From positions 4,656,036-4,720,035 of the forward strand of contig NZ_KZ987724.1 of NCBI RefSeq assembly GCF_003614185.1: DNA of 64,000 nt, read 5' to 3'. The position numbers were made by a program, and so were the translations under genes. This stretch comes from Paenibacillus aceti. Lineage in GTDB: Bacteria > Bacillota > Bacilli > Paenibacillales > Paenibacillaceae. Position 1 is the stretch's first letter. Each line of letters opens with the position of its first letter. The notes beneath the pieces are model-generated. The model had not been told where the DNA came from. It worked only from the letters and a program-made list of their open reading frames with translations, and searched no databases. Below are positions 1 to 64,000 of this stretch, one piece after another.

Positions 1-1224
1 AGTCCGGCCGCGGGTACTCGGTGTCCAGGTCACACCGATCAACAGCGAAATGATAAGCAGGACGATCATGATCGTTCCCGCTACCGTGAATACGAGGTTG
101 GCGAGAATAATCGGGAAGACGATCGACCAAATGCCGGCGCTGCCGCGAACAAGGAAGAACATAATTCCCTGGACGCCGCCGCGGTATTTTGTAGGGAAGA
201 GCTCTGTTGACCATAGGGCGTAGAACGCTTGCGCGCCGATCCCTGCCGAGATCCCCCAGAGAATCACGAAGCTCCACAGACCTGCCCAGGACATGCCGAC
301 ATAAGTGAGCACTACCCAAGACGCTGCGGCCATTGCTGCGCCGACGAAGAACAACCAGCGATGACTGACGCGGTCGCCGAATCGGGCAAAGCCGAAGTAG
401 GTGGCCACTGACGTCAGAATCCAGAGCACAGCTTGAAGCAGGTTCGCCTCTGTATTGGTTAGCCCGCCCACCGTCTCATAGACGAAGGGCATGAAGAATC
501 CCATCGCTCCGGCAACCAGATTCCAGAACATATATACGCCGACCAGGAATAAGATAGATTTAACATTGACTATATTAGAGAATACACTTTTAAAAGGATG
601 CTCCGGCTTAGTCCCGCTCTGGTTAAGCTTGGCCTGCTCTGCTTCCCAGTCCTTCGATTCATCCAGCCGCCGCTGTAAGGACCAGGCGACAACCGCTACA
701 ATAAGTAAAGACAGGAATAGTAAGCGATTACCTAAAAGACCTAACGGAGATACGATAATCCCTAAGGTGAAGATAATAGCAGGCCCCAAAGACCAGGCAA
801 ATTGGGAAATGCCGATATTCCTGGCCCGGGTCTTCGGATCGGCCATTTCGGAAATATATGTCCATGAAGCCGGAACCCCGGCACCTACCGATAAACCGGT
901 GATCAGGAACCCGATTAACAGCATCGGGAAGTTCATAGAGAACATAATGAGGACAACCCCGAGGATATAGACGAGCAAGTTATAAGTGTAGATGAATTTG
1001 CGTCCATACTTATCTGACAGATGCCCACCGATGAGCGCCCCGAAAGCTGAGCCGAATGCATTGGCGCTTACCGCCCCAAGCAAACCTACCGCAAAACTGC
1101 TAAGATCGAATTTCGCAGCCCATAGAGTCAAGCCGCTTGCCCCTGCAACGATACAACCCGAGTCCAAGTAGTTCGTGAGTGATACCGCAATGGTGCCTTT
1201 TTTACTCTGATTCATACTACCCAC
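1..1224 (-). CDS. MFS transporter, sugar/organic-solute type (partial at window edge)
   Basis: The minus-strand frame stays open from the GTG at 1224 to the window edge, giving 408 codons with no stop, so the C-terminus is missing. The product is very hydrophobic with about ten membrane segments visible. The loop after segment 2 carries GGHLSDKYGRK, the MFS signature D-K-x-G-R-K. It is presumably a proton-coupled importer of a sugar, polyol or acid; the substrate cannot be told. A GTG start at 1224 is preferred over the ATG at 1215 because AAGGAGGG ends six bases before the GTG. The gene diverges from an AraC-type regulator at 1277, which probably controls it. Confidence 0.85.
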   Translation of the reverse strand, partial: MGSMNQSKKGTIAVSLTNYLDSGCIVAGASGLTLWAAKFDLSSFAVGLLGAVSANAFGSAFGALIGGHLSDKYGRKFIYTYNLLVYILGVVLIMFSMNFPMLLIGFLITGLSVGAGVPASWTYISEMADPKTRARNIGISQFAWSLGPAIIFTLGIIVSPLGLLGNRLLFLSLLIVAVVAWSLQRRLDESKDWEAEQAKLNQSGTKPEHPFKSVFSNIVNVKSILFLVGVYMFWNLVAGAMGFFMPFVYETVGGLTNTEANLLQAVLWILTSVATYFGFARFGDRVSHRWLFFVGAAMAAASWVVLTYVGMSWAGLWSFVILWGISAGIGAQAFYALWSTELFPTKYRGGVQGIMFFLVRGSAGIWSIVFPIILANLVFTVAGTIMIVLLIISLLIGVTWTPSTRGRT

Positions 1225-1246
1225 GAATAACCCTCCTTCACATTTT

Positions 1247-1260
1247 ATTAAGCGCTTAAT
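1247..1260. promoter_or_regulatory. Perfect 14-bp palindrome in the MFS/AraC divergent region
   Basis: ATTAAGCGCTTAAT is a perfect palindrome with a central GC step, 23 bp upstream of the MFS start and 17 bp before the first ATG of the AraC gene. The form resembles LacI/GalR or cre-like operators. It is a candidate operator; the binding protein is unknown. Confidence 0.45.
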
Positions 1261-1276
1261 CACAATATATGACTTA

Positions 1277-2323
1277 ATGGTTGCGTTTACAATGACGCAA
1301 AATTATAATAATAGTATCAAATATACAGGTTGTGATCAGATGGATGAGGGGATTAGAAAGCGGCTCTATCATGTAAACAGCATCGAAAAAAGGCAAAAAG
1401 AAACCGGCCAATTCATCATGGATTATCCGCAGAAATCGTTCTCAAACAAGAATGGAAATATGAACTTGCTGAACGAGTATTTTTTTAAGAACAAGGATAT
1501 TTATATTAGCAGACATAATCGTTATGCCGATTACCCTCGTCATTCGCATCAATTTCTGGAGCTGAACTATATGCTGCACGGGCAGTGTCGGCAGATCATT
1601 GAAGGCAAAGAGGAGTTGTTGCAGGAGGGGGAGCTGTTGCTGCTGGATGATAGATCCAGTCACTCCATTAAAGCGCTGGGCGATGATGATATTCTCATCA
1701 ATATTTTGTTCCGGGATCAGAATATCAATCTGGAATGGCTGGCAGGGATTAAGAAGAGAAATAGTCTGGTGTATGATTTTCTGCTGAGCTCGGCGGTGGA
1801 AGGCAATCCGATGAGGAAATATATTATTTTCAAGAGCGCCAATATCCCGCATATCCAACAGATCCTCGATCAGATCATTACGGAATATTATCGGGATGAG
1901 GAATTCTCGACCAAGATGATCGCCCTGTATCTGCCGATCCTCTTCACTGAGCTTGTGCGTAAATGCGATACTTATCTATCCGATGAAGCCAAGCGCATCT
2001 ATTCTGAGACGAATAATGTTGCCCTTCAAACGCTGCAATTAATCGAGCGGGAATACCGCGATATTACATTAAGCTCGGCGGCGGAGAAATTAGGATATAA
2101 CAAGAACTACTTGAGCAATGTGATTAAGCAGAAAACCGGCTCCACCTTCACAGAACTGGTGAATAAGCAGAAGATCCTAGCTGCCAACCTGCTGATTGAA
2201 TCCACCCATTTGCCGATCCAGGACATCATCGAACAGGTCGGCTTTCAGAATAAAACTCATTTTTATGACTTATATAAAAAAGAATATCAGATGCTGCCGC
2301 TGCAAAAGCGTGCTAGTGTGTAG
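1277..2323 (+). CDS. AraC-family transcriptional regulator with N-terminal cupin domain
   Basis: The product is up to 348 aa. An N-terminal cupin-like sensor region is marked by HSHQFLELNYMLHG followed by a small beta-rich stretch. The last 100 residues form the double helix-turn-helix of the AraC/XylS family, with AAEKLGYNKNYLSNVIKQ as the first recognition helix and IIEQVGFQNKTHFYDLYKK as the second. Such proteins bind a ligand through the cupin and activate transport genes. It lies between the divergent MFS gene and the importer cassette at 2570 and could control either. The start is unsure: the ATGs at 1277, 1340 and 1418 are in frame and none has a convincing ribosome site. Confidence 0.85.
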   Translation: MVAFTMTQNYNNSIKYTGCDQMDEGIRKRLYHVNSIEKRQKETGQFIMDYPQKSFSNKNGNMNLLNEYFFKNKDIYISRHNRYADYPRHSHQFLELNYMLHGQCRQIIEGKEELLQEGELLLLDDRSSHSIKALGDDDILINILFRDQNINLEWLAGIKKRNSLVYDFLLSSAVEGNPMRKYIIFKSANIPHIQQILDQIITEYYRDEEFSTKMIALYLPILFTELVRKCDTYLSDEAKRIYSETNNVALQTLQLIEREYRDITLSSAAEKLGYNKNYLSNVIKQKTGSTFTELVNKQKILAANLLIESTHLPIQDIIEQVGFQNKTHFYDLYKKEYQMLPLQKRASV

Positions 2324-2344
2324 AAGCGGCTAGTTTGATACCGC

Positions 2345-2381
2345 AGAGCGCTTTCCTGGGACAGGAGATGCGTTCTTTTTT
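2345..2381 (+). terminator. Rho-independent terminator after the AraC gene
   Basis: AGAGCGCTTTCCT and AGGAGATGCGTTCT form an imperfect stem with a short loop, followed directly by a run of eight T. It lies just after the AraC stop codon and separates it from the importer operon. Confidence 0.7.
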
Positions 2382-2430
2382 TATACTCTATAAAGACCAA
2401 AGTAAACGATCATCATTTAAGCTTGACGTT

Positions 2431-2475
2431 CATTATTTAATATTTTAAATTTTGATGGCATGAAATTAAATAATG
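2431..2475. promoter_or_regulatory. Inverted repeat upstream of importer cassette 1
   Basis: CATTATTTAAT at 2431-2441 is repeated inverted as ATTAAATAATG at 2465-2475, a perfect 11-bp dyad with a 23-bp spacer. It lies about 95 bp before the first permease start, a usual position for an activator site. The AraC protein encoded just upstream is an obvious candidate binder, but this is inference. Confidence 0.4.
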
Positions 2476-2569
2476 GCGATTTACTTAACCAGCGGACGCC
2501 TCCTATGATTAGGGCATGTTGCAAGCTTAGCTTTGGAGCCTTATTCATCACAACAGGAGGGGGACCAAT

Positions 2570-3544
2570 TTGAAGATAGTGCAGCAGCAGCGCGCTCCGG
2601 CAGGGGCGGAACTGACAACGACATTGACACCAAGGAAAAATTACAAATGGCTGATGGTAAAACGCAACAAGGCACTATACTTATTTATACTTCCGGCATT
2701 TTTATACTTTTTCATATTTGCTTACATTCCGATGTACGGCGTGCAGATTGCATTCAAGGACTTTATCGCTACGAAGGGGTTCGGAGGCAGTCCCTGGGCT
2801 GATCCGATACTGAAGCATTTTATCACTTTCTTCAGCTCCGTGCGGTTTGGCGAGATTCTGTGGAACACGGTCCGGATTTCCCTATATTATCTGCTCGTCA
2901 GCTTTCCAGCTCCGATTATATTGGCTCTGATGATTAACGAGGTCCGCAGCACCCGGTTCAAGCGGCTGGTTCAGAATATTACCTATATTCCATATTTCAT
3001 TTCTACCGTTGTTCTGGTAGGCATGATCGACCTGTTCTTCTCCAACTCGGGGTTGATGAACCAACTCATCGGATTGTTCGGGCTGGAGCCGGTATTATTT
3101 TTGCAAAAAGAATCGTTATTCGATCATATGTATGTATGGTCTGGCGTGTGGCAGGCAACCGGGTACGGATCAGTTATCTATTTCGCAGCGCTGGCCGGGG
3201 TGTCCCCTGAACTGCACGAAGCAGCTACGATCGATGGGGCGACCCGTCTTCAACGGGTAATTCACATCAATATTCCGGCGATTATGCCGACGATCATTAT
3301 TATGCTCATCATCAGTGTCGGCGGGATCATGAATGTCAGCTTCGAGAAAGTGCTGCTGATGCAGAAGGACATCAATATCGCCAGTTCGGAGGTCATATCC
3401 ACCTATGTGTACAAGCTCGGGCTGCAGAAGGCACAGTACAGTCTGTCGTCTGCGGTAGGTCTGTTCAACAATCTCATTAATCTGGCGCTGCTCATAATGG
3501 TCAACAGGATTGCCCGTAAAGTCGGCGAGACGTCATTGTGGTAA
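2570..3544 (+). CDS. CUT1 sugar ABC transporter permease, LplB/YtcP-partner type
   Basis: The protein is 324 aa with six membrane segments and a charged N-terminal tail. The cytoplasmic EAA loop reads EAATIDGATRLQRVIHINIP, the docking site for the ATPase. The family (LplB-like) imports oligosaccharides or glycan fragments together with an LplC-like partner and a lipoprotein. The start is TTG at 2570, placed by AGGAGGGGG eight bases upstream. It is the first gene of a cassette with 3557 and 4488. No ATPase gene is nearby; such systems usually share a MsmX-type ATPase encoded elsewhere. Confidence 0.9.
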   Translation: MKIVQQQRAPAGAELTTTLTPRKNYKWLMVKRNKALYLFILPAFLYFFIFAYIPMYGVQIAFKDFIATKGFGGSPWADPILKHFITFFSSVRFGEILWNTVRISLYYLLVSFPAPIILALMINEVRSTRFKRLVQNITYIPYFISTVVLVGMIDLFFSNSGLMNQLIGLFGLEPVLFLQKESLFDHMYVWSGVWQATGYGSVIYFAALAGVSPELHEAATIDGATRLQRVIHINIPAIMPTIIIMLIISVGGIMNVSFEKVLLMQKDINIASSEVISTYVYKLGLQKAQYSLSSAVGLFNNLINLALLIMVNRIARKVGETSLW

Positions 3545-3556
3545 GGGGGAGATCAC

Positions 3557-4456
3557 ATGCAGGTGAGAGAGACGAAATCTGACCAGCTGTTCAATCTGAT
3601 GAATAGGATCATTCTGCTGGTTATCCTGCTGCTTACGCTATATCCATTATGGTTTATTGTAAGCGCTTCGATTAGTAACCCGGATCTGGTCAATTCCGGC
3701 AAAATGCTGCTGTGGCCCAAGGACATCTCCTTCATCGGCTATAAGAGCATTTTCAAGGATAACAGCATCTTGCGAGGATATTTCAACACGATTCTGTACA
3801 CGACCGGCGGTACGGCGATCAATGTGGTCGTTACTGTGCTGGCGGGATATGCGCTGTCGCGCAAGGATTTCATAGGGAATAAATTCTTCACTATCATGTT
3901 CCTGATCACGATGTTCTTCTCCGGCGGGCTGATCCCTACGTTCATGACCGTGAAGAGCGTCGGGCTGTACAATTCACCCTGGGTGATGGTCATTCTGGGG
4001 GCCACCTCCATGACGAATATAATTATTACGAGGACATTCTTCCAGACGACGATTCCGTTGGAGGTTCAGGAAGCGGCGCAGATGGATGGCTGCTCTAACC
4101 TGCGTCTCTTCCTGCAGGTCGTGCTTCCGTTATCTACGGCGATAGTCGCGGTGATGGCCTTGTTCAGCGCGGTCGCTCATTGGAACGGCTACTTCACCGC
4201 CTTGATCTATATCCGGGATGAGCAGTGGCAGCCGCTACAGATTGTGCTGCGCGAGACCCTGCTCAAGAGCCAGTTCAACGCCAATCTATTGCAGCAAGGT
4301 GGAGATACGGCGGGACTGTTGAAGGAAGAGCTGCGCACGGCGGAGCAGATCAAGTATGCGCTTATTGTTGTTGCTTCTTTACCGGTGATGGCGATGTATC
4401 CCTTCGTGCAGAAGTATTTTGTCAAGGGGGTCACGCTTGGATCGGTGAAAGGCTGA
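3557..4456 (+). CDS. CUT1 sugar ABC transporter permease, LplC/YtcP type
   Basis: The protein is 299 aa, with six membrane segments, an EAA loop reading EAAQMDGCSNLRLFLQVVLP, and the GxxxxKG ending (FVKGVTLGSVKG) common to LplC-like permeases. It follows the LplB-like gene after 12 bases and has its own ribosome site (AAGGGGGAG). It should form the heterodimeric membrane channel with the upstream permease and take substrate from the lipoprotein at 4488. Confidence 0.9.
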   Translation: MQVRETKSDQLFNLMNRIILLVILLLTLYPLWFIVSASISNPDLVNSGKMLLWPKDISFIGYKSIFKDNSILRGYFNTILYTTGGTAINVVVTVLAGYALSRKDFIGNKFFTIMFLITMFFSGGLIPTFMTVKSVGLYNSPWVMVILGATSMTNIIITRTFFQTTIPLEVQEAAQMDGCSNLRLFLQVVLPLSTAIVAVMALFSAVAHWNGYFTALIYIRDEQWQPLQIVLRETLLKSQFNANLLQQGGDTAGLLKEELRTAEQIKYALIVVASLPVMAMYPFVQKYFVKGVTLGSVKG

Positions 4457-4487
4457 TAGATCAACATATCAAGAGGAGGAGCAAGGG

Positions 4488-6140
4488 ATGAACAAAGGGG
4501 TAAAAGTAAGAAGTATGGCATGGCTGATGGCCGCGATTCTGGTACTGTCCTCACTCATGGGCTGCGCGACGGGAACGAATTCGACCGAGGGCAATTCCTC
4601 AGCCTCGAACAGCAAGGAGGAGACAGGGGCGGGTCCGGATTATCTGAACCCGGTCGGCGAGTATCCGATCACGAAAGAGAGAATTACGCTGACGGTCATG
4701 GGCATGAAGGACCCGGGCGGCACCGATTGGAGCGAGCTGGAGCTATTCAAGCGGTTGGCGGAGAAGACGAATATCGATTTGAAGTTTGAGCTGGCGGAAG
4801 AGGATACCTTCAAAGAGAAGAAAAATATCGCGTTAGTCGGTGGCGAATATCCCGATTTGATCTTAAGAGGCGCGGAGAAGATCGATGAAGAAACCTATGG
4901 TCCGCAAGGCATCTTCCTTGATCTGACCGATCTGATCGACCAGTATGCCCCGAATATTAAGGCGCTGCTTGATAAGGAGCCAGCGATTAAAGCTTCTGTC
5001 ACCTCAATGGATGGCAAAATCTACGGCCTGCCTTACTATTTCAAGACAGCAACCACGCAAGGGCATCTGGGCTTTTTCGATTCTCAATGGATGAAGAATG
5101 TCGGGATCGAGACCCCTCCGACAACGACAGATGAGCTGTATGCGATGCTGAAGGCATTCAAGGAACAGGATGCTAACGGCAATGGTGATCCGAATGATGA
5201 GATTCCGTTCTCGGTTGTTGGATTGACGGCTTTTCAGAACCTGCTGCTCCCTGCATTTACCGGGATGACCGGCGGGATCGGCTTTGACATCAATGACGCT
5301 GGCGAGGTGGTCTACGTTCCGGCGATGCCGGAGTATAAAGAGGCTCTGGCTTATACCCATAAGTTGTATAAGGAGGGCTTGATCGACCGGGAATTCTCGA
5401 CCCAGACGGCTCAGCAGTGGCAAGCGAAGATAAAGGGTGGATTAGTGGGCGTATATAACGCTTCCCCAACCTTGCTCGACCCTGAGACGACCAAGACTGA
5501 GCAGCTAAGCTTGGTTCCCCTTACTTCACCGACGAATGATAAGCGAGTCGTGAAGACGCCGGATAGCCTATACACCAGCCGCGCTGTCATCACCGATAAA
5601 TGCAAATATCCGGAGGCCGCGATCCGGCTGCTCGATATGTTCTATGCGACGGAGGAGAAGGCGATAGATGGCTTCTCGGGCAATACAGTCTTCCTCGGCT
5701 ATGAAGGCGAGCACTGGAAGTATACAGATGAGAGTAAGACTTATTATGAATGGATCGAGCCTACCACCGGATTTAGCGATATTAACAAGACGGTTTCCGT
5801 GAATATGGGGCTGCCTGGACTGCTGGATTTTGACGCTATCCCTGTCAATTATCCTTTGATGGAGAATAAGGTCAGGCAGGTGAGGGAGAATCAGGTGCCT
5901 TACTATCGAGATGCTTATCCCGTCAACGCTCGCTTCACGGCCAAGGAATCGGAGAGAGGAAATGTGATCGAGAACGATCTTCTCACTTACGTTAACTTGA
6001 TGACGACGAAGTTCATCATCGGCGAGGAGAATCTGGATAACTTCAACAGCTATATTGAGACACTGGATAAAATGGGGCTGCCAGAGCTGCTCGAGATCAA
6101 GACAGCGGCACTACAGAGATGGAACGAAGCGATAAAATAA
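4488..6140 (+). CDS. Extracellular solute-binding lipoprotein, LplA-like
   Basis: The 550-aa product starts with a lipoprotein signal; the lipobox LMGC puts the modified cysteine at residue 26, followed by a Ser/Asn/Thr-rich linker. The rest is a large type 1 solute-binding fold of the LplA kind, longer than typical maltose-binding proteins (about 400 aa). It would capture the saccharide outside the membrane and deliver it to the permeases at 2570 and 3557. It has a strong ribosome site (AGGAGGAG) 32 bases after the permease gene, so the three are surely co-transcribed. A paralogue is at 40850. Confidence 0.9.
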   Translation: MNKGVKVRSMAWLMAAILVLSSLMGCATGTNSTEGNSSASNSKEETGAGPDYLNPVGEYPITKERITLTVMGMKDPGGTDWSELELFKRLAEKTNIDLKFELAEEDTFKEKKNIALVGGEYPDLILRGAEKIDEETYGPQGIFLDLTDLIDQYAPNIKALLDKEPAIKASVTSMDGKIYGLPYYFKTATTQGHLGFFDSQWMKNVGIETPPTTTDELYAMLKAFKEQDANGNGDPNDEIPFSVVGLTAFQNLLLPAFTGMTGGIGFDINDAGEVVYVPAMPEYKEALAYTHKLYKEGLIDREFSTQTAQQWQAKIKGGLVGVYNASPTLLDPETTKTEQLSLVPLTSPTNDKRVVKTPDSLYTSRAVITDKCKYPEAAIRLLDMFYATEEKAIDGFSGNTVFLGYEGEHWKYTDESKTYYEWIEPTTGFSDINKTVSVNMGLPGLLDFDAIPVNYPLMENKVRQVRENQVPYYRDAYPVNARFTAKESERGNVIENDLLTYVNLMTTKFIIGEENLDNFNSYIETLDKMGLPELLEIKTAALQRWNEAIK

Positions 6141-6174
6141 ACCAGGTATCTAACAAGCGAACGGAGGGCTACAG

Positions 6175-7962
6175 GTGATCTATCATATCGATTCGATCGA
6201 GGCGTTAATGACCTTGCCGGTGGAGAGACTGCAGAATGGCGATACCGCCATTCTATCCCGCTTCCCCGGACAGACCGGGCTGGCCGGGGGTTCTGACGAC
6301 GGCAGGCCAGGTGGTTCAAGCGGGGCGGGCGGGGTCGTCATCCGGCTGCAGTGGCAGCCGGAATGCACGCTCAGCCCTAACGGCGGCACGGTGATCGCGC
6401 CTGAGTCGGCGGGGAGCGTTGGCGGAGCTAAGCTTGAGGGAGCCGAGATTGGCGAGGTCGAGTTTGAGGGAGCCGGAGATTGCGGGGGCGAGCTTGAGGG
6501 AGTCGAAGTTGGTGAGGCCGAGTTTGAGGGAGCCAGAGATGGCGAGGGTGAGCTCGAGGGAACTGAAGGCGGCGTTGGTGGGGCTGTGGCTGGGTTGGCG
6601 GGGCCAGCTGATCGGCCCTCTGGTCAGGCGAGTGCAACCCTGCCTCCGGGCAGATGGCGGCTGCTTCATGGCGGCGTAGGTGACTTCCGTTATTTTGGTA
6701 TCTTTGGTCCCGAGCGGCCCGCGGATCATGCGCTTGAGGTGATGGTCAATGATCCGGAGATCAAGCGGATTGAGGCCTATACCGATCTGCGCTTTACGAA
6801 GCGCCATAAGTTCCAGCGCAGCGGGCTGGAGTTGGACTTCCATCATTGCACGATAACTACGGATGGGATCGAGCCAGCCAAGCATAATGATCCCTTTGGT
6901 GCAGTGATGCATTTTTGCGGCAGAGTGACCGAGGTGAGGCAGCGGTTAGTATTAACCGAGCCGCTGCGGGAATTAGAGGATATCTTCGAGGTGGCCGACA
7001 GCAGTGCCTTTCAGGTATACGACTGGTGGGTCGTATCGGTAAATCCTTTGGCGGGCAAGGAAGAGAAGGAAATCGACAAGCTGCTGATGGTGACGGAGAT
7101 TATCGATGCAACCCATGTACGGTTCAACTATAAGATAGGCTGGGAGCTGGCCACAGGACGCGTAGTCACTTATCAGAGAGTTGAGCCCGTTCGCCACGTC
7201 CATGTACGTAATATGGTGTTCTGGGGGAATGACGGCGGTGAGGAACGGGGAGTCCAACCATTAGCGCTCGAATATGCGGTGGAGTGCGATGTCTCCGGGC
7301 TCAAGGCCTATCACACCTATTGGCCGGTTATTATGCGCAGACATAATACACATTATGTGACGGAGCGCTGCACGCTTGTTAACCCCGTCGAAGTCGTCGT
7401 GGGCGGCACAGGTTACTTGACGCAGCAGATCCATTGCCTATACGGCAAGGTGCGGGACTGTACGACCAGCAATGCGCGTCATCTTAACGACTTCACAGGA
7501 AGCGCCTACAGCATGGTCGAGAATTGCCATGGCGATGGCGATTATCACGGTGCCTTCGTAACGCACGGCCAGTTCGAGCATGATCTGACCTATGTCGGCA
7601 ACTCCGGTCTGATCTCCTTCGCCAACAGCGGGCCGACCTGGGGCGAGAGCGCCCGAAGAATTGCCGTAAAGCGGCACTCCGGCTGCTGGATGATCGCCCG
7701 CGCCAAGGTCTCCGACCTGACGCTGGAGGATGTGCATATCACGAAGACACAGAGCTATCCCCAATGCGGCACGATGCTAATAAACGCCGATGGAGTGCAG
7801 ATCCGCGGCTGCACCGCCGACAAGCTGATCTTCACCCAGCGCAGTGCGCGTTCGCGCCGCCCCAATATCGTCCAGGACTGCCACTTCACAGACGGCATCG
7901 ACATCACCCGCCAAGGCGCCCAGACAGTAACCGCCAAAATTAAAGTGCGAGACGAATTGTAG
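6175..7962 (+). CDS. Right-handed beta-helix protein, putative polysaccharide-acting enzyme, with internal repeat
   Basis: A 595-aa protein whose C-terminal half has short repeated beta-strand turns with stacked Asn/Gly/Cys residues (for example ENCHGDGDYHGAF and IRGCTADKLIF), typical of right-handed parallel beta-helix proteins such as polysaccharide lyases and tailspike-like enzymes. No signal peptide is visible, so it would work in the cytoplasm on an imported oligosaccharide. Residues 86-135 are a Gly/Glu-rich run of five 10-residue repeats that interrupts an otherwise ordinary N-terminal domain. The GTG start at 6175 has GGAGGG just upstream, 34 bases after the binding-protein gene, so it probably belongs to that operon. 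The exact reaction is unknown. Confidence 0.75.
   Translation: MIYHIDSIEALMTLPVERLQNGDTAILSRFPGQTGLAGGSDDGRPGGSSGAGGVVIRLQWQPECTLSPNGGTVIAPESAGSVGGAKLEGAEIGEVEFEGAGDCGGELEGVEVGEAEFEGARDGEGELEGTEGGVGGAVAGLAGPADRPSGQASATLPPGRWRLLHGGVGDFRYFGIFGPERPADHALEVMVNDPEIKRIEAYTDLRFTKRHKFQRSGLELDFHHCTITTDGIEPAKHNDPFGAVMHFCGRVTEVRQRLVLTEPLRELEDIFEVADSSAFQVYDWWVVSVNPLAGKEEKEIDKLLMVTEIIDATHVRFNYKIGWELATGRVVTYQRVEPVRHVHVRNMVFWGNDGGEERGVQPLALEYAVECDVSGLKAYHTYWPVIMRRHNTHYVTERCTLVNPVEVVVGGTGYLTQQIHCLYGKVRDCTTSNARHLNDFTGSAYSMVENCHGDGDYHGAFVTHGQFEHDLTYVGNSGLISFANSGPTWGESARRIAVKRHSGCWMIARAKVSDLTLEDVHITKTQSYPQCGTMLINADGVQIRGCTADKLIFTQRSARSRRPNIVQDCHFTDGIDITRQGAQTVTAKIKVRDEL
6430..6579 (+). repeat. Five in-frame 30-bp tandem repeats inside the beta-helix gene
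   Basis: Units start at 6430, 6460, 6490, 6520 and 6550. Each encodes ten residues of the form (E/K)-(L/F)-E-G-x-x-x-G-x-x. Units 1, 3 and 5 resemble each other (LEG), as do 2 and 4 (FEG), suggesting growth from a 60-bp step. The repeat keeps the frame and is much more acidic than its surroundings. Confidence 0.9.
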
Positions 7963-8077
7963 GCGCAACAACAGTAAATATTCGACAAAGTGTTCAACAC
8001 TCGCGCTAAAGTACACACAACTTACAAAATTAATAAATACTTCACCAACTTATGCAGCACTCACCTACATTCGCTGT

Positions 8078-8256
8078 AAATAAGTGTTTTTATGCAGCTT
8101 CATTATGAACAATAGATGGGAAATAACTGCGTTTCTACACTTATTTTGCGTGATTGGCCTCATTATGGCGATAAAATAGAAATATAGTTGAATATACGCG
8201 GCTATTCGTAGATTCCAACTTAATTTCTGGAGAATAGATGTATATCTGCAGTTATT
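8078..8256. repeat. Degenerate dyad element, family H (50-bp spaced heads)
   Basis: Inverted heads end at 8206 and 8256 (the second reads ATCTGCAGTTATT) and a forward head starts at 8122 (AATAACTGCGTTTC). Head starts at about 8122, 8182 and 8232 give spacings of 60 and 50. A first head would be expected near 8072; only a diverged match is seen at 8077-8100. This is the weakest member of the 50-59-50 class described in the findings. The 679-bp stretch 7963-8641 holds this and the next element and no gene. Confidence 0.4.
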
Positions 8257-8372
8257 ACCGTCGCTATCTGAAAGTGCCATTACTTATCTGAAAATCCCAT
8301 TAACTGTGTACTATGAACAACCGTATGCCAGCCAGTCGATAGCCAGTCCATTTCATCACATCCTTACAGCTC

Positions 8373-8555
8373 TAATTGCACATAGTACAGCTAAATTTGC
8401 GGAAATCCTTCCAACCTAACTTTAGTTGCACAACGTACACTTAAAATAACCGGTTCCCATCATTCTACCCGGAATGGTTATTTTAAGTGTACAAAATACA
8501 TTTATATACGGCGCCGCCCAGTAATCCGGAGAATTAAGTGTACTTTTTGCAATTA
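8373..8555. repeat. Dyad element, family G (TAATTGCAC heads)
   Basis: Forward heads start at 8373 (TAATTGCACATAGTAC) and 8423 (TAGTTGCACAACGTAC); inverted heads end at 8504 and 8555 (TTTTTGCAATTA). Start spacings are 50, 58 and 51, total 183 bp. The core includes a perfect 17-bp inverted repeat, GTACACTTAAAATAACC at 8435-8451 against 8476-8492. The ends read TCTAA and TTAGA as in the other families. Confidence 0.75.
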
Positions 8556-8641
8556 GAGGTTGCGACTAATGGTGGTGCGGACTGGTGCGGACTACCAATG
8601 ATGCTGCTACTTCAGAGTTCCGACTTTCCTACCCAACCTAG

Positions 8642-10960
8642 CTAACCCTGAAAATCCTTCCTCCCATCCTTATACTCCAGTCGATAATCCCCCGGCGTTA
8701 GCCCCTCGTACTTCTTGAACAGACGGGTAATCCCGACCTCGCTGGCATAGCCCAATTGCAGGGCGATCTCCCGTACGGACAGATCGGTCGTGACGAGCAG
8801 TTCCTTGGCTCGGCCCAGCATATGCTTGGCGATGTAATCCTTCACATTCTCATGCTTATACTTCTTGAACACATTAGAGATATACTGAGGCGTGACCTCG
8901 AATTCCTGTGATAGGCGGTTCAGATCGAGCCAGTGTTCTCCCGCGTTCTCATCGATATATTCGGCAATCCGCTGGACCAGCTTCTCCGTCTTGCTGATGA
9001 CCCGATGGTCTGACAGTTCAGCGATCTTGTCGGTCATGTCCAGGAAGCGCCGCTTGGCCCCATCGAGTGAAGAATTGCCGATCAACTGTTCAATGATCCG
9101 CTCATCGGTCACAGGCTCATCCCCTCTAGCAACTAGAGAGAAATTCATAACTTTCAGCAGAGTGGAGGCGATCTCGTAGAGTAGCAGCCTGGCGGCCCCG
9201 ACCCCGATCCGCTTCGACATATTAATCTCGAAGACCGTATTCAGGAACTCCTTCGCTTCCACATACTGCCCCCTCTTCAACAGTTCCATCAGCTGATGCT
9301 CCGTCTCCATCGAATAATAATAGTCGAAATGCAGATGACCCAGATCGCCGAAGCAGACCGTTTCATACATATCCCGCAGCTTGCTGTATTCCAGCGCCTT
9401 CTTGGCTTCGTCATAACAATTCTGCAGGTTGACCAGCCGTGAATGAGGAGTGCTGATGCCCAGATTCAGATTCAACCGATAATGCTTGGCAGCAAACTGG
9501 ATCAGCGCATCTGCCTGCCGCTTGGCCAGAGCGACCGCCTCACTAGCTTCCAGACCCTCGCGCAGATTAAGCAGGTAGATCGATTGACTGCGGCCCGCAT
9601 CAAGGAAGTAACAAATGAAGTATTCACTCATCAGCTCGCAGCCGACATTTTCCGCCACCACGCGCGTAAGCGACAGACTCTTTTCCGATAAATTCGCATG
9701 ATCCATGAAGAACGAACTGTCCATATCGATCTCCAGCGCACCGATTAGGAACGTATCACTGGTGAAATCGATGCCGATCGAGGCGAGCTGCTGCGCGGCT
9801 TCATCATAATTGGTCATCATGCCCCGGATCAGGTTTAGCAGATAATCGCGCCGCACGATCGGAATTTGCTTCTCGATTACTTCAATCAGCTCTTTGCCAT
9901 TTTTAATTTGGTCGAGCAGCGTATTCTTGATGTTCTCGTATTCATTCCGGCCCTCCCCTGGCGCTTGAGCATGCGATTGGATCAGATCATTGATCTCCTT
10001 CAGCGGCTTGTAGCTGCGTCTGGCCAGGAAGCGGACGATGAGCAGCCCCCCGATCAGATAGATGAGGAAGATCGCGATAAAATTCATTAAATACTTCGTA
10101 TTCTCCTTGAAGTACAAGCTCTTCGGGGTGGAAGAGACATACTTCCAGCCATTCTTCTCCGATACGACCCGATTGATAATTTCCTCAGGCGTGCTGCTAC
10201 CGTTGACCATCTCATCGATCTTCTGGATATCGATCTCCGGCGCATTGTCCGAGCTGATGATCAGACGATTGCTTTTGTCCAGGATATAGACATCCGAATT
10301 CGTGACCTGATGTATCTGATTAACTAGCGAGAACATATTCTGGGCATCGATCAGGAAGATCACTTGCCCTAACGGCTCAGAGCTGGTCGTCATCGGGAAC
10401 GACTGGATATAAGGCAGCACCTCAATTGTATTACTCTCATATTGATTCATCGTCTGGATTGGCATATATTCCTGGAAGTGGTTGCCGTGCAAATATTCCT
10501 TGGCGAAGTCGTCATACTCCAGATCCTTGAACTCATACATCAGATGGAAGAACCTCTGGGCATCCATTTGAATATTCGGTGTGATGATCTCATCCACCCT
10601 ATTGATATAGACGAAATAGTCGAATAACAGCTCACGCGGCTTTCTTTTGCTAGCCATATCCTTCATCAGCTCGCTGTAGCTGTTCGTAGCACCTTTGGCG
10701 GCGAGCTCCAGCTTATTATTGAACACAATTTCATGGCTCAGCTCGCTAATATAGAGTAGATCGTCCTCAATTCCCGTCTTAAGCTGATTTAGCAGAGTGA
10801 CGGTGGACAGTTCGGTCTGCTTCGTAATCCGCTGGTTAATCTCGGCATAGTAGACGAACGCACTGGAGAGCGTAAGAACCAGAATAGAGATGTAAGACAA
10901 GACGAAGATGATATAGACACTATTCTTCTTTTTGAGTCTTGACTTGAAGGACTGGAACAA
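8642..10960 (-). CDS. Membrane-anchored AraC-family regulator with extracellular sensor domain
   Basis: About 772 aa from the preferred TTG start at 10960. The order is: N-terminal membrane helix (IIFVLSYISILVLTLSS), an extracellular region of roughly 250 residues, a second helix (FIAIFLIYLIGGLLIVRFL), a HAMP-like linker, a cytoplasmic middle domain, and a C-terminal AraC double helix-turn-helix (VTPQYISNVFKKY, then VREIALQLGYASEVGITRLFKK). The family senses an external sugar or polysaccharide signal and binds DNA directly from the membrane. The frame is open up to 11065, but AGGAAGTGAG sits just before the TTG and a cre box lies in the would-be extension, so the shorter form is preferred. 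No transporter is adjacent; the target is unknown. Confidence 0.85.
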   Translation of the reverse strand: MFQSFKSRLKKKNSVYIIFVLSYISILVLTLSSAFVYYAEINQRITKQTELSTVTLLNQLKTGIEDDLLYISELSHEIVFNNKLELAAKGATNSYSELMKDMASKRKPRELLFDYFVYINRVDEIITPNIQMDAQRFFHLMYEFKDLEYDDFAKEYLHGNHFQEYMPIQTMNQYESNTIEVLPYIQSFPMTTSSEPLGQVIFLIDAQNMFSLVNQIHQVTNSDVYILDKSNRLIISSDNAPEIDIQKIDEMVNGSSTPEEIINRVVSEKNGWKYVSSTPKSLYFKENTKYLMNFIAIFLIYLIGGLLIVRFLARRSYKPLKEINDLIQSHAQAPGEGRNEYENIKNTLLDQIKNGKELIEVIEKQIPIVRRDYLLNLIRGMMTNYDEAAQQLASIGIDFTSDTFLIGALEIDMDSSFFMDHANLSEKSLSLTRVVAENVGCELMSEYFICYFLDAGRSQSIYLLNLREGLEASEAVALAKRQADALIQFAAKHYRLNLNLGISTPHSRLVNLQNCYDEAKKALEYSKLRDMYETVCFGDLGHLHFDYYYSMETEHQLMELLKRGQYVEAKEFLNTVFEINMSKRIGVGAARLLLYEIASTLLKVMNFSLVARGDEPVTDERIIEQLIGNSSLDGAKRRFLDMTDKIAELSDHRVISKTEKLVQRIAEYIDENAGEHWLDLNRLSQEFEVTPQYISNVFKKYKHENVKDYIAKHMLGRAKELLVTTDLSVREIALQLGYASEVGITRLFKKYEGLTPGDYRLEYKDGRKDFQG

Positions 10961-11023
10961 TGGCTCACTTCCTAATGTTAAAATAATGAAAACTGAACGA
11001 TATAAATTTAGCCTACCACGCTT

Positions 11024-11037
11024 TAAAAGCGTTTTCA
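11024..11037 (-). promoter_or_regulatory. Candidate CcpA cre box upstream of the AraC regulator at 8642
   Basis: On the minus strand the site reads TGAAAACGCTTTTA, matching the cre consensus TGWAANCGNTNWCA at all positions except the C second from the end. It lies 64 bp upstream of the TTG start, where it could repress by roadblock or promoter occlusion. Confidence 0.55.
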
Positions 11038-11172
11038 AAGCATTTGAATCATGCATTTTGGCCACTTCTGCTGGGGCGCCAATGCTAGGACGTAAAGATA
11101 TTTCTGACTGAGTGACACAAATAGGAGGGGCCCATCGTTACTCCCCATGAAGAGGAGAAAGGAAGTGAGAGC

Positions 11173-11673
11173 GTGGACGCATTTTTGAAGATATATGATG
11201 GCTATTTCGATGATCTGTATCGGTATGTGCTGTTTCGGGTCGGCAATCGCTGGGATGCGGACGATCTGGTCAGCGACATTTTTCGCAAGGCGCTGGAATA
11301 TAGCTGCAAGAATGGGGGGACGATCCCGGAATATGATAAGGCTTGGTTATTCGCCATTGCGCATAACCGGATTATCGACCATTATCGCCGCAAGAAGGAA
11401 GCCGCCTATGGTATCGATCCTGAGCGGAGCGGCTACGATCATATTAGAGAGATGTTCCAGGAGGCGTCGGTGCAGAACGAATGCCTGGAGGAAGCGCTGC
11501 TCCAGCTGAAGCAAGAGGAGCGGGAGATGGTGCAGCTGAAGTATATGGTCGGCTTCGCCTATCAGGAGATGAGCCGGATGCTGGACAAGACGGAGGGCTG
11601 GTTGCGTACGCGTATGCATCGGATTCGGAAAAGACTTGCGGTCGACATCGATCGCTGCCTGGAGGAGGGATAA
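11173..11673 (+). CDS. ECF-type RNA polymerase sigma factor
   Basis: A 166-aa protein with sigma region 2 near residues 10-75 (WDADDLVSDIFRKALEY and the RIIDHYRRKK helix) and region 4 near 115-160 (YQEMSRMLDKTEGWLRTRMHR). This is the two-domain layout of extracytoplasmic-function sigma factors. The GTG start at 11173 is backed by AGGAAGTGAG. The gene at 11677 begins three bases after its stop and encodes a membrane protein that most likely acts as its anti-sigma factor. Confidence 0.9.
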   Translation: MDAFLKIYDGYFDDLYRYVLFRVGNRWDADDLVSDIFRKALEYSCKNGGTIPEYDKAWLFAIAHNRIIDHYRRKKEAAYGIDPERSGYDHIREMFQEASVQNECLEEALLQLKQEEREMVQLKYMVGFAYQEMSRMLDKTEGWLRTRMHRIRKRLAVDIDRCLEEG

Positions 11674-11676
11674 ATC

Positions 11677-13584
11677 ATGTCTGAACAGAATCCGAAGTGG
11701 GCCGATGATTTGAAGAAGGTTCATGAACAGCTGCGAGTTGACGAGCATTTCAAGGCGGAGCTAAGGCGTACCCTCATCGAGGAAGGACAGGAGCATTCGA
11801 GTACGAAGACCGAGCCATCTCAGCAAGGCAAACAACGGCGGTGGCATAAATACAAATCATGGACTTGGGGTGCGGCGGCGGTGGTTATCGCTACAATAGT
11901 GCTGCTCTGGAACCTTCTTCCCGGTCAGAATTTACCGCGCGTGAACGCCGCGGATTTGCAGCTTAAGCTGCAGTTCAATACCTTGCAGCAGCTTGGGCAG
12001 GAGACGAGCGTAGCTGTGGCGATGGATCAGGACACGACCTATTATGCTGTGCCGAAGCAAGGGATCTATCGTCAGCGTGGACTGGCCTATGAACAGATTG
12101 TATCGGGGGATGTGTCGGAGCTAGCGCTCTCCCCGGATGGGAAGCAGCTGGCTTATGTGGACGAGCGTAAGCTTCAGATTTGGGCTGCAGATACGGAGCA
12201 GACGAAGCTGGTATTGGAAGCCCCGGTACCACTAAGTGGCTTGGCCTGGTCGCAGGATGGGACGCGGCTCGCCTATGTCCGCCAAGGCCAAGATCCAGCT
12301 GTAGATACGATCTGGGAGATGCAACTCCAATCCGGCGAGCAGCGGAATTTAACTAAAGGTAGCTCTCCCTCCTACTTACTCAACGAAGAGAAGCTGCTCT
12401 ATGCCAAGCAGGAGCAGATTTACACACTCGATCTGAAATCCGGCACCGAGCAGCTATGGGGCGATGGATATTCACCAGTGATCTCCCCGGATGGCAAGTA
12501 TGTGCTCTACGTACGGAAGGATGGCGACGACCTGGAGCTGGAGGATGCCTGGGTATCGGATCTGGATCGACGGACGGAGCAGAGGATTACGCACAATCGT
12601 CCGATGGACGCTTGGAAGGATGGTCAGCCACAGGAAACAGGGCAGCAGCCTTCATACGCATTGACAGGTCTCGCCTGGAATACCGACGGCCAGAGTATCG
12701 CGATGTATCAGGTCACTGAGACGAATACTATATGGCGGCAGCTTGTCCGGTATACGCTGACAGAGCAAGAGGCCGGTCCAGAAGAGGTAGTAGCGCAGGC
12801 GATCGAGGCGCTTATCTATCGCGACGAACGGCATGCCCATGAGTTTTTCAACTATGATCCCGGGTATTTGAAGGGAACCTCTCCGCGTCAGGTTGGCTAT
12901 ACTATTGTTAATACAGCAGTGGAAGCGGACGGTCAGACGGTGGTTACTGCAAAAATTGATTATTCGCATTATGATCCGTATTATCGGGTGGACACTTATC
13001 GTTTCACACTCTCACAGGGAAGTGAGGGATATTTGATCGACAATATGGAGGAGATCGACAGCATCCGTATTACGGACTGGAGTGGTGAAATGGTTACGAC
13101 GACGGGGGATGATCAACGGGATCAATTGATATTCCGCTCCGATCAAGTCCCGACGGATCGTGGCTGGACGAATGTCGGATTCGGAAATATCGTCTACCGT
13201 GAATCAGACAGCGGACGTAAGATCTGGTTCCTGGTCAAGCAGCAGCAGGACGACCGCCATCGGATGCGCCTGATGCGATACGATTGGGATCAAGGAACGT
13301 TCCAAGCGTTGGGCATCCTTGACGGGATGACGAGGTCATCAATGATGATCATCGATGAATCGGAGCAGTGGGCAGCGATCGACGCGGCATTAGGCGAAGG
13401 CCAGAACGATATTGCGGTACTGCCGCTGAAGGCAGCCGATTCCATTCCAGTGTATCTGTCCACCAAGTTGCGGGGACCGACGCCCTATCAGACGATAGAT
13501 ACCCGCTTATGGAAGGTCAAGAGTCTCAGCTTCTATGTAGAATGGAATGACCGTGATGTGTTTTTTGAATATAGGCCGGAATAG
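11677..13584 (+). CDS. Membrane-anchored beta-propeller protein, probable anti-sigma factor
   Basis: 635 aa. The cytoplasmic N-terminal about 50 residues are helical and charged, followed by one membrane helix (AAAVVIATIVLLWNLLPG). The large outer part contains TolB/WD40-like blades such as LSPDGKQLAYV, WSQDGTRLAYV and SPDGKYVLYV, then a second domain of unknown fold. The three-base gap to the ECF sigma gene indicates translational linkage. By analogy with other sigma/anti-sigma pairs the short cytoplasmic segment would hold the sigma factor and the propeller would sense an envelope signal. This role is inference; no zinc-binding HxxxCxxC motif is seen. Confidence 0.75.
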   Translation: MSEQNPKWADDLKKVHEQLRVDEHFKAELRRTLIEEGQEHSSTKTEPSQQGKQRRWHKYKSWTWGAAAVVIATIVLLWNLLPGQNLPRVNAADLQLKLQFNTLQQLGQETSVAVAMDQDTTYYAVPKQGIYRQRGLAYEQIVSGDVSELALSPDGKQLAYVDERKLQIWAADTEQTKLVLEAPVPLSGLAWSQDGTRLAYVRQGQDPAVDTIWEMQLQSGEQRNLTKGSSPSYLLNEEKLLYAKQEQIYTLDLKSGTEQLWGDGYSPVISPDGKYVLYVRKDGDDLELEDAWVSDLDRRTEQRITHNRPMDAWKDGQPQETGQQPSYALTGLAWNTDGQSIAMYQVTETNTIWRQLVRYTLTEQEAGPEEVVAQAIEALIYRDERHAHEFFNYDPGYLKGTSPRQVGYTIVNTAVEADGQTVVTAKIDYSHYDPYYRVDTYRFTLSQGSEGYLIDNMEEIDSIRITDWSGEMVTTTGDDQRDQLIFRSDQVPTDRGWTNVGFGNIVYRESDSGRKIWFLVKQQQDDRHRMRLMRYDWDQGTFQALGILDGMTRSSMMIIDESEQWAAIDAALGEGQNDIAVLPLKAADSIPVYLSTKLRGPTPYQTIDTRLWKVKSLSFYVEWNDRDVFFEYRPE

Positions 13585-13636
13585 CCAGAGATAAATATAT
13601 AGATCCATCAGACAATTGGTTGAAAATTCCCATAGG

Positions 13637-13666
13637 AGATTCTTCCGTTACGGGGGGATCTTTTTT
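13637..13666 (+). terminator. Terminator after the anti-sigma gene
   Basis: AGATTCTTCCG pairs with CGGGGGGATCT (several G-T pairs) around a TTA loop, followed by six T. It closes the sigma operon 50 bp before the kinase gene. Confidence 0.7.
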
Positions 13667-13711
13667 GTTTTAGAATAGAGTTAACTTAAATGGCTATAGG
13701 AGAGGATTAGG

Positions 13712-15481
13712 ATGTTTCTGATGAAGCGGAGCTTGTTTGCCAAAATACTGCTGAGCATGCTCATAACGACGGCGGTCCCTCTGTTGATCTCCAATTATTT
13801 GTCCTACCAGATTATCGGGCGCTCGGTGAAGGAGCAGCTGGTACAGCTGAACCAGAGCTCCATGGCGATCAAGATGTCCAGTATCACGAAATATATTCAT
13901 GATATATCCATGCTCTCCTATACGTATTACGGTGATCCGGAGCTGATGCGGCTCTTGACCAAAGAGGAGGTGCAGACGCCGGTTGAATCCGTATACATGA
14001 AGCAGAAAATAGCACGGAACTATGCGGGCTTCTCTGAGATCAGGTCGATTATCTACAAAAGCGCTTTAACCAACAAGCAGATCACCGTGAAATCCGAGCT
14101 GAACGAGCGTATTCCGATGCCTGATTTCAACGATCATTTGCCGGGGGCAAAGTATGATGAATTAGATCAGGAATATTCGGTCGTGGAATTTAACGGGGAG
14201 AGAAGGCTGCGCATCAATAAGGCATTTATCAATGCTTCCAACCGTGAGCTGCTGGGCATGACGACGATGACGGTAAGAGACACGATTCTGAAGCAATTGG
14301 CTAATCCGCTCGGGATGGAAGAGGAGAATGAGACGTATATTTTCCTACAGGATAATCTGCAGCTGCTGTACTCAACCCCTGGGGTAGAGGGGGAGGAGGG
14401 ATGGATTGAACGGTTAAGAGAGGAATCAGGGTCTTCCAAGGGAATGATTAATGATTCCAGGGGAATTTATATCTATTTCCGGGATGCCGACTCTAATATT
14501 CCCGTTACACTGGTCAGGTTCATCCCGCAATCGGTGATCGACCAGGCCGGGAAGCAGGCCTTGAACGAATCCTTCACGATCCAGCTGATTGTCACGGTAT
14601 TCGTGACGATTATGGCCGGTCTGATCTCGTATTTTATATTGTTCAGGGTGAAGCGGATTCTCAAGCATATCAAGAATATCCAGATGGGGAACTTCGATAT
14701 CCAAATGGAATCCCGAGGCTCGGATGAACTGGCGGTGCTGGAGGACCGGTTCCAGGAGATGGTGAGGCAGCTCGATATATTGTGGAATCAGCAGTACCGT
14801 TATCAGCTGGAGGTCTCGACCGCCCGGCTGAAGATGTTGCAGGCGCAGATTAACCCGCATTTCCTGTTCAATACGCTGCAGTCGATCGGTTCGCTGGCGA
14901 TCAAGAAGAATGCACCGGAGGTCAGTGATAAGATCGCAGAGCTTGGAGCGATGTTCCGCTATAGTATGGATATCGATACCGAGGAGGTTCGGCTCCAGGA
15001 TGAGCTGGATCATCTGAATCATTATATCTCGTTGCAGATGGGGCGGTATCAGGAACGGATCCAGTTCACACAGAGCTGTGCCGAAGAGGCATTGGATCTC
15101 CATATTCCGAAAATGATCCTGCAGCCGCTAGTCGAGAACAGTATCATCCATGGAATTGAGAAGGGGGAGGGAATTGGTGAGATTAGAGTTGAGATTGAAG
15201 CGGCGGAGAAGCTGTTAATTCGGATTATCGATAACGGACGTGGCTTCAGTCCGGAGACGATCCAGGAGATTCATAATCAGTATTCGGAGCAGTCCATTCA
15301 ACATGATTCGCGGACGAGAATCGGTCTGATTAATGTATTCAAGCGTCTTCAATTATATTGCGGAGCGGGCTTCGCATGGAGAATCGAGAGCGAGCCATTC
15401 ATTAGAACTACAATAACCTTGGAACTTCCATACCATCAGGAGAAGGAGCAGAATGTCGATGAAAGTCTTGATCGTGGATGA
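13712..15481 (+). CDS. Sensor histidine kinase, YesM type
   Basis: 589 aa with an N-terminal membrane helix, an extracellular domain of about 250 residues, a second helix (IVTVFVTIMAGLISYFIL), a HAMP segment, then the His_kinase domain with NPHFLFNTLQS (phosphorylated His near residue 382) and a GHKL ATPase domain (ENSIIHGIEKGEG, DNGRGF). This is the YesM/LytS-like family that responds to extracellular saccharides. Its 3' end overlaps the response-regulator start by 29 bases, so the pair is translationally coupled. The importer cassette at 17224 just downstream is the likely target. Confidence 0.92.
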   Translation: MFLMKRSLFAKILLSMLITTAVPLLISNYLSYQIIGRSVKEQLVQLNQSSMAIKMSSITKYIHDISMLSYTYYGDPELMRLLTKEEVQTPVESVYMKQKIARNYAGFSEIRSIIYKSALTNKQITVKSELNERIPMPDFNDHLPGAKYDELDQEYSVVEFNGERRLRINKAFINASNRELLGMTTMTVRDTILKQLANPLGMEEENETYIFLQDNLQLLYSTPGVEGEEGWIERLREESGSSKGMINDSRGIYIYFRDADSNIPVTLVRFIPQSVIDQAGKQALNESFTIQLIVTVFVTIMAGLISYFILFRVKRILKHIKNIQMGNFDIQMESRGSDELAVLEDRFQEMVRQLDILWNQQYRYQLEVSTARLKMLQAQINPHFLFNTLQSIGSLAIKKNAPEVSDKIAELGAMFRYSMDIDTEEVRLQDELDHLNHYISLQMGRYQERIQFTQSCAEEALDLHIPKMILQPLVENSIIHGIEKGEGIGEIRVEIEAAEKLLIRIIDNGRGFSPETIQEIHNQYSEQSIQHDSRTRIGLINVFKRLQLYCGAGFAWRIESEPFIRTTITLELPYHQEKEQNVDESLDRG

Positions 15482-17009
15482 TGAGCAGCATGTCCGGGAA
15501 AGTGTTGAATTATCTATTCAGTGGGACCAGTACAATATTACTCAAATATATACTGCCGAGGATGGGGCGGAAGCGCTAGAGGTTGTCCGGCGTGAAGTGC
15601 CGGAATTAATTATATGCGATATGAGCATGCCGCGCATGGATGGCATCGCCTTCCTGGAGGTGCTGCGGGAAGAGGGCTGGGACTCGAAAGTCATCGTCCT
15701 AAGCGGCTATCAGGAGTTCCGGTATACCCGGGCTACCTTGCTTGCGAATGGCTTCGATTATTTGCTGAAGCCGTTCAAGATCGATGATCTGAACAAGACG
15801 ATATCCCGAGCGGTCGAATCGATTCTGGAGAGCAAGCAGAATGAGAGTGAGGAATTAAGACGGAGTTATCAGGTTCATGAGGCTAACACGCTGTTGAATG
15901 AGCAGAGAATGGCGACTTATCTGCAGGGTGAGACTGCCAATCATGAAGGGGTTCGGCAATTGCTAGCTGAGGCCGGGTTTCCGCTGGAGGATTTCTATGT
16001 CCTGCTCTTTTTGCCGCGGAACGGCACGGCGATCGTTGACCGGTATTTCATGGGGGATGAGGCCTTATTTCTGTTCTCGGTCAGGAATATTCTAAGAGAG
16101 GTGCTGCGTCCGCTGACGCAGTATTATTTCTTCCGCATGGAATCCTTCTTCTGCGTTTTCACGGCGGGAGATATTTCGGTGGCGGAGATGGAGCACTATC
16201 GTCGGAAGCTGGAGGAATCCTGGCAAGCTACAATTCGGATTGAGACCTTCTCTGGCTTCCCGAAGATGAAGTATAGCTACACCCAGATTCTGACCGGAGT
16301 GAAGGCTGCGAAGACCGAGATACTGAAGTTGAATATTCTCGATGGACAGCCGATAGTGCCGCTGGAGCCACAGACGATTCCGAGCCTGATGGATAAGGAA
16401 TTGCTGTTGCTGGAAGCGCTGAAGAAGCAGGATAAGGGCTATTTGGAGGAGCTGATCCATTCCTTTGTCCAGGAATTGAAGGATCAGGGCTATTTATCAT
16501 TAAAAGGATTGCAGCATTACACGATCGAGGTCAATCTGTTAATTATGCGTATTTCTCGTCAGCTTGAGCTGGAGCAGCATATCGATCCGTTATCACTTTG
16601 GATTAGTGATCTGGATGAATGGGAGAAGGCGCTGACGCATATTTTCTGGCTCATGATTGAATCGGCGGGGGAGAATTTGGCCTCCTTAAGGAGTATACAT
16701 GCGATCCGGCATTATATTGATTCCCATATTAATGAAGATATCAGTCTGACCTCACTGGCCGATAAATTTTATTTCAGTCCGCAATATATTTCTAAGAAGT
16801 TTAAGGAAACCTATGATACGACGATTATGAATTACCTCACCCAGCTACGGATGGAGCGGGCCAAGTCCCTGCTTGGCCATTCCGATATCAGCATCGTTGA
16901 GATATCCCGGATTGTGGGCTACGAGGACGATAATTATTTCGGCAAAGTATTCAGGAAGCATGTCGGCGAGTCCCCCTCGCAGTATCGCAAGAAGCAGCAG
17001 GATCGTTAG
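15453..17009 (+). CDS. Response regulator with AraC-type output, YesN type
   Basis: 518 aa. The receiver domain has the acidic pair DD at 9-10, the phosphorylated Asp at 56 (LIICDMSMPRMDG) and the LLKPFK lysine. A central domain of about 250 residues is followed by a C-terminal AraC double helix-turn-helix (LADKFYFSPQYISKKFKE and EISRIVGYEDDNYFGKVFRK). Its partner is the overlapping YesM-type kinase at 13712. It most likely activates the importer operon that begins 215 bases downstream. Confidence 0.92.
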   Translation: MSMKVLIVDDEQHVRESVELSIQWDQYNITQIYTAEDGAEALEVVRREVPELIICDMSMPRMDGIAFLEVLREEGWDSKVIVLSGYQEFRYTRATLLANGFDYLLKPFKIDDLNKTISRAVESILESKQNESEELRRSYQVHEANTLLNEQRMATYLQGETANHEGVRQLLAEAGFPLEDFYVLLFLPRNGTAIVDRYFMGDEALFLFSVRNILREVLRPLTQYYFFRMESFFCVFTAGDISVAEMEHYRRKLEESWQATIRIETFSGFPKMKYSYTQILTGVKAAKTEILKLNILDGQPIVPLEPQTIPSLMDKELLLLEALKKQDKGYLEELIHSFVQELKDQGYLSLKGLQHYTIEVNLLIMRISRQLELEQHIDPLSLWISDLDEWEKALTHIFWLMIESAGENLASLRSIHAIRHYIDSHINEDISLTSLADKFYFSPQYISKKFKETYDTTIMNYLTQLRMERAKSLLGHSDISIVEISRIVGYEDDNYFGKVFRKHVGESPSQYRKKQQDR

Positions 17010-17118
17010 TCCACCCCGGATTGATTCATATTTTACCTATACAGGCGAAGAGTTTCCCTGTTTGAGAGCAATCTTGGCGCCATATAATTGAATTAACAGC
17101 AGAGAGGACATAATGGTT

Positions 17119-17132
17119 TGAAAACGCTGTCA
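17119..17132 (+). promoter_or_regulatory. CcpA cre box upstream of importer cassette 2
   Basis: TGAAAACGCTGTCA matches the cre consensus TGWAANCGNTNWCA at every defined position. It lies 92 bp before the binding-protein start, which predicts carbon catabolite repression of the 17224-21850 operon. Confidence 0.75.
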
Positions 17133-17223
17133 GATTTCAAGCCAGGTTTCAAGCTAAAGTTTCCGTCCAACTGCTAAGATACTTAGCATCGATGGTTTCA
17201 AAAAATCTAACGGGGGCGAAATC

Positions 17224-18495
17224 ATGAAGAAGACAAAAAAGGCATTTGGGTTCCTGGCGACGATGGTATTGATCGCATCTCTCGTAGCCTGCGGCGGCAA
17301 GACGGATAATAATTCTGCTAATTCGGGAGCGGATGGCTCGAACACAGCAGCCGGAACGGAGAAGCAGGCGAAGATCTCTCTTTTTCAGAGTAAGGTAGAG
17401 ATCGCTGGAGCATTGGAGGAGCTGGCTAATAAATATAAAGAAGAAACGGGAAATGAGATTGATGTTTGGGGCTCTGCCGGTGATTCTTATATCACTCAGC
17501 TGCAAGCGAAGATGGCTGCTAATGAAGGGCCGACAATCTTCAGTATTGCGAATGGCGCGGAAGCAGAGAAGTTCAAATCTTACTACTATGACATGAGTAA
17601 CGAAGACTACGTGAAGAACATTGCACCGAACATGGCTCTGGAAGTAGACGGTAAAGTTGTCGGCGTGCCGACAGGTGTTGAGGGCTTCGGTCTTGTTTAT
17701 AACAAGAGTCTTGTGGATCCGAAGGATGTAACCGATCTGGCTTCCTTCACGAAGTTCATGGACAGCATGAAGGGGCAAGGAATCAACGGCTTGAGCCTGT
17801 CTCAAGAAGCGTACTTCCTGATCGGGCATATTCTGAATACGCCATTTGCTGTTCAGGCTGATCCGATTGATTATATCGATAAGCTGAACAAAGGCGAAGT
17901 GAAGATGGCTGATACGAAGGAATTCCAGGAGTTTGCGAAGTTCATGGAAGTAATCCGTCAGGATTCTGTAAATCCGATGGAAGTAACTTATGATACGCAA
18001 ATGGGTGACTTTGCAACCGGGAAAACAGCTATGGTGCACCAAGGTAACTGGAGCTATGGAATGTTGGCTGATTATGATGATCTGGATATCGGCATGATGC
18101 CGCTTCCGATCGCTGGCAATAATAAGCTGTCCGTCGATATTCCGGGGGGCTGGGTCATCAACAATGGAGCGAAGCCTGAGGAGATCAAGGCAGCTAACGC
18201 TTTCCTGAACTGGTTGTATAACAGTGAGACAGGTAAGAACACGATCATCAATGAATTCAAATTTATCCCGGCGATGACGAATATCGAAGCCGATGGTTTG
18301 GACCCGTTGTCCCAGGCTGTATTCGAAGCAACGAAGAATGGCGACACGATTCCTTGGGCGAATAATTACTTCCCTGAAGGGATCATTGTCAATGATCTGA
18401 CACCTGCCACGGCTGAGTTCTTCCTTGATGCGGGCATGACTGGCGAACAATATTTGAAGAATCTTGACGAAGCATGGGCAAGAGCTGCTAAATAA
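17224..18495 (+). CDS. Sugar-binding lipoprotein of ABC importer, MsmE/CUT1 type
   Basis: 423 aa, the usual length for family 1 solute-binding proteins. The signal peptide ends in the lipobox LVAC with the modified cysteine at residue 23, followed by a Gly/Asn/Ser-rich linker. The body has the SBP_bac_1 pattern (KTAMVHQGNWSYGML, then PGGWVINNGAKPEEI). It would bind a di- or oligosaccharide outside the cell. It heads an operon with two permeases, a YdjC-type deacetylase and a beta-phosphoglucomutase-like enzyme, and is preceded by a cre box and by a YesM/YesN pair. Confidence 0.9.
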   Translation: MKKTKKAFGFLATMVLIASLVACGGKTDNNSANSGADGSNTAAGTEKQAKISLFQSKVEIAGALEELANKYKEETGNEIDVWGSAGDSYITQLQAKMAANEGPTIFSIANGAEAEKFKSYYYDMSNEDYVKNIAPNMALEVDGKVVGVPTGVEGFGLVYNKSLVDPKDVTDLASFTKFMDSMKGQGINGLSLSQEAYFLIGHILNTPFAVQADPIDYIDKLNKGEVKMADTKEFQEFAKFMEVIRQDSVNPMEVTYDTQMGDFATGKTAMVHQGNWSYGMLADYDDLDIGMMPLPIAGNNKLSVDIPGGWVINNGAKPEEIKAANAFLNWLYNSETGKNTIINEFKFIPAMTNIEADGLDPLSQAVFEATKNGDTIPWANNYFPEGIIVNDLTPATAEFFLDAGMTGEQYLKNLDEAWARAAK

Positions 18496-18521
18496 ATCAA
18501 TTTGAATGTTGCGGAGTAAAT

Positions 18522-18559
18522 ACAAAAGCCTAGCCTAGTTTCTAGTGTTAGGCTTTTGT
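18522..18559 (+). terminator. Intra-operon hairpin between binding protein and permeases
   Basis: ACAAAAGCCTA at 18522-18532 pairs perfectly with TAGGCTTTTGT at 18549-18559. The T-run is short. Such a hairpin would let most transcripts end or be protected after the binding-protein gene, giving more binding protein than permease. Confidence 0.6.
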
Positions 18560-18609
18560 GTCTCCTGCTCCCGCTTCAAATGAGACTGAACTAGAGAGGG
18601 CGTGTGGAA

Positions 18610-19482
18610 ATGAAAAGAAAAGACAGGCTTTGGTTCGGGTTATTTACAATGCCCTTGTTCCTTATTTTTACGACCGTTGTAATTATTCCGTTTATAATAG
18701 GGATCGCTTATTCCTTCATAAGCTGGGATGGCATTCCGGCTAACCCTAAAGTATTCGTCGGCCTGGACAACTATGTAACGATCTTCCATGATCAGCGGTT
18801 CTTCACTTCCGCTGGAAATACAATCAAATTTACATTATTAGCGCTTATCAGCGTGAATCTACTCGGCTTGACCTTCTCGCTGCTGGTGACGAGCGGACTG
18901 CGGACCAGCAAGCTGGCGCGGACCTTGTTCTTTATGCCGAATCTGATCGGTGGCTTGATCCTCGGCTACATCTGGAAATTTATCTTCACGGATGCTTTCA
19001 AATTTCTAGGCGGCCAGACTGGATTGGATGGAATCTTCTTCAACTGGCTGATCAATCCTAACTTTGCTCTGTACGCGCTAGTGATCGTATTCACCTGGCA
19101 GATGGCCGGTTACACCATGATCATCTACATCGCGGGTCTTCAGGGGATTCCGGATGAGCTGCTGGAGGCGGCTAAGGTCGATGGGGCGAGTCTGTGGCAT
19201 CGGTTAACCAAGATTACGTTCCCGCTGCTAATGCCTTCCTTCACGATCTGTTTCTTCATGACATTATCCGGTGCGTTCAAGATTTATGACGTTAACCTGA
19301 GCTTGACGAACGGCGGACCGGTGCATTCGACGGAAATGTTCGCGATGAACATCTTCAATGAAATCTTCGGCTATGGCCATTATGGAATCGGTCAGGCCAA
19401 GGCGATTCTGTTCTTCCTGATCGTCGCTCTGGTAACGCTGACTCAGGTAGTCATCACGAAGAAGAAAGAGGTGCAGATGTAA
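18610..19482 (+). CDS. Sugar ABC transporter permease, MsmF/CUT1 type
   Basis: About 290 aa with six membrane segments and the EAA loop EAAKVDGASLWHRLTKITFP. The ATG at 18610 is preferred to the GTG at 18604 because the purine-rich site AGAGAGGG would otherwise lie too close. Its stop overlaps the next permease start by one base (TAATG), so the two are translated together. It forms the inner-membrane channel with the 19482 product for the substrate caught by the 17224 lipoprotein; no ATPase is encoded here. Confidence 0.9.
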   Translation: MKRKDRLWFGLFTMPLFLIFTTVVIIPFIIGIAYSFISWDGIPANPKVFVGLDNYVTIFHDQRFFTSAGNTIKFTLLALISVNLLGLTFSLLVTSGLRTSKLARTLFFMPNLIGGLILGYIWKFIFTDAFKFLGGQTGLDGIFFNWLINPNFALYALVIVFTWQMAGYTMIIYIAGLQGIPDELLEAAKVDGASLWHRLTKITFPLLMPSFTICFFMTLSGAFKIYDVNLSLTNGGPVHSTEMFAMNIFNEIFGYGHYGIGQAKAILFFLIVALVTLTQVVITKKKEVQM

Positions 19483-20318
19483 TGAGACGAACAAGCAAAG
19501 CGATCGCTTCCATCTTGTTGGCCCTTCTTGCCCTTATCTTCCTGTCGCCGATTTATATTATGTTGGTGAACTCCTTCAAGACGCGGGCGGAATTGTATAA
19601 CAATGCGCTGGCCCTGCCGGAGAGCTTCAGTCTGCAATATTTCGAATCCGCGATGAAGAAGATGAATTTCTTGACCGTCTTGGGTAACTCCACCTTTGTG
19701 ACGGTTCTCACGGTCATCTTCGTGGTCATTCTGTCTTCCATGACAGCATGGATGCTGGTCAGAACCGACAATAAGCTGAGTAAATTGATGTTCATGGCCT
19801 TCATCTCGACGATGCTGATTCCTTTCCAGACACTGATGATGCCGCTGATGCAAGTCATGGACTGGATTCGTACGAATCTCCATATTCCAATGCTGAATAC
19901 TCATGGCGGTCTGATCTTCATGAACGTCGGCTTCCACGCCAGTATCGCAGTGTTCCTGTATCACGGGTTCATCAAGTCGATTCCGATCGCGCTGGAAGAG
20001 GCAGCGACGCTGGACGGCTGTAGTAAATTCGGTGTCTTCTGGAGAATCGTATTCCCGATGCTGAAGACAATTACGATTACCGTTGCGATCCTGGATGTCA
20101 TTAGTACGTGGAATGACTACTTGCTTCCATCGTTGACTCTGTCGGATAAAGGGCTGCGCACGATCCAGCTGTCGACCTTCTACTTCTTCGGTGAATTTAC
20201 GATCGTATGGAATCAGGCGATGGCCGGACTGACCCTGACCATTATCCCGGTTGTCATCTTCTACGCCGTTGCTCAGAAATATATCATCAAAGGGATTGCT
20301 GAAGGCGCTGTGAAATGA
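19482..20318 (+). CDS. Sugar ABC transporter permease, MsmG/CUT1 type
   Basis: 278 aa, six membrane segments, EAA loop EAATLDGCSKFGVFWRIVFP, and the KGIAEGAVK ending typical of the MsmG/MalG side of CUT1 importers. It is translationally coupled to the 18610 permease and followed after 42 bases by the deacetylase gene at 20361. Confidence 0.9.
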   Translation: MRRTSKAIASILLALLALIFLSPIYIMLVNSFKTRAELYNNALALPESFSLQYFESAMKKMNFLTVLGNSTFVTVLTVIFVVILSSMTAWMLVRTDNKLSKLMFMAFISTMLIPFQTLMMPLMQVMDWIRTNLHIPMLNTHGGLIFMNVGFHASIAVFLYHGFIKSIPIALEEAATLDGCSKFGVFWRIVFPMLKTITITVAILDVISTWNDYLLPSLTLSDKGLRTIQLSTFYFFGEFTIVWNQAMAGLTLTIIPVVIFYAVAQKYIIKGIAEGAVK

Positions 20319-20360
20319 TGCTTCGATGAAGTCCTGTGATAAGTTCTGGAGGGATGAACC

Positions 20361-21146
20361 ATGCATAGAGGAACACAGGTCATTACGAGAGCGGATGATT
20401 GCGGGAGCAATCATTCTGCGAATTTGGGAATTCTGAGAGCGCTTGAGGGCGGGGTGCTTCGCAATGTGTCCGTGATGGCGACCTGCCTGGCGGTCCAGGA
20501 AGCGGCTGGGATGTTCGCGGAGAGAGAGGATATTTGCTTCGGGCTGCATTTCGTACTGAATGCTGAGTGGGATCAAGTGAAATGGGGACCGGTCGCGGAC
20601 CCGGCTACGGTTCCTTCGCTGATCGGAGCAGACGGCTTCTTCCGCCAGCACCCCCGGGAGTTCATGGAGCATCCGCCACAGCTGGCAGAGGTGATGCTGG
20701 AGCTGGAGGCCCAGTTCAATAGATTGACTGAGCTGGGATTTCGAATTAGCTATGTGGATACCCATATGATGTCCGATTGGGTCATTCCGGGTTTGGAGGA
20801 TGAGCTTCGTGCCTGGTGCAATGCGAGAGGGTTAGTCTATTGGGGAGATTATCTGTTCCCGGATCTGACCTTGGGGGATGGCGACAATAGTGGGGATCTT
20901 GTAGCGGAGCATATCGAGCAGATGGAAGCTTTCGATCCTGGATTCTACTTACTGGTGACCCATCCGGCAGTAGATTCTGAAGAAATGCGTGCGCTCGGCA
21001 ATGCCTTCGAATCGGGACTGCAAATCGCCGATAATCGGGAGCAGGACAGCCTGTTCTGGGCTAATCCCCGATTGGCTGACGAATACAAGCGCGTCGGCGT
21101 TCAGCCCATAAGGTATGATGAGGCGGGAAGACTTAGCAGACGTTGA
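20361..21146 (+). CDS. ChbG/YdjC-family carbohydrate deacetylase
   Basis: 261 aa. The N-terminus has the family signature TRADDCGSNHSANLGI, with Asp-Asp as metal/catalytic residues. GLHFVLNAEW and YVDTHMMSD supply the two metal-binding histidines, and VTHPAVDSEEMRALG matches the family C-terminal motif. Known members (E. coli ChbG) remove the acetyl group from N-acetylglucosamine oligosaccharides so that later enzymes can act. A good GGAGGGATG site precedes the ATG. Its place in the importer operon suggests that the imported sugar is acetylated, but the substrate is not shown. Confidence 0.85.
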   Translation: MHRGTQVITRADDCGSNHSANLGILRALEGGVLRNVSVMATCLAVQEAAGMFAEREDICFGLHFVLNAEWDQVKWGPVADPATVPSLIGADGFFRQHPREFMEHPPQLAEVMLELEAQFNRLTELGFRISYVDTHMMSDWVIPGLEDELRAWCNARGLVYWGDYLFPDLTLGDGDNSGDLVAEHIEQMEAFDPGFYLLVTHPAVDSEEMRALGNAFESGLQIADNREQDSLFWANPRLADEYKRVGVQPIRYDEAGRLSRR

Positions 21147-21166
21147 TGGAAGGAGCTTATAAAAAT

Positions 21167-21850
21167 ATGACGACAACAGGTTTACCGATACAGGCGTTCA
21201 TTTTTGATCTGGACGGTGTCATTACAGATACAGCGGAGCATCATTATTTGGCTTGGAAGGCGATTGCGGATGAGCTGCATATCCCTTTTACCAGACAATT
21301 TAATGAGAATCTGAAGGGAGTATCGCGGATGGATTCGCTTCGGCTGCTGCTGAGTCAGGCGGAGACACCGGTGGATTATACAGCGGAGCAGCTAGAGGAG
21401 CTGGCGCAATGGAAGAATCGCATCTATCAAGAGCTGATTGAGCAGATCATTCCTGCGGATATTCTGCCGGGCATCCCGGAGCTGCTTGCGGAATTGAAAC
21501 GGCAAGGGATGAGAACGGCGATCGCATCGGCGAGCAAGAATGCCTTTACGGTGATCGGACGCTTGAAGCTGATGGATGCCTTTGATGTAATCGTGGATGC
21601 AGCTGAAATAAAAAATACCAAGCCGGATCCAGAAGTGTTCCTTAAGGCTGCTGAGCTGCTGCAGGTTGAGCCGGGCTGCTCTATAGGTGTTGAGGATGCG
21701 GTGGCAGGAGTACAGGCGATCAAAGCGGCTGGAATGTTCGCTGTCGCTATCGGGGCGAAGGAGGCTTTTTCACATGCGGATCTTGTCCTCGGCAGCACTT
21801 CAGAGTTGACCTGGTCTACCGTGTCCGAGGCCTGGAGCGCCAGAAATTAG
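21167..21850 (+). CDS. pgmB: Beta-phosphoglucomutase-like HAD phosphatase/mutase
   Basis: About 227 aa. HAD motif I reads FDLDGVITDTAEHH, the form typical of beta-phosphoglucomutase rather than simple phosphatases. The cap region has NENLKGVSRMDSL and motif II lies in AIASASKN; the motif III/IV region is KNTKPDPEVFLKAA and GVEDAVAGVQAIKAAGM. The enzyme converts beta-glucose 1-phosphate, made by disaccharide phosphorylases, to glucose 6-phosphate. No phosphorylase is in this window. The ATG at 21167 after GGAAGGAG is preferred over the upstream in-frame TTG at 21143. Its 3' end overlaps the convergent HD gene by four bases. Confidence 0.85.
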   Translation: MTTTGLPIQAFIFDLDGVITDTAEHHYLAWKAIADELHIPFTRQFNENLKGVSRMDSLRLLLSQAETPVDYTAEQLEELAQWKNRIYQELIEQIIPADILPGIPELLAELKRQGMRTAIASASKNAFTVIGRLKLMDAFDVIVDAAEIKNTKPDPEVFLKAAELLQVEPGCSIGVEDAVAGVQAIKAAGMFAVAIGAKEAFSHADLVLGSTSELTWSTVSEAWSARN

Positions 21851-22488
21851 GGGCAGACGGCGGAGGCCAGCGCTTCATTCGTGATCTGTTCGATGTCCAC
21901 GGGAGATTGCGATCCCTCTTGCACCAGATCAGGCAGGATTTGATTCAGGAAATAATCAACGCAGTGCAGCTTGATCTGTTTGATCTTAATGAGCGCGCTG
22001 CGGTACATCGTAATGAATTCTTTCTCTGTATTTCCTCGCTGCAGCTCTGCGAAGGCTTCATAGATTTGATCCAGCTTGTCGGCAACCTCAAGGATTTGCC
22101 CTTCCACGGAATCATCTTTGCCTTCGCGCAGTTGTCTGCGGAAGATCGGCTGGAACTCCTCCGGGATATGCTCGTCGATGAAATGAGCGACCATCCCTTC
22201 CTCTACCTGCTGCAGCATAGCGCGCAGCTCCAAGGAATAATGCTTCACGGGTGTCTTGATATCCCCGATGAAGATCTCTCCGTAATCATGACTACTCGTA
22301 ATTTCGTACAGCTTCTTCCAATCGATGGCGACCCCCTTGCTCTCCTCGATATCGGCCAGGGTCTTGGCGTACTGCACGACCTTCCAGGAATGCGCCGACA
22401 CGCTATGCTCCTCAAATTTGAATCTGCCCGGGCAGCGGATGATCCGCTCCAGGTCCGTTAATGATTGGAAATACGTATGGATTCCCAT
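21847..22488 (-). CDS. HD-domain phosphohydrolase, YfbR-like 5'-deoxynucleotidase
   Basis: 213 aa. The metal-site residues fall almost exactly where E. coli YfbR has them: H33, H67-D68, E71 and D76, in SHDYGEIFIGD; R18 is also present, while the Trp after it is Cys. YfbR removes phosphate from deoxynucleoside monophosphates, so a role in nucleotide pools is likely but the substrate is not certain. The ATG at 22488 has AAAGGGATG upstream. The gene is convergent with pgmB and ends four bases inside it. Confidence 0.8.
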   Translation of the reverse strand: MGIHTYFQSLTDLERIIRCPGRFKFEEHSVSAHSWKVVQYAKTLADIEESKGVAIDWKKLYEITSSHDYGEIFIGDIKTPVKHYSLELRAMLQQVEEGMVAHFIDEHIPEEFQPIFRRQLREGKDDSVEGQILEVADKLDQIYEAFAELQRGNTEKEFITMYRSALIKIKQIKLHCVDYFLNQILPDLVQEGSQSPVDIEQITNEALASAVCP

Positions 22489-22674
22489 AGTTTCTGCATC
22501 CCTTTCTTCATAAAGTGGATATGTGATGTTGGTGCTGTACGTTCAGTATATCTTCGGTTTGTTAATGGACTATTAAGTTGAACAAGGGAATTGTTGCATG
22601 TGTTGCAAATGTTGTATATCTTGTGTATCTTGTGTATCTCGGCTAATGCCTCGTTTAGGGAGAACCCCACTTTT

Positions 22675-22856
22675 TAACGAACCTGTGTATCGCTATTTAC
22701 GCCCAAAAGGGTGATTTTAAAACTTAACGAAACTAGGTATCGCTATTTCGGCGAAAAAGGGGCTAATGGTCGGATTTCGCTAAAATAACGATACAGAGTT
22801 TCATTAGATTCGAAATAGCGCCAATTTCGCAGAGATAGCGATATGGAGTTTCGTTA
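22675..22856. repeat. Dyad element, family A (TAACGAAAC heads), complete copy
   Basis: Forward heads start at 22675 and 22725 (TAACGAAACTAGGTATCGCT); inverted heads span 22783-22806 and 22833-22856 (ending TTTCATTA and TTTCGTTA). Start spacings are 50, 58 and 50, total 182 bp, with a single centre of symmetry at about 22766. It fills most of the 459-bp gap between the divergent HD and EamA genes; nothing else is recognisable there. Confidence 0.85.
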
Positions 22857-22947
22857 GGAACTCTCGCCTAGAGTTGGTGACAGATGGAACATTATTTGAT
22901 ACAGTGACCCTGTGTAACAGACATATCTTCATAGGGAAGTGGTATAT

Positions 22948-23814
22948 ATGTGGCTTTTGTACGCCTTTGGATCGGCCTTGTTCGCGGGGATGACCTCTAT
23001 TTTGGCCAAAATCGGCATTAAGAACACGGACTCAAATCTGGCCACGGCACTGCGGACGATCATTGTGCTGCTGTTCTCCTGGCTCATGGTGTTCGTGGTT
23101 GGCTCACAGCATACGATTACTTCGATCTCTGGCCGTACGCTGCTGTTCCTGATTCTATCCGGCGCGGCTACCGGCGCATCTTGGCTATGCTATTTCAGGG
23201 CCTTGCAGCTCGGTACGGTGAACCAGGTTACTCCGATTGACAAGAGCAGCACGATCCTGACGATTCTGCTGGCGTTCATGTTTCTGGGGGAAGTACCTAC
23301 GGCATTTATGGGGATCGGGATCGTCCTGCTCGCATTAGGGACATATTTAATGATTGAGAAGAAGCAGGCGTCCGCAGGGTCAGGAACAGCAACGCGAAGA
23401 GCCTGGCTGATCTATGCGCTGCTGTCGGCCATCTTTGCCGCCCTGACCTCGATACTGGGCAAGGTGGGCATTCAGGATATCGAATCCAATCTGGGGACTG
23501 CAATTCGTACGGTCGTCGTCCTGATCATTGCCTGGGGGATCGTATTCTTCCAGAAGAAGCAGGCTCTAATGAAGCAGATCGACAGGAAGAGCTGGCTGTT
23601 CATCGGTCTGTCTGGCTTGGCGACAGGCTTATCCTGGCTATGCTATTATCGTGCGCTGCAGGAGGGCAAGGCGAGTCTCGTGGTGCCGATCGATAAACTG
23701 AGCATCGTCGTTACGATTATTTTCTCGTACATATTCCTCAAGGAAAGGCTGTCGCTCCGCTCCTTCATCGGCCTACTGCTCGTGATAGGTGGGACGTTGC
23801 TATTGCTGTTCTAG
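22948..23814 (+). CDS. EamA-family drug/metabolite transporter
   Basis: About 288 aa, nearly all membrane helices (ten), in two similar halves: TDSNLATALRTIIVLLFSW in the first and IESNLGTAIRTVVVLIIAW in the second, each followed by the conserved SGxATGxSWLCYxRALQ stretch. This is the internal duplication of the EamA/DMT superfamily, whose members export or exchange small metabolites. The substrate is unknown. The ATG at 22948 sits six bases after GGGAAGTGG; the upstream GTG at 22939 overlaps that site. Confidence 0.88.
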   Translation: MWLLYAFGSALFAGMTSILAKIGIKNTDSNLATALRTIIVLLFSWLMVFVVGSQHTITSISGRTLLFLILSGAATGASWLCYFRALQLGTVNQVTPIDKSSTILTILLAFMFLGEVPTAFMGIGIVLLALGTYLMIEKKQASAGSGTATRRAWLIYALLSAIFAALTSILGKVGIQDIESNLGTAIRTVVVLIIAWGIVFFQKKQALMKQIDRKSWLFIGLSGLATGLSWLCYYRALQEGKASLVVPIDKLSIVVTIIFSYIFLKERLSLRSFIGLLLVIGGTLLLLF

Positions 23815-23828
23815 GGCGCTATTCCTCC

Positions 23829-24956
23829 TCAACCCATAGTTGCTGTGATGGGGATTCGCACGCCTGTCCTCGCTGATTCCTCTATGGCTGCAATCAATTG
23901 GTGTAAATAAGCAGCATAATGAAAGTCCGGTGTCTTCGGACTGTCCACATTCGACAGAATCTCTGAGGCGAAGGACTGATGGGCCCGCAGGACGTTTGTG
24001 AGCGGAAACTCCTTCCGATCCTCCATCACTACCTTGAAGTCGTCCGGCTGACTCGTAGCTATCGACTGACTTGAGTCATATTTCACTAAGGAGAGGCTCA
24101 GCCCGCCGTATTGGGGATGACCGATGGAGCGATTCTGAACTAACTGGATCACGCCTCGCTCACCCTGGATTTCCAGCCTGAATTGCGGATAAGCGCCGCC
24201 TTGCAGATGGATCGAGATCGGAATATGGAGATTGATTTTTCCTTGGATTAAATATTGATCCTCTATATTCTTATGAATGCTGCATTCCTGATCGGTGATC
24301 CGGGCTTCGGTATAGTGCGTATGGTGACTGGCCTGAACTTCGGTAAATGACCCGAGCAGGTAGCTCACCAAATCCAGGGCGTGTCCGCCATTGATCGTCA
24401 GTAATGTTGCTCCATTACCCCGTTCAAGGATATAGCTGCTGCCTGAGTCTACCCAATTGCCCTTGGCCTGTGTCGAGGACTTCAGATTAACGGACAGAAT
24501 CCTGCCGATCTCCTGCTGATCGATCATTTCCTTGACCCGTTTTACCTCATCGGCCTGGCGGGACTGTAAGCCGATGGCATGCCTGACCGGTGAGCGGCGG
24601 ATCTGTGCCATAATCTCATCGACCTCGCTCTTAGTGACGGCCAGAGGCCATTCACAATATATATGCTTGTTGGCCCGGATGGCGTCCATCACGATATCCC
24701 GGTGGTAAGGGGCCTTCACACTGACAATGGCCATATCAACATGGCTCGATTCCAGCATTTTAGTATAGTCGTCATAAGCTGCGACATGTCCTAGTTGCTT
24801 CGCCGCTTCTTGAGCAGAGGCCATGTTGGTCGTCGCGATAGCTGTGATCTCATGAAGCCCGCTTTGCAGCAGGGCGGGAATATGGGTTGAGCTGGCCCAC
24901 CGATTGCGGATAGAGCCTCCGATAATGCCCACTTTTATTTTTTGCACATGATGCAT
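23829..24956 (-). CDS. Gfo/Idh/MocA-family oxidoreductase
   Basis: 375 aa. The N-terminal Rossmann fold starts VGIIGGSIRNRWASSTHIP, and the family's substrate/cofactor lysine region is IYCEWPLAVTKSEVDEI, with the usual EKP changed to EWP. The C-terminal alpha/beta domain contains LTINGGHALDLVSYLLG. Such enzymes oxidise or reduce sugars, inositols or related alcohols with NAD(P). The Lys-to-Trp change in the EKP motif is notable and could mean an altered catalytic role. The start at 24956 has GGGAGG nine bases upstream. It diverges from the LysR regulator at 25073. Confidence 0.88.
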   Translation of the reverse strand: MHHVQKIKVGIIGGSIRNRWASSTHIPALLQSGLHEITAIATTNMASAQEAAKQLGHVAAYDDYTKMLESSHVDMAIVSVKAPYHRDIVMDAIRANKHIYCEWPLAVTKSEVDEIMAQIRRSPVRHAIGLQSRQADEVKRVKEMIDQQEIGRILSVNLKSSTQAKGNWVDSGSSYILERGNGATLLTINGGHALDLVSYLLGSFTEVQASHHTHYTEARITDQECSIHKNIEDQYLIQGKINLHIPISIHLQGGAYPQFRLEIQGERGVIQLVQNRSIGHPQYGGLSLSLVKYDSSQSIATSQPDDFKVVMEDRKEFPLTNVLRAHQSFASEILSNVDSPKTPDFHYAAYLHQLIAAIEESARTGVRIPITATMG

Positions 24957-25072
24957 AGCTTTGAACCTCCCTGTCTTCTTTATGAAGTAGTATAATCTTG
25001 CTCTGGTATTAAAAATAATGTATATATTTAATTGATATATCAGAAAAAATGATATCTAAGGGGTGAGGTCAG

Positions 25073-25921
25073 TTGGATATTGAGAATATGAGAGCATTTA
25101 TTACGGTCGCGGAGCTGGGGAGTATCTCTTCCGCTGCACAGGAGCTGCATCAGCTGCAATCCAATATGACTGCCAAGATCAAGAAGATCGAAAGTGACTT
25201 CGGCACGGAGCTTTTCTATAGAAAACCAAGGGGCATGGAGTTGAATGAAGAGGGGAAGAGGCTGTATACCCAATTCAAGAAGATCGTATTGCTATGGGAA
25301 GAGACTCGAAGCATGATGAGCCGGGAGAATCCACTGCTGCGGATCGGTCTAATGGTGAGTAAGAATCCGCCCAATTTCAATCATGCGATGGGGCTATTAT
25401 ATGAGAAGTATGGAAATTTACAGGTGACGATCAGGACAGGGAATACACAGAAAATTGAGCATGAGATTGTGAGCGGGATGATCGACCTCGGCTTTTTAGT
25501 AGGAAAAACGGATGTCAAGGCGCTCCATTACAAGAAGTACGGCACCGAGAGATTAGTATTGATCGGCAAGCATGTCGATAAACCACTGGATATGATTCTG
25601 AAGAGCGAGAACCTGATTATCTCGTCCAGTCAGTGCTACTACAAGAAGGTGTTCGACCAATTGCTGGAGGATTGCCAGATGGAGAGAGCGGATTATGTGG
25701 AGATTGCCGCCTTGGAGTCCCTGGTTAGCATGTGCCAGCTTGGCATGGGGGTGAGCTTGATTCCGGAGTCGGATACTGCTGCCTTAGGGATAAGGGAGTA
25801 TCGAGTGATCGATCATCTTAGCTGTGAGCTGGAGAAATTTATTTGCTATCGGAAGAACTATGCGATTACCGGGATCGAGCAGCAGCTGATGAATATGATA
25901 GTAAATTCGATTTCAGCATAA
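25073..25921 (+). CDS. LysR-family transcriptional regulator
   Basis: 282 aa. The N-terminal winged helix-turn-helix reads MRAFITVAELGSISSAAQEL with the FYRKPRGMELNEEG wing typical of LysR proteins; a periplasmic-binding-like effector domain follows. The TTG start at 25073 is set by GGGGTGAGG. It is divergent from the Gfo/Idh/MocA oxidoreductase with 116 bp between them, the classical arrangement for a LysR protein controlling its neighbour. Confidence 0.9.
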   Translation: MDIENMRAFITVAELGSISSAAQELHQLQSNMTAKIKKIESDFGTELFYRKPRGMELNEEGKRLYTQFKKIVLLWEETRSMMSRENPLLRIGLMVSKNPPNFNHAMGLLYEKYGNLQVTIRTGNTQKIEHEIVSGMIDLGFLVGKTDVKALHYKKYGTERLVLIGKHVDKPLDMILKSENLIISSSQCYYKKVFDQLLEDCQMERADYVEIAALESLVSMCQLGMGVSLIPESDTAALGIREYRVIDHLSCELEKFICYRKNYAITGIEQQLMNMIVNSISA

Positions 25922-25982
25922 AAATGAAAAAGCCTGCAAACTCCGGGCTGTAGAAAAAGCGCTAGATGGTCCCTCTGACCTC

Positions 25983-26044
25983 TAACGAAACACCATATCG
26001 TTATTTGAGCAAAAATGAGGGAGATTGGAATCTAACGAAACATC
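25983..26044. repeat. Dyad element family A, left part of the copy split by the IS
   Basis: A complete forward head starts at 25983 (TAACGAAACACCATATCGTT) and the first half of a second head at 26033 (TAACGAAACATC) stops exactly at the insertion-sequence boundary. The spacing is 50. The rest of the second head is at 27335. Confidence 0.85.
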
Positions 26045-26070
26045 TGGACTTCTGTCAAAAAAGTGGACAG

Positions 26071-26907
26071 TTATGAAGCAGATTTTCTGTTAAACTGTGC
26101 AGCAAAGCGAACGGGGGAAAGATAGCCTAAGGCCCCATGGATTCGTTTGCGATTGTAATAAAACTCAATATATTGAAACAAAGCCTGGTAAGCTTGTTTC
26201 TTCGTTTTGAAGCGAGCATTGCAATAAATGAGTTCTTTTTTCAAAACACTATGCCAGGACTCGATGCACGCATTGTCATAGCAATTTCCTTTTCGACTCA
26301 TACTGGATAGCATCTGGTACTTTTTCAACTCTTTTCGGTATTCATGGGAGGTATACTGAGTCCCGCGGTCAGAGTGATGAATCAAGCCCTTCTTAGGACG
26401 TTTGGCTTTATAAGCGTCCTGTAAGGCTCCCAGCACCAGACTCGTTTCCATGTGGTTGTCTAAACGCCATCCTACAATCTCTCGAGTGCATAGATCCATA
26501 ACACTCGCAAGATATAATCGCCCCTCCCGGCAAGGAATATACGTGATATCGGTTACCCAAACCGTGTTGGGTTGGGATACGTTAAATTGCTGATTCAGAT
26601 GATTAGGTTCAATCGGATGGTCATGGTCAGAATCTGTAGTTCGCACGCGAAACTTCCTAGATACCACGGAGCGTAACTTCATTTCACGCATATACACACT
26701 CACCGTTCGTTCCGCAATGGGGTGCCCTTCCTGATGCAGAAGATGGGTGATTTTAGGGCTGCCATAACGCTTTTCATGGTCATGGAAATGGTACTGAATA
26801 CGATCCATCACAGCCTTCTTCCGAAGCGCCTGCTCGCTGGGTTTCTTGATTCTCCATTTGTAATAACCGCTCCGGGAAACCTGAAGGACTTTGCACATCT
26901 TCACCAA
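26071..26907 (-). CDS. IS3-family transposase OrfB (DDE integrase domain)
   Basis: 278 aa. A HTH_21 region (RYGSPKITHLLHQEG) precedes the rve integrase core. The catalytic triad is visible: Asp in WVTDITYIP, Asp in HHSDRGTQYTS and Glu in NACIESWHSVLKKE with the usual following Lys. It is probably made mainly as an OrfAB fusion by minus-one frameshifting from OrfA, since the minus-one frame is open from the slippery site at 26979-26985 into this gene. Confidence 0.93.
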   Translation of the reverse strand: MVKMCKVLQVSRSGYYKWRIKKPSEQALRKKAVMDRIQYHFHDHEKRYGSPKITHLLHQEGHPIAERTVSVYMREMKLRSVVSRKFRVRTTDSDHDHPIEPNHLNQQFNVSQPNTVWVTDITYIPCREGRLYLASVMDLCTREIVGWRLDNHMETSLVLGALQDAYKAKRPKKGLIHHSDRGTQYTSHEYRKELKKYQMLSSMSRKGNCYDNACIESWHSVLKKELIYCNARFKTKKQAYQALFQYIEFYYNRKRIHGALGYLSPVRFAAQFNRKSAS

Positions 26908-26945
26908 AGAGAACTCGGAGCGATGTTCTTCAATAAATTGAAATC

Positions 26946-27263
26946 TTAGTTCTTTGGTTTGCTGAAGATGTGCACTGCTTTTTTTACGATGGCTAGTTCT
27001 TCTTCGACATCTGCAATCTTTTGCTCTTTTTCCTGGAGTTGACGGCTCATTTCATTCAATTGGGCTTCCAACTCTCGTACCCGATCTGCACGGGCTGCCG
27101 GTTCGTTCTTTAATTCCCGATACTGGCTCATCCATTGGTGTAAGGTACTTCGAGGAATATTCAATTCCTCCGCCAGATCGGCTACCGTTTTGGTTTGTTC
27201 TTGAATGAACCTTACCGTTTGTTTCTTGAACTCTTCGTTATAACGTTGTCTCTGTTCTCCCAT
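26946..27263 (-). CDS. IS3-family transposase OrfA (helix-turn-helix, leucine-zipper)
   Basis: 105 aa. The N-terminal helix-turn-helix (VADLAEELNIPRSTLHQWM) recognises the IS ends, and a C-terminal coiled coil (VRELEAQLNEMSRQLQEKE) mediates multimerisation. Near its end the codons GTA AAA AAA GCA give a slippery run; shifting back one base continues in frame into OrfB. Confidence 0.93.
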   Translation of the reverse strand: MGEQRQRYNEEFKKQTVRFIQEQTKTVADLAEELNIPRSTLHQWMSQYRELKNEPAARADRVRELEAQLNEMSRQLQEKEQKIADVEEELAIVKKAVHIFSKPKN

Positions 27264-27334
27264 GTGGACACCTCCGTTGGTCTCATTATCTCCAGTCTGT
27301 TAACTGGTGTCCACTTTTTATTCTAGCAGCAATC

Positions 27335-27405
27335 ATATCGCTATTTTGATGAAATCTACGGTTTAAGGCAGAAAAATGCCCCAATAGCGATACCTGGTTT
27401 CATTA
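27335..27405. repeat. Dyad element family A, right part of the copy split by the IS
   Basis: ATATCGCTATTT at 27335-27346 completes the forward head interrupted at 26044, and an inverted head spans 27382-27405 (ending GGTTTCATTA). With the IS and one ATC removed, head starts are 25983, 26033 and 26092, spacings 50 and 59 as in other copies. The fourth head, expected near 27432, is not recognisable. Confidence 0.8.
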
Positions 27406-27514
27406 CATTTTAGCGCAAGCACGGTTTCGCGTTCTACGAAGCTATGCATTGATCAACAACCTGCAGATTTGCAGACTTTTCCTCAATAATATAGGTGATT
27501 TACGCAGTATGGTA

Positions 27515-28630
27515 TCAGAACTGAATCTTCAGGCTCTCGCCGTCAACCATAACGCCCGCGGAGCGGGTAATCGGCAGCTTCTGCTCTTCGGAGAATCCGA
27601 TCGTTTCTCCATCGCGCAAAGTAACATCATATTCGAGCACATAACCGGTAATATCAATCAGGAAGTCGCGCAGCTCAGCAGGGCTGGCCTGACTGTCGAT
27701 GATCTCGATCTCTTCCTTGCCAAAGGCCCTCAGCCCGTAGGTATATGCACCCACTCCATTCTCCGTCCTGGCCAGTCCATAGTACACTAGATTCAGTAGC
27801 GGAAATGCATTGTCCTCCTTCATCAGCTCGGCCAGTTCCACATACATTTCAGGTTGGAATACGGTGCCTGAAGTATAGATTCCGACCGCATTAGGCAGCT
27901 TCAGGCAGCTGGAGGCCAGCTTCGTGAACATCTTGCCGCTCTCCTGTGGCGTACCGGAGCGGGTGAATACAGCCAATATAATCTGCGCTACATGGGTTCG
28001 GGTTACTTCAACAGCTTCCTTCCACATGTAATTTGCCTCGGCGAAATGCTCCGCCTCGCCATCCGGTATAGGCGCATCAACGAAGCTTGCCGCTAACATG
28101 AAGCCTTCCGACTCAAAGACAAGAATCCCATCCTTCTCATCCTCCGCCGGAGGCGGGCAGGTGATGCCCCAGTCCTGCTGTAGATTGGCCTTGATCTGGT
28201 TCAGATCACATTCCGATGAATCGAGCAGAATGAATCCATTGAAGATGCCAGGCGATTTCTCTCCGTCTTCTTCATCTTCATCATCCTCGGCTTGCTGCGC
28301 CTCAAGAGCGGCTGCCTGCTTCATCCAATACTCGCGGATCATTTCTACCATGTCAATCGCATCCTGCTCCGCAGTCGACGGATCATAAGGCTGCATTTCA
28401 CTGAAAATATGGCCGCAATGCTCGGTATCCTCCGGGTCCTCATACCCCCCGCAGACACCGAGTAGCCACTTGCTCAGCATCGTTTTTTTATACTTGAATA
28501 TGTAATAATGCATTTCATGCAGATCAAATTCACCTGCAATCTCAATCTTGCCCGGCTTTCGCCCTAGCTCATTCTCATGTTCCAGCCACTCGATCATGGA
28601 CTGCATGGCTGCTTGCTGCTGAATCGTCAT
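27515..28630 (-). CDS. DUF4261-domain protein
   Basis: About 371 aa, soluble. The C-terminal 250 residues have the pattern I associate with DUF4261: MLAASFVDAPIPDGEAE, then WKEAVEVTRTHVAQIILAV and YTSGTVFQPEMYVELAE. A Glu/Asp-rich linker (EAQQAEDDEDEEDGE) separates them from a helical N-terminus. No catalytic motif is clear and the function is unknown. The ATG at 28630 lies eight bases after AAAGGAGAG; an in-frame TTG just before it is too close. Confidence 0.7.
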   Translation of the reverse strand: MTIQQQAAMQSMIEWLEHENELGRKPGKIEIAGEFDLHEMHYYIFKYKKTMLSKWLLGVCGGYEDPEDTEHCGHIFSEMQPYDPSTAEQDAIDMVEMIREYWMKQAAALEAQQAEDDEDEEDGEKSPGIFNGFILLDSSECDLNQIKANLQQDWGITCPPPAEDEKDGILVFESEGFMLAASFVDAPIPDGEAEHFAEANYMWKEAVEVTRTHVAQIILAVFTRSGTPQESGKMFTKLASSCLKLPNAVGIYTSGTVFQPEMYVELAELMKEDNAFPLLNLVYYGLARTENGVGAYTYGLRAFGKEEIEIIDSQASPAELRDFLIDITGYVLEYDVTLRDGETIGFSEEQKLPITRSAGVMVDGESLKIQF

Positions 28631-28955
28631 CAATTTCTCTCCTTTAAATAAAGTAACTTCCTAATATCTTCCTGATAATTGTATATTACTGAGCGCAAGA
28701 ATGATAGGCAATACTACTTCTCAACTAATCACATTAACCAGACTTGAGCATTTGATCTCATACTAGCCTTATTTGCGGTAATCGACAGTCCTTACAGGGG
28801 TAGTGCGAGGATAATTACGATTGAACGGTTGAATGAAGTGTTAGTGCATATTCCGGGTATTTTTGTTGGATAATAGGAACCTTTGACGAATGCGAGATTT
28901 CTTGAATTTTATTATATATAATCAAGACAATTTTGATGTAGAGGGAGGTAATTAT

Positions 28956-30614
28956 TTGAATGGGGAATTGGAAAACAAATCAAGAATGGAGGGAGTAGTG
29001 GAGACTTACAAGAAAAAAGTGTTATGGACAGCACATGACTTTTTAAATCTAAGAATTATGTATTACGATAGATGGCTACATGAGGACCTTGTACAGCAAG
29101 GATATTTAGGCCTTATTGAAGCATATATGAAATACAATTCTAATAAGGGGCCTTTCTGGCAGTATGCACGTAAATTCGTAAAAGGGAAGATGGTGGATTT
29201 CACCGTAAAGTATTTCAACTATATAATCCCGAGTAAAAAAGTGAATGAAATAATGCTTAAAATCAAAAGACAAGACTTAATGCGTTATTCCCCAAAGTAT
29301 ATATCAAATTTATTAGGATGCACTGAGAAACAAGCTGCTGAAGCTATGCATTTCATTATAATTAAAAGAACATTGTACTTGTTTGATTCGTGTAATAACA
29401 ATAATGAGCAGCAAGAAAAAAGTTATGTAATAGATACATTAATCTTGGAAAACGATCAGAAAGATATCACATCTAATAATGAACTATCTGTTTTGGATAG
29501 AAAAGTTGCACAAATGTTTATCGATGATTATAGCAGAGAGAATATTTTAGAATACTGTGGTATTACTGCAACACAGCTAAAAGCCTCCATTGATCGAATT
29601 CTTGAGTGGTGTGAAATAGATGAACAAAAAATTCAAAACAGAAATGAGGATTTGCTATTGAAACTTTCAAACTTGGAAGGAGATAACAGAGACGAAAAAA
29701 GCGCAGAAGAAAAAAACTTAGAGTGGGTAAATATAGATTTAATTAGTGCAAGCCCCAGGAATCCGAGAAAAGATCTCTCTATAAATATAGAAAATATGCA
29801 AGAAACATTGATTACAAAAGGGTTTGAGGAACCATTAACCTGTTACAGAATGGGAGAGTATTTTGTTTTATTAGCTGGGCATCGGAGATGGTATGCGGCA
29901 AAGAAAATGGGTTCAGCAAAACTACCGGTTTTTATTGTGAAAAGGCCAGAAAATTCGGCAGAAGAGAAGGATAGACTAGGTTCTTTACAAAGTGCCCAAG
30001 TAGAATGGACACCTTATGAAATTGCTAAGAACACATATGATCGGTGGGTTTATGCTGGAGGAATCGCATATCGTGATCTGAGCAAGAAAATGGGTGTCCC
30101 TACCGGTAAAATTGAGTCGAGGATCCGCGTGTATAAATACTATCCAAGAAAAGAGATTGAAGAGAAACTGGCAAACGGAATGTATTCGATAACTATGTTG
30201 GACTATATTCAAAAATGGATCAAACGGTTATGTCAGTGTCATCCTACTTTCTTGGAGTCTATTGGGGAAGAGTTTATTAGACAGCAAATGTTAACGAAGT
30301 ATGAAAATAGGTGTTTTAATAGCTCGATAGCTAATGATAGGAATTTTGTATACAATGCTACATCAGAAGAAATTTTCTCATTTATTTCAGATACAAATAA
30401 AACTCTACGTCAAGCGGAATTAGAAATGACTATGAATCAATTGAAGCGGAAAAGAGATATTAATAAAATCCATTCAATGTTAGATAAGTCCATGAGTTTC
30501 ATTAAAAAAATTGAATGGATTGATCGAAATGAGGCTCAACAACTTCTTGATGAAACGAATACCTTACTTGTCAAAATATCAAAAAGAAAGAATGACCTTC
30601 TAGGGGGGAATTAA
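28956..30614 (+). CDS. Sigma-70-like / ParB-type fusion protein
   Basis: 552 aa from TTG 28956. Residues about 25-95 resemble sigma-70 region 2 (HEDLVQQGYLGLIEAYMKYN, then FVKGKMVDFTVKY). Next come region-3-like (YSPKYISNLLGCTEKQAAEA) and region-4-like parts (LDRKVAQMFIDDYSRENILEY then a helix-turn-helix). From residue about 257 a ParB-type domain begins: SPRNPRKDL, the GHRRWYAAKKM box near 306, LGSLQSAQVEWTPYEIAK, a helix-turn-helix (DLSKKMGVPTGKIESRIRV), and a coiled-coil tail. The TTG start has GGGAGGT six bases upstream; an in-frame ATG at 28890 lacks a clear site and precedes a TATAAT at 28917. The coding sequence is far more AT-rich than its neighbours. Function unknown; a DNA-bound regulator is likely. 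Confidence 0.75.
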   Translation: MNGELENKSRMEGVVETYKKKVLWTAHDFLNLRIMYYDRWLHEDLVQQGYLGLIEAYMKYNSNKGPFWQYARKFVKGKMVDFTVKYFNYIIPSKKVNEIMLKIKRQDLMRYSPKYISNLLGCTEKQAAEAMHFIIIKRTLYLFDSCNNNNEQQEKSYVIDTLILENDQKDITSNNELSVLDRKVAQMFIDDYSRENILEYCGITATQLKASIDRILEWCEIDEQKIQNRNEDLLLKLSNLEGDNRDEKSAEEKNLEWVNIDLISASPRNPRKDLSINIENMQETLITKGFEEPLTCYRMGEYFVLLAGHRRWYAAKKMGSAKLPVFIVKRPENSAEEKDRLGSLQSAQVEWTPYEIAKNTYDRWVYAGGIAYRDLSKKMGVPTGKIESRIRVYKYYPRKEIEEKLANGMYSITMLDYIQKWIKRLCQCHPTFLESIGEEFIRQQMLTKYENRCFNSSIANDRNFVYNATSEEIFSFISDTNKTLRQAELEMTMNQLKRKRDINKIHSMLDKSMSFIKKIEWIDRNEAQQLLDETNTLLVKISKRKNDLLGGN

Positions 30615-30615
30615 C

Positions 30616-31539
30616 ATGAGTTTTATTCCACAAATAATAATTGCAGAAATAGATTATATTAAACCTAACCCTCGTAATCCACGCACAAATTATGCTACAA
30701 AAACTGAAGATATGCAGCGAATAATTAAAGAAAAAGGATGGGAAGTGCCAATAACCTGCTACAAAAGTGATGAATTTTATACTATATTATCGGGTCATCG
30801 CAGGTGGTACGCGGCAAAGCAGTTATCTTTCAAGGAGATTCCTGTATACTTGGTAGAGGCGCCAAAATCTATAGAGGAAGAGCAAGAAAGACTTGGTTCA
30901 ATACAAGGCGGAAAATCAGATTGGAGCGTTTATGAGTGGGCTAAGCATACCTATGAAATGTGGATTGATTGGGATAAATGTTCTTTTCAGCAATTAGCGC
31001 TTAAGTTAAATAAGAGTACCTCATTTGTTTCAACTAGAGTACAGGTTTTCCGATATTTCCCTCACTCGGAAATTGGCGAGCATCTGATGAATGGTAAATT
31101 CTCTATTTCTGTCTTATTTAATTTAATGAAATGGTTAGAGAGTCTAGCTCGTCTAAAACCTGAAATAGTAGAACAATATAAGTTGGATGTTGTGAGAAGT
31201 ACAATGCTTCAAAAAATAGAAAAAAAACTAGTAGGAATTTTAGATTTAAAGACAGATACTTTTATCCGTGAGGCAAACGACGAGCAAATAAAAAAATTCT
31301 TGAAGAATCCTGATGCAAAACTAGAATTAAGCGAGTACAGTAAGAAGTATCGAGGAAAGAGTAAAGTGCGAACTTATATAGAAGAAATAAAAAATCTAGG
31401 TGTTATCTTCGAACAAGTGAATTTCTTAGAATTTAAAGAAGATAATAACAAATTAATGAAAGAAGTTGATGTTTGTCTTCTTACAATACAGGAACTAAAA
31501 AATGATCTTGAGAGATATATTACTAGCGACATAGTCTAA
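30616..31539 (+). CDS. ParB-like nuclease/CTPase-fold protein
   Basis: 307 aa. It parallels the second half of the upstream fusion: ParB box I (IKPNPRNPRTNY, residues 15-26), GHRRWYAAKQL at 60-70, LGSIQGGKSDWSVYEWAK, a helix-turn-helix (QLALKLNKSTSFVSTRVQV), then a helical C-terminus. Chromosomal ParB proteins have GERRxRA where this has GHRRWYA, so CTP binding is plausible but unproven. It starts two bases after the upstream stop with GGGGGGAATTAAC before the ATG, so both are one operon. No ParA gene is nearby, arguing against a partition locus. Confidence 0.85.
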   Translation: MSFIPQIIIAEIDYIKPNPRNPRTNYATKTEDMQRIIKEKGWEVPITCYKSDEFYTILSGHRRWYAAKQLSFKEIPVYLVEAPKSIEEEQERLGSIQGGKSDWSVYEWAKHTYEMWIDWDKCSFQQLALKLNKSTSFVSTRVQVFRYFPHSEIGEHLMNGKFSISVLFNLMKWLESLARLKPEIVEQYKLDVVRSTMLQKIEKKLVGILDLKTDTFIREANDEQIKKFLKNPDAKLELSEYSKKYRGKSKVRTYIEEIKNLGVIFEQVNFLEFKEDNNKLMKEVDVCLLTIQELKNDLERYITSDIV

Positions 31540-31558
31540 TCTCTTGTGCACATAAAAT

Positions 31559-31604
31559 AAAGGACCTCAATTTTTATGAATATTTCTAAAAGGAGGTCCT
31601 TTTC
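31559..31604. terminator. Bidirectional terminator between parB-like and fic genes
   Basis: AAAGGACCTC at 31559-31568 pairs with GAGGTCCTTT at 31593-31602, flanked by A-rich sequence on the left and T on the right. It can serve both convergent genes. Confidence 0.75.
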
Positions 31605-31617
31605 CTACCTAAATCCG

Positions 31618-32721
31618 CTATCTCAATTTATCCAACAGATTGTAGTAATAATAAGTTTTGGATCTTTGCTTGCCATCTGAGAATATAATCTTGTTCTCCT
31701 CCAGGACGGACAAATACCTTCTACAGGTTGCTTCAGATATTTCTGCTGTGGATGAGATCGTGTGAACGGTAAAGATCGGTTTCTGAAAAATAGCGTCGAT
31801 TAGCTTTTTTATGCCACTGCTGTTGATCAGCGATTGAGCTACGTCCAGATCATGGTCATATAATTGGTTGACCTCGTTAATTAGATTAATATTCTTGTTG
31901 GCCTGTAGAATGATGGCTTCAAGGAAGAATAGAACCCACTGATTCCAATCCCCTTTGTATCTAGTATCATTAAGATAGCGATAATATTTGTGCTTATCTC
32001 GTTCCAAAGCCTCACTTAAGAAAAAGTTCGGGTAGTCAATCACGTTCTTACTGTACAAGTACAAAGGAATCAGTATTCGACCAATTCTGCCGTTCCCATC
32101 AAGGAATGGATGGATAGTCTCAAACTGAGCGTGTATAATTGCGATCCTCACGAGTTCATCAAGCTGGTCTTGCGGATCATTAATATAGATTTCAAGATTG
32201 TTCATATAATCATCGACCAGTTGGGGTTGTGGGGGGACATAAGTTGCGGTCTCTATGGTGCAACCCTCAGGGCCGATGGAATTCTGAATGGTTCTATAAT
32301 CCCCGGGAGAACGATTACTGCCACGCACATGATTAGACATGAGGGTGGTGTGCAGCGCCTTGAATAATCGGGTTGAGATCGGGAGAATAGATAATTTATC
32401 CATCCCGTCCCGCAGCGCATGGTAATAGTTAAGGACTTCTTGTATATCCTTATTATTTTTTCTACTATGGGCTTCAACTTCGAGGACTTCGTCCAAGGTG
32501 ACTTGAGTACCCTCAATCTTAGTGGATTGCACGGCTTCATTTAGCATTACCGGATTTAATAACAGATGTGAAGGCAACTTTGTATTCTGGAGTAACACTT
32601 GATATTGAGCGACTTTTTTATTAGCCTCAATCAACTCGTGCAAGAACATAAGCTGGTCAAGGCGATCACTACTGAGTGGTAAAGACTCAGGCGTAAACGG
32701 AATTTGTTGTTTTTGAGCCAT
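31618..32721 (-). CDS. Fic-family protein (AMP-transferase fold) with winged-helix C-terminus
   Basis: 367 aa. The active-site motif HPFLDGNGRIGR spans residues 204-215. The N-terminal inhibitory helix has STKIEGT (S66-E70-G71), the class II arrangement in which the protein keeps itself inactive. The C-terminal about 80 residues look like a winged helix (VHTISSTAEISEATCRRYL), common in Fic proteins that bind DNA or regulate their own gene. Fic enzymes transfer AMP or another phosphate-linked group to Ser/Thr/Tyr of target proteins; the target here is unknown. No separate antitoxin gene is seen. It is convergent with the ParB-like operon. Confidence 0.92.
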   Translation of the reverse strand: MAQKQQIPFTPESLPLSSDRLDQLMFLHELIEANKKVAQYQVLLQNTKLPSHLLLNPVMLNEAVQSTKIEGTQVTLDEVLEVEAHSRKNNKDIQEVLNYYHALRDGMDKLSILPISTRLFKALHTTLMSNHVRGSNRSPGDYRTIQNSIGPEGCTIETATYVPPQPQLVDDYMNNLEIYINDPQDQLDELVRIAIIHAQFETIHPFLDGNGRIGRILIPLYLYSKNVIDYPNFFLSEALERDKHKYYRYLNDTRYKGDWNQWVLFFLEAIILQANKNINLINEVNQLYDHDLDVAQSLINSSGIKKLIDAIFQKPIFTVHTISSTAEISEATCRRYLSVLEENKIIFSDGKQRSKTYYYYNLLDKLR

Positions 32722-32949
32722 TTACTTTCCTCTCTTTCAAAGGGATACTACATTATATTAGTTACATTTTAACCGAAATATGATCGTAAATACACATAAT
32801 CTAATAATAGTGTACATAAATAATGAAATTTGATCATAATAGGATAACCTTCTTAAAAGCAAATTTCCCCCAATCCAACAAAAATCCTTGTCAAATCGGC
32901 GCAGGAATTCTATAATGGGTAGCAACTTAAATTGCATACTGGATGAAGT

Positions 32950-33160
32950 TTACGGGAGACAAGCGGGTAGGCTTGGCCGAAGGGGCATTAAACTCTCAGG
33001 CGCTGTAGAGAAGGGGTAACACCCGGACTTGAAGCAGGACCGTAAGCGGACAGGACTCTGGAGAGACTCCGTAGATGGAGCACCGAAGGGGCAATACGCG
33101 CGCAGCAGCAAGTTAGCGAATGAGCCGCGTTAAAACTCTCAGGTAAAAGGACAGGGATTG
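32950..33160 (+). ncRNA. Tandem glycine riboswitch
   Basis: Two aptamer-like modules follow each other. The first has GGGAGAC, GGCCGAAGGGGCATTAA and ACTCTCAGGCGC; the second has GGAGAGACTCC, CACCGAAGGGGCAATAC and AACTCTCAGGTAAAAGGACA. These are the conserved cores of the gcvT-type glycine riboswitch. It precedes a terminator at 33298 and a sodium:glycine/alanine symporter gene, a known target in Bacillales. Confidence 0.92.
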
Positions 33161-33297
33161 CAGGATCGATCTTCGCGTTTTTGCGTCATAGATGCCGGAT
33201 ATTCACGGCGGAGGCGGAGCGGATATGTGTTTATTTTCACATTAATCCTCTCATTCACCTTTATATTGGCGTACCGGAAATCTGCAATAACGTCCCC

Positions 33298-33329
33298 AGA
33301 GTCAAATCCATCGGATTTGGCTCTTTTTC
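33298..33329 (+). terminator. Riboswitch-associated terminator
   Basis: AGAGTCAAATCC pairs with GGATTTGGCTCT (one G-T pair) around ATC, followed by CTTTTT. It lies between the glycine aptamers and the symporter start, so it is the likely expression platform. Confidence 0.85.
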
Positions 33330-33372
33330 ATGTCATCTAGGAGCATGCAAACATCATGAGGGGGAGAAACAA

Positions 33373-34764
33373 ATGCAAGTATTACAGCTAATCAACGAAT
33401 GGGTGTGGGGGGCGCCTCTACTCATCTTATTAGTAGGAACGGGAATATGGCTGACCTTACGGCTCGGACTGCTGCAGGTGATCCGTCTGCCGCTCGCCTT
33501 GAAGCTGGTGTTCAAGGCCAAGAATGAAGGGGAGGGCGATGTGACGAGCTTCGGCGCATTAGCTACCGCACTTGCCGCGACCGTCGGTACAGGGAATATC
33601 GTCGGGGTGGCGACAGCGATTCAAGTAGGGGGTCCCGGAGCGTTATTCTGGATGTGGATGGCTGCGTTCTTCGGGATGGCAACGAAGTATGCCGAAGGCG
33701 TATTAGCTGTCAAATACCGGACGACCGATGATAAAGGGCAGGTGTCTGGCGGACCGATGTATTATATCGAGCGGGGCTTAGGGAGTAAGTTCAAGCCGCT
33801 GGCTGTGTTTTTTGCGATCAGCGGGGTGCTGGTGGCTCTCTTCGGTATCGGGACCTTCCCGCAGGTGAATGCGATTGTATCTTCGACACAGTCGAGCTGG
33901 GGCGTTCCGGCCCTCGTAACGGCGGGGATTATGACGGTGTTAACCGCATTGGTTACCTTGGGTGGGATCAAAAGTATTTCGCGGGTATCGACGAAGGTCG
34001 TTCCGGTGATGGCCGTCATTTACTTCATCGCTTCCTTTGTCGTGCTATTCACCTTCATCGATCAAATCCCGCATGCCGTAGCACTGGTGTTCGAGAGTGC
34101 CTTCCAGCCGGCGGCAGCAGGTGGGGGCTTCCTCGGTGCTACAGTCATGATGGCTATCCGTAACGGCGTTGCACGCGGGGTATTCTCCAATGAGTCGGGC
34201 CTCGGGAGTGCGCCGATCGCTGCTGCGGCTGCCAAGACCAAATGGCCTGCTGAACAGGGGCTCGTATCCATGACGGGTACATTCTTTGACACGATCATTA
34301 TTTGTACTTTAACTGGTCTTACCTTGATCGTAACCGGAGTATGGCAGGGGGCTGAACGCGGAGCGATGATGACCCAGGCGGCCTTCGATGCTGCGCTCCC
34401 TTACGGGTCGGTCATTCTGACGCTATGTCTGATGCTGTTTGCCTTCACGACGATTCTGGGATGGAATTACTACGGTGAGCGCTGTATCACTTACTTATTC
34501 GGTGTGAAGTCGATCCTGCCTTACCGGATTGTGTTCATACTGTTGATCGCCTCTGGCGCATTCATTAAGCTGGATGCCATCTGGCTGCTTGCCGATATCG
34601 TAAACGGGCTGATGGCACTGCCGAACCTAATCGCTATATTAGGCTTATCTGGGGTTGTGGTGGCAGAGACCCGTCGCTATTTGCAGCACATTAAGGAACA
34701 GAAGCATTCAGAGCGTACAGCTTCGAAAATGGCAATCCAGACTGTCCTAGCGAAGGATGAGTAA
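33373..34764 (+). CDS. Sodium:glycine/alanine symporter (AGCS family)
   Basis: 463 aa with about ten membrane helices. The family marks are clear: VTSFGALATALAATVGTGNI, GPGALFWMWMAAFFGMATKY, and ARGVFSNESGLGSAPIAAAA. AGCS proteins import glycine or alanine with sodium. The ATG at 33373 follows GAGGGGGAG; an upstream in-frame ATG at 33181 lies inside the leader and is rejected. The glycine riboswitch and terminator upstream suggest glycine controls expression, either as a substrate for uptake or to prevent accumulation. Confidence 0.92.
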   Translation: MQVLQLINEWVWGAPLLILLVGTGIWLTLRLGLLQVIRLPLALKLVFKAKNEGEGDVTSFGALATALAATVGTGNIVGVATAIQVGGPGALFWMWMAAFFGMATKYAEGVLAVKYRTTDDKGQVSGGPMYYIERGLGSKFKPLAVFFAISGVLVALFGIGTFPQVNAIVSSTQSSWGVPALVTAGIMTVLTALVTLGGIKSISRVSTKVVPVMAVIYFIASFVVLFTFIDQIPHAVALVFESAFQPAAAGGGFLGATVMMAIRNGVARGVFSNESGLGSAPIAAAAAKTKWPAEQGLVSMTGTFFDTIIICTLTGLTLIVTGVWQGAERGAMMTQAAFDAALPYGSVILTLCLMLFAFTTILGWNYYGERCITYLFGVKSILPYRIVFILLIASGAFIKLDAIWLLADIVNGLMALPNLIAILGLSGVVVAETRRYLQHIKEQKHSERTASKMAIQTVLAKDE

Positions 34765-34929
34765 GGAATTGCGGTGATATAACGTCTGATGTATATTTAA
34801 GAGCACCTTCTTTCGGGAAAGTGGGCCTTTGGTTCACTTATACCTGATGTTGGTGCTTTTTGTTTTGTTTGAACGAGACATTTTTGGACTTTCGTTTTGG
34901 AGCGGTTTTATCGGCTGGTGGTGCATGTA

Positions 34930-36252
34930 ATGTTCAATCTGATTATGGCAATTCAAATATTGAGCTTCTTTTTTATTTTCAAATCTGTTTCGCGCTACTC
35001 ATTTTCGATCAGAGAAATGATCGTTTGGTTATCGTTTTTTTTGCTGATTGGCTGGGTCTCTACGTATTTCATCGGGGTCTGGGGGGCAGTTTCGTTATTT
35101 GCTTGCTTCATTGGCATTTCCTACTTTAAGAATCATAGACAATTTTCCGCTTTGGGTATTTTTTATGGGGCATATGCCTTAATTATGAATTCGTTTCTGG
35201 GCTATTTAGCCGCGATTCCGATCACTTGGCTCGTTCAATTGATTTTCCGGCAGTCGTCAGCCAATATCGAGTACCTTCCATATCTATTTACGGCGATGGC
35301 GCCGCCCATTCTCAACGAAATCCTGCTTCGGCTGGTACGTCGCTTTGTCCCGCAGTTGGGCAAACAGCTTATACGAGAATACGGTAAAATCATTTTTGTC
35401 CCCGTGATTGTTTTGTTCATCATCATTATTGTTTCGGTATATCCGATTTTGTCCATTAGCAATCAAACGGGGGAGTATAGCCCCTACCATCGAATGATCC
35501 TCTTAAGCATGTGGCTGCTGTTTGTTGTTGCTCTGCTGTATATGCAGTTCCAGTATCATCACATCCGGAAGAAGGAACTGGATAGGTCAAGAAGTGATCA
35601 GTTGGTGCAGCTTAAGGAGTATGCGGCCCAGTTAGAGAAAATCTATGATGAATTCAGAGGCTTTCGCCATGATTATACGAATATTCTCCTGACGCTAGAG
35701 GACGGGATTTACAGAGAGGATTGGGACCAAGTCAGACATGTATTTGAGAATACCGTCAAACCGACCAGGCAGTTCCTGCGGAAGAACGAATACAGCTTCG
35801 TTAAATTGAGGAATCTTCATATCTCAGAAGTCAAAAGTATCCTCGCGGCTAAAATCATGCTGGCGCAGCAAATGAACATTGACGTTACCTTGGAAATCGA
35901 GGAGCCAGTCCATGTAATCCCGATGGAACTGATTTCTTTTACTCGGATTCTCTCCATATTGCTCGATAATGCGATTGAAGCGGCTGCCACTACGAAAGAG
36001 CGCAGACTATGGATTGTATTGCTGGAGGATACTGAAGCGTTGCGGTTGATCATTGAGAATAGCAGTGAAGAACAGATTGATCTGCGAAGTCTAGGGGAGC
36101 GGGGATACTCAAACAAAGGCGAAGGGAGAGGCATGGGCTTATTTAATGTGCAGCAAATGTTAAATGATCATAAATATGCTTCACTGGAATCGGAGAGCCA
36201 TCCTCATGTATTCTCGCAAACCCTTATATTACGGAAGGCTGAACGATCATGA
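34930..36252 (+). CDS. AgrC/ComD-like peptide-sensing histidine kinase (HPK10 type)
   Basis: About 440 aa. The N-terminal half has six to seven membrane helices, and the cytoplasmic half a helical phosphorylation domain with FRGFRHDYTNILL (the phosphorylated His in R-H-D-Y) and a GHKL ATPase domain with SILLDNAIEAA and GRGMGLFNVQQM. This layout is typical of kinases that sense secreted peptides. Its stop overlaps the regulator start at 36249. No AgrB-like protease or peptide gene is seen. The start is unsure: ATG 34930 or an in-frame TTG at 34897, both with weak ribosome sites. Confidence 0.85.
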   Translation: MFNLIMAIQILSFFFIFKSVSRYSFSIREMIVWLSFFLLIGWVSTYFIGVWGAVSLFACFIGISYFKNHRQFSALGIFYGAYALIMNSFLGYLAAIPITWLVQLIFRQSSANIEYLPYLFTAMAPPILNEILLRLVRRFVPQLGKQLIREYGKIIFVPVIVLFIIIIVSVYPILSISNQTGEYSPYHRMILLSMWLLFVVALLYMQFQYHHIRKKELDRSRSDQLVQLKEYAAQLEKIYDEFRGFRHDYTNILLTLEDGIYREDWDQVRHVFENTVKPTRQFLRKNEYSFVKLRNLHISEVKSILAAKIMLAQQMNIDVTLEIEEPVHVIPMELISFTRILSILLDNAIEAAATTKERRLWIVLLEDTEALRLIIENSSEEQIDLRSLGERGYSNKGEGRGMGLFNVQQMLNDHKYASLESESHPHVFSQTLILRKAERS

Positions 36253-37000
36253 ATATATATATTTTGGAGGATAATCTGATCCAGCAGCAACGGCTGGAAC
36301 GAATCGTCAAGGAGTTATGCCTCAACAATCAAGTCCGTTACCGGAACCTGTTCTCGACAGCCAAACCAGATCATTTATTGGCGCAAATCGAGAACGCTGC
36401 CGATCATCAGCTGTATTTTCTGGATCTAGAGATTAAAAACGAGAAGCATACCGGGCTTGAAGTGGCGCAGGGAATCAGGCGAATAGACCCATATGGGACG
36501 ATTGTTTTTGTCACTACGCATTCGGAGCTGGCGCCCAAGACGTTTGCTTATCGGGTAGCAGCTCTGGATTTTATTGAGAAGGACCTGCCGGAGGCTGAAT
36601 TTATCCAGAAGGTAGAGGCTTGCTTCTTGCTGATGAACGCAGAACCGTCCCTGTAAGCTCTGACCTGTTTTCTTTTGAGAATAAATACACCAGCTTTCAA
36701 ATTCCTTTTTCAGAAATTTTATATTTTGAGACGATGGAAATCGCACATAAAATAAGATTGATTGCGAAATCCAGAACGTTCGAATTTTACGCTGAAATGA
36801 ATGAAATCGCAGAGTATGATGAGCGTCTCTTTCGGTGCCACCGGGCATTTGTCGTCAACCTGGCGAATATCAGATCGATTGATAAGAAGAACAGGATCGT
36901 CTTGTTCGACCATGGCCTGAGCTGTTCTGTCTCGAGAAGATTGCAAAAGGAAACGATTGAAAAAATGGAGTCCCTGAGGCAAAGGGAGTTTCCTAACTAA
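36249..37000 (+). pseudogene. AgrA/LytTR-family response regulator, split by a frameshift
   Basis: The receiver domain (36249 to about 36625) has the acidic cluster E7-D8 and the phosphorylated Asp at 59 (LYFLDLEI), and then reaches a stop at 36654. The LytTR DNA-binding domain continues in another frame from about 36620 to 37000 (SDLFSFENKYTSFQIPF, then LFRCHRAFVVNLANI). Joining them needs one extra base near 36624-36626, which would give a continuous AgrA-like protein of about 250 aa. It could be a true mutation or a sequencing error. The partner kinase gene overlaps it and looks intact. Confidence 0.8.
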
Positions 37001-37012
37001 CATTACATATGA

Positions 37013-37487
37013 AGGGGCTGTCCAATAAGCCTCTAAAATAAAAAGTTGGTCGGAGAAACGTCATGTTTTCTGTCCAACTTTTTTGTGGGCCAAAGCCACA
37101 ATCCCAAACTCCGTATTTATTCGCGTCGGCTTCGATCCTTGTACCATCTATTAAGCTTGCGTGGCGCAAGAGACAAACACGGATGTTCAGGACTCTCCGC
37201 TGATCTAGCGGTCACAAATGTCCGTTAGAGCCTGTAAACGACAACTACCCGCCTCTAACGGACACTTTGACCCTTAGAAGCACAAAATGCAATTTTTCAC
37301 GACAATTTCCCTTGTAATGGACATTATTGTCCGTTACAAGGGCGGGATGCCACAGAATCAACGCTAACGGACATTTATGTCCGTGTCCGAGTGATCTGGC
37401 CAGAACAGGGGATGTTCACATCTTTGGGCACGCAAAAGAGGCGTCTTTCAAGTCGGAAGATCCACTTTTGAGACAACCCCTTCTTTT
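37013..37487 (-). mobile_element. IS1182-family relic, internally deleted
   Basis: The ends are imperfect inverted repeats, AAGGGGCTGTCCAATAAG at the left and AAGGGGTTGTCTCAAAAG read inward from the right. On the minus strand near 37090-37160 a fragment translates to IDGTRIEADANKYGVWDCG, the DGTxIEAxANxY motif of IS1182-type transposases, without a full gene around it. A dyad element of family E lies in the middle. A hairpin at 37040-37084 (AAAAAGTTGG/CCAACTTTTTT) near the left end may terminate the regulator transcript. The 661-bp stretch 37001-37661 holds nothing else recognisable. Confidence 0.65.
37206..37387. repeat. Dyad element, family E (TAACGGACAT heads)
   Basis: Heads start at 37206, 37256, 37315 and 37365, spacings exactly 50, 59 and 50. 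Each head is itself near-palindromic (TAACGGACATTTATGTCCGT). TGATCT occurs at 37201-37206 and again at 37392-37397, a possible 6-bp target duplication. The element lies inside the IS1182 relic. Confidence 0.75.
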
Positions 37488-37661
37488 TTTAATGAATACC
37501 GTTGATGAAAGTTAAAGGACTGTTGGCGATGTAAGCATCCCAAACGGGAGAGAAAAGCCTTACCCTATGAGTGAAGCAAGAGGCAGGCGTAGATCTTTTC
37601 ACATCTTATAAGTGGCTTGATCTGGTGCTTCATCTAAACAGGATTAAGGAGAGAAAAGCTG

Positions 37662-38354
37662 ATGGACACAATGATCGAAATTAATCGGTTATCAAAAGCA
37701 TATAAAGGCGAAGAAATCGTGTCGGATGTTACCATGCATATTGAGAAAGGGGAAATCTACGGTTTCCTCGGGCCGAATGGCGCAGGCAAAACAACCATCA
37801 TGAAAATGATTCTGAATTTGGTCAAGCCCACGTCAGGCGAAATTCGCATACTCGGGCAGCCTGTATCCCATATGTCTTATCAATACTTGAAGCATATTGG
37901 CAGCATCATTGAATATCCGGTTTTTTATGATCGTCTCACAGCGGTTGATAACCTGAAGCTTCATTGCAAATATATGGGGTGTTCAAGCGAGAAACGTATT
38001 CCTGAAGTGCTTGGAATTGTTGGTTTAAACGGGGTACAGCATAAAAAAGTGCATGAATTTTCGTTAGGGATGAAGCAGCGATTGGGAATAGCCAGAGCGA
38101 TCATTACAAACCCGGCTATTCTAATTCTGGACGAGCCGATCAATGGTCTGGACCCTGTCGGGATCAAAGACATCCGGATTCTATTGTTGAAGCTGAAGAA
38201 TGAGTACGGCATGACCATTCTAGTCTCCAGCCATATTGTGTCAGAGATTGAATCGGTTGCGGATACGATCGGGATTATTAACCAAGGGGAGCTGCTTAAG
38301 GAAGTGAAATGTCGGAGATCCGTGAAGAGAGCAATCTTGAGGAATATTTTCTAA
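37662..38354 (+). CDS. BcrA-like ABC transporter ATPase, C-terminus lost by a frameshift
   Basis: 230 aa. Walker A is GPNGAGKTT, the signature FSLGMKQRLGIARA, Walker B ILILDEPINGLDP, and the switch histidine SSHI. The type is that of bacitracin/lantibiotic resistance exporters. After ELLKEVK the frame runs into an unrelated tail. One extra A in the AAA at 38307-38309 would restore MSEIREESNLEEYFLKLIHR, the usual family ending, with a stop at 38386 overlapping the permease start. The ATPase core is complete, so it may still work. Its neighbours are the AgrC/AgrA-like genes and permease 38379. Confidence 0.85.
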   Translation: MDTMIEINRLSKAYKGEEIVSDVTMHIEKGEIYGFLGPNGAGKTTIMKMILNLVKPTSGEIRILGQPVSHMSYQYLKHIGSIIEYPVFYDRLTAVDNLKLHCKYMGCSSEKRIPEVLGIVGLNGVQHKKVHEFSLGMKQRLGIARAIITNPAILILDEPINGLDPVGIKDIRILLLKLKNEYGMTILVSSHIVSEIESVADTIGIINQGELLKEVKCRRSVKRAILRNIF

Positions 38355-38378
38355 AACTGATTCATAGGGGAAACGAGC

Positions 38379-39080
38379 ATGTTTAAACTGATAAAAATCG
38401 AATGGAAAAAAAATCAGATAGCAGGATACGGTATCAAAGCCGTGATTAGTATGGTGATTATTTTTGTACTGGTGGCAGGGATGGCATTAATGTCAAATGC
38501 CCAGGATGAGCCTATGTTCTACAATTTTGCAGATTTCATGTCGCTTGCGAACATCTTCATCCGCATTACCTTTGTCGTTTTTTCGGGCATTCTGATTTCC
38601 AGACTGGTGATTGAAGAATATAAGAGTAAGACGATGCAGCTCTTGTTTACGTATCCCTTACAGCGTAAAAAGATCATCCAGGCCAAGTTAATGATTGTTC
38701 TCGGTTTCTGTTTCGCTAGTATTGTCATTTCCACCTTGCTCATTGAAGGAGTGACGGTTTTATTGAATCCGCAGCTTCACTTTTTCGAGGTTCCTGCAAC
38801 AATGAAAGATTTGTTTGCCATCGTTCCTTCAATCCTGATTGCTTCTGCCATGACAGCCGGATTAAGTCTTATCTCATTGTTCTTCGGCATGCGTAAAAAC
38901 TCCACTGCAGCTACTATTACGAGTTCAGTCATTATAGGAACGCTGTCCAATGCAATGGTCTCTAATGGCAGCAGCTCCGCCAGTATGTTTCAATTTATCG
39001 TCATACCAGCGATTCTTTGTTTGTTCGGATTAGCCGTTGCTTATTTATCGTATCGTAGAATTAATAGAATTGATGTTTAG
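38379..39080 (+). CDS. BcrB-like ABC-2 permease
   Basis: 233 aa with six membrane helices. It begins with the short amphipathic MFKLIKIEWKKNQI typical of lantibiotic-immunity/bacitracin permeases, followed by EEYKSKTMQLLFTYPLQRKKI in the first cytoplasmic loop. It should pair with the ATPase at 37662. The start overlaps the restored ATPase reading frame by eight bases. Confidence 0.82.
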   Translation: MFKLIKIEWKKNQIAGYGIKAVISMVIIFVLVAGMALMSNAQDEPMFYNFADFMSLANIFIRITFVVFSGILISRLVIEEYKSKTMQLLFTYPLQRKKIIQAKLMIVLGFCFASIVISTLLIEGVTVLLNPQLHFFEVPATMKDLFAIVPSILIASAMTAGLSLISLFFGMRKNSTAATITSSVIIGTLSNAMVSNGSSSASMFQFIVIPAILCLFGLAVAYLSYRRINRIDV

Positions 39081-39088
39081 AGGAGAAC

Positions 39089-39409
39089 ATGATGAAGACG
39101 AATAAATGGATTTTGATATTCTTGGTAGTTGTAGTAGTAGGAGTACTTGTGATCGGATTGACAGTTGGCTCAGAGAAGCTGGAGATCGTTAAGCAGATAC
39201 CAGCGGATGAAATTCAAAGCATTGAAATCTTTAATGATTCATGGGATGTTGAAGTGAAGTCATCTACAGACAATCAAGTACACGTTGATATTAAGGGGAA
39301 GCAGAAGGATAAAAAGAAGATTCCGGTGGCAGTAACTCATCAAGATCATAAATTAATCATTCAACAGACGAGCCAAATGGGAGGGGCTTTCTCCATCGAC
39401 ATCAAATAG
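39089..39409 (+). CDS. Short membrane-anchored DUF4097-like protein, probably truncated
   Basis: 106 aa: one N-terminal membrane helix (WILIFLVVVVVGVLVIGL) and an outer beta-rich part (IEIFNDSWDVEVKSSTDN, then VAVTHQDHKLIIQQ) that looks like the first strands of a DUF4097 beta-solenoid. Family members are usually more than twice as long, so this one seems cut short. It follows the permease by eight bases with GAGGAG before the ATG. DUF4097 proteins often accompany such ABC or Lia-type genes; the role is unknown. Confidence 0.6.
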   Translation: MMKTNKWILIFLVVVVVGVLVIGLTVGSEKLEIVKQIPADEIQSIEIFNDSWDVEVKSSTDNQVHVDIKGKQKDKKKIPVAVTHQDHKLIIQQTSQMGGAFSIDIK

Positions 39410-39521
39410 AGGATTAGCGCTGAGGTGTGATAAATGTCATCGGACAAAATAGCTAAAATTTTGAATAATAGGGGGAGATAGCTCTAATGAGAAAAGTCAC
39501 ATAGGAAGGAGCGTGAGATCA

Positions 39522-39740
39522 TTGGCACTGAATCGTGGAGCAGCGGATCAAGACTATATCATTGAGCAGGTGGTCCAATTATTTCAATGCAGGGCTCTTT
39601 GGAGCGAGGGTCGTCCATGCCTGGAGTATGATAGTCTAGAGGAACTGGACAGAGTATCTGAATACGTCCGCACCCAGTTCGGTATGGACCTTTTTGATGT
39701 GTTCTTCACAGCGGTGGAGAGCCTTCCGCCAGAGGAGTGA
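39522..39740 (+). CDS. Small conserved-looking hypothetical protein
   Basis: 72 aa from TTG 39522, placed by GGAAGGAG ten bases upstream (the in-frame GTG at 39513 touches that site). It is acidic and helical, with CLEYDSLEELDRVSEYVRTQ and a Phe-rich C-terminus. No family is recognised. A real ribosome site and codon use like the neighbours support it as a gene. Confidence 0.55.
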   Translation: MALNRGAADQDYIIEQVVQLFQCRALWSEGRPCLEYDSLEELDRVSEYVRTQFGMDLFDVFFTAVESLPPEE

Positions 39741-39766
39741 TTCCTCAGAGGATACATACCTGTCTC

Positions 39767-39949
39767 TAACGAAACTGTGGAGCGCTATTGTGCGAAAAAC
39801 AAGGGCCATTTGATTCTAATGAAACTACATATCGTTATTTGAGCCAAATACGGACTAAAGTACGGTAAATTGGCATGATAGCGATACCCTGTTTCATTAG
39901 AAATCAAAACGGCCCTTTTTGGTGTAAATAGCGATGCTACGTTTCGTTA
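39767..39949. repeat. Dyad element, family A, complete copy
   Basis: Forward heads start at 39767 (TAACGAAACTGTGGAGCGCT) and 39817 (TAATGAAACTACATATCGTT); inverted heads span 39876-39899 and 39926-39949. Spacings are 50, 59 and 50, total 183 bp. It fills the gap between the 39522 gene and the convergent metallo-hydrolase, with CTCTAA at the left end and TTAGAG at the right. Confidence 0.85.
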
Positions 39950-39953
39950 GAGT

Positions 39954-40814
39954 CTACTCGATCTCCAGTCCATCCCAAGTGACAGTAATCGGGCAAGGGA
40001 AGTCCTGCTTGGCGAACCAGTCTGTCAGCTCGGCATGCGTCGAAGTGTAATGGTTGATGTGGGTCAGGTAAATCCGCGACCCTGCATGCAGCGTTCCTTG
40101 CGCCAGCAATTCGCGGAACAGCTCCATACAGCTGAAGGCATCCAGATGCCCATCCGGATGGAGCCCGCGCCCCTCAGTTAGGCCGAAGGTGCACTCGCTG
40201 ATCAGCACATCCAGCGCCGCGCCCTCCAACGCCTTGAACGTATCCGGTAAATACCAGCCTGTATCAACGCCATAGTAATACTTCTTCCCATCGGCCATTT
40301 GCAGCAGATAGTTGGCGCAGTTCTCGCCCATATTGCCGATATGGTTGCCGCGCAGCGGCGTGACCGTCATGCCAGCGATCTCCGCAGGCTCATTGAACTC
40401 CAGCTTGTGAAAGGCGATGATACCGCGCTTCTCCAAATCCGCAGTCATGCCCTTGATGATCGGGCGGCTCTGCCGATAGAAATCGACGACCTCATAGGCC
40501 TGGTCGGTGAAATAATAATGCAGCGGCTCCGCCTGGCGCTCGATCGCCATATTGCGGACGTTCATCATCATGTGATTCAAATGATCTTCATGAGTATGCG
40601 TGACCAGCACTTGCCGCAGCTTGGTGAAGTCCCCATATTCAATCGCCTGCTGGAAGGAATCCGCACTCAGATCGATGCATACCTGCTCATTAATCCGGAA
40701 CATCGAACGGCGCCGTATCTCCACGCCACCTGTTCGCCGGGCGTTGTCGCATACCGGACAGGAGCAGAAGGGATTCGGAATCCCCTCCGCCGCACTCGTA
40801 CCATAAAATCTCAT
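39954..40814 (-). CDS. Metallo-beta-lactamase-fold hydrolase, PhnP-like
   Basis: 286 aa. The metal-binding motif HTHEDH is intact; GNHIGNMGENCANY and ISECTFG supply further ligands. An N-terminal GTSAAEGIPNPFCSCPVCDNA with its cysteine cluster is typical of PhnP-like phosphodiesterases. The product probably cleaves a phosphodiester or related bond; the substrate is unknown. The ATG at 40814 has GAAGGGG upstream. It follows the importer operon at 42487-40850 on the same strand after 35 bases and may be co-transcribed. Confidence 0.85.
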   Translation of the reverse strand: MRFYGTSAAEGIPNPFCSCPVCDNARRTGGVEIRRRSMFRINEQVCIDLSADSFQQAIEYGDFTKLRQVLVTHTHEDHLNHMMMNVRNMAIERQAEPLHYYFTDQAYEVVDFYRQSRPIIKGMTADLEKRGIIAFHKLEFNEPAEIAGMTVTPLRGNHIGNMGENCANYLLQMADGKKYYYGVDTGWYLPDTFKALEGAALDVLISECTFGLTEGRGLHPDGHLDAFSCMELFRELLAQGTLHAGSRIYLTHINHYTSTHAELTDWFAKQDFPCPITVTWDGLEIE

Positions 40815-40849
40815 GTTGAATTTCCCCTTCCCATCATCAGAGGATAAAA

Positions 40850-42487
40850 TTATTGCTGATTCCAGCGGTCATAGGCTGCTTGGTAAATCGCAAGATATTT
40901 ATCCAAATGCATTTTATTTAGCGTACTCACATAATTATCCCACTCATCCAGCGATTTGGCACCTGTAATGAACTTGACGACCTGCTCTTCGGTGTAGGCT
41001 TCGATATCTGTTGCATAAGTGCTCAATTGGATGTTCTCATCTTCGGAGAAATTCGGAATCATCAGCTTCTCGTCCGGAACGAGATAAGGGCGAACCACGT
41101 CCTTGTTAGCGATCATCTCTGGCAGGACGGCTGCGCTCTGATCGACCTTCTGCGTAACACGCTGCGGAATTTGTCCACCTTGGAAAATAGTATAATCCGA
41201 CAGCGCCTCATCCACAGTAAGCCCATTAGGGTTATTCGCATATTCATCCTTCAGCTTATAGAAGCCGTCGCTATCAATCGTGTAGGTGACGCCTTCAATG
41301 CCGAGACGAGCCATCGCGGTTCCTTCCTCGCTGAGGAAATAATCGGCCCAGCGGAGCGTAGCTGCCGGATTCGTATTTTTGCTAGTGATGACGAACGAGC
41401 CGATATCCCGAACCTTAGGACTGACGTTCGCCCAATAGATGTCGCCCTCGACCGCCCGCATGACGGGGTTTTGCACATAATCACTGCGGTTGTTTCCCAT
41501 CCAGAGGTTGTTATTGCCCTTTGCTACATAGCCGATGCGTGCCTCATCCACCTTGGCTACGACCTGATTCATATCTTGGGAGAATATCTCTTTGTCGATC
41601 AAGCCCTCTTCCCAGAGCTTATTGAAATAGCTCAGCATATCCTTGAATTTCTCATCTGTAGCGATATACCGGACCTTGCTGTTATCATCAACATCCATAT
41701 AAGGCGCGATCATGCCTGAATTCCCGCCAAATCCCCAGCTTCCATAGAAAGATCTGAAGAACTCATTGCCGTTGCTAGCCTTCTCTTTATAGCCGGAGAG
41801 CGGAATTTCGTCCGCCTTTTGGTTGCCGTTCGGATCCTGCTCCTTGAACGCCTTCAGCACCTGGTAGAATTCATCCATCGTCGTCGGCATCTCAAGTCCC
41901 AGCTTGTCCAGCCACTTCTTGTTAATCCAGGAGGAGGCAATCCGTCCATCGGCCTCGCTTATATTCGGGAGCGAGTAGATATGACCATCGGCGGAGGTGA
42001 TCGATTTGCGAATCCCTTCATCCGCTTCCATCAGTGCCGATAAATTCGGTGCATATCCGGCCTCGATCAGCTCATCGAGCGGAATAATCTGGCCAGCCGC
42101 GGCATAAGAAGCGATTTGTTGGGAAGACAGCCCGGCCCGCATGACGAAGTCAGGCAGATCATTGGAGGCGAACAGAAGATTTCTGCGCTCTTCAAAGGCA
42201 TTCTGCGGCACGCAATCCCAGTCGATGATGACATTGGATTTGGATTCATAGTCTTTCAGCCCTTTATGCTCATTCCAATCGGTAACGAGCTCATATTTGG
42301 CGACCAGCCCTTGAAGGTGAACGGGCTGATCGGCGATCGGCATCCCGCTCTTCGTAATATTGGCTGCGGCTTTCGTGTCATTAGCTGCGGTGCCTTCATT
42401 CCCTTTGCTAGCCGTTCCGCAGGCGCTTAATGTAAGGAGTGAGGCAATTTGTACCAGCGTGATCAGCAAGACTAGTCTCTTTTTCAT
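40850..42487 (-). CDS. Extracellular solute-binding lipoprotein, LplA-like
   Basis: About 545 aa. The signal peptide ends at the lipobox LSAC with the modified cysteine at residue 23, and a Lys/Asn/Thr-rich linker follows. The fold and length match the protein at 4488 (compare FKEQDPNGNQKADEIPLSG with FKEQDANGNGDPNDEIPFS, an EF-hand-like calcium loop). The ATG at 42487 is preferred because the one at 42499 touches GGGAG. It is third in the minus-strand operon after permeases 43441 and 42524. Confidence 0.9.
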   Translation of the reverse strand: MKKRLVLLITLVQIASLLTLSACGTASKGNEGTAANDTKAAANITKSGMPIADQPVHLQGLVAKYELVTDWNEHKGLKDYESKSNVIIDWDCVPQNAFEERRNLLFASNDLPDFVMRAGLSSQQIASYAAAGQIIPLDELIEAGYAPNLSALMEADEGIRKSITSADGHIYSLPNISEADGRIASSWINKKWLDKLGLEMPTTMDEFYQVLKAFKEQDPNGNQKADEIPLSGYKEKASNGNEFFRSFYGSWGFGGNSGMIAPYMDVDDNSKVRYIATDEKFKDMLSYFNKLWEEGLIDKEIFSQDMNQVVAKVDEARIGYVAKGNNNLWMGNNRSDYVQNPVMRAVEGDIYWANVSPKVRDIGSFVITSKNTNPAATLRWADYFLSEEGTAMARLGIEGVTYTIDSDGFYKLKDEYANNPNGLTVDEALSDYTIFQGGQIPQRVTQKVDQSAAVLPEMIANKDVVRPYLVPDEKLMIPNFSEDENIQLSTYATDIEAYTEEQVVKFITGAKSLDEWDNYVSTLNKMHLDKYLAIYQAAYDRWNQQ

Positions 42488-42523
42488 AATCGTAAGCATC
42501 TCCCTTTTGATATAGTTGGCTAT

Positions 42524-43426
42524 TTAACCCTTCAGAGCTCCGATCATCATGCCTTTGACGAAGTATTTCTGAAGGAAAGGATACAGCATCAGAATCGGTA
42601 CGCTTGAGACGATAATTACAGCGTATTTAACGCCCTCGGCCACGAGGAATTTACTCGTATCCATCTCAATGGAGTCCATCATGACATTATCCGATTGGTT
42701 CATCACGAGGATTTCCCGGAGGAATAGCTGTAATGGATAGAGAGTACGGTCCTTGAGATAAATCATCGCTTCGAAATAAGAGTTCCAATGATAGACGGCA
42801 TAGAACAGGACGAGCACGGCCATAATCGGTGCGCAGAGCGGCAACACAATGGAGAAGAAGGCGCGTATGTTACTGCATCCGTCGATATAGGCGGATTCGT
42901 AAATCTGCTCGTCGATGGTCGTCTCCAGAAAAGTGCGAGCCACGATCATATTGTAGACATTGATCGCTGTCGGCAGGATCAGGGCCCACATGGAGTTATA
43001 CATGCCCAGATTGCGAACCAGCAGGTACATCGGCACGATACCCCCGCTGAAGAACATCGTGATGGTGAAGAAGATCATGCAGGATCGGCGCCAAGGGAAA
43101 TTCCGCCGCGACAGGGGGTAAGCCCCCATCATGGTCAGTGAGATATTGACGGCCGTCCCGAGCACCGTATACAGAATCGTATTGCGGTACCCGATCCAGA
43201 TTTCATGATTCATGAATACTCGTTGGTAGGCCTCCAGATTGAACCCTTTTGGAATCAGACCGATATTCCCGGAAATGACCAGCTTGGGATCGCTGAATGA
43301 GGCACTGACTACATAGAGGAGCGGATATAGAATAGCCAGCACCAGAATCCCGATCAAAATATAAGTTATAGTCAGGAATAAGCGATCCCCATGAGACTCC
43401 CTGATTCGCTGTGAAGCTGCTTCCAT
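42524..43426 (-). CDS. CUT1 sugar ABC transporter permease, LplC/YtcP type
   Basis: 300 aa, six membrane helices, EAA loop ESAYIDGCSNIRAFFSIVLP and the KGMMIGALKG ending of LplC-like permeases. AAGGAGGG precedes the ATG, 14 bases after the partner permease gene. It is the paralogue of the product at 3557 and works with 43441 and the lipoprotein at 40850. Confidence 0.9.
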   Translation of the reverse strand: MEAASQRIRESHGDRLFLTITYILIGILVLAILYPLLYVVSASFSDPKLVISGNIGLIPKGFNLEAYQRVFMNHEIWIGYRNTILYTVLGTAVNISLTMMGAYPLSRRNFPWRRSCMIFFTITMFFSGGIVPMYLLVRNLGMYNSMWALILPTAINVYNMIVARTFLETTIDEQIYESAYIDGCSNIRAFFSIVLPLCAPIMAVLVLFYAVYHWNSYFEAMIYLKDRTLYPLQLFLREILVMNQSDNVMMDSIEMDTSKFLVAEGVKYAVIIVSSVPILMLYPFLQKYFVKGMMIGALKG

Positions 43427-43440
43427 GGTTGTCCCTCCTT

Positions 43441-44400
43441 CTAGAACAGACTGCTGCTGCTATAGCGCTTGGCTATCTTGTTGGCGGCTAACAGCAGGAC
43501 GATGTTAATAACGTTGTTGAAGAGCCCCACGGCGGTAGAGAATCCGTAATCCATATTGATTAGACCCGTCTTATATGCGTAGGTAGATATAACCTCAGAT
43601 GCTTCGATATTCAGACTGTTCTGCATGAGGAGAATGCGTTCGTAGCTCAGGGTCATCATTTTCCCCATCTGCAGAATGAATTGAATAACGATTGTAGGCA
43701 TAATGCAGGGCAGATTCACGTGAATGATTCGCTTGAACCGGCTCGCCCCGTCGATTTGTGCGGATTCATGCAGCTGTGGGTCAACCCCGGATAAAGCCGC
43801 GATGAAGATGATGGAATTCCATCCGCTATTGCGCCATACATCGGAGCCTACATAGACCCCGGAGAAATAGCTAGGAGAGGTCAGGAAGGGAATTGGCGCG
43901 ATCCCGAGCATCTCCAGAATGTTATTGATATAACCGTTCTCTCCGGCAAGGAATAGATTAATGATGCCGACGAAGACAACGGTTGAGATGAAATAGGGTG
44001 CATAGGTGATCGTCTGGAACGTCTTCTTCAGCCGCTCCCGTCGGATCTCGTTGAACATGAGCGCGAGAATGATCGGAATCGGGAAGCTGATGCAGGTCTT
44101 AAGCAGATTAATGACCAGGGTGTTCTTCAAAATGCGGGTGAATTGGAATGATCCAAACAGCCGCTCGAAATTATCCGCTCCGATCCAGGGGCTCGCCGTG
44201 ATCCCAAGGGCTGGATTGAAGCGTTTAAAAGCAAGCTGTACCCCATACATCGGACCGTAGCAGAAGATAAGGAAATAGAGGATGACGGGAATGATGAAGA
44301 TCAGATAATCCCAATTGTTCCGCATCCTCAATCTTTTACTGCGGCTTCTGCGAGCGGGTTCGATGTATGAAGCAGATGCAGCCTTGGCCTTTGCAGGCAT
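43441..44400 (-). CDS. CUT1 sugar ABC transporter permease, LplB type
   Basis: 319 aa. A basic N-terminal tail (ARRSRSKRLRMRNN) is followed by six membrane helices and the EAA loop ESAQIDGASRFKRIIHVNLP. It is the first gene of the minus-strand importer operon, preceded by AAGGAGG. The AraC regulator at 44706 diverges from it and is the likely activator. No ATPase gene is present. Confidence 0.9.
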   Translation of the reverse strand: MPAKAKAASASYIEPARRSRSKRLRMRNNWDYLIFIIPVILYFLIFCYGPMYGVQLAFKRFNPALGITASPWIGADNFERLFGSFQFTRILKNTLVINLLKTCISFPIPIILALMFNEIRRERLKKTFQTITYAPYFISTVVFVGIINLFLAGENGYINNILEMLGIAPIPFLTSPSYFSGVYVGSDVWRNSGWNSIIFIAALSGVDPQLHESAQIDGASRFKRIIHVNLPCIMPTIVIQFILQMGKMMTLSYERILLMQNSLNIEASEVISTYAYKTGLINMDYGFSTAVGLFNNVINIVLLLAANKIAKRYSSSSLF

Positions 44401-44705
44401 AGGATAAGCCTCCTTAGCAGATCAAATGGTGTAATTTTTTCTTGTGTATCAAAACCGAGACCGGCGCCGGAATCGCGTTTCTATGGCCTAGATATTAAAG
44501 GAGCTGGCGCACCTTGAGCAATCATTGTTAATTGACTTTTCCAGCAGGGATTGATGTTTCGCAGGAAATGGCACCCGGCAATTTTGTTAATGGCTCGTCA
44601 ATTTTTGCTTTTTTCGGCAGATCAATTGATAACCCTCGGCAAAATACGTATACTCGAAATGATCTTTTTTTACATATCTCATCATGATCATGGGAAGTGA
44701 CTATT
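44401..44705. other. Divergent promoter region between importer 3 and its AraC regulator
   Basis: This 305-bp gap holds no gene. It is AT-rich near 44590-44700 and has several short direct and inverted runs, but I see no operator that I can name. Confidence 0.4.
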
Positions 44706-47003
44706 GTGCGGAAAGCTCTGCAATCGAAGCTATATCGAAATTTCCTGGGCAGGTATTTGCTGATTTTGGGTGTCTCCGGCTTGCTGCTGTTGATCACCAA
44801 CATTATCTCTCTCTCGAATACCTACAACCGCTTAATGGATAACACACATAAATATATGGCTCACATGACAGAGCAGCTGGACACGCGAATTCTTGACCTG
44901 CAGAAATTGACCTTGTCCGTGTCCCATGAAACGAAGCTGCTGCCTTATCAGCTGCATGAGCAGATGGCTTACCCTTATTTAATATCTGGTGAACTGGAAA
45001 AATTGAAAGCGCCTTCTTCCGAACTCGATTCGATCGGCATTTTCTATAGGAACACTCCGTATAGCTCACTGGAGGATGTGATATTTACGGACACGGGCAT
45101 GTATTCGACAGAGAGCTATGTCCGGCTCGTCTGTCAGAATAAGATTGTGCCGGAGAGTCTCAATAATATGATGAAGCAGTTGAAATCTCCCATGCTGCTA
45201 TCCTCACTCTCGAATCAAAGTAATCAAGCCAACAAGGAGCAAGTACTTCTGCTGCTCGTTCCGCTTGACAGCAATCCTTATTCCAACGGAATTATGATCT
45301 ATAAATTGAACTACTCGGCCCTGCTGAACAATTTCCAGCGGACGATTGAGAAGGGCAGTAGTCTGATCATATTCGACCGATATGGTACGCCGTTCTTCTA
45401 TGTGGAGGGCAGCAGCGACCTGGATTGGCGCGAGGTAGCCCTAGCTGCCCAGGATTCCAAGGACAGGTACCGCGGCTATCTACTGCTTCAGGAGAGGTCC
45501 GAGAAGCAGCAGTTCCATGTCGTGAACGTGATCGGGCGTCATGCTTACTTCCAAGAATATTATGTCGCGCTCGCAATTTCACTTGGAATCTTCTTACTGT
45601 CGCTTGCCCTCGGCCTCGTGCTTAGCTTCCGTTCGGCGCGCAAGAGCTATCAGCCGATTCAGGAGCTATCCAGCCGCTTCCCTTCGTTAGCGGAGAAGAC
45701 CGCGCATGAGGAGAGGGATGAATTGGCCCAATTGACCCGCTATATTGAGCAGATGAGGGATGAGAGCATCAATATGTCTCATATGATGCATAATCAGGAG
45801 GTGCTGACCAGAAATCAACTGCTGCTCGCTGTACTGATGGGCAAGCTGAATGTGGATAATACGACTCGGGCGAATCTGAATGCGCTGCAGAAGTTTTTTG
45901 GATCGCGGAGCTTGAGCAATGTACTTGTGATTCTGTTCGATGATTATAATTCAAAGGTCGGAAAGGAGCCGCTGAGTGAGCAGTGGCTGCTGAAATACGC
46001 GGTCTGCAATGTGTTCGAGAATCTGTCCGGGGAGCATGGCGTGAATTATGCGCTCGATCTGGCAATCGATAATGGAATTGTCGGTATCGTATCCTGGCAT
46101 GATGAATTTGCCGATCAGTGGGAGGAGAGAAGCCGGGCCTTCGCCGTTCAGGTCCGGGAATTCATGGACAGGCATTTCAAGCTGTCCTTATCCTGCACGA
46201 TCGGTGAGCCCCAGTCGGCGGCTGAGCTATATCAATCCTTCAATTCTGCGACCTCGCTGGCAGAGTACCGTATATTTGCGGGCAAGCGCTCGATCATCAC
46301 TCAGTCCGAGGTGTCACAGCAGAGAATCGAGAGCCATGAGGCCGCTGATGATAAACGGCAGATTACCGGCATGACCGAGCAGCTGCACACGGCGGTATGC
46401 TCCAAAGATCCGGCGAAATTGCAGCAGTTGGTCCATGAATTGAAGGAGAGATTCACCTGGCTGGAGGATGCAACGGTCTTTCGACTGACATTCCTGCAAA
46501 TGATTTTTACCCTGCATCAGGTCGTTAACAATATTTCGCTCTCCCATCGGGAAGCGATTAAGTACAAATTGGAGACGCTCGCCGATCACCAATTCGAGAC
46601 GGTCGGGGAAGCCTGTGCCAATCTGCTCGATGCAGCCCGCAGCATTCAGGACAGTCTTGGCGAGGAGTCCAATGAGGACCGATTATATGCCTCGATACTG
46701 GCCTATGTTGCTGAGAATTATAGGGATTACAACCTTAGTCTCTCGACCGTTGCCGAGCAGCTCTCCTTGACGCCATCTTATGTGACTCGCTATTTTAAGA
46801 ATAAGAATGGGCTGCCTTTGATGCAGTATGTGTCGAAGATTCGTATAGAACGAGCGAAGGAACTGCTTGAGACGACGACTCTTTCGATTAAGGAGATTGT
46901 AGAGCAGATCGGCTTCGTCGATGAGAACAATTTCTCTCGGGCCTTCCGCAAGCGGGAAGGAATTTCACCGTCAAAATACCGTGCTGTAAGACAGAAAAAC
47001 TAG
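44706..47003 (+). CDS. Membrane-anchored AraC-family regulator with extracellular sensor domain
   Basis: About 765 aa from GTG 44706, five bases after GGGAAGTGA; an upstream in-frame GTG at 44697 overlaps that site. Order: membrane helix (YLLILGVSGLLLLITNIISL), extracellular domain, second helix (YVALAISLGIFLLSLALGLVL), linker, cytoplasmic middle domain, and C-terminal AraC double helix-turn-helix (VAEQLSLTPSYVTRYFKNK and EIVEQIGFVDENNFSRAFRK). It has the same design as the protein at 8642 and diverges from the importer at 44400, which it presumably activates in response to an external saccharide. Confidence 0.9.
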   Translation: MRKALQSKLYRNFLGRYLLILGVSGLLLLITNIISLSNTYNRLMDNTHKYMAHMTEQLDTRILDLQKLTLSVSHETKLLPYQLHEQMAYPYLISGELEKLKAPSSELDSIGIFYRNTPYSSLEDVIFTDTGMYSTESYVRLVCQNKIVPESLNNMMKQLKSPMLLSSLSNQSNQANKEQVLLLLVPLDSNPYSNGIMIYKLNYSALLNNFQRTIEKGSSLIIFDRYGTPFFYVEGSSDLDWREVALAAQDSKDRYRGYLLLQERSEKQQFHVVNVIGRHAYFQEYYVALAISLGIFLLSLALGLVLSFRSARKSYQPIQELSSRFPSLAEKTAHEERDELAQLTRYIEQMRDESINMSHMMHNQEVLTRNQLLLAVLMGKLNVDNTTRANLNALQKFFGSRSLSNVLVILFDDYNSKVGKEPLSEQWLLKYAVCNVFENLSGEHGVNYALDLAIDNGIVGIVSWHDEFADQWEERSRAFAVQVREFMDRHFKLSLSCTIGEPQSAAELYQSFNSATSLAEYRIFAGKRSIITQSEVSQQRIESHEAADDKRQITGMTEQLHTAVCSKDPAKLQQLVHELKERFTWLEDATVFRLTFLQMIFTLHQVVNNISLSHREAIKYKLETLADHQFETVGEACANLLDAARSIQDSLGEESNEDRLYASILAYVAENYRDYNLSLSTVAEQLSLTPSYVTRYFKNKNGLPLMQYVSKIRIERAKELLETTTLSIKEIVEQIGFVDENNFSRAFRKREGISPSKYRAVRQKN

Positions 47004-47026
47004 TCTCTGATCATTCATCTCTATAG

Positions 47027-47066
47027 AAGAGGACGGCTAATGGTTTTAATTAGCGGTCCTCTTTGG
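47027..47066 (+). terminator. Terminator after the AraC regulator
   Basis: AAGAGGACGGCTAA pairs with TTAGCGGTCCTCTT around TGGTTTTAA. The following T-run is weak. Confidence 0.6.
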
Positions 47067-47164
47067 TTTATACGTAGCGTAGGTTTGCGTATGGCCCTTG
47101 TGGCTGCTCATAGATAGATTCGAAACTCAGGATGTCTAATTTGGGAGATGCTGAGAATTATGTG

Positions 47165-47196
47165 TTGACAAAATATAGGGTAGGGGGGTATACTAT
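47165..47196 (+). promoter_or_regulatory. copZ-copA promoter with CsoR-like operator
   Basis: TTGACA at 47165-47170 and TATACT at 47189-47194 are separated by 18 bp. Between and across them lies ATAGGGTAGGGGGGTATACT, close to the G-tract dyad bound by CsoR upstream of B. subtilis copZA. Copper would release the repressor. No csoR gene is in the window. Confidence 0.65.
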
Positions 47197-47297
47197 ACCT
47201 GCGATGATGATTCGGACCGTATTGTTTTAAAATCAAGGAAAGAGGATAAATAGTAGCCATGCTTCATGGCGATATTACAAATCAGGAGGGATTCAAT

Positions 47298-47498
47298 ATG
47301 CAAAACGTATTGTTGAATGTGAAAGGAATGTCCTGCAGTCATTGTGTGAATGCGGTGGAAGGAGCCTTAAAGGAGATCGGAGCCAAGGGCAAGGTTGACC
47401 TGGAGAAAGGGACCGTTGCAGTAGAGTTCGATGAGGGTAAGCTTACAGTGGGTGCCATTAAAGAAGCCATCGAGGATCAAGGCTACGATATTGATTAA
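47298..47498 (+). CDS. copZ: Copper chaperone CopZ
   Basis: 66 aa, a single heavy-metal-associated domain with the binding motif GMSCSHC near residues 10-16. CopZ carries Cu(I) in the cytoplasm and hands it to the CopA pump. The ATG at 47298 follows CAGGAGGG; an earlier in-frame start lies in the leader. It is 23 bases upstream of copA. Confidence 0.93.
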   Translation: MQNVLLNVKGMSCSHCVNAVEGALKEIGAKGKVDLEKGTVAVEFDEGKLTVGAIKEAIEDQGYDID

Positions 47499-47521
47499 TC
47501 CAATTGGAGCGGGTGATATAG

Positions 47522-49936
47522 ATGGAAGCAACGAAGCAGACTTCTCTGCAAATTACGGGGATGACCTGTGCAGCCTGTGCTAACCGGATTGAGAAGGGCT
47601 TGAACAAGCTGGAGGGCGTCTCCGAGGCCAATGTCAATTTCGCCATCGAACGGGCCACCGTGATTTATGATCCAAGTGTCACGGATGTGGCGAAGATGGA
47701 GGAGAAAATCCAGAAGCTCGGCTATGATACGGTCAAGGAGAAGGTTGAACTGGAGCTTACGGGGATGACCTGTGCAGCTTGTGCCAACCGAATTGAGAAG
47801 ACGTTAAATAAGATGCCTGGCGTAAGCCAGGCGACCGTGAACTTCACGATGGAGACGGCTCATGTCGAGTATAACCCGGCTGATGTCAGTGTCGCAGATA
47901 TGCAGCAGAGAGTAGAGAAGATAGGCTATAAAGCCTCTCTCAAGCAAGAGCAAGCCGATCCTACGGAGCATCGTAAGGCAGAGATTACGCGGCAGAAGCG
48001 TAAATTAATCGTCTCCGCAATTCTGTCGCTTCCGCTGCTGTGGTCGATGGTAGGTCATTTCTCCTTCACCACATGGATCTGGATTCCCGATATTTTCATG
48101 AACCCATGGTTCCAGTTAATACTGGCTACCCCGGTTCAGTTCTATATAGGTAGACAATTCTACGTCGGAGCGTTTAAGGCGCTTCGCAACGGCAGTTCTA
48201 ATATGGATGTGCTCATATCACTGGGGACTTCAGCGGCTTATTTCTACAGTCTGTATCTGACGATTCAATGGGCGATTCAGGGCGGAAATATCCATCATGG
48301 GCCATCGGTGTACTATGAGACCAGTGCTGTATTGATTACATTGGTTGTAATGGGAAAATTGTTCGAATCCCTGGCTAAGGGACGCTCGTCGGAAGCGATC
48401 AAGTCGCTCATGGGCTTGCAGGCGAAGACAGCGCTCGTTGTCCGCGATGGTCAAGAGCTGAGTATCCCCGTTGAGGAAGTCATAACAGGCGACGTGGTTC
48501 TCGTCCGTCCTGGGGATAAGGTTCCCGTCGATGGGGTCGTGCTCGAAGGGATCTCTTCCGTCGATGAATCGATGCTGACGGGCGAGAGTATCCCTGTTGA
48601 GAAGAAGCAAGGGGATACCGTGATCGGTGCGACCATCAACAAGAATGGTATGTTAAGAATCAGAGCGACCAAGGTAGGCAAAGAGACGGCGCTGGCCCAA
48701 ATCATCAAGGTCGTGGAAGAAGCCCAAGGCTCGAAAGCGCCAATTCAGCGGGTAGCCGATGTAATTTCCGGGATCTTCGTACCGATTGTAATCGGGATTG
48801 CGATTGTAACCTTCCTGGTATGGTATTTCCTCGTTTCGCCAGGTGATTTTGCCGGTTCTCTGGAAAAAGCGATCGCGGTTCTCGTCATTGCCTGTCCTTG
48901 TGCGTTGGGTCTTGCGACTCCAACCTCAATTATGGCCGGCTCCGGCCGCGCGGCTGAGTTTGGCATCCTGTTCAAGGGTGGCGAGCATCTGGAACAGACG
49001 CATAAGATCGATGCGATCATTCTGGATAAGACGGGTACAGTGACCAAAGGCAAACCGGAGCTTACCGACGTTCTGACCGACGGCGAGGAAGCGGAGTTCC
49101 TCAGACTCGTTGGCGCAGCGGAGAAGAATTCAGAGCACCCGCTCGCGGAAGCGATTGTCGAAGGAGTTAAGGCGAAGAGCATCGATCTGCCGGACACCGA
49201 TTCCTTCGAGGCGATCCCGGGCTATGGCATCAAGGCTGTCGTCGAGGGCCGAGACGTGCTAATTGGAACACGGCGTCTGATGGACAAATTCGAGGTGGAT
49301 GCGAAGAAGGCTTATGATGAAATGTCCGCTCTGGAGGAATCCGGCAAGACAGCGATGCTGGTTGCGATCGACCATGAATATGCAGGCATGGTGGCTGTTG
49401 CCGATACGATCAAGGAAAGCTCGGCCGCTGCGGTGAGCCGCCTGAAGGAAATGGGTCTTCAAGTCATCATGATTACCGGTGATAACGAACGTACAGCCAA
49501 GGCGATAGCCGCCCAGGTCGGCATAGATCATGTCCGGGCTGAGGTACTGCCTGAAGGCAAGGCCGAAGAAGTGAAGAAGCTGCAAGCGGAAGGCAAGAAG
49601 GTAGCTATGGTCGGGGACGGCATTAATGATGCGCCCGCTCTGGCGACAGCCGATACCGGCATGGCGATTGGTACAGGTACTGATGTAGCGATGGAGGCTG
49701 CCGATGTCACCTTGATGCGCGGCGATCTGTCCAGCATCCCGGATGCGATCTATATGAGCCGTAAGACGATGCGCAACATCAAACAGAACCTGTTCTGGGC
49801 CCTTGGCTACAACACGCTCGGCATTCCGATCGCAGCGATCGGTCTATTGGCTCCATGGGTGGCCGGGGCAGCGATGGCATTGAGCTCGGTATCCGTCGTG
49901 CTGAATGCACTTCGTCTCCAAAGGGTGAAGATTTAA
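47522..49936 (+). CDS. copA: Copper-exporting P1B-type ATPase CopA
   Basis: 804 aa. Two N-terminal metal-binding domains each have [13 protein letters not shown]. The membrane ion site is the CPC of [15 protein letters not shown], the phosphorylated Asp lies in DKTGTVTKG, the nucleotide-binding HP in SEHPLAEAI, and the hinge in [10 protein letters not shown]. Two C-terminal helices carry the NxxxxxxNxxGIP pattern ([14 protein letters not shown]). It pumps Cu(I) out of the cytoplasm. It is flanked by two small chaperone genes in one operon. Confidence 0.96.
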
Positions 49937-49971
49937 AAGCGCGATGAAGTCCTGAGGAAGGAGGTGAAAAG

Positions 49972-50172
49972 ATGCAGGAAGCAACGGTCAAGGTAGAAGG
50001 CATGAACTGTAGTAAATGCGCCAAGAAAGTCGAAGGAGCGCTTGAAGCTATTGGCGTTGAAGGCCATGTGAATCTCGAAGAGCATACGGTGAATGTGAAA
50101 TATGATGAATCCAAGCTAGGGATTTCCGATATTAAAGACAGCATCGAGGGAAAGGGCTATCATGTAGTATAG
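49972..50172 (+). CDS. Second copper-chaperone-like heavy-metal domain protein
   Basis: 66 aa with the motif GMNCSKC. It resembles the CopZ at 47298 in length and fold but differs in sequence (AKKVEGALEAIGVEGHVN). AAGGAGGTG lies six bases before the ATG, 35 bases after copA. Two chaperones around one pump is less usual; the second could serve another target. Confidence 0.88.
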   Translation: MQEATVKVEGMNCSKCAKKVEGALEAIGVEGHVNLEEHTVNVKYDESKLGISDIKDSIEGKGYHVV

Positions 50173-50192
50173 TAATTTCCCCTTCATAATAA

Positions 50193-50242
50193 AACCCCAG
50201 CAAGCTGTTGTATCTTCTCGATACATCACTTGCTGGGGTTCT
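50193..50242 (+). terminator. Strong terminator after the copper operon
   Basis: AACCCCAGCAAG pairs perfectly with CTTGCTGGGGTT, and an inner GTATC/GATAC stem closes the loop. TTCTTT follows. Confidence 0.85.
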
Positions 50243-50247
50243 TTGGT

Positions 50248-50616
50248 TTACCATAATCCGAAGGAAGGCTTCTGTAATTTACCGATGGCAGCGACGCTCT
50301 GTTCGAGCAGCATGACCAGCTTCAGAATCATTTTGCTCTGCTCATGCATCAATTCAATGTTTACCTGGATCTCCTCATCCTCCCCTTGCAGACGACATAG
50401 ATAGTCTGGCACGGGAATAAATGAAATGGTAGGGATACCTGCTTGATAGAACGGCTGTCCCTCTCCGAGATAAATCCCGTTTCGCGGCCGCAGGGTGAGT
50501 CCGGCGGCTTGACTCCGTCCGGCGACCGTCTGCAGATAGATCTGACGCCGATGATTCAGGAGACGATTGAACAGATCCGGAGAAGTTAGCTCGCTACTTG
50601 GTGGGGATAGCGACAT
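50248..50616 (-). CDS. M28-peptidase-like C-terminal fragment
   Basis: 122 aa. GQPFYQAGIPTISFIPVPDYL resembles the region around a late metal ligand in M28 aminopeptidases, though the usual SDH before it is replaced by GEG. The rest is a helical tail. Full-length enzymes are two to three times longer, and only about 170 bases separate its start from the divergent gene at 50785. No ribosome site is visible. It is more likely a remnant than a working gene. Confidence 0.4.
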   Translation of the reverse strand: MSLSPPSSELTSPDLFNRLLNHRRQIYLQTVAGRSQAAGLTLRPRNGIYLGEGQPFYQAGIPTISFIPVPDYLCRLQGEDEEIQVNIELMHEQSKMILKLVMLLEQSVAAIGKLQKPSFGLW

Positions 50617-50784
50617 ATGAAGCCTGGAATCGGCCTATGCTTGGGTCGGTTCCGGGCTTTTTCCTTATGATTTCAGGGGAGATTTGCTGAACCGTTGCGA
50701 TGCGATCTTATGATCTTAATAAGACAGGCAGTTGTCACTTGTAATATGGTATAACTAAATCAAAAAAGCAAAGGGGCGTTTGCC

Positions 50785-51303
50785 ATGGCCAGCTACGAGT
50801 ATGCCTCGAAACAAGAGCTAATAGATACGATTCACTCCCGTTACATACTGCTTGACGCCGAGTTCGATGGAATCGATGACAGCTTGAAGGATCACCGTAT
50901 CCCTGAAGTGGACAAGACTCCTGCAGAAATAATCGCTTACCAGCTAGGTTGGCTAACCCTTGTGATCGGATGGGATCAGGCTGAGCGGGAAGGCCGAGAG
51001 TTGCAAATGCCGGCTCCTGGTTACAAGTGGAATCAGCTTGGCGGGTTGTATCAATCTTTTTATGATGAATATGCCGAGCTGTCTTTGTCGGAGCTCAGAA
51101 GATTATTCCACGAGAAGGAGCAGCGATGGCTGGAATGGATCGGGACTTTGACGGAAGAGGAGCTATTCACCCAAGGGGTGCGCAAATGGACAGGGGATAA
51201 GCCCAATTGGCCGATGGCCCGCTGGATTCACATCAATTCAGCCGCCCCCTTCCAGAGCTTCCGCTCCAAAATCAGAAAGTGGAAGAAGCATGTCTTAAAA
51301 TAA
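50785..51303 (+). CDS. ClbS/DfsB-family four-helix protein
   Basis: 172 aa. MASYEYASKQELIDTIHSRY, the KTPAEIIAYQLGWLTLVIGWD stretch (helix 2) and WPMARWIHINSAAPFQSFRSKIRKWKK at the end match the ClbS/DfsB (DUF1706) family. ClbS hydrolyses the cyclopropane of colibactin in E. coli; the role of Bacillota homologues is unknown. A good AAAGGGGCG site precedes the ATG. Confidence 0.85.
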   Translation: MASYEYASKQELIDTIHSRYILLDAEFDGIDDSLKDHRIPEVDKTPAEIIAYQLGWLTLVIGWDQAEREGRELQMPAPGYKWNQLGGLYQSFYDEYAELSLSELRRLFHEKEQRWLEWIGTLTEEELFTQGVRKWTGDKPNWPMARWIHINSAAPFQSFRSKIRKWKKHVLK

Positions 51304-51417
51304 GACTCGAAGGGCTGCTTATCAAGTAGACTTGCCCATTGGCCGTATGCCGAAGCCCCTTTTAGGCCCTTCGTTCACAGCATGCGTTCAGCAAAAGTAT
51401 CACGATTCCGGAAAATT

Positions 51418-51603
51418 CCTGCGAAAATGCATCTTTTTAGCGGAGATGGCCCCTATAAAATGGAAAAGCCTGCGGAAATGCAGGTATTTCCGAAAATTTG
51501 GTCTTGTTTTAAGCTAAAGTGGAGAAAAGCCTGCACATTTGCAGGTATTTCCTCGAAAAGCCGATTAAAATGCAAAAAGCCTGCAAATCTGCAGGCTTTT
51601 TGC
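51418..51603. repeat. Dyad element, family F (CCTGCnnnnTGCAGG heads)
   Basis: Heads start at 51418, 51469, 51530 and 51580; spacings 51, 61 and 50. The better ones read CCTGCACATTTGCAGG and CCTGCAAATCTGCAGG, self-complementary. The last head with AAAAAGCCTGC/GCAGGCTTTTTG may also act as a terminator. The 521-bp stretch 51304-51824 holds this and, at 51685-51714, a hairpin (GCGACCG/CGGTCGC) of unknown role. Confidence 0.7.
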
Positions 51604-51824
51604 CATTGGGGCTGATTACTGTTGAGGCCCCACCCGTCGGCATCCGATTAACTGATAAATTAACTGACAAATGAGACTATTCAGCGACCGAACCACCGTA
51701 GTACTGCGGTCGCACCACCATATTATAGTAACTAACCTGTAGCACCATAGCACCGCCACCATACCACACATCAGTACCGTATAAGAAACACTATATACTA
51801 CTCACCATTAAACACACCGTCCAT

Positions 51825-52640
51825 CTAAGTCCTGCGCATATAAGCGCGAACTGTAATCGGGGCGAAGATGAGGACGATCACCGCTGCTCCAATTAGGGAA
51901 ATGGCGAGATCCCAGCCAGCGGTTCCCGAGTTGGCCAAATCACGGACGGCGGTGACGAGATGGGAGATCGGATTGAGCTTCACGAACCATTGCAGCCAGT
52001 TCGGCATCGTCTCCACAGGAACGAAGGCGTTGGAGAGGAAGGTGAGCGGGAAGAGCACGATCATCGAGATCCCCTGCACACTGGAAGCCGTACGAGCGAT
52101 TACACCGAAGAAGGCGAAGATCCAACTGATCGCCCAGGAGCAGCCAATCACAATGATTCCTGCCAGTATGACATGCTCAATGCCCCCGGCTGGGCGATAG
52201 CCCATGATATAGCCCATGACGAAGGTCAGCACCGTGGCGATGGTGTAGCGGATAGTATCCGCCAGCAAGGCGCCCGCCAACGGAGCGATTCGCGCGATCG
52301 GCAGCGATTTGAAGCGATCGAACACCCCTTTATCCATATCCTCCCGAAGCTGAACGCCAGTTACGATGGAAGTGGTGATCACCGTCTGGACGAGAATGCC
52401 GGGGATGATGACCGGCAGATAATTGGCCACATTCCCCGAGATCGCCCCGCCGAAAATATATGTGAACATGAGAGTGAACAAAATAGGCTGAAGCGTAACA
52501 TCGAATAATTGCTCAGGTGTACGCCGGATTTTCAGCAGTCCACGGTAAGCCATCGTTAGGGAATGACGCAGCGTCTGCGTGAAGCTTGTATAGTTTTTCA
52601 ATTTACGCTCGGCAGCGGGTTGAATTGTAGCGCTTCTCAT
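51825..52640 (-). CDS. ABC-2 type drug-efflux permease, DrrB-like
   Basis: 271 aa with six membrane helices. RTPEQLFDVTLQPILFTLMF and VPVETMPNWLQWFVKLNPIS are typical of DrrB/NodJ-type exporter permeases. Its start overlaps the stop of the ATPase gene at 52637 by four bases. The pair would export a drug, lipid or other hydrophobic compound; the substrate is unknown. Confidence 0.9.
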   Translation of the reverse strand: MRSATIQPAAERKLKNYTSFTQTLRHSLTMAYRGLLKIRRTPEQLFDVTLQPILFTLMFTYIFGGAISGNVANYLPVIIPGILVQTVITTSIVTGVQLREDMDKGVFDRFKSLPIARIAPLAGALLADTIRYTIATVLTFVMGYIMGYRPAGGIEHVILAGIIVIGCSWAISWIFAFFGVIARTASSVQGISMIVLFPLTFLSNAFVPVETMPNWLQWFVKLNPISHLVTAVRDLANSGTAGWDLAISLIGAAVIVLIFAPITVRAYMRRT

Positions 52641-53713
52641 ACTGTCGTTCCCTCCCCAGTTCTGGATTCATAAGCTGTCGCCGCAGCAGGGCTCCCTGCC
52701 GTATCCGTCGCCGCAGCCCCATTTCCTTCCCCAGCCGCCCGATGACCGGTGATCGTCAGGAAGACTTCGTCCAGAGTAGGCTTCTGCACACTCATCTCGG
52801 ATAACGGAATTCCTTCGCTACGGAGCGCGAGCAGCAGATCAGTGACGAGATCCGCATTTGCCATCGGCGCTGTGATCTCCCCGGCTTCCGAAGAGATACC
52901 TGAAGGAACCTTCAGCACCTGCTCGATTAAGCGGCGGGCCTTCGCGATGTCCTGCGCTTCCTGAACCCGTAAATGCAGGGAGGAGGTGCCGACGGACATC
53001 TTCAGCTCATCTGCCGTTCCTTCGGCAATAACCCGACCGTAATCGATAACCGCGATCCGATCCGCCAATTGATCGGCCTCCTCCAGATACTGTGTAGTAA
53101 GTAGTACGGTCGATCCCGTCTTGACCAACCGCCGAATCGTATCCCACATCTGGGAACGAGTGCGGGGGTCGAGTCCTGTCGTTGGCTCGTCGAGGAAGAT
53201 CAGCGGTGGCTGAGCGATCAGACTAGCCGCCAGATCCAATCTGCGCCGCATGCCACCGGAGAAGTTCTTCAACGGGCGTCTCGCCGCCTCAGTCAGACCG
53301 AACTCTTCCAGCAGTTCCTCAGCTTTACGTTTGGCCTCTTGGCGTGATAGACCGAGCAGTCGCGAGAAGATGATCAGATTCTCGGTCGCACTGAGCGCTT
53401 CATCGACCGAGGCGTACTGGCCTGTCACGCCTATTAACTGACGGACAATCTGCGATTCCTTGATCACATCATGTCCGAAGATCCTCGCTGTGCCGGTATC
53501 CGGGCGGAGCAGCGTAGCGAGCATACGGATCGTCGTCGTCTTCCCGGCCCCATTCGGACCAAGCACACCATAGATCGATCCGGTGCGAACGTTCAAGTTC
53601 ACGCCGTCTACGGCCCGGTTGTCCCCGAAGGTTTTCACAAGTCCGTACGCTTCTACGGCCCATTCTGCGCCGTTTGACTGCGCTGCCCCTGCCTCTCTGT
53701 ATATTTGTTTCAT
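52637..53713 (-). CDS. ABC transporter ATPase, DrrA-like
   Basis: About 358 aa. Walker A GPNGAGKTTT, signature FSGGMRRRLDLAAS, Walker B LIFLDEPTTGLDPRTR, switch region TVLLTTQYLEEADQLAD, plus the C-terminal extension (VQKPTLDEVFLTITGH) of the DrrA subfamily. The ATG at 53713 is preferred: ATGGAGGAA eight bases upstream is its ribosome site, so the in-frame ATG at 53728 is not the start. It is translationally coupled to the permease at 52640. Confidence 0.92.
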   Translation of the reverse strand: MKQIYREAGAAQSNGAEWAVEAYGLVKTFGDNRAVDGVNLNVRTGSIYGVLGPNGAGKTTTIRMLATLLRPDTGTARIFGHDVIKESQIVRQLIGVTGQYASVDEALSATENLIIFSRLLGLSRQEAKRKAEELLEEFGLTEAARRPLKNFSGGMRRRLDLAASLIAQPPLIFLDEPTTGLDPRTRSQMWDTIRRLVKTGSTVLLTTQYLEEADQLADRIAVIDYGRVIAEGTADELKMSVGTSSLHLRVQEAQDIAKARRLIEQVLKVPSGISSEAGEITAPMANADLVTDLLLALRSEGIPLSEMSVQKPTLDEVFLTITGHRAAGEGNGAAATDTAGSPAAATAYESRTGEGTTV

Positions 53714-54187
53714 TAACGTTTCCTCCATTTCGTATCACTTGTATCCGCATCATAGCACCGCTTTTTAAACGGAATGTAAACGAGGGCTGAACGCAGGCAA
53801 CGCGGGGACTGGAGGGGTACAGCGAATATTTTTACACTAATCAGGTATAATTCTGCTAGTCCGCGACTATATTATAAGAGTGTGTTTCGAGCACATAATT
53901 TAGAAAAATTTATAATGACCTCAATAGAAATACGGCTCATATTGTTGTTACAGGCGTTAAAGAAAGTGACTTGAATCATTCTTTACACAGGGTACAGGCA
54001 TTAAATTCGAAATAGGACAGTTGCATATTACGGCAAACTGAACTATAATGAGAATAAATGTAATTTTGACCTGAACTCACATATTGTAGAGGGTTATGAT
54101 TTTAAGCGCGTAGCCTTGTGCAATATGTGATTTTTATTTTTTAACGAATATAGAGGTCATATAAATTAATTTTTGGAGGTAATATTC
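53714..54187. other. Intergenic region with cold-shock mRNA leader
   Basis: 474 bp without a gene between the drrA-like gene and the cold-shock gene. The part from about 53880 on is AT-rich and probably includes a long 5' leader for the cold-shock mRNA, as is usual for csp genes; I cannot place the transcription start. Confidence 0.4.
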
Positions 54188-54388
54188 ATGGAAACAGGAA
54201 CAGTTAAATGGTTTAACGCAGAGAAAGGCTTTGGCTTCATCGAGGTTGAAGGCGGCAACGATGTATTCGTACACTTCAGTGCAATCGTCGGCGATGGCTT
54301 TAAATCCCTGGACGAAGGCCAACGTGTTGAGTTTAACGTTGTTCAAGGCAACCGCGGTCCACAAGCTGAGAACGTTGTTAAACTGTAA
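54188..54388 (+). CDS. Cold-shock protein, CspA/CspB family
   Basis: 66 aa, the usual length. RNA-binding motifs are RNP1 KGFGFI and RNP2 VFVHF. It binds single-stranded RNA/DNA and keeps mRNA unfolded at low temperature. The ATG at 54188 follows TTTGGAGGT. Confidence 0.96.
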
Positions 54389-54410
54389 GCTAGCCTAAAG
54401 AGAAGATAAT

Positions 54411-54442
54411 ATGCCCCAGACGTTTCAGTTTGGGGTATTTTA
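54411..54442 (+). terminator. Terminator after the cold-shock gene
   Basis: ATGCCCCA pairs with TGGGGTAT (one G-T pair) around a 12-base loop, followed by TTTATTTT. Confidence 0.75.
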
Positions 54443-54485
54443 TTTTAATCAAATAAACATACAGATGAGAAAGAGGGATGCTTTC

Positions 54486-54698
54486 ATGTATAACTCACGT
54501 AAAAAGCAAATGGAAGAGGTTCCGGAGGAACTCACAGCCATATGGTCTTGTACGAACGAGGATTGCAAGGGTTGGATGAGACATAACTTTGCTTTTGTGA
54601 ATCATCCTACTTGCCCTCAATGTGGGTCCGCCATGGCGGAAGATGAGCGCATGCTCGCTGTGTTGAACAATACAAGTTTTAATCAGCATACGGAATGA
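54486..54698 (+). CDS. YdjO-like zinc-ribbon cold-shock-associated protein
   Basis: 70 aa. CTNEDCKGWMRHNF and CPQCGSAMAED give four cysteines in two CxxC-like pairs (WSCTNEDC, CPQC), a zinc ribbon. It resembles the YdjO family often found near csp genes. The ATG at 54486 follows AGAGGGATG. The role is unknown; it may be expressed together with or after the cold-shock gene by read-through. Confidence 0.8.
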   Translation: MYNSRKKQMEEVPEELTAIWSCTNEDCKGWMRHNFAFVNHPTCPQCGSAMAEDERMLAVLNNTSFNQHTE

Positions 54699-54753
54699 AA
54701 TCGTGAAGTCTGAGAATATGGAGTAAAATAAAATATGGTCAATTATTTAGAAT

Positions 54754-54791
54754 AAACTGACGTAGGGGATAACGGCCGACGTCAGTTTTTT
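54754..54791 (+). terminator. Terminator after the ydjO-like gene
   Basis: AAACTGACGT pairs with ACGTCAGTTT, followed by six T. Confidence 0.8.
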
Positions 54792-54842
54792 GTTGTGTAT
54801 CTACAATGGAATAAAGACAAGAGATCCGCTTCCGCTTTATGC

Positions 54843-54870
54843 TTGTCATTGCCGGCAACTACGGTATAAT
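54843..54870 (+). promoter_or_regulatory. SigA-type promoter of the AAC(3)-like gene
   Basis: TTGTCA at 54843-54848 and TATAAT at 54865-54870 with a 16-bp spacer. Transcription would begin near 54877, only about two bases before the first ATG of the gene. Confidence 0.6.
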
Positions 54871-54878
54871 GAGCAATA

Positions 54879-55688
54879 ATGGTCTTGCATCACGATTTCG
54901 GGAGGCTGATTATTATACATACCTATCATAGTCTGATTAACCAATTAGCTTCGGCTAATATGGATCAGGGAGGCACATTGCTCGTTCATTCCTCCATGAA
55001 AAGCATGGGGGAAGTTGACGGAGGAGCCGATACAGTGCTGGATGCCCTGAGTGAATATATGCGGAAGAGTCTGCTCGTTCTGCCTACACATACTTGGTCT
55101 TATATTAATGCAGATCATCCGAGGTTCTATGTAGAAACCTCTCCCGTCTGCGTAGGTATATTACCTGAATTATTCCGTAAGCGCGAGGGCGTGCTTCGTT
55201 CCTACCATCCGACCCATTCTGTGGCTGCTCTAGGTGAGGAGTCGGCTGAATTCGTGGCCGGGGCGGAATTATGCGACACACCTTGCCACCGGGAATCCCC
55301 ATGGGGCAAGCTGTTGGATCGCCAAGCCATGATTATGCTGGTGGGTGTCGATTTAAGACGCAATACCTTCATCCATGGGATCGAGGAATGGGTCGATATT
55401 CCAGGCAGACTAGCCGATCATCATGAGGAGCTATTCGTCGTGCTGGGAGATGGAACAGAGATTCCGGTACCGTCCCGACGTCACCAGGGCCTATCATGGT
55501 CCGAGCATTTCTGGAAGGTCGAGCAGGTGCTGGAGCGGGAAGGGGCGATTCGCAGAGTGAAGTTTGGCGATGCCGACACCATGCTATGTGATACGGTACA
55601 GATGACGGAGATTTTAACAAAAATGCTGCATGAGAATCCTGATTTATTCTCGGATAATGAGCCGCTTCCGGAGGAAAGGGTTCGTTAA
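54879..55688 (+). CDS. AAC(3)-family N-acetyltransferase (aminoglycoside acetyltransferase-like)
   Basis: Up to 269 aa. LLVHSSMKSMGEVDGGADTVLDAL, RSYHPTHSVAALG and CHRESPWGKL are family signatures, with the catalytic His-Asp region in HPTHS. The family includes aminoglycoside 3-N-acetyltransferases and housekeeping relatives such as YokD/FrbF, so resistance cannot be assumed. The start is unclear: ATG 54879 would be nearly leaderless, while GGGAGG at 54900-54905 points to a start near 54912, where only ATT or ATA codons occur in frame. Confidence 0.85.
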   Translation: MVLHHDFGRLIIIHTYHSLINQLASANMDQGGTLLVHSSMKSMGEVDGGADTVLDALSEYMRKSLLVLPTHTWSYINADHPRFYVETSPVCVGILPELFRKREGVLRSYHPTHSVAALGEESAEFVAGAELCDTPCHRESPWGKLLDRQAMIMLVGVDLRRNTFIHGIEEWVDIPGRLADHHEELFVVLGDGTEIPVPSRRHQGLSWSEHFWKVEQVLEREGAIRRVKFGDADTMLCDTVQMTEILTKMLHENPDLFSDNEPLPEERVR

Positions 55689-55729
55689 ATCATGCCGCTT
55701 GACGCTATAGACATGGGAGAGATTCATTC

Positions 55730-56185
55730 ATGAAGCCATTCGAAATTGTTGAGGAGCCGCTTGAGGTTCAGCCATATATCGATTATGTGCTGCATCCGGG
55801 TGCAGGTGCGGTAACCGTATTTACGGGACATGTCCGTGAATGGACTCAGGGGGTAAGAACGCTGTATCTCGCCTATGAGGCTTATGTTCCGATGGCTGAG
55901 AAGATGTTGGCCCGAATCGGCGCGGAGATCGAGGAGCAGTGGTCGGGAACCAGAGTGGCCATCGCGCACCGGATCGGTGAGCTGCATATTTCAGATATCG
56001 CCGTAGTGATCGCGGTCTCGTCACCGCATCGGAAGGCGGCCTATGAAGCGAATGAATATGCGATAGAGCGGATCAAGGAAATGGTGCCGATCTGGAAGAA
56101 GGAAATCTGGGAGAATGGCGAGGAATGGATTGGCGACGGACGGAAGAAGCCGGAGCAAAATCTCTCGGAGCATCCGAGAAGCTAA
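55730..56185 (+). CDS. moaE: Molybdopterin synthase catalytic subunit MoaE
   Basis: 151 aa. GAGAVTVFTGHVREWTQG, YEAYVPMAEKML, HRIGELHISDIAVVIAVSSP and PIWKKE are the MoaE signatures; the Lys pair near residue 125 forms the active site. With MoaD it adds sulfur to precursor Z to make molybdopterin. It lies 24 bases before moaA. No moaD, moaC or mog gene is in the window. Confidence 0.93.
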   Translation: MKPFEIVEEPLEVQPYIDYVLHPGAGAVTVFTGHVREWTQGVRTLYLAYEAYVPMAEKMLARIGAEIEEQWSGTRVAIAHRIGELHISDIAVVIAVSSPHRKAAYEANEYAIERIKEMVPIWKKEIWENGEEWIGDGRKKPEQNLSEHPRS

Positions 56186-56209
56186 TCGTGCGAAGAAAGG
56201 GAAGCTGTT

Positions 56210-57232
56210 ATGAGATCAGAGCCGATGCCGATGAGAGATCTATTGCACAGGCCGATACGGGATCTGCGGATATCTGTAACGGATCGCTGTAATTTTCGCT
56301 GTACCTACTGCATGCCTAAGGAGATTTTTGGGGATGATTACAGGTTCATGCCTGGCAGCGAGTTGCTCACTTTTGACGAAATAGCCCTCATAACCGAAAT
56401 TTTCGCTTCTCTCGGTGTCAGGAAGCTGCGTCTGACCGGAGGCGAGCCCCTGCTGCGCAGCCATCTGCCCACCCTGATAGAGCGGTTGACGAAGATCGAT
56501 GGCATTGAGGACATCGGATTGACGACGAATGGATTGCTATTGAAGCAATATGCAGAGTCGCTGCGAAATGCAGGACTGCGCCGGGTGAATGTTAGCCTGG
56601 ATGCGCTCGATCCGCAGCTGTTCGGTCGTATCAATGGTCGGGGAATCGAACCTTCGCGGATTGTAGACAGTATCGAGTATGCCCGGCAGGCCGGGTTGAA
56701 GATCAAGGTCAATATGGTCGTTGAAAAAGGGTTGAACGAGCAGGAAATTTTGCCGATGGCGGAGTTCTTCAAAGAGCGGGGGATTACGCTATGTTTCATT
56801 GAGTTCATGGATGTAGGAAATGACAACGGCTGGAGCTTGAAATGGGTTGTGACCAAGCAGGAGATTTATCAGATCCTGTCCACACGATATGAGCTGGAGC
56901 CGCTGGAGAGCCATTATTTCGGCGAAGTAGCGCAGCGCTATCGATATAAGGATGGCTCGTCCGAAATCGGCTTTATTACGTCGGTGTCCGAGTCCTTCTG
57001 CTCTACTTGTACGCGGGCACGTCTCTCGTCCGAAGGCAAGCTTTACACTTGCCTGTTCGCCTCTGACGGCTTCGATCTGCGTTCGATGCTGCGTAGTGGG
57101 GCGGATAAGTCCCAGCTTACCAGCGCCGTACGGAGCGTCTGGGAGGCGAGGAGCGATCGCTATTCGGATGAGCGTACCGAGCAGACAGCCCGAACCCGCA
57201 ACAAAATAAATATGTCCTACATCGGCGGATAA
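56210..57232 (+). CDS. moaA: GTP 3',8-cyclase MoaA (radical SAM)
   Basis: 340 aa. The radical SAM cluster motif is CNFRCTYC (C27, C31, C34); LTGGEPLLR binds SAM. The second Fe-S cluster uses FCSTCTRARLSSEGKLYTC, and the C-terminal GG (SYIGG) needed for activity is present. It makes the first molybdenum-cofactor intermediate from GTP. It is co-transcribed with moaE. Confidence 0.95.
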   Translation: MRSEPMPMRDLLHRPIRDLRISVTDRCNFRCTYCMPKEIFGDDYRFMPGSELLTFDEIALITEIFASLGVRKLRLTGGEPLLRSHLPTLIERLTKIDGIEDIGLTTNGLLLKQYAESLRNAGLRRVNVSLDALDPQLFGRINGRGIEPSRIVDSIEYARQAGLKIKVNMVVEKGLNEQEILPMAEFFKERGITLCFIEFMDVGNDNGWSLKWVVTKQEIYQILSTRYELEPLESHYFGEVAQRYRYKDGSSEIGFITSVSESFCSTCTRARLSSEGKLYTCLFASDGFDLRSMLRSGADKSQLTSAVRSVWEARSDRYSDERTEQTARTRNKINMSYIGG

Positions 57233-57236
57233 AACA

Positions 57237-57281
57237 AATCAGCTCTTCATCTTCTCTTAAAGATGAGGGGCTGATTGCTCT
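57237..57281. terminator. Terminator between moaA and hxlR-type gene
   Basis: AATCAGCTCTTCATCTT pairs with AAGATGAGGGGCTGATT (with G-T pairs) around CTCTTA, followed by GCTCTTT. It may work for both convergent genes. Confidence 0.75.
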
Positions 57282-57291
57282 TTATCATCCA

Positions 57292-57609
57292 TTAGTCCAA
57301 CTCGACCCAGCAGGTCGCCCATTGCTGGATATCATCCATCAAGGGAGCGAGTGCACGCCCTTTCTCGGTCAGGGTGTATTCAATACGTACAGGCTTCTCC
57401 GGATATACATTCCGCTGTATGACCCCTTCTGACTCTAATTCTCTGAGCCGATCGGACAGAACTTTACCGCTTAGATTGGGCAGCGAGTGCTCGATATCGA
57501 TGAATCGCTGCGGGCCGTCCAGCAGCCGATATACGATTAATGTCGTCCAACGCTTGCTTAACAGATCAATCGCTCTTTCAAATCGGGGGCAAAGCTGTGG
57601 TAATTCCAT
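57292..57609 (-). CDS. HxlR-family winged-helix transcriptional regulator
   Basis: 105 aa from ATG 57609. CPRFERAIDLLSKRWTTLIVY is the family N-terminus with the conserved Cys, and KVLSDRLRELESEGVIQR is the recognition helix and wing. Members sense redox, aldehydes or other stresses, and many control a neighbouring gene. The ribosome site AAGAGGTGA supports the ATG over the in-frame GTG at 57618. Confidence 0.92.
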   Translation of the reverse strand: MELPQLCPRFERAIDLLSKRWTTLIVYRLLDGPQRFIDIEHSLPNLSGKVLSDRLRELESEGVIQRNVYPEKPVRIEYTLTEKGRALAPLMDDIQQWATCWVELD

Positions 57610-57816
57610 CGCTATCACCTCTTGTTAGCATTATACATCTACTATGGAAAATTAACAAGATAACTTTTTGTAACCAATATGTGAAGGTTGAATTAGATTT
57701 TATAAATACACCTACTTACATAAAGTAACCGTAAGAGTTACCATTATACATTAGTGATATACTAACTACACGAAATTAATGATAACGGAATTCTATAAGC
57801 TAGAGGATGTGTGCTC

Positions 57817-58806
57817 ATGTCGAATCGAAGATGGTTAATTGGACTCATCGTCCTCGTCGTCGGTCTTGGCTATATTCTGTCCCAATTTATTCTCTCTACT
57901 ATGAAAATAAATGAGCTGGTGCAGCAAATCGGCCACAGCAATGCGGAGACAGCTCAGGTAAAATATGTAGTGTTAATCTCGCAGGAGCTGGACAATCCGT
58001 TCTGGCGGGAAATGGAGAAGGGAGCGGAGGCTGCGGCAGACAGGCTGGGAATCAAGCTCGGCTACATCGGTCCGATCCGCAGTAATCCTGCAGAGCAGAT
58101 CAGACTGCTGGAGAAAGCCATTACTGCCAGACCCGATGCAATATTAGTCCAAGGAATGGCCGATCCAGGCTATGACCAGCTGATCAGTGCGGCGGCAGAT
58201 CAAGGAATACCGGTACTCACCGTGGATGCGGATGAACCCGAATCTCGGCGGCTTGCCTACGTAGGTACGGATAATCGTGCCGCTGGGGAACAGCTGGGCA
58301 GGCTCGTACTGCAGGATGCCTCCAGCAATGGCCGAATCGGAGTCATTATCGGCAGTGAACTGGCGGATAATCAGCGTTTAAGGCTTGAAGGCTTCCGTTC
58401 AATCATCGCCGCTTCGCCGGATCATGAGATTGTAGACATCCGCTCCTCTAATATTTCACATATCGGAGCAGCGCAGCAGACGAAGGATATGTTAAGCCAG
58501 GATGGAGATATAGGGATGATCGTCGGTTTTAGCTCCCTGGATGCAGGAGGCATAGTTGAGGGAATCAAGGCTGCCCATAAGGAAGGAGTGCGGGTGTACG
58601 GATTTGATGATTTGGAGATCACCCGCCAAGGCATCGCCCGCGGGGAGATTATAGCTTCTATTGTGCAGCAGCCCAGAGAGATCGGGGCGAAGTCGATCGA
58701 ATGGCTTAGCAGTTTTTTTAATGGGGAAAAGCTATCAGACCGATACTATATTCCTACATACATTCTGGAACAAGAGGCGTCGGCCGTTGGGGGAGTTCGC
58801 CCATGA
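57817..58806 (+). CDS. Membrane-anchored periplasmic-type sugar-binding protein (sensor component)
   Basis: About 329 aa. A single N-terminal membrane helix (WLIGLIVLVVGLGYILSQF) without a lipobox anchors a ribose-type (Peripl_BP_4) binding domain: LISQELDNPFWREMEKGAE, ILVQGMADPGYDQLISAAAD, YVGTDNRAAGEQLG and VYGFDDLEITRQGIARG. No permease follows; the next genes are a kinase (58803, overlapping by four bases) and a regulator. It is therefore likely the sugar-detecting part of a three-component system, as XylFII is for LytS in Clostridium. The ATG at 57817 follows AGAGGATG. Confidence 0.88.
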   Translation: MSNRRWLIGLIVLVVGLGYILSQFILSTMKINELVQQIGHSNAETAQVKYVVLISQELDNPFWREMEKGAEAAADRLGIKLGYIGPIRSNPAEQIRLLEKAITARPDAILVQGMADPGYDQLISAAADQGIPVLTVDADEPESRRLAYVGTDNRAAGEQLGRLVLQDASSNGRIGVIIGSELADNQRLRLEGFRSIIAASPDHEIVDIRSSNISHIGAAQQTKDMLSQDGDIGMIVGFSSLDAGGIVEGIKAAHKEGVRVYGFDDLEITRQGIARGEIIASIVQQPREIGAKSIEWLSSFFNGEKLSDRYYIPTYILEQEASAVGGVRP

Positions 58807-60278
58807 ATATGCGCAGAATGTTGTTTATCGTGATCCCGGCGTTGTTTATTTTAAATAATGCAGTCTCCTTCTTTATCTTCCAGAGCGGCCGCACCGTTCA
58901 GCAGAGCTATAATATGATGCTGGATCGGGTATTATTGTACAAGCAGATCGATGAGCAGACGCAGCGGAATCTAAGTGCGATTAATGTTTATCTGATGGAT
59001 CGCAGTTCCAGCAGCCTTGAATTGTACAAGGAGAGAAATGAGGAACTGAAGGAGCTACAGTTGAATTTATCGAGACAGGAAGCGGTTGATTCTACCGAGT
59101 TCAATATTCGGGGCTTCCGCCATCTACTGTCCACCTTTATTTCGCAAGAACAGAGCATTTTGAATTCCCTAAAAAGCACAGCCCCACTGGCCTATGCGCC
59201 ATCCTATGCGGAAGCGGAGAAGACAGCAGTTTTCATCCAGGAAGAGGCCTATCAGCTTATTGATCTAGAGCTGAGCTACTATCAGCCGCTTTACAAGAAG
59301 ATACTGGTTCAGACAGACATGATGAATCATTGGGGGATCGCTGTTTTTATATTGAATACGGTGATCAGTGTCTTGCTTGCCTATTGGATCTCTCTGCGTA
59401 TTACAAGGCCTATCCAGGAGCTGACCCGGACTGCGGAGCAAATATCGGACGGGAATCTACAGGTGCGCCCTCCACAGATCAGCGCTCGGAATGAGTTCCG
59501 TGTCTTATCTGAGGCATTCCGCCAAATGCAGCATAATTTACTGCTGCTGATCGAGAAGGAGAAGGAGGGGCTGGAGAAGGACAGGCTGGTCAAGGAATTG
59601 GAGCTGGAGGTGCTGCAGAATCAGATCAACCCGCATTTTCTGTTCAACTCTTTGAATATGCTGTCCAAGCTGGCTTTGCTCGAAGGCGCGGAACAGACCA
59701 GTGATCTGACGGTATCGATGTCCAACTTGCTCCGTTATAACCTGCGGAAATTGGATCGTCCAGTGACATTGAGGGAAGAGGTGGAGCATGCGCAGGAATA
59801 CTTCTTCATTCAGCAGGCCCGCTTCCGTGAGCGCATCCAGTTTGAAGTGGACATTGATGAAGCAGCGCTTGATGTGCTTGTGCCCGTGCTGACGCTGCAG
59901 CCGATTCTTGAGAACGGATTTGTACACGGGATCGAGGGCATGGAGCAAGGGGCCGTGGTCAAGCTGGCGATTTCCTGTAAGCCTGATGAGATCTGGGTCG
60001 CGATATCGGATAATGGGGCTGGTATGAGCGAAGAGGTTCGAAAGTCCTTGCTGGATCTGGACACGGATCGGGCTCCTGCTGAGGGAGAGGAAACTGCTGG
60101 AAAGGGCCATTCGACAGGTCTGGGCACTCGCAACGTGTTCAAGCGGCTGGAGCTATTTTATAACAAGAAGGATATGATTGACATCGAGAGTGAGCCGGGT
60201 AAAGGCACGACTGTGATTATCCGGATTCCTGCTACGGGAAAGGAGGGCAGACATGTATCGCTTACTGATCGCGGATGA
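58803..60278 (+). CDS. Sensor histidine kinase of three-component sugar sensor
   Basis: 491 aa: membrane helix (MLFIVIPALFILNNAVSFF), extracellular helical domain, second helix (GIAVFILNTVISVLLAYWI), HAMP, His_kinase domain with NPHFLFNSLNM (His near 278) and ATPase domain with ENGFVHGIEG and DNGAG. The gene overlaps the binding-protein gene at its start and the regulator gene by 26 bases at its end. The bound sugar-binding protein probably controls its activity. Confidence 0.92.
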   Translation: MNMRRMLFIVIPALFILNNAVSFFIFQSGRTVQQSYNMMLDRVLLYKQIDEQTQRNLSAINVYLMDRSSSSLELYKERNEELKELQLNLSRQEAVDSTEFNIRGFRHLLSTFISQEQSILNSLKSTAPLAYAPSYAEAEKTAVFIQEEAYQLIDLELSYYQPLYKKILVQTDMMNHWGIAVFILNTVISVLLAYWISLRITRPIQELTRTAEQISDGNLQVRPPQISARNEFRVLSEAFRQMQHNLLLLIEKEKEGLEKDRLVKELELEVLQNQINPHFLFNSLNMLSKLALLEGAEQTSDLTVSMSNLLRYNLRKLDRPVTLREEVEHAQEYFFIQQARFRERIQFEVDIDEAALDVLVPVLTLQPILENGFVHGIEGMEQGAVVKLAISCKPDEIWVAISDNGAGMSEEVRKSLLDLDTDRAPAEGEETAGKGHSTGLGTRNVFKRLELFYNKKDMIDIESEPGKGTTVIIRIPATGKEGRHVSLTDRG

Positions 60279-61614
60279 TGAAGCCCTGGAGAGAGAAGGG
60301 ATCGAGTGGATTGTGAACCGGATGATGCCGGACACGTTTGAGATCATTCACGCCGAGAATGGCCGGATGGCGATTCAGAAGGCGGCGGAGTTCCATCCCC
60401 ATATCGTGTTGATGGACGTGAGGATGCCGGGGATTCAAGGATTCGATGCTCTGAAGGAGATCAAGGCACAGAATCCGCATACCAAGATGGTGATGATCAC
60501 CGCTTATGAATATTTTGAATACGCCAAGAAAGCGATAGCGCTAGGGGTTCAGGAATACCTGGTGAAGCCGGCCAAAAGAACCGAGGTCGCAGCAGTATTA
60601 CAGCGGCTGGTCGATGAGATTAAGGAGGAACGGTTCAAGCGTGATGAGCAGCTGGCGGTAAGAGATAAGTTCCTGCAGCTGCTTCCACTGGCCGAGACGG
60701 AAATTGCTCTGCATTTGATGGCCGATCAGGTGAATGAGACGGAGCTAGAGCAGCTGGTCGATATCCTGGGGCTGTCCATCGGTGCGGGGTGCGCGCTGGT
60801 TCTGGCTTATCCTGAGCTTGGAGATGACAAGAAGAGAACGTATGATACGGTCAAAACCTTGACCCATGAATGGACCAAAGGGCGTTTTTTCGCTGTAGTA
60901 AGCTCCATGGTGTATCATCATATGGCGGTATTTCTAGTGGGGGAGTCGGAGCAACAGGATAAGGACGGAATCCGCGACGAAGCGGCGCTTCTGGCCGACA
61001 AGCTGGCAGCAGCTCTATATGAGCATTGCGGAGTTACGATATCGATTGGCATCGGTTCAGTGCAGCGGGCGGCTGAAGGGCTGAGGCGCTCCTATTATGA
61101 AGCTGTATTTGCCTCCAAATATGATCAATGGGGGAATATTATCCGTTTTGAAGATCTGAATATCACCGCCTCGGAAGCTCCTAGTAAGACGGAGGAGAAG
61201 GCTCTATCATTACCGTCTTTTTATCGGTCGGAGGGAGAGAGTGAATATGTGGAGCTGGCGATCCGTCAGATTCGCGAGGAGCGTGAACAGAGCACCAGCA
61301 ACATGCTGAACCGGGCGATGTCCTATATTCATAGCAAGTATCAGGAGGATCTATCCCTTGAAGATGCCGCAGAGCATGTTCATTTGAATCCGTATTATTT
61401 CAGCAAGGTATTCAAGCAGCAGACGGGAGAGACCTTCATAGACTATGTAACCAGGCTGCGCATCGATAAGGCCAAGGAAATGCTGAAGGATAGCCGCCTT
61501 AGTATGAAGGAAGTATGCTATTCTGTCGGGTATAAGGATCCGAATTATTTTAGCAGAGTGTTCAAAAAAGTAACCGGAGTAACCCCATCCGAATATCGTA
61601 CGCAGCTTCGTTAG
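60253..61614 (+). CDS. Response regulator with AraC-type output, YesN type
   Basis: 453 aa. The receiver has DDE at 8-10 and the phosphorylated Asp at 55 (IVLMDVRMPG), with LVKPAK later. A middle domain precedes the C-terminal AraC double helix-turn-helix (AAEHVHLNPYYFSKVFKQQ and EVCYSVGYKDPNYFSRVFKK). It is coupled to the kinase at 58803 and most likely activates the sugar porter at 61853. Confidence 0.92.
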   Translation: MYRLLIADDEALEREGIEWIVNRMMPDTFEIIHAENGRMAIQKAAEFHPHIVLMDVRMPGIQGFDALKEIKAQNPHTKMVMITAYEYFEYAKKAIALGVQEYLVKPAKRTEVAAVLQRLVDEIKEERFKRDEQLAVRDKFLQLLPLAETEIALHLMADQVNETELEQLVDILGLSIGAGCALVLAYPELGDDKKRTYDTVKTLTHEWTKGRFFAVVSSMVYHHMAVFLVGESEQQDKDGIRDEAALLADKLAAALYEHCGVTISIGIGSVQRAAEGLRRSYYEAVFASKYDQWGNIIRFEDLNITASEAPSKTEEKALSLPSFYRSEGESEYVELAIRQIREEREQSTSNMLNRAMSYIHSKYQEDLSLEDAAEHVHLNPYYFSKVFKQQTGETFIDYVTRLRIDKAKEMLKDSRLSMKEVCYSVGYKDPNYFSRVFKKVTGVTPSEYRTQLR

Positions 61615-61627
61615 ATGACTGATGACG

Positions 61628-61656
61628 AGTCCATGTTCCTGAACGTGGACTTTTTT
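61628..61656 (+). terminator. Terminator after the response regulator
   Basis: AGTCCATGTT pairs with AACGTGGACT (one G-T pair) around CCTG, followed by six T. The porter at 61853 therefore probably has its own promoter in 61657-61850. Confidence 0.8.
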
Positions 61657-61852
61657 GTCATGACAGATATAAAAAGTGCTAATGAATGCGCTTGTTCGGC
61701 CTCAGTGAGGGAGGGCATTAATATTATGCTGGCATTGCACAAATTAGTGAAGGGATTCAGACGCTGGATAGAATCGTCCCCGTGTTACAATGATTTTGGA
61801 TTTCCGGGAAGTATAGGAGATCTTGAAGAAGTTCAACATAGAAGGGACGTAG

Positions 61853-63232
61853 ATGATGAGCTCAAATATACCAGAACAAGGCGAACGAGTCAGTATGAAA
61901 TTCGTTACCCTGGTGTCCATAGTGGCTGCTCTGGGCGGGGTATTGTTCGGTTTTGATACCGCTGTAATCTCCGGTGCAATCGGATTCATGCAGCAGCATT
62001 TTGATCTTAATGAGTTTCAGGTGGGCTGGGCCGTCTCCAGCTTGATTATCGGTTGTATCGTCGGAGCCATGTCCTCCGGGGTGCTCAGTGAGAGATTCGG
62101 TCGTAAAAAAGTATTGATCACTGCGGCGATCCTCTTTATTATCGGGTCCGCCTTTTCCGCTGTGCCAGTTACATTCAGTCAATTTATTATCGCCCGTATG
62201 ATCGGCGGGATCGGGATCGGCATTACATCGACCTTATGTCCTCTGTATAATGCGGAGATTGCTCCGGCAAAATATCGCGGTCGGCTGGTAGCATTGAATC
62301 AGCTGGCAACGGTTACAGGGATCTCGCTGGTTTATTTCGTGAATTTATGGATCACGGGCCTGGGTAGCGAAGCATGGGGCATCTCCTCCGCTTGGCGCTG
62401 GATGTTCGCCTTCGGCCTCATCCCAGGCGTATTGTTCCTGGTTCTTCTATTCCTCGTGCCTGAAAGCCCAAGATGGCTGATCAAGCAGGGTCGGGCCGCT
62501 GAATCCTTACCGATTCTGGTGAAGATTCACGGAGAGACGCTGGCCAAGCAGGAAGTACTGGAGATTAAGGAATCGTTCAGAGTAGAGAACGGATCGATCC
62601 GCCAATTGTTCAGTCCGGCACTACGGCTGGCTCTGATCGTTGGTGTCGGATTAGCGATTCTGCAGCAGGTTACCGGAATTAATGCGGTGCTCTACTATGC
62701 GCCGGAGATCTTCAAGCAGACGGGCGCGGGTACGAATGCGGCCCTGATTCAGACGATCTTCGTCGGTGTCATCAATCTGCTGTTCACGATCCTGGCCATT
62801 TGGCTGATCGATAAAGTGGGCCGCAAGATGCTTCTGCTGGTGGGTTCCTCAGCCATGCTGATCTGTCTGATCGTCATCGGGGCGGCCTTCCAGACGGGGC
62901 ATACCTCTGGTCCATGGGTGCTGATCTTCATCCTGATTTATGTCGCCGCTTTTGCGGTGTCGCTAGGCCCGGTGGTGTGGGTGGTCATCTCCGAGATCTT
63001 CCCGAACCGTATCCGCGGCAAAGCTACAGCGATCGCATCGATGGCCCTGTGGACCGCCGATTACGTCGTATCCCAGACTTTCCCGCCGATGCTCGTATCC
63101 GCAGGCCCGGCGCTCACCTTCTGGATCTTCGGCCTGATGGCCCTGATCACAGTGATCTTCACCTGGCGCGCAGTCCCCGAGACCAAGGGCAAAACGCTCG
63201 AAGAAATCGAGTCCTTATGGGCTGCTAAATAG
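61853..63232 (+). CDS. MFS sugar porter (sugar:H+ symporter, SP family)
   Basis: 459 aa, twelve membrane helices. Sugar-porter signatures are GGVLFGFDTAVISGA in helix 1, ERFGRKK after helix 2, APAKYRGRLVALNQL, PESPRWLIKQGR at the end of the first half, QQVTGINAVLYYAPEIF in helix 7 and PETKGKTLEEIE at the end. It resembles bacterial xylose, arabinose, galactose or glucose porters. It lies just after the three-component sensor, its probable regulator. Start at ATG 61853 or 61856, both behind GAAGGGA. Confidence 0.93.
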   Translation: MMSSNIPEQGERVSMKFVTLVSIVAALGGVLFGFDTAVISGAIGFMQQHFDLNEFQVGWAVSSLIIGCIVGAMSSGVLSERFGRKKVLITAAILFIIGSAFSAVPVTFSQFIIARMIGGIGIGITSTLCPLYNAEIAPAKYRGRLVALNQLATVTGISLVYFVNLWITGLGSEAWGISSAWRWMFAFGLIPGVLFLVLLFLVPESPRWLIKQGRAAESLPILVKIHGETLAKQEVLEIKESFRVENGSIRQLFSPALRLALIVGVGLAILQQVTGINAVLYYAPEIFKQTGAGTNAALIQTIFVGVINLLFTILAIWLIDKVGRKMLLLVGSSAMLICLIVIGAAFQTGHTSGPWVLIFILIYVAAFAVSLGPVVWVVISEIFPNRIRGKATAIASMALWTADYVVSQTFPPMLVSAGPALTFWIFGLMALITVIFTWRAVPETKGKTLEEIESLWAAK

Positions 63233-63240
63233 CTACTATA

Positions 63241-63277
63241 AAGAGGCTTCCCGTCGTTAATTGGGAAGCCTCTTTTC
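63241..63277 (+). terminator. Terminator after the sugar porter
   Basis: AAGAGGCTTCCC pairs perfectly with GGGAAGCCTCTT around a 10-base loop, followed by TT. Confidence 0.85.
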
Positions 63278-63311
63278 GTAGGGGCTATACGCCATTAGCA
63301 CGCTCGGCCAG

Positions 63312-63645
63312 GTTCGAAACTAGGCATCGCTATTTGCGCTTAAACGGGGCGTTCCAGAATCTAACGAAACTGTGCATCGCTATTTGCGTCTCAAGGGGTC
63401 GTTCCGAATTCCAACGAAACGTGGTATCGACTATTTGGGCCTCAAAGGGCCGTTCCAGATTCTAACGAAACGTGGTATCGCTATTTGCGCCCAAAAGGCC
63501 CATTCCAGATTCTAACGAAACTGTATATCGCTATTTGGGCAAATTTGCGCTCTAAACCCCAGATTTCCGGTGAATAACGATATGGTGTATCGTTAAAATT
63601 TTTTTACCGTTGTTTTTGCGAAAATAACGATCTGTAGTTTCGTTA
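63312..63645. repeat. Dyad element, family A, expanded copy with extra 50-bp units
   Basis: Forward heads start at 63312 (diverged), 63362, 63412, 63463 and 63513; inverted heads span 63572-63595 and 63622-63645. The last four have spacings 50, 59 and 50 like the other copies; three more forward units were added upstream at 50- or 51-bp steps. Full units read TAACGAAAC, then a CTATTTGCGC core and a CGTTCCAGATTC-type end. Confidence 0.85.
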
Positions 63646-64000
63646 GAAGGATTTTACATTTCTAGAATTGAATTTCCTAAGCATTGAGCAGGTCGATTAT
63701 GGTCAGATACTACTACCATGATAGGTCTGTTTTTTCTTGATCTCGTTTTCTCACAGGTTTTTGCTTTTTTACAGGGAACTCAGACCGGGAGACGGAAATA
63801 CCATGTGGTTTCCGCCTTGTCTCCTCAGTAATGGGTCTAAAGGCCATGAAAATTTAGGTGGTTGTACTCAGTAGGGATTAATTATCTGTAATTCCATTGT
63901 TTGTGGTATGTGCTGATAGTATAATATCAAGGATTACATAAGGGGAATATTTCCATAAACCTACAAAACATCCTGTCCATCAAGATATTAAAAAAATTTA
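63646..64000. other. Intergenic, no gene recognised
   Basis: 355 bp with no supported reading frame. An imperfect hairpin near 63695-63723 (GATTATGGT/ACCATGATA) followed by GGTCTGTTTTTTC is a weak terminator candidate. The right end is AT-rich and may precede a gene outside the window. Confidence 0.4.

Follow-up and report, generated by a model that had tools for sequence, protein, structure and literature searches.

Hundreds of short non-coding elements are scattered through the genome of the soil bacterium Paenibacillus aceti; their sequences vary while their layout is constant. In 2.06 Mb of this genome we found 185 such elements, 148 of them with all four heads, which fall into five sequence families (A, F, G, G2 and E). 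Each element is ~185–205 bp long and comprises four imperfect dyads (the heads) of ~22 bp each, separated by about 50/62/50, 50/60/50 or 51/61/51 bp depending on the family, i.e., by intervals of ~5, 6 and 5 helical turns; the central distance is ~59–62 bp in all five families. The elements are probably docking sites for a putative DNA-binding protein. The explanation that we favour, with moderate confidence, is that they are mobile, non-autonomous DNA elements bearing four putative protein-binding dyads that lie along the same side of the helix.

Scoring matrices returned 108–481 matches per family in 1.66 Mb (both strands), versus 0–4 in base-shuffled sequence (one strand). A motif-free scan for 20-bp self-similarity recorded 90 events at an offset of 50 bp and 35 at 51, and five or fewer at each remaining offset from 20 to 64. 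Spacings were counted in clusters picked without regard to spacing. In family A, the two forward heads were exactly 50 bp apart in 47/52 cases (49 or 51 in the others), the two inverted heads 50 bp apart in all 47, and the central distance was 62 bp in 45/52 (60–61 in the others); in family F, arm distances were 50–51 bp in 54/54 and the central distance 61 bp in 27/27. A held-out segment (0.8–1.2 Mb) gave near-identical spacing, except for two A distances of 45 and 46 bp. The 50-bp arm distance was confirmed by a four-site grid scan, which cannot fix the central distance because a shifted centre preserves the inverted match. A heads matched 237/243 times in the P. aceti genome at ≤2 mismatches. 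The order ++-- was found in 116 of 191 A clusters, counted over the P. aceti genome and 67 loci picked for A matches, the others being partial (33 single heads, 10 ++-, 7 ++, 6 +-- and 6 --), irregular or tandem. The spacing thus lies far above chance in the P. aceti genome, and each of the families A, F, G, E and G2 exists in multiple copies, which disposes of the idea that family A alone is repeated.

The initial annotation had described six four-headed sites in the window (the 64-kb stretch of P. aceti DNA that was analysed), and all six were recovered at their positions (Table 1). The one that it had assigned to family G fits a separate matrix, G2; its list had overlooked the G-type element, the extra and split A heads, and the lone F head. 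The second head of the E element is degenerate and scored under threshold. That of the split A element is interrupted by an IS3-type insertion (~26045–27331) flanked by ATC/ATC, the limits and the duplication being judged by eye. In the relative G003, the gap matching the A element at 22673 measures 89 bp and holds no detected element, and the gap matching the F element at 51413 measures 37 bp in both G003 and G008; the host gaps at the window's E and F sites (469 and 538 bp) exceed the element length. The region matching the A element at 39765 contains a four-head F element in G008 and an F remnant in G003. The lone F head is likely to be the remnant of an F element, as judged from the matching site, which is a four-headed F element in G008 and reduced in G003.

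Table 1. Four-site elements and related features in the 64-kb window (window coordinates; head positions are dyad centres, spacings in bp).
Feature	Coordinates	Strand	Description
G-type four-site element	8082..8255	.	Centres 8133.5, 8194.5, 8244.5; first weak (G match 8090.5)
G2-type element (family G of the initial annotation)	8372..8557	.	Centres 8383/8433/8494/8545; 50/61/51
A-type element	22673..22858	.	Centres 22685/22735/22796/22846; 50/61/50; two forward then two inverted
Split A-type element	25981..27409	.	Intact heads 25993 and 27395; fourth head unrecognised
Single F head	27455..27482	.	Centre 27467.5
MITE-like unit, ~467 bp	37014..37480	.	Ends GGGGCTGTC / GACAACCCC; contains the E-type element
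E-type four-site element	37205..37388	.	Centres 37216.5/37266.5/37325.5/37375.5; 50/59/50
A-type element	39765..39951	.	Centres 39777/39827/39889/39939; 50/62/50
F-type element	51413..51600	.	Centres 51425.5/51476.5/51537.5/51587.5; 51/61/50
Extra forward A heads	63360..63434	.	63372 and weak 63422; precede the A element 63461..63647
A-type element	63461..63647	.	Centres 63473/63523/63585/63635; 50/62/50

Among 109 elements chosen for having the layout, head identity was 0.84, 0.80, 0.81 and 0.81 in families A, F, G and G2 respectively, and spacer identity 0.55, 0.45, 0.49 and 0.58, for a flank null of 0.32–0.41. The proposal that selection acts on the geometry is supported: in the clusters picked without regard to spacing, arm distances stay within ~1 bp although spacer identity drops to 45–58%, and further genera and families show the layout with different heads. 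Elements of families A, F and G have sharp ends: information falls to about zero beyond the outer dyads, with weak conservation out to ~20 bp beyond them in family A. In A, G and G2, each head is an asymmetric dyad devoid of self-complementarity. The ATTTGCG-like sequence reported to follow the head is present in the A consensus but not in those of the other families.

The layout extends beyond P. aceti. A search of 296 genomes from the order found an exact A-like head in 15 (control, 0), and among the matches listed outside P. aceti all ten same-contig pairs less than 200 bp apart lay at 50, 51, 108 or 158 bp, in agreement with the layout. A-like heads in the layout span three taxonomic families of one order, and sampled relatives in other genera and families show the layout with different heads (ten of 15 stretches were scored; the others are L156, L090 and the second stretch of L158, which were omitted, and L089 and L094, which duplicate L153 and L158). 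A matches numbered 153–489 in four of 41 same-genus genomes and 0–5 in the other 37; they amounted to 246/243 in G003 and 114/120 in G008. The E pattern had no match in viral contigs.

Neighbouring elements of different families also appear to be positioned relative to each other. The 24 distances between such neighbours (range used, 30–100 bp; initially noted as 30–130) gave R=0.73 at 10.3 bp, about one DNA turn, a value matched by 0/5000 uniform and 0/5000 smoothed sets. Four held-out neighbour pairs showed the same phase, three of the seven held-out distances having been left out as lying within one element (F scored as G), and four homologous linkers measured 71.5, 72.5, 82.5 and 92.5 bp. 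Support weakened under stricter counting: the chance rate was 7/5000 when each combination of family pair and rounded distance was counted once, 49/5000 with junction-group medians, 26/4000 for those modelled elements that have both outer heads (n=12), 65/4000 with imputed heads included (n=15) and 255/4000 for GM2 tandem arrays alone. The 18 modelled distances of ≤150 bp gave an R of just 0.24 at 10.4 bp, and one related junction group (64.5, 70.5 and 72.5 bp) was off by 6–8 bp, not by a whole turn. The ~10.3-bp phasing is therefore supported but not settled, as is the preference that it lends to a DNA-bound protein.

The elements might instead be plain MITE-like parasites, with a layout inherited from a founder and a geometry that has no further role in the resident copies. 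They are small, non-coding, dispersed units with inverted ends (inverted order in family A), and they are present or absent at orthologous sites. Of the 29 elements in the 4.42–4.88 Mb segment, 13 had a locus that could be matched in G003 or G008, two relatives, and 11 of these had no detected counterpart there, as scored with matrices trained on the P. aceti genome; two further sites are empty in three relatives. Matching blocks are ~70–94% identical with diverged junctions, so that empty sites are not resolved to the base. Dispersal, patchy distribution (4/41 same-genus genomes A-rich), partial-copy decay in GM2 and the subfamily signal all agree with this explanation, the mutual information of 33 aligned A elements reflecting subfamilies with no clear pairing. 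So does the location of E copies inside MITE-like units, with both unit ends found for 11/21 copies and one end for 7/21. We nevertheless consider it somewhat improbable: spacing persists while much of the spacer identity is lost, families with unrelated heads share the layout, and linker lengths look phased.

No autonomous parent insertion sequence with the same ends was found in 1.66 Mb, nor, for family A, in 2.06 Mb and the 67 loci. The sole gene between same-family heads, of 396 aa, separates the third and fourth heads of a G element; it was rejected as a parent, being a transposase of the Mutator type that has different, unrelated ends, and is most simply an insertion. Two A elements whose heads are a gene's length apart are interrupted by IS3-type insertions, and a 3.8-kb gap in an A element, considered as a parent locus, contains IS3- and IS66-type genes. 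No target-site duplication was seen around the examined elements, whose copies are diverged and old enough for its loss; a TA/CTAG duplication was dropped, as TCTA is part of the head and a later check came back empty.

A second alternative is a host-useful architecture, in which the elements, bound by a chromosomal protein, would be retained for their benefit as bidirectional 3′-end or insulator elements or as nucleoid bridging sites. The elements are exclusively intergenic (0/109 lie within predicted genes in one set and 0/138 in another), convergent gaps hold 45/138 of them versus 14.8% of element-free intergenic length, and gene 3′ ends lie closer than 5′ ends (median distances of 106 and 332 bp). 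Moreover, F heads resemble two-way intrinsic terminators, and one F head persists in GM2 as a paired hairpin, the remainder having decayed. However, selection against promoter disruption could also yield the convergent bias, the heads of families A, G and G2 make poor hairpins, and both the 11/13 placeable elements lacking a detected counterpart and the near or complete absence of A-type elements from 37/41 same-genus genomes speak against a retained benefit. We regard this explanation as unlikely.

A structured four-hairpin RNA, suggested in the initial annotation, or a cruciform-forming DNA is disfavoured and, in our view, very unlikely. Element folding does beat that of shuffles in all five families (mean z of −5.2 for A, −8.7 for E, −6.4 for F, −3.2 for G and −2.5 for G2; computed on both strands for 14 elements of each family, with 25 shuffles each), and one F head retained in G003 and G008 differs between these two species by two paired changes. 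But arm-pair covariation, measured over 237 A, 153 F, 114 G and 49 G2 heads, revealed no consistent compensatory excess, and it is for this reason that the RNA was rejected as the main reading. Several positions of G and G2 pair below the independence expectation (0.08 vs 0.28 expected at G position −7), with a small excess at G −10 and G2 −12/−13; the outer columns of 55 E heads, in which the copies are closely homologous, likewise show a small excess. An Rfam search at the elements yielded nothing reaching the gathering score, and weaker matches to microRNA and sRNA families were judged to be due to chance.

Mobilisation as REP/BIME elements by a RAYT (Y1 tyrosine) transposase would account for high-copy short extragenic palindromes in both orientations and for head sequences that vary among species, but it is highly improbable and was rejected because the A-rich genomes G003 and G008 have no Y1_Tnp (PF01797) match at E ≤ 0.001 (G046 was left out); in addition, the four-site layout is fixed, and no GTAG or CGTC foot is visible by eye in the head consensus sequences. 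The 14 Y1_Tnp matches in the P. aceti genome share one score and a 157-aa frame and would most simply represent an IS200-type element.

Several known systems resemble these elements in part. MITEs, which include RUP, Correia and ERIC, are likewise small, non-coding, dispersed, flanked by inverted ends and without a transposase of their own; the present elements differ by four internal sites with constrained spacing, and no parent insertion sequence or target duplication was found. Transposon ends of the Tn7, Tn552 and IS21 types carry repeated transposase-binding sites; two direct ~22-bp sites per end, inverted at the opposite end, are common to both, whereas intact copies here have no gene between their halves and a centre of ~59–62 bp. 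Phased operator arrays and short-range DNA looping sites, such as those of AraC and lac, share a dyad spacing that tracks the helical repeat but not the hundreds of dispersed mobile copies with several head sequences. REP, BIME and REPIN sequences are also short imperfect extragenic palindromes in high copy, paired or inverted and species-specific in sequence. Unlike them, the elements described here have four sites at fixed spacing, several head families sharing one layout in a single genome, neighbours that are likely phased, and no Y1_Tnp in A-rich G003 and G008. Passages of one paper describe REPs as occurring singly, as dimers or in clusters, most dimers having a spacer of 20–100 bp (PMC3733652), and make no mention of such Paenibacillus elements; a term search of PMC10969869 gave zero occurrences. 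The abstracts and listings covered, a scope outside subscription papers and preprints, describe no such elements in Paenibacillus. The elements may represent a type of bacterial repeat that has not been described before.

Under the favoured explanation of mobile elements with protein-binding dyads, dimers of a putative sequence-specific DNA-binding protein, or of related paralogues, would occupy the four dyads on one helix face and join into a single complex. The element would move as a non-autonomous unit whose synaptic complex requires the layout, and the dyad sequences would have split into families while the layout stayed constant. A multi-site protein complex and a mobile unit, offered as separate possibilities in the initial annotation, both fit and are mutually compatible, the protein, its binding as dimers, the complex and the way in which the element is mobilised being conjectural. 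More tentatively, mobile four-operator elements of this kind may make up a superfamily spread over the Paenibacillus order. Its conserved trait would be the phased layout, with recognition sequences free to evolve as matched fours; neighbours that differ in specificity would likewise be held in helical register, which would imply that unlike elements enter one common protein assembly on the DNA.

Interspersed repeats of bacteria are usually identified from their sequence. In the present elements, it is the layout that is conserved and not the sequence, across five families of one genome. If the phasing is true, it would point to a DNA-binding assembly that has not been described and whose specificity can change, would explain the hundreds of intergenic elements per genome, and would offer a direct test of how multi-site elements gain new recognition while retaining their architecture.

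The elements are a kind of interspersed repeat. The window spans C1:4656036-4720035 of the genome. All six sites that the initial annotation had picked out in the window, as four heads at constant spacing, are present at their positions, and the generality of this layout was examined in 2.06 Mb of the 5.6-Mb Paenibacillus aceti genome. A motif-free self-similarity scan (17 of 20 matches required; 1.66 Mb, masked stretches included) yielded 90 20-mer self-matches at offset 50 and 35 at offset 51, with at most 5 at each other offset between 20 and 64. Self-similarity was also raised at offsets 65–69 and 112, which correspond to other repeats, perhaps CRISPR arrays and another repeat. Matrices trained on seeds defined five head families, and in shuffled sequence they found only 0–4 matches. 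The 187 clusters comprised four units in 92 cases, one in 46, three in 19, two in 16 and at least five in 14; just two within-family spacings, both G-G (11 and 43 bp), fell beyond 49–52 and 59–62 bp. The spacings recurred in a fresh stretch (0.8–1.2 Mb), apart from outliers of 45 and 46 bp in family A. A geometry-aware search retrieved 193 elements (185 in this genome and 8 in stretches of two relatives), of which 154 (148 in this genome) have all four heads.

Head families, interrupted elements and other features of the P. aceti sequence
Feature	Position	Characteristics
Family A head		TAACGAAACnnnnTATCGyTATTTG
Family E head		TAACGGACAnnnnTGTCCGTTA
Family F head		CCTGCAnnnnTGCAGG
Families G and G2 heads		TTGCA/TGCA types
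A element, split	window 26045-27331 (insertion)	IS3-type; ATC on either side (read by eye)
A element, split (L174)	C1:1106965-1110640 (1.107-1.111 Mb)	same kind of IS3 genes; ACC on either side (read by eye); adjoining IS66-type element
G element, split (L040)	C1:626650-628090	Mutator-type transposase with its own ends, between heads three and four
G- and G2-bearing stretch	C1:2547900-2556100	present three times, near-identical
Tandem glycine riboswitch aptamers	window 32943-33164	upstream of ORF at 33181
cspA thermoregulator match	window 54119-54441	74.2 bits, just below the gathering score of 78

Among elements picked for the layout, pairwise identity was 0.84 (A), 0.80 (F), 0.81 (G and G2) and 0.93 (E) in the heads, and 0.55 (A), 0.45 (F), 0.49 (G), 0.58 (G2) and 0.79 (E) in the spacers, the flank null being 0.32–0.53. 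In F clusters not picked by spacing, the F-F arm distance (heads 1–2 or 3–4) was 50–51 bp in 54 of 54 cases and the central distance (heads 2–3) was 61 bp in 27 of 27. Spacing in F is thus fixed even with spacer identity down at 0.45 (null 0.32), and this provides the main evidence for selection on spacing. Information content in A, F and G is high within the element and falls to about zero beyond the outer dyads, weak conservation extending in A to ∼20 bp outside them; the G2 boundary set consisted of ten copies, some of them close homologues. Similarity extends further out in E because this family has an outer unit: among 21 E copies in this genome, the unit ends GGGG[CT]TGTC/GACA[AG]CCCC were both present in 11 and one was present in 7 (search within 450 bp of the copy, one mismatch permitted, chance rate ∼0.09 per side). 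The 11 two-ended units are 276–471 bp long, 7 of them spanning 430–471 bp. With genes predicted by a simple ORF scorer built for this analysis (segments S1–S3), none of the elements lay within a gene in two counts (0/109 and 0/138). The 138 elements were distributed over convergent (45), divergent (20) and co-directional (73) gaps, and element-free intergenic length over the same gap types at 14.8%, 23.5% and 61.7%.

The 4.42–4.88 Mb segment contains 29 elements; for 13 of them a matching position flanked by aligned blocks was found in the relatives G008 or Paenibacillus sp. GM2 (G003). The matching gap was without a detected element in 11 cases; one element lay opposite F elements in both relatives, and one, in G008 alone, opposite an F-like element that had received a G score. 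Since relatives were scanned with matrices from P. aceti and some gaps are 0.9–2.4 kb long, absence here means not detected. At the F element at window 51413 and the E element at 37205, the relatives have gaps of 37 and 32 bp, and the P. aceti gaps of 538 and 469 bp exceed the element. G008, GM2 and a further relative, G046, alike lack two A elements that P. aceti has near 0.27 Mb, one of them three-headed. The region matching the A element at window 39765 holds a four-head F element in G008 and an F remnant in GM2, and near 27467 an F element is whole in G008, reduced in GM2 and left as one head in the window. Insertion sequences split three elements, two A and one G. Both IS3-type insertions lie at the same spot, the centre of the second head, in mutually opposite directions and in two different A elements, a pattern suggesting that this IS targets the centre of the head.

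A-type heads (at most 2 mismatches) numbered 237/243 in P. aceti, 246/243 in GM2, 114/120 in G008 and 79/74 in G046, and the remaining 37 of 41 genomes of the genus had 0–5 matches apiece. An exact A-like head was found in 15 of 296 genomes of the order (control, 0), belonging to 7 of 48 genera and three families. Among the exact matches listed, ten same-contig pairs within 200 bp, from five genomes of other genera, are at 50, 51, 108 or 158 bp, as the layout predicts. In a separate scan of named genomes, those with A-type heads among the matches listed are three strains assigned to Paenibacillus sp. (GM2, D2_2 and BK033), P. glycanilyticus, P. ginsengihumi, P. alvei and a MAG. Ten places, picked for a 50–51 bp signal in one arm pair or for an A-like head, were then scored in stretches of five other genomes and one earlier locus. 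With arm distances left free, both arms were 50–52 bp in 7 places, and 2 were ambiguous with such a solution among the best; scores out of 63 were 35–52, versus 30–35 in five control stretches, one place (score 35) not being above controls. Central distances read from the dyads were 61 (L153), 62 (L154) and 61 (L140); at the other loci the scored centre differs from the dyad centre. In genome G009, 80 kb of sequence showed no clear element.

The initial annotation had proposed a four-hairpin RNA among other readings, with folding and covariance as a check. Folding does beat shuffled sequence, with mean z between −2.5 and −8.7, an advantage to be expected of any array of dyads. In distinct heads (237 A, 55 E, 153 F, 114 G and 49 G2), the arms of A, F, G and G2 are without consistent co-change beyond independence. 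Pairing fell below expectation at several G and G2 positions, with a small excess at G −10 and at G2 −12/−13; E heads show an excess at outer columns, E copies being close homologues. On this evidence a head resembles a pair of dissimilar half-sites, in A for instance TAACGAAA and TAGCGATA, and across families the half-sites often appear, by eye, to start TAR-N-K. One F head carries two paired changes between GM2 and G008, so that single heads may serve again as terminators.

Distances between facing heads of adjacent elements of unlike families (24 pairs at 30–100 bp) were 40.5, 49.5–51.5, 61.5–64.5, 68.5–72.5, 78.5, 82.5 and 91.5–92.5 bp. No set among 5000 uniform and 5000 smoothed ones reached their phase concentration (R = 0.73 at 10.3 bp). 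A-F pairs make up 16 of the 24, some of them by descent of a composite. Under an expectation set in advance (range 30–130 bp), the 0.8–1.2 Mb stretch added 4 true pairs, with a phase of −1.33 bp versus −1.36 bp in the remaining pairs. Some junctions are homologous: those of 71.5, 72.5, 82.5 and 92.5 bp align, with lengths about one or two turns apart, but those of another related group (64.5, 70.5 and 72.5) differ in length by 6–8 bp. Support fell to 49/5000 when related junctions were merged, and was 7/5000 when each combination of family pair and rounded distance was counted once. For modelled elements, a uniform null gave 26/4000 with both outer heads detected (n = 12), 65/4000 with imputed heads admitted (n = 15) and 4/4000 with GM2 included (n = 21); 18 modelled distances up to 150 bp gave R = 0.24 at 10.4. 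Tandem A arrays of GM2, with facing distances of 39, 49, 58, 61–62, 82 and 83–84 bp, were not significantly phased by themselves (255/4000). Helical phasing of neighbouring elements is likely, but not settled. The GM2 arrays repeat a whole A element with a unique linker, at exact-head periods of ∼211–212 (L181), 244 (L199), 272 (L202), 201 (L204) and 220 bp (L223).

No autonomous parent was found in 1.66 Mb of P. aceti or, for family A, in 2.06 Mb together with 67 loci picked for A matches. Two A-rich genomes gave no RAYT match, which excludes RAYT as the general mobiliser. Y1 transposase matches of a single score and a 157-aa frame (IS200-type) occur at 14 places in P. aceti and show no apparent connection with the elements. 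A literature search covering titles, abstracts and terms in selected texts returned no published account of these elements, and we know of no parallel to their four-site architecture. We propose that protein dimers would bind each dyad, that four occupied dyads on one helical face would make one assembly, and that this assembly would be required for the element to spread.
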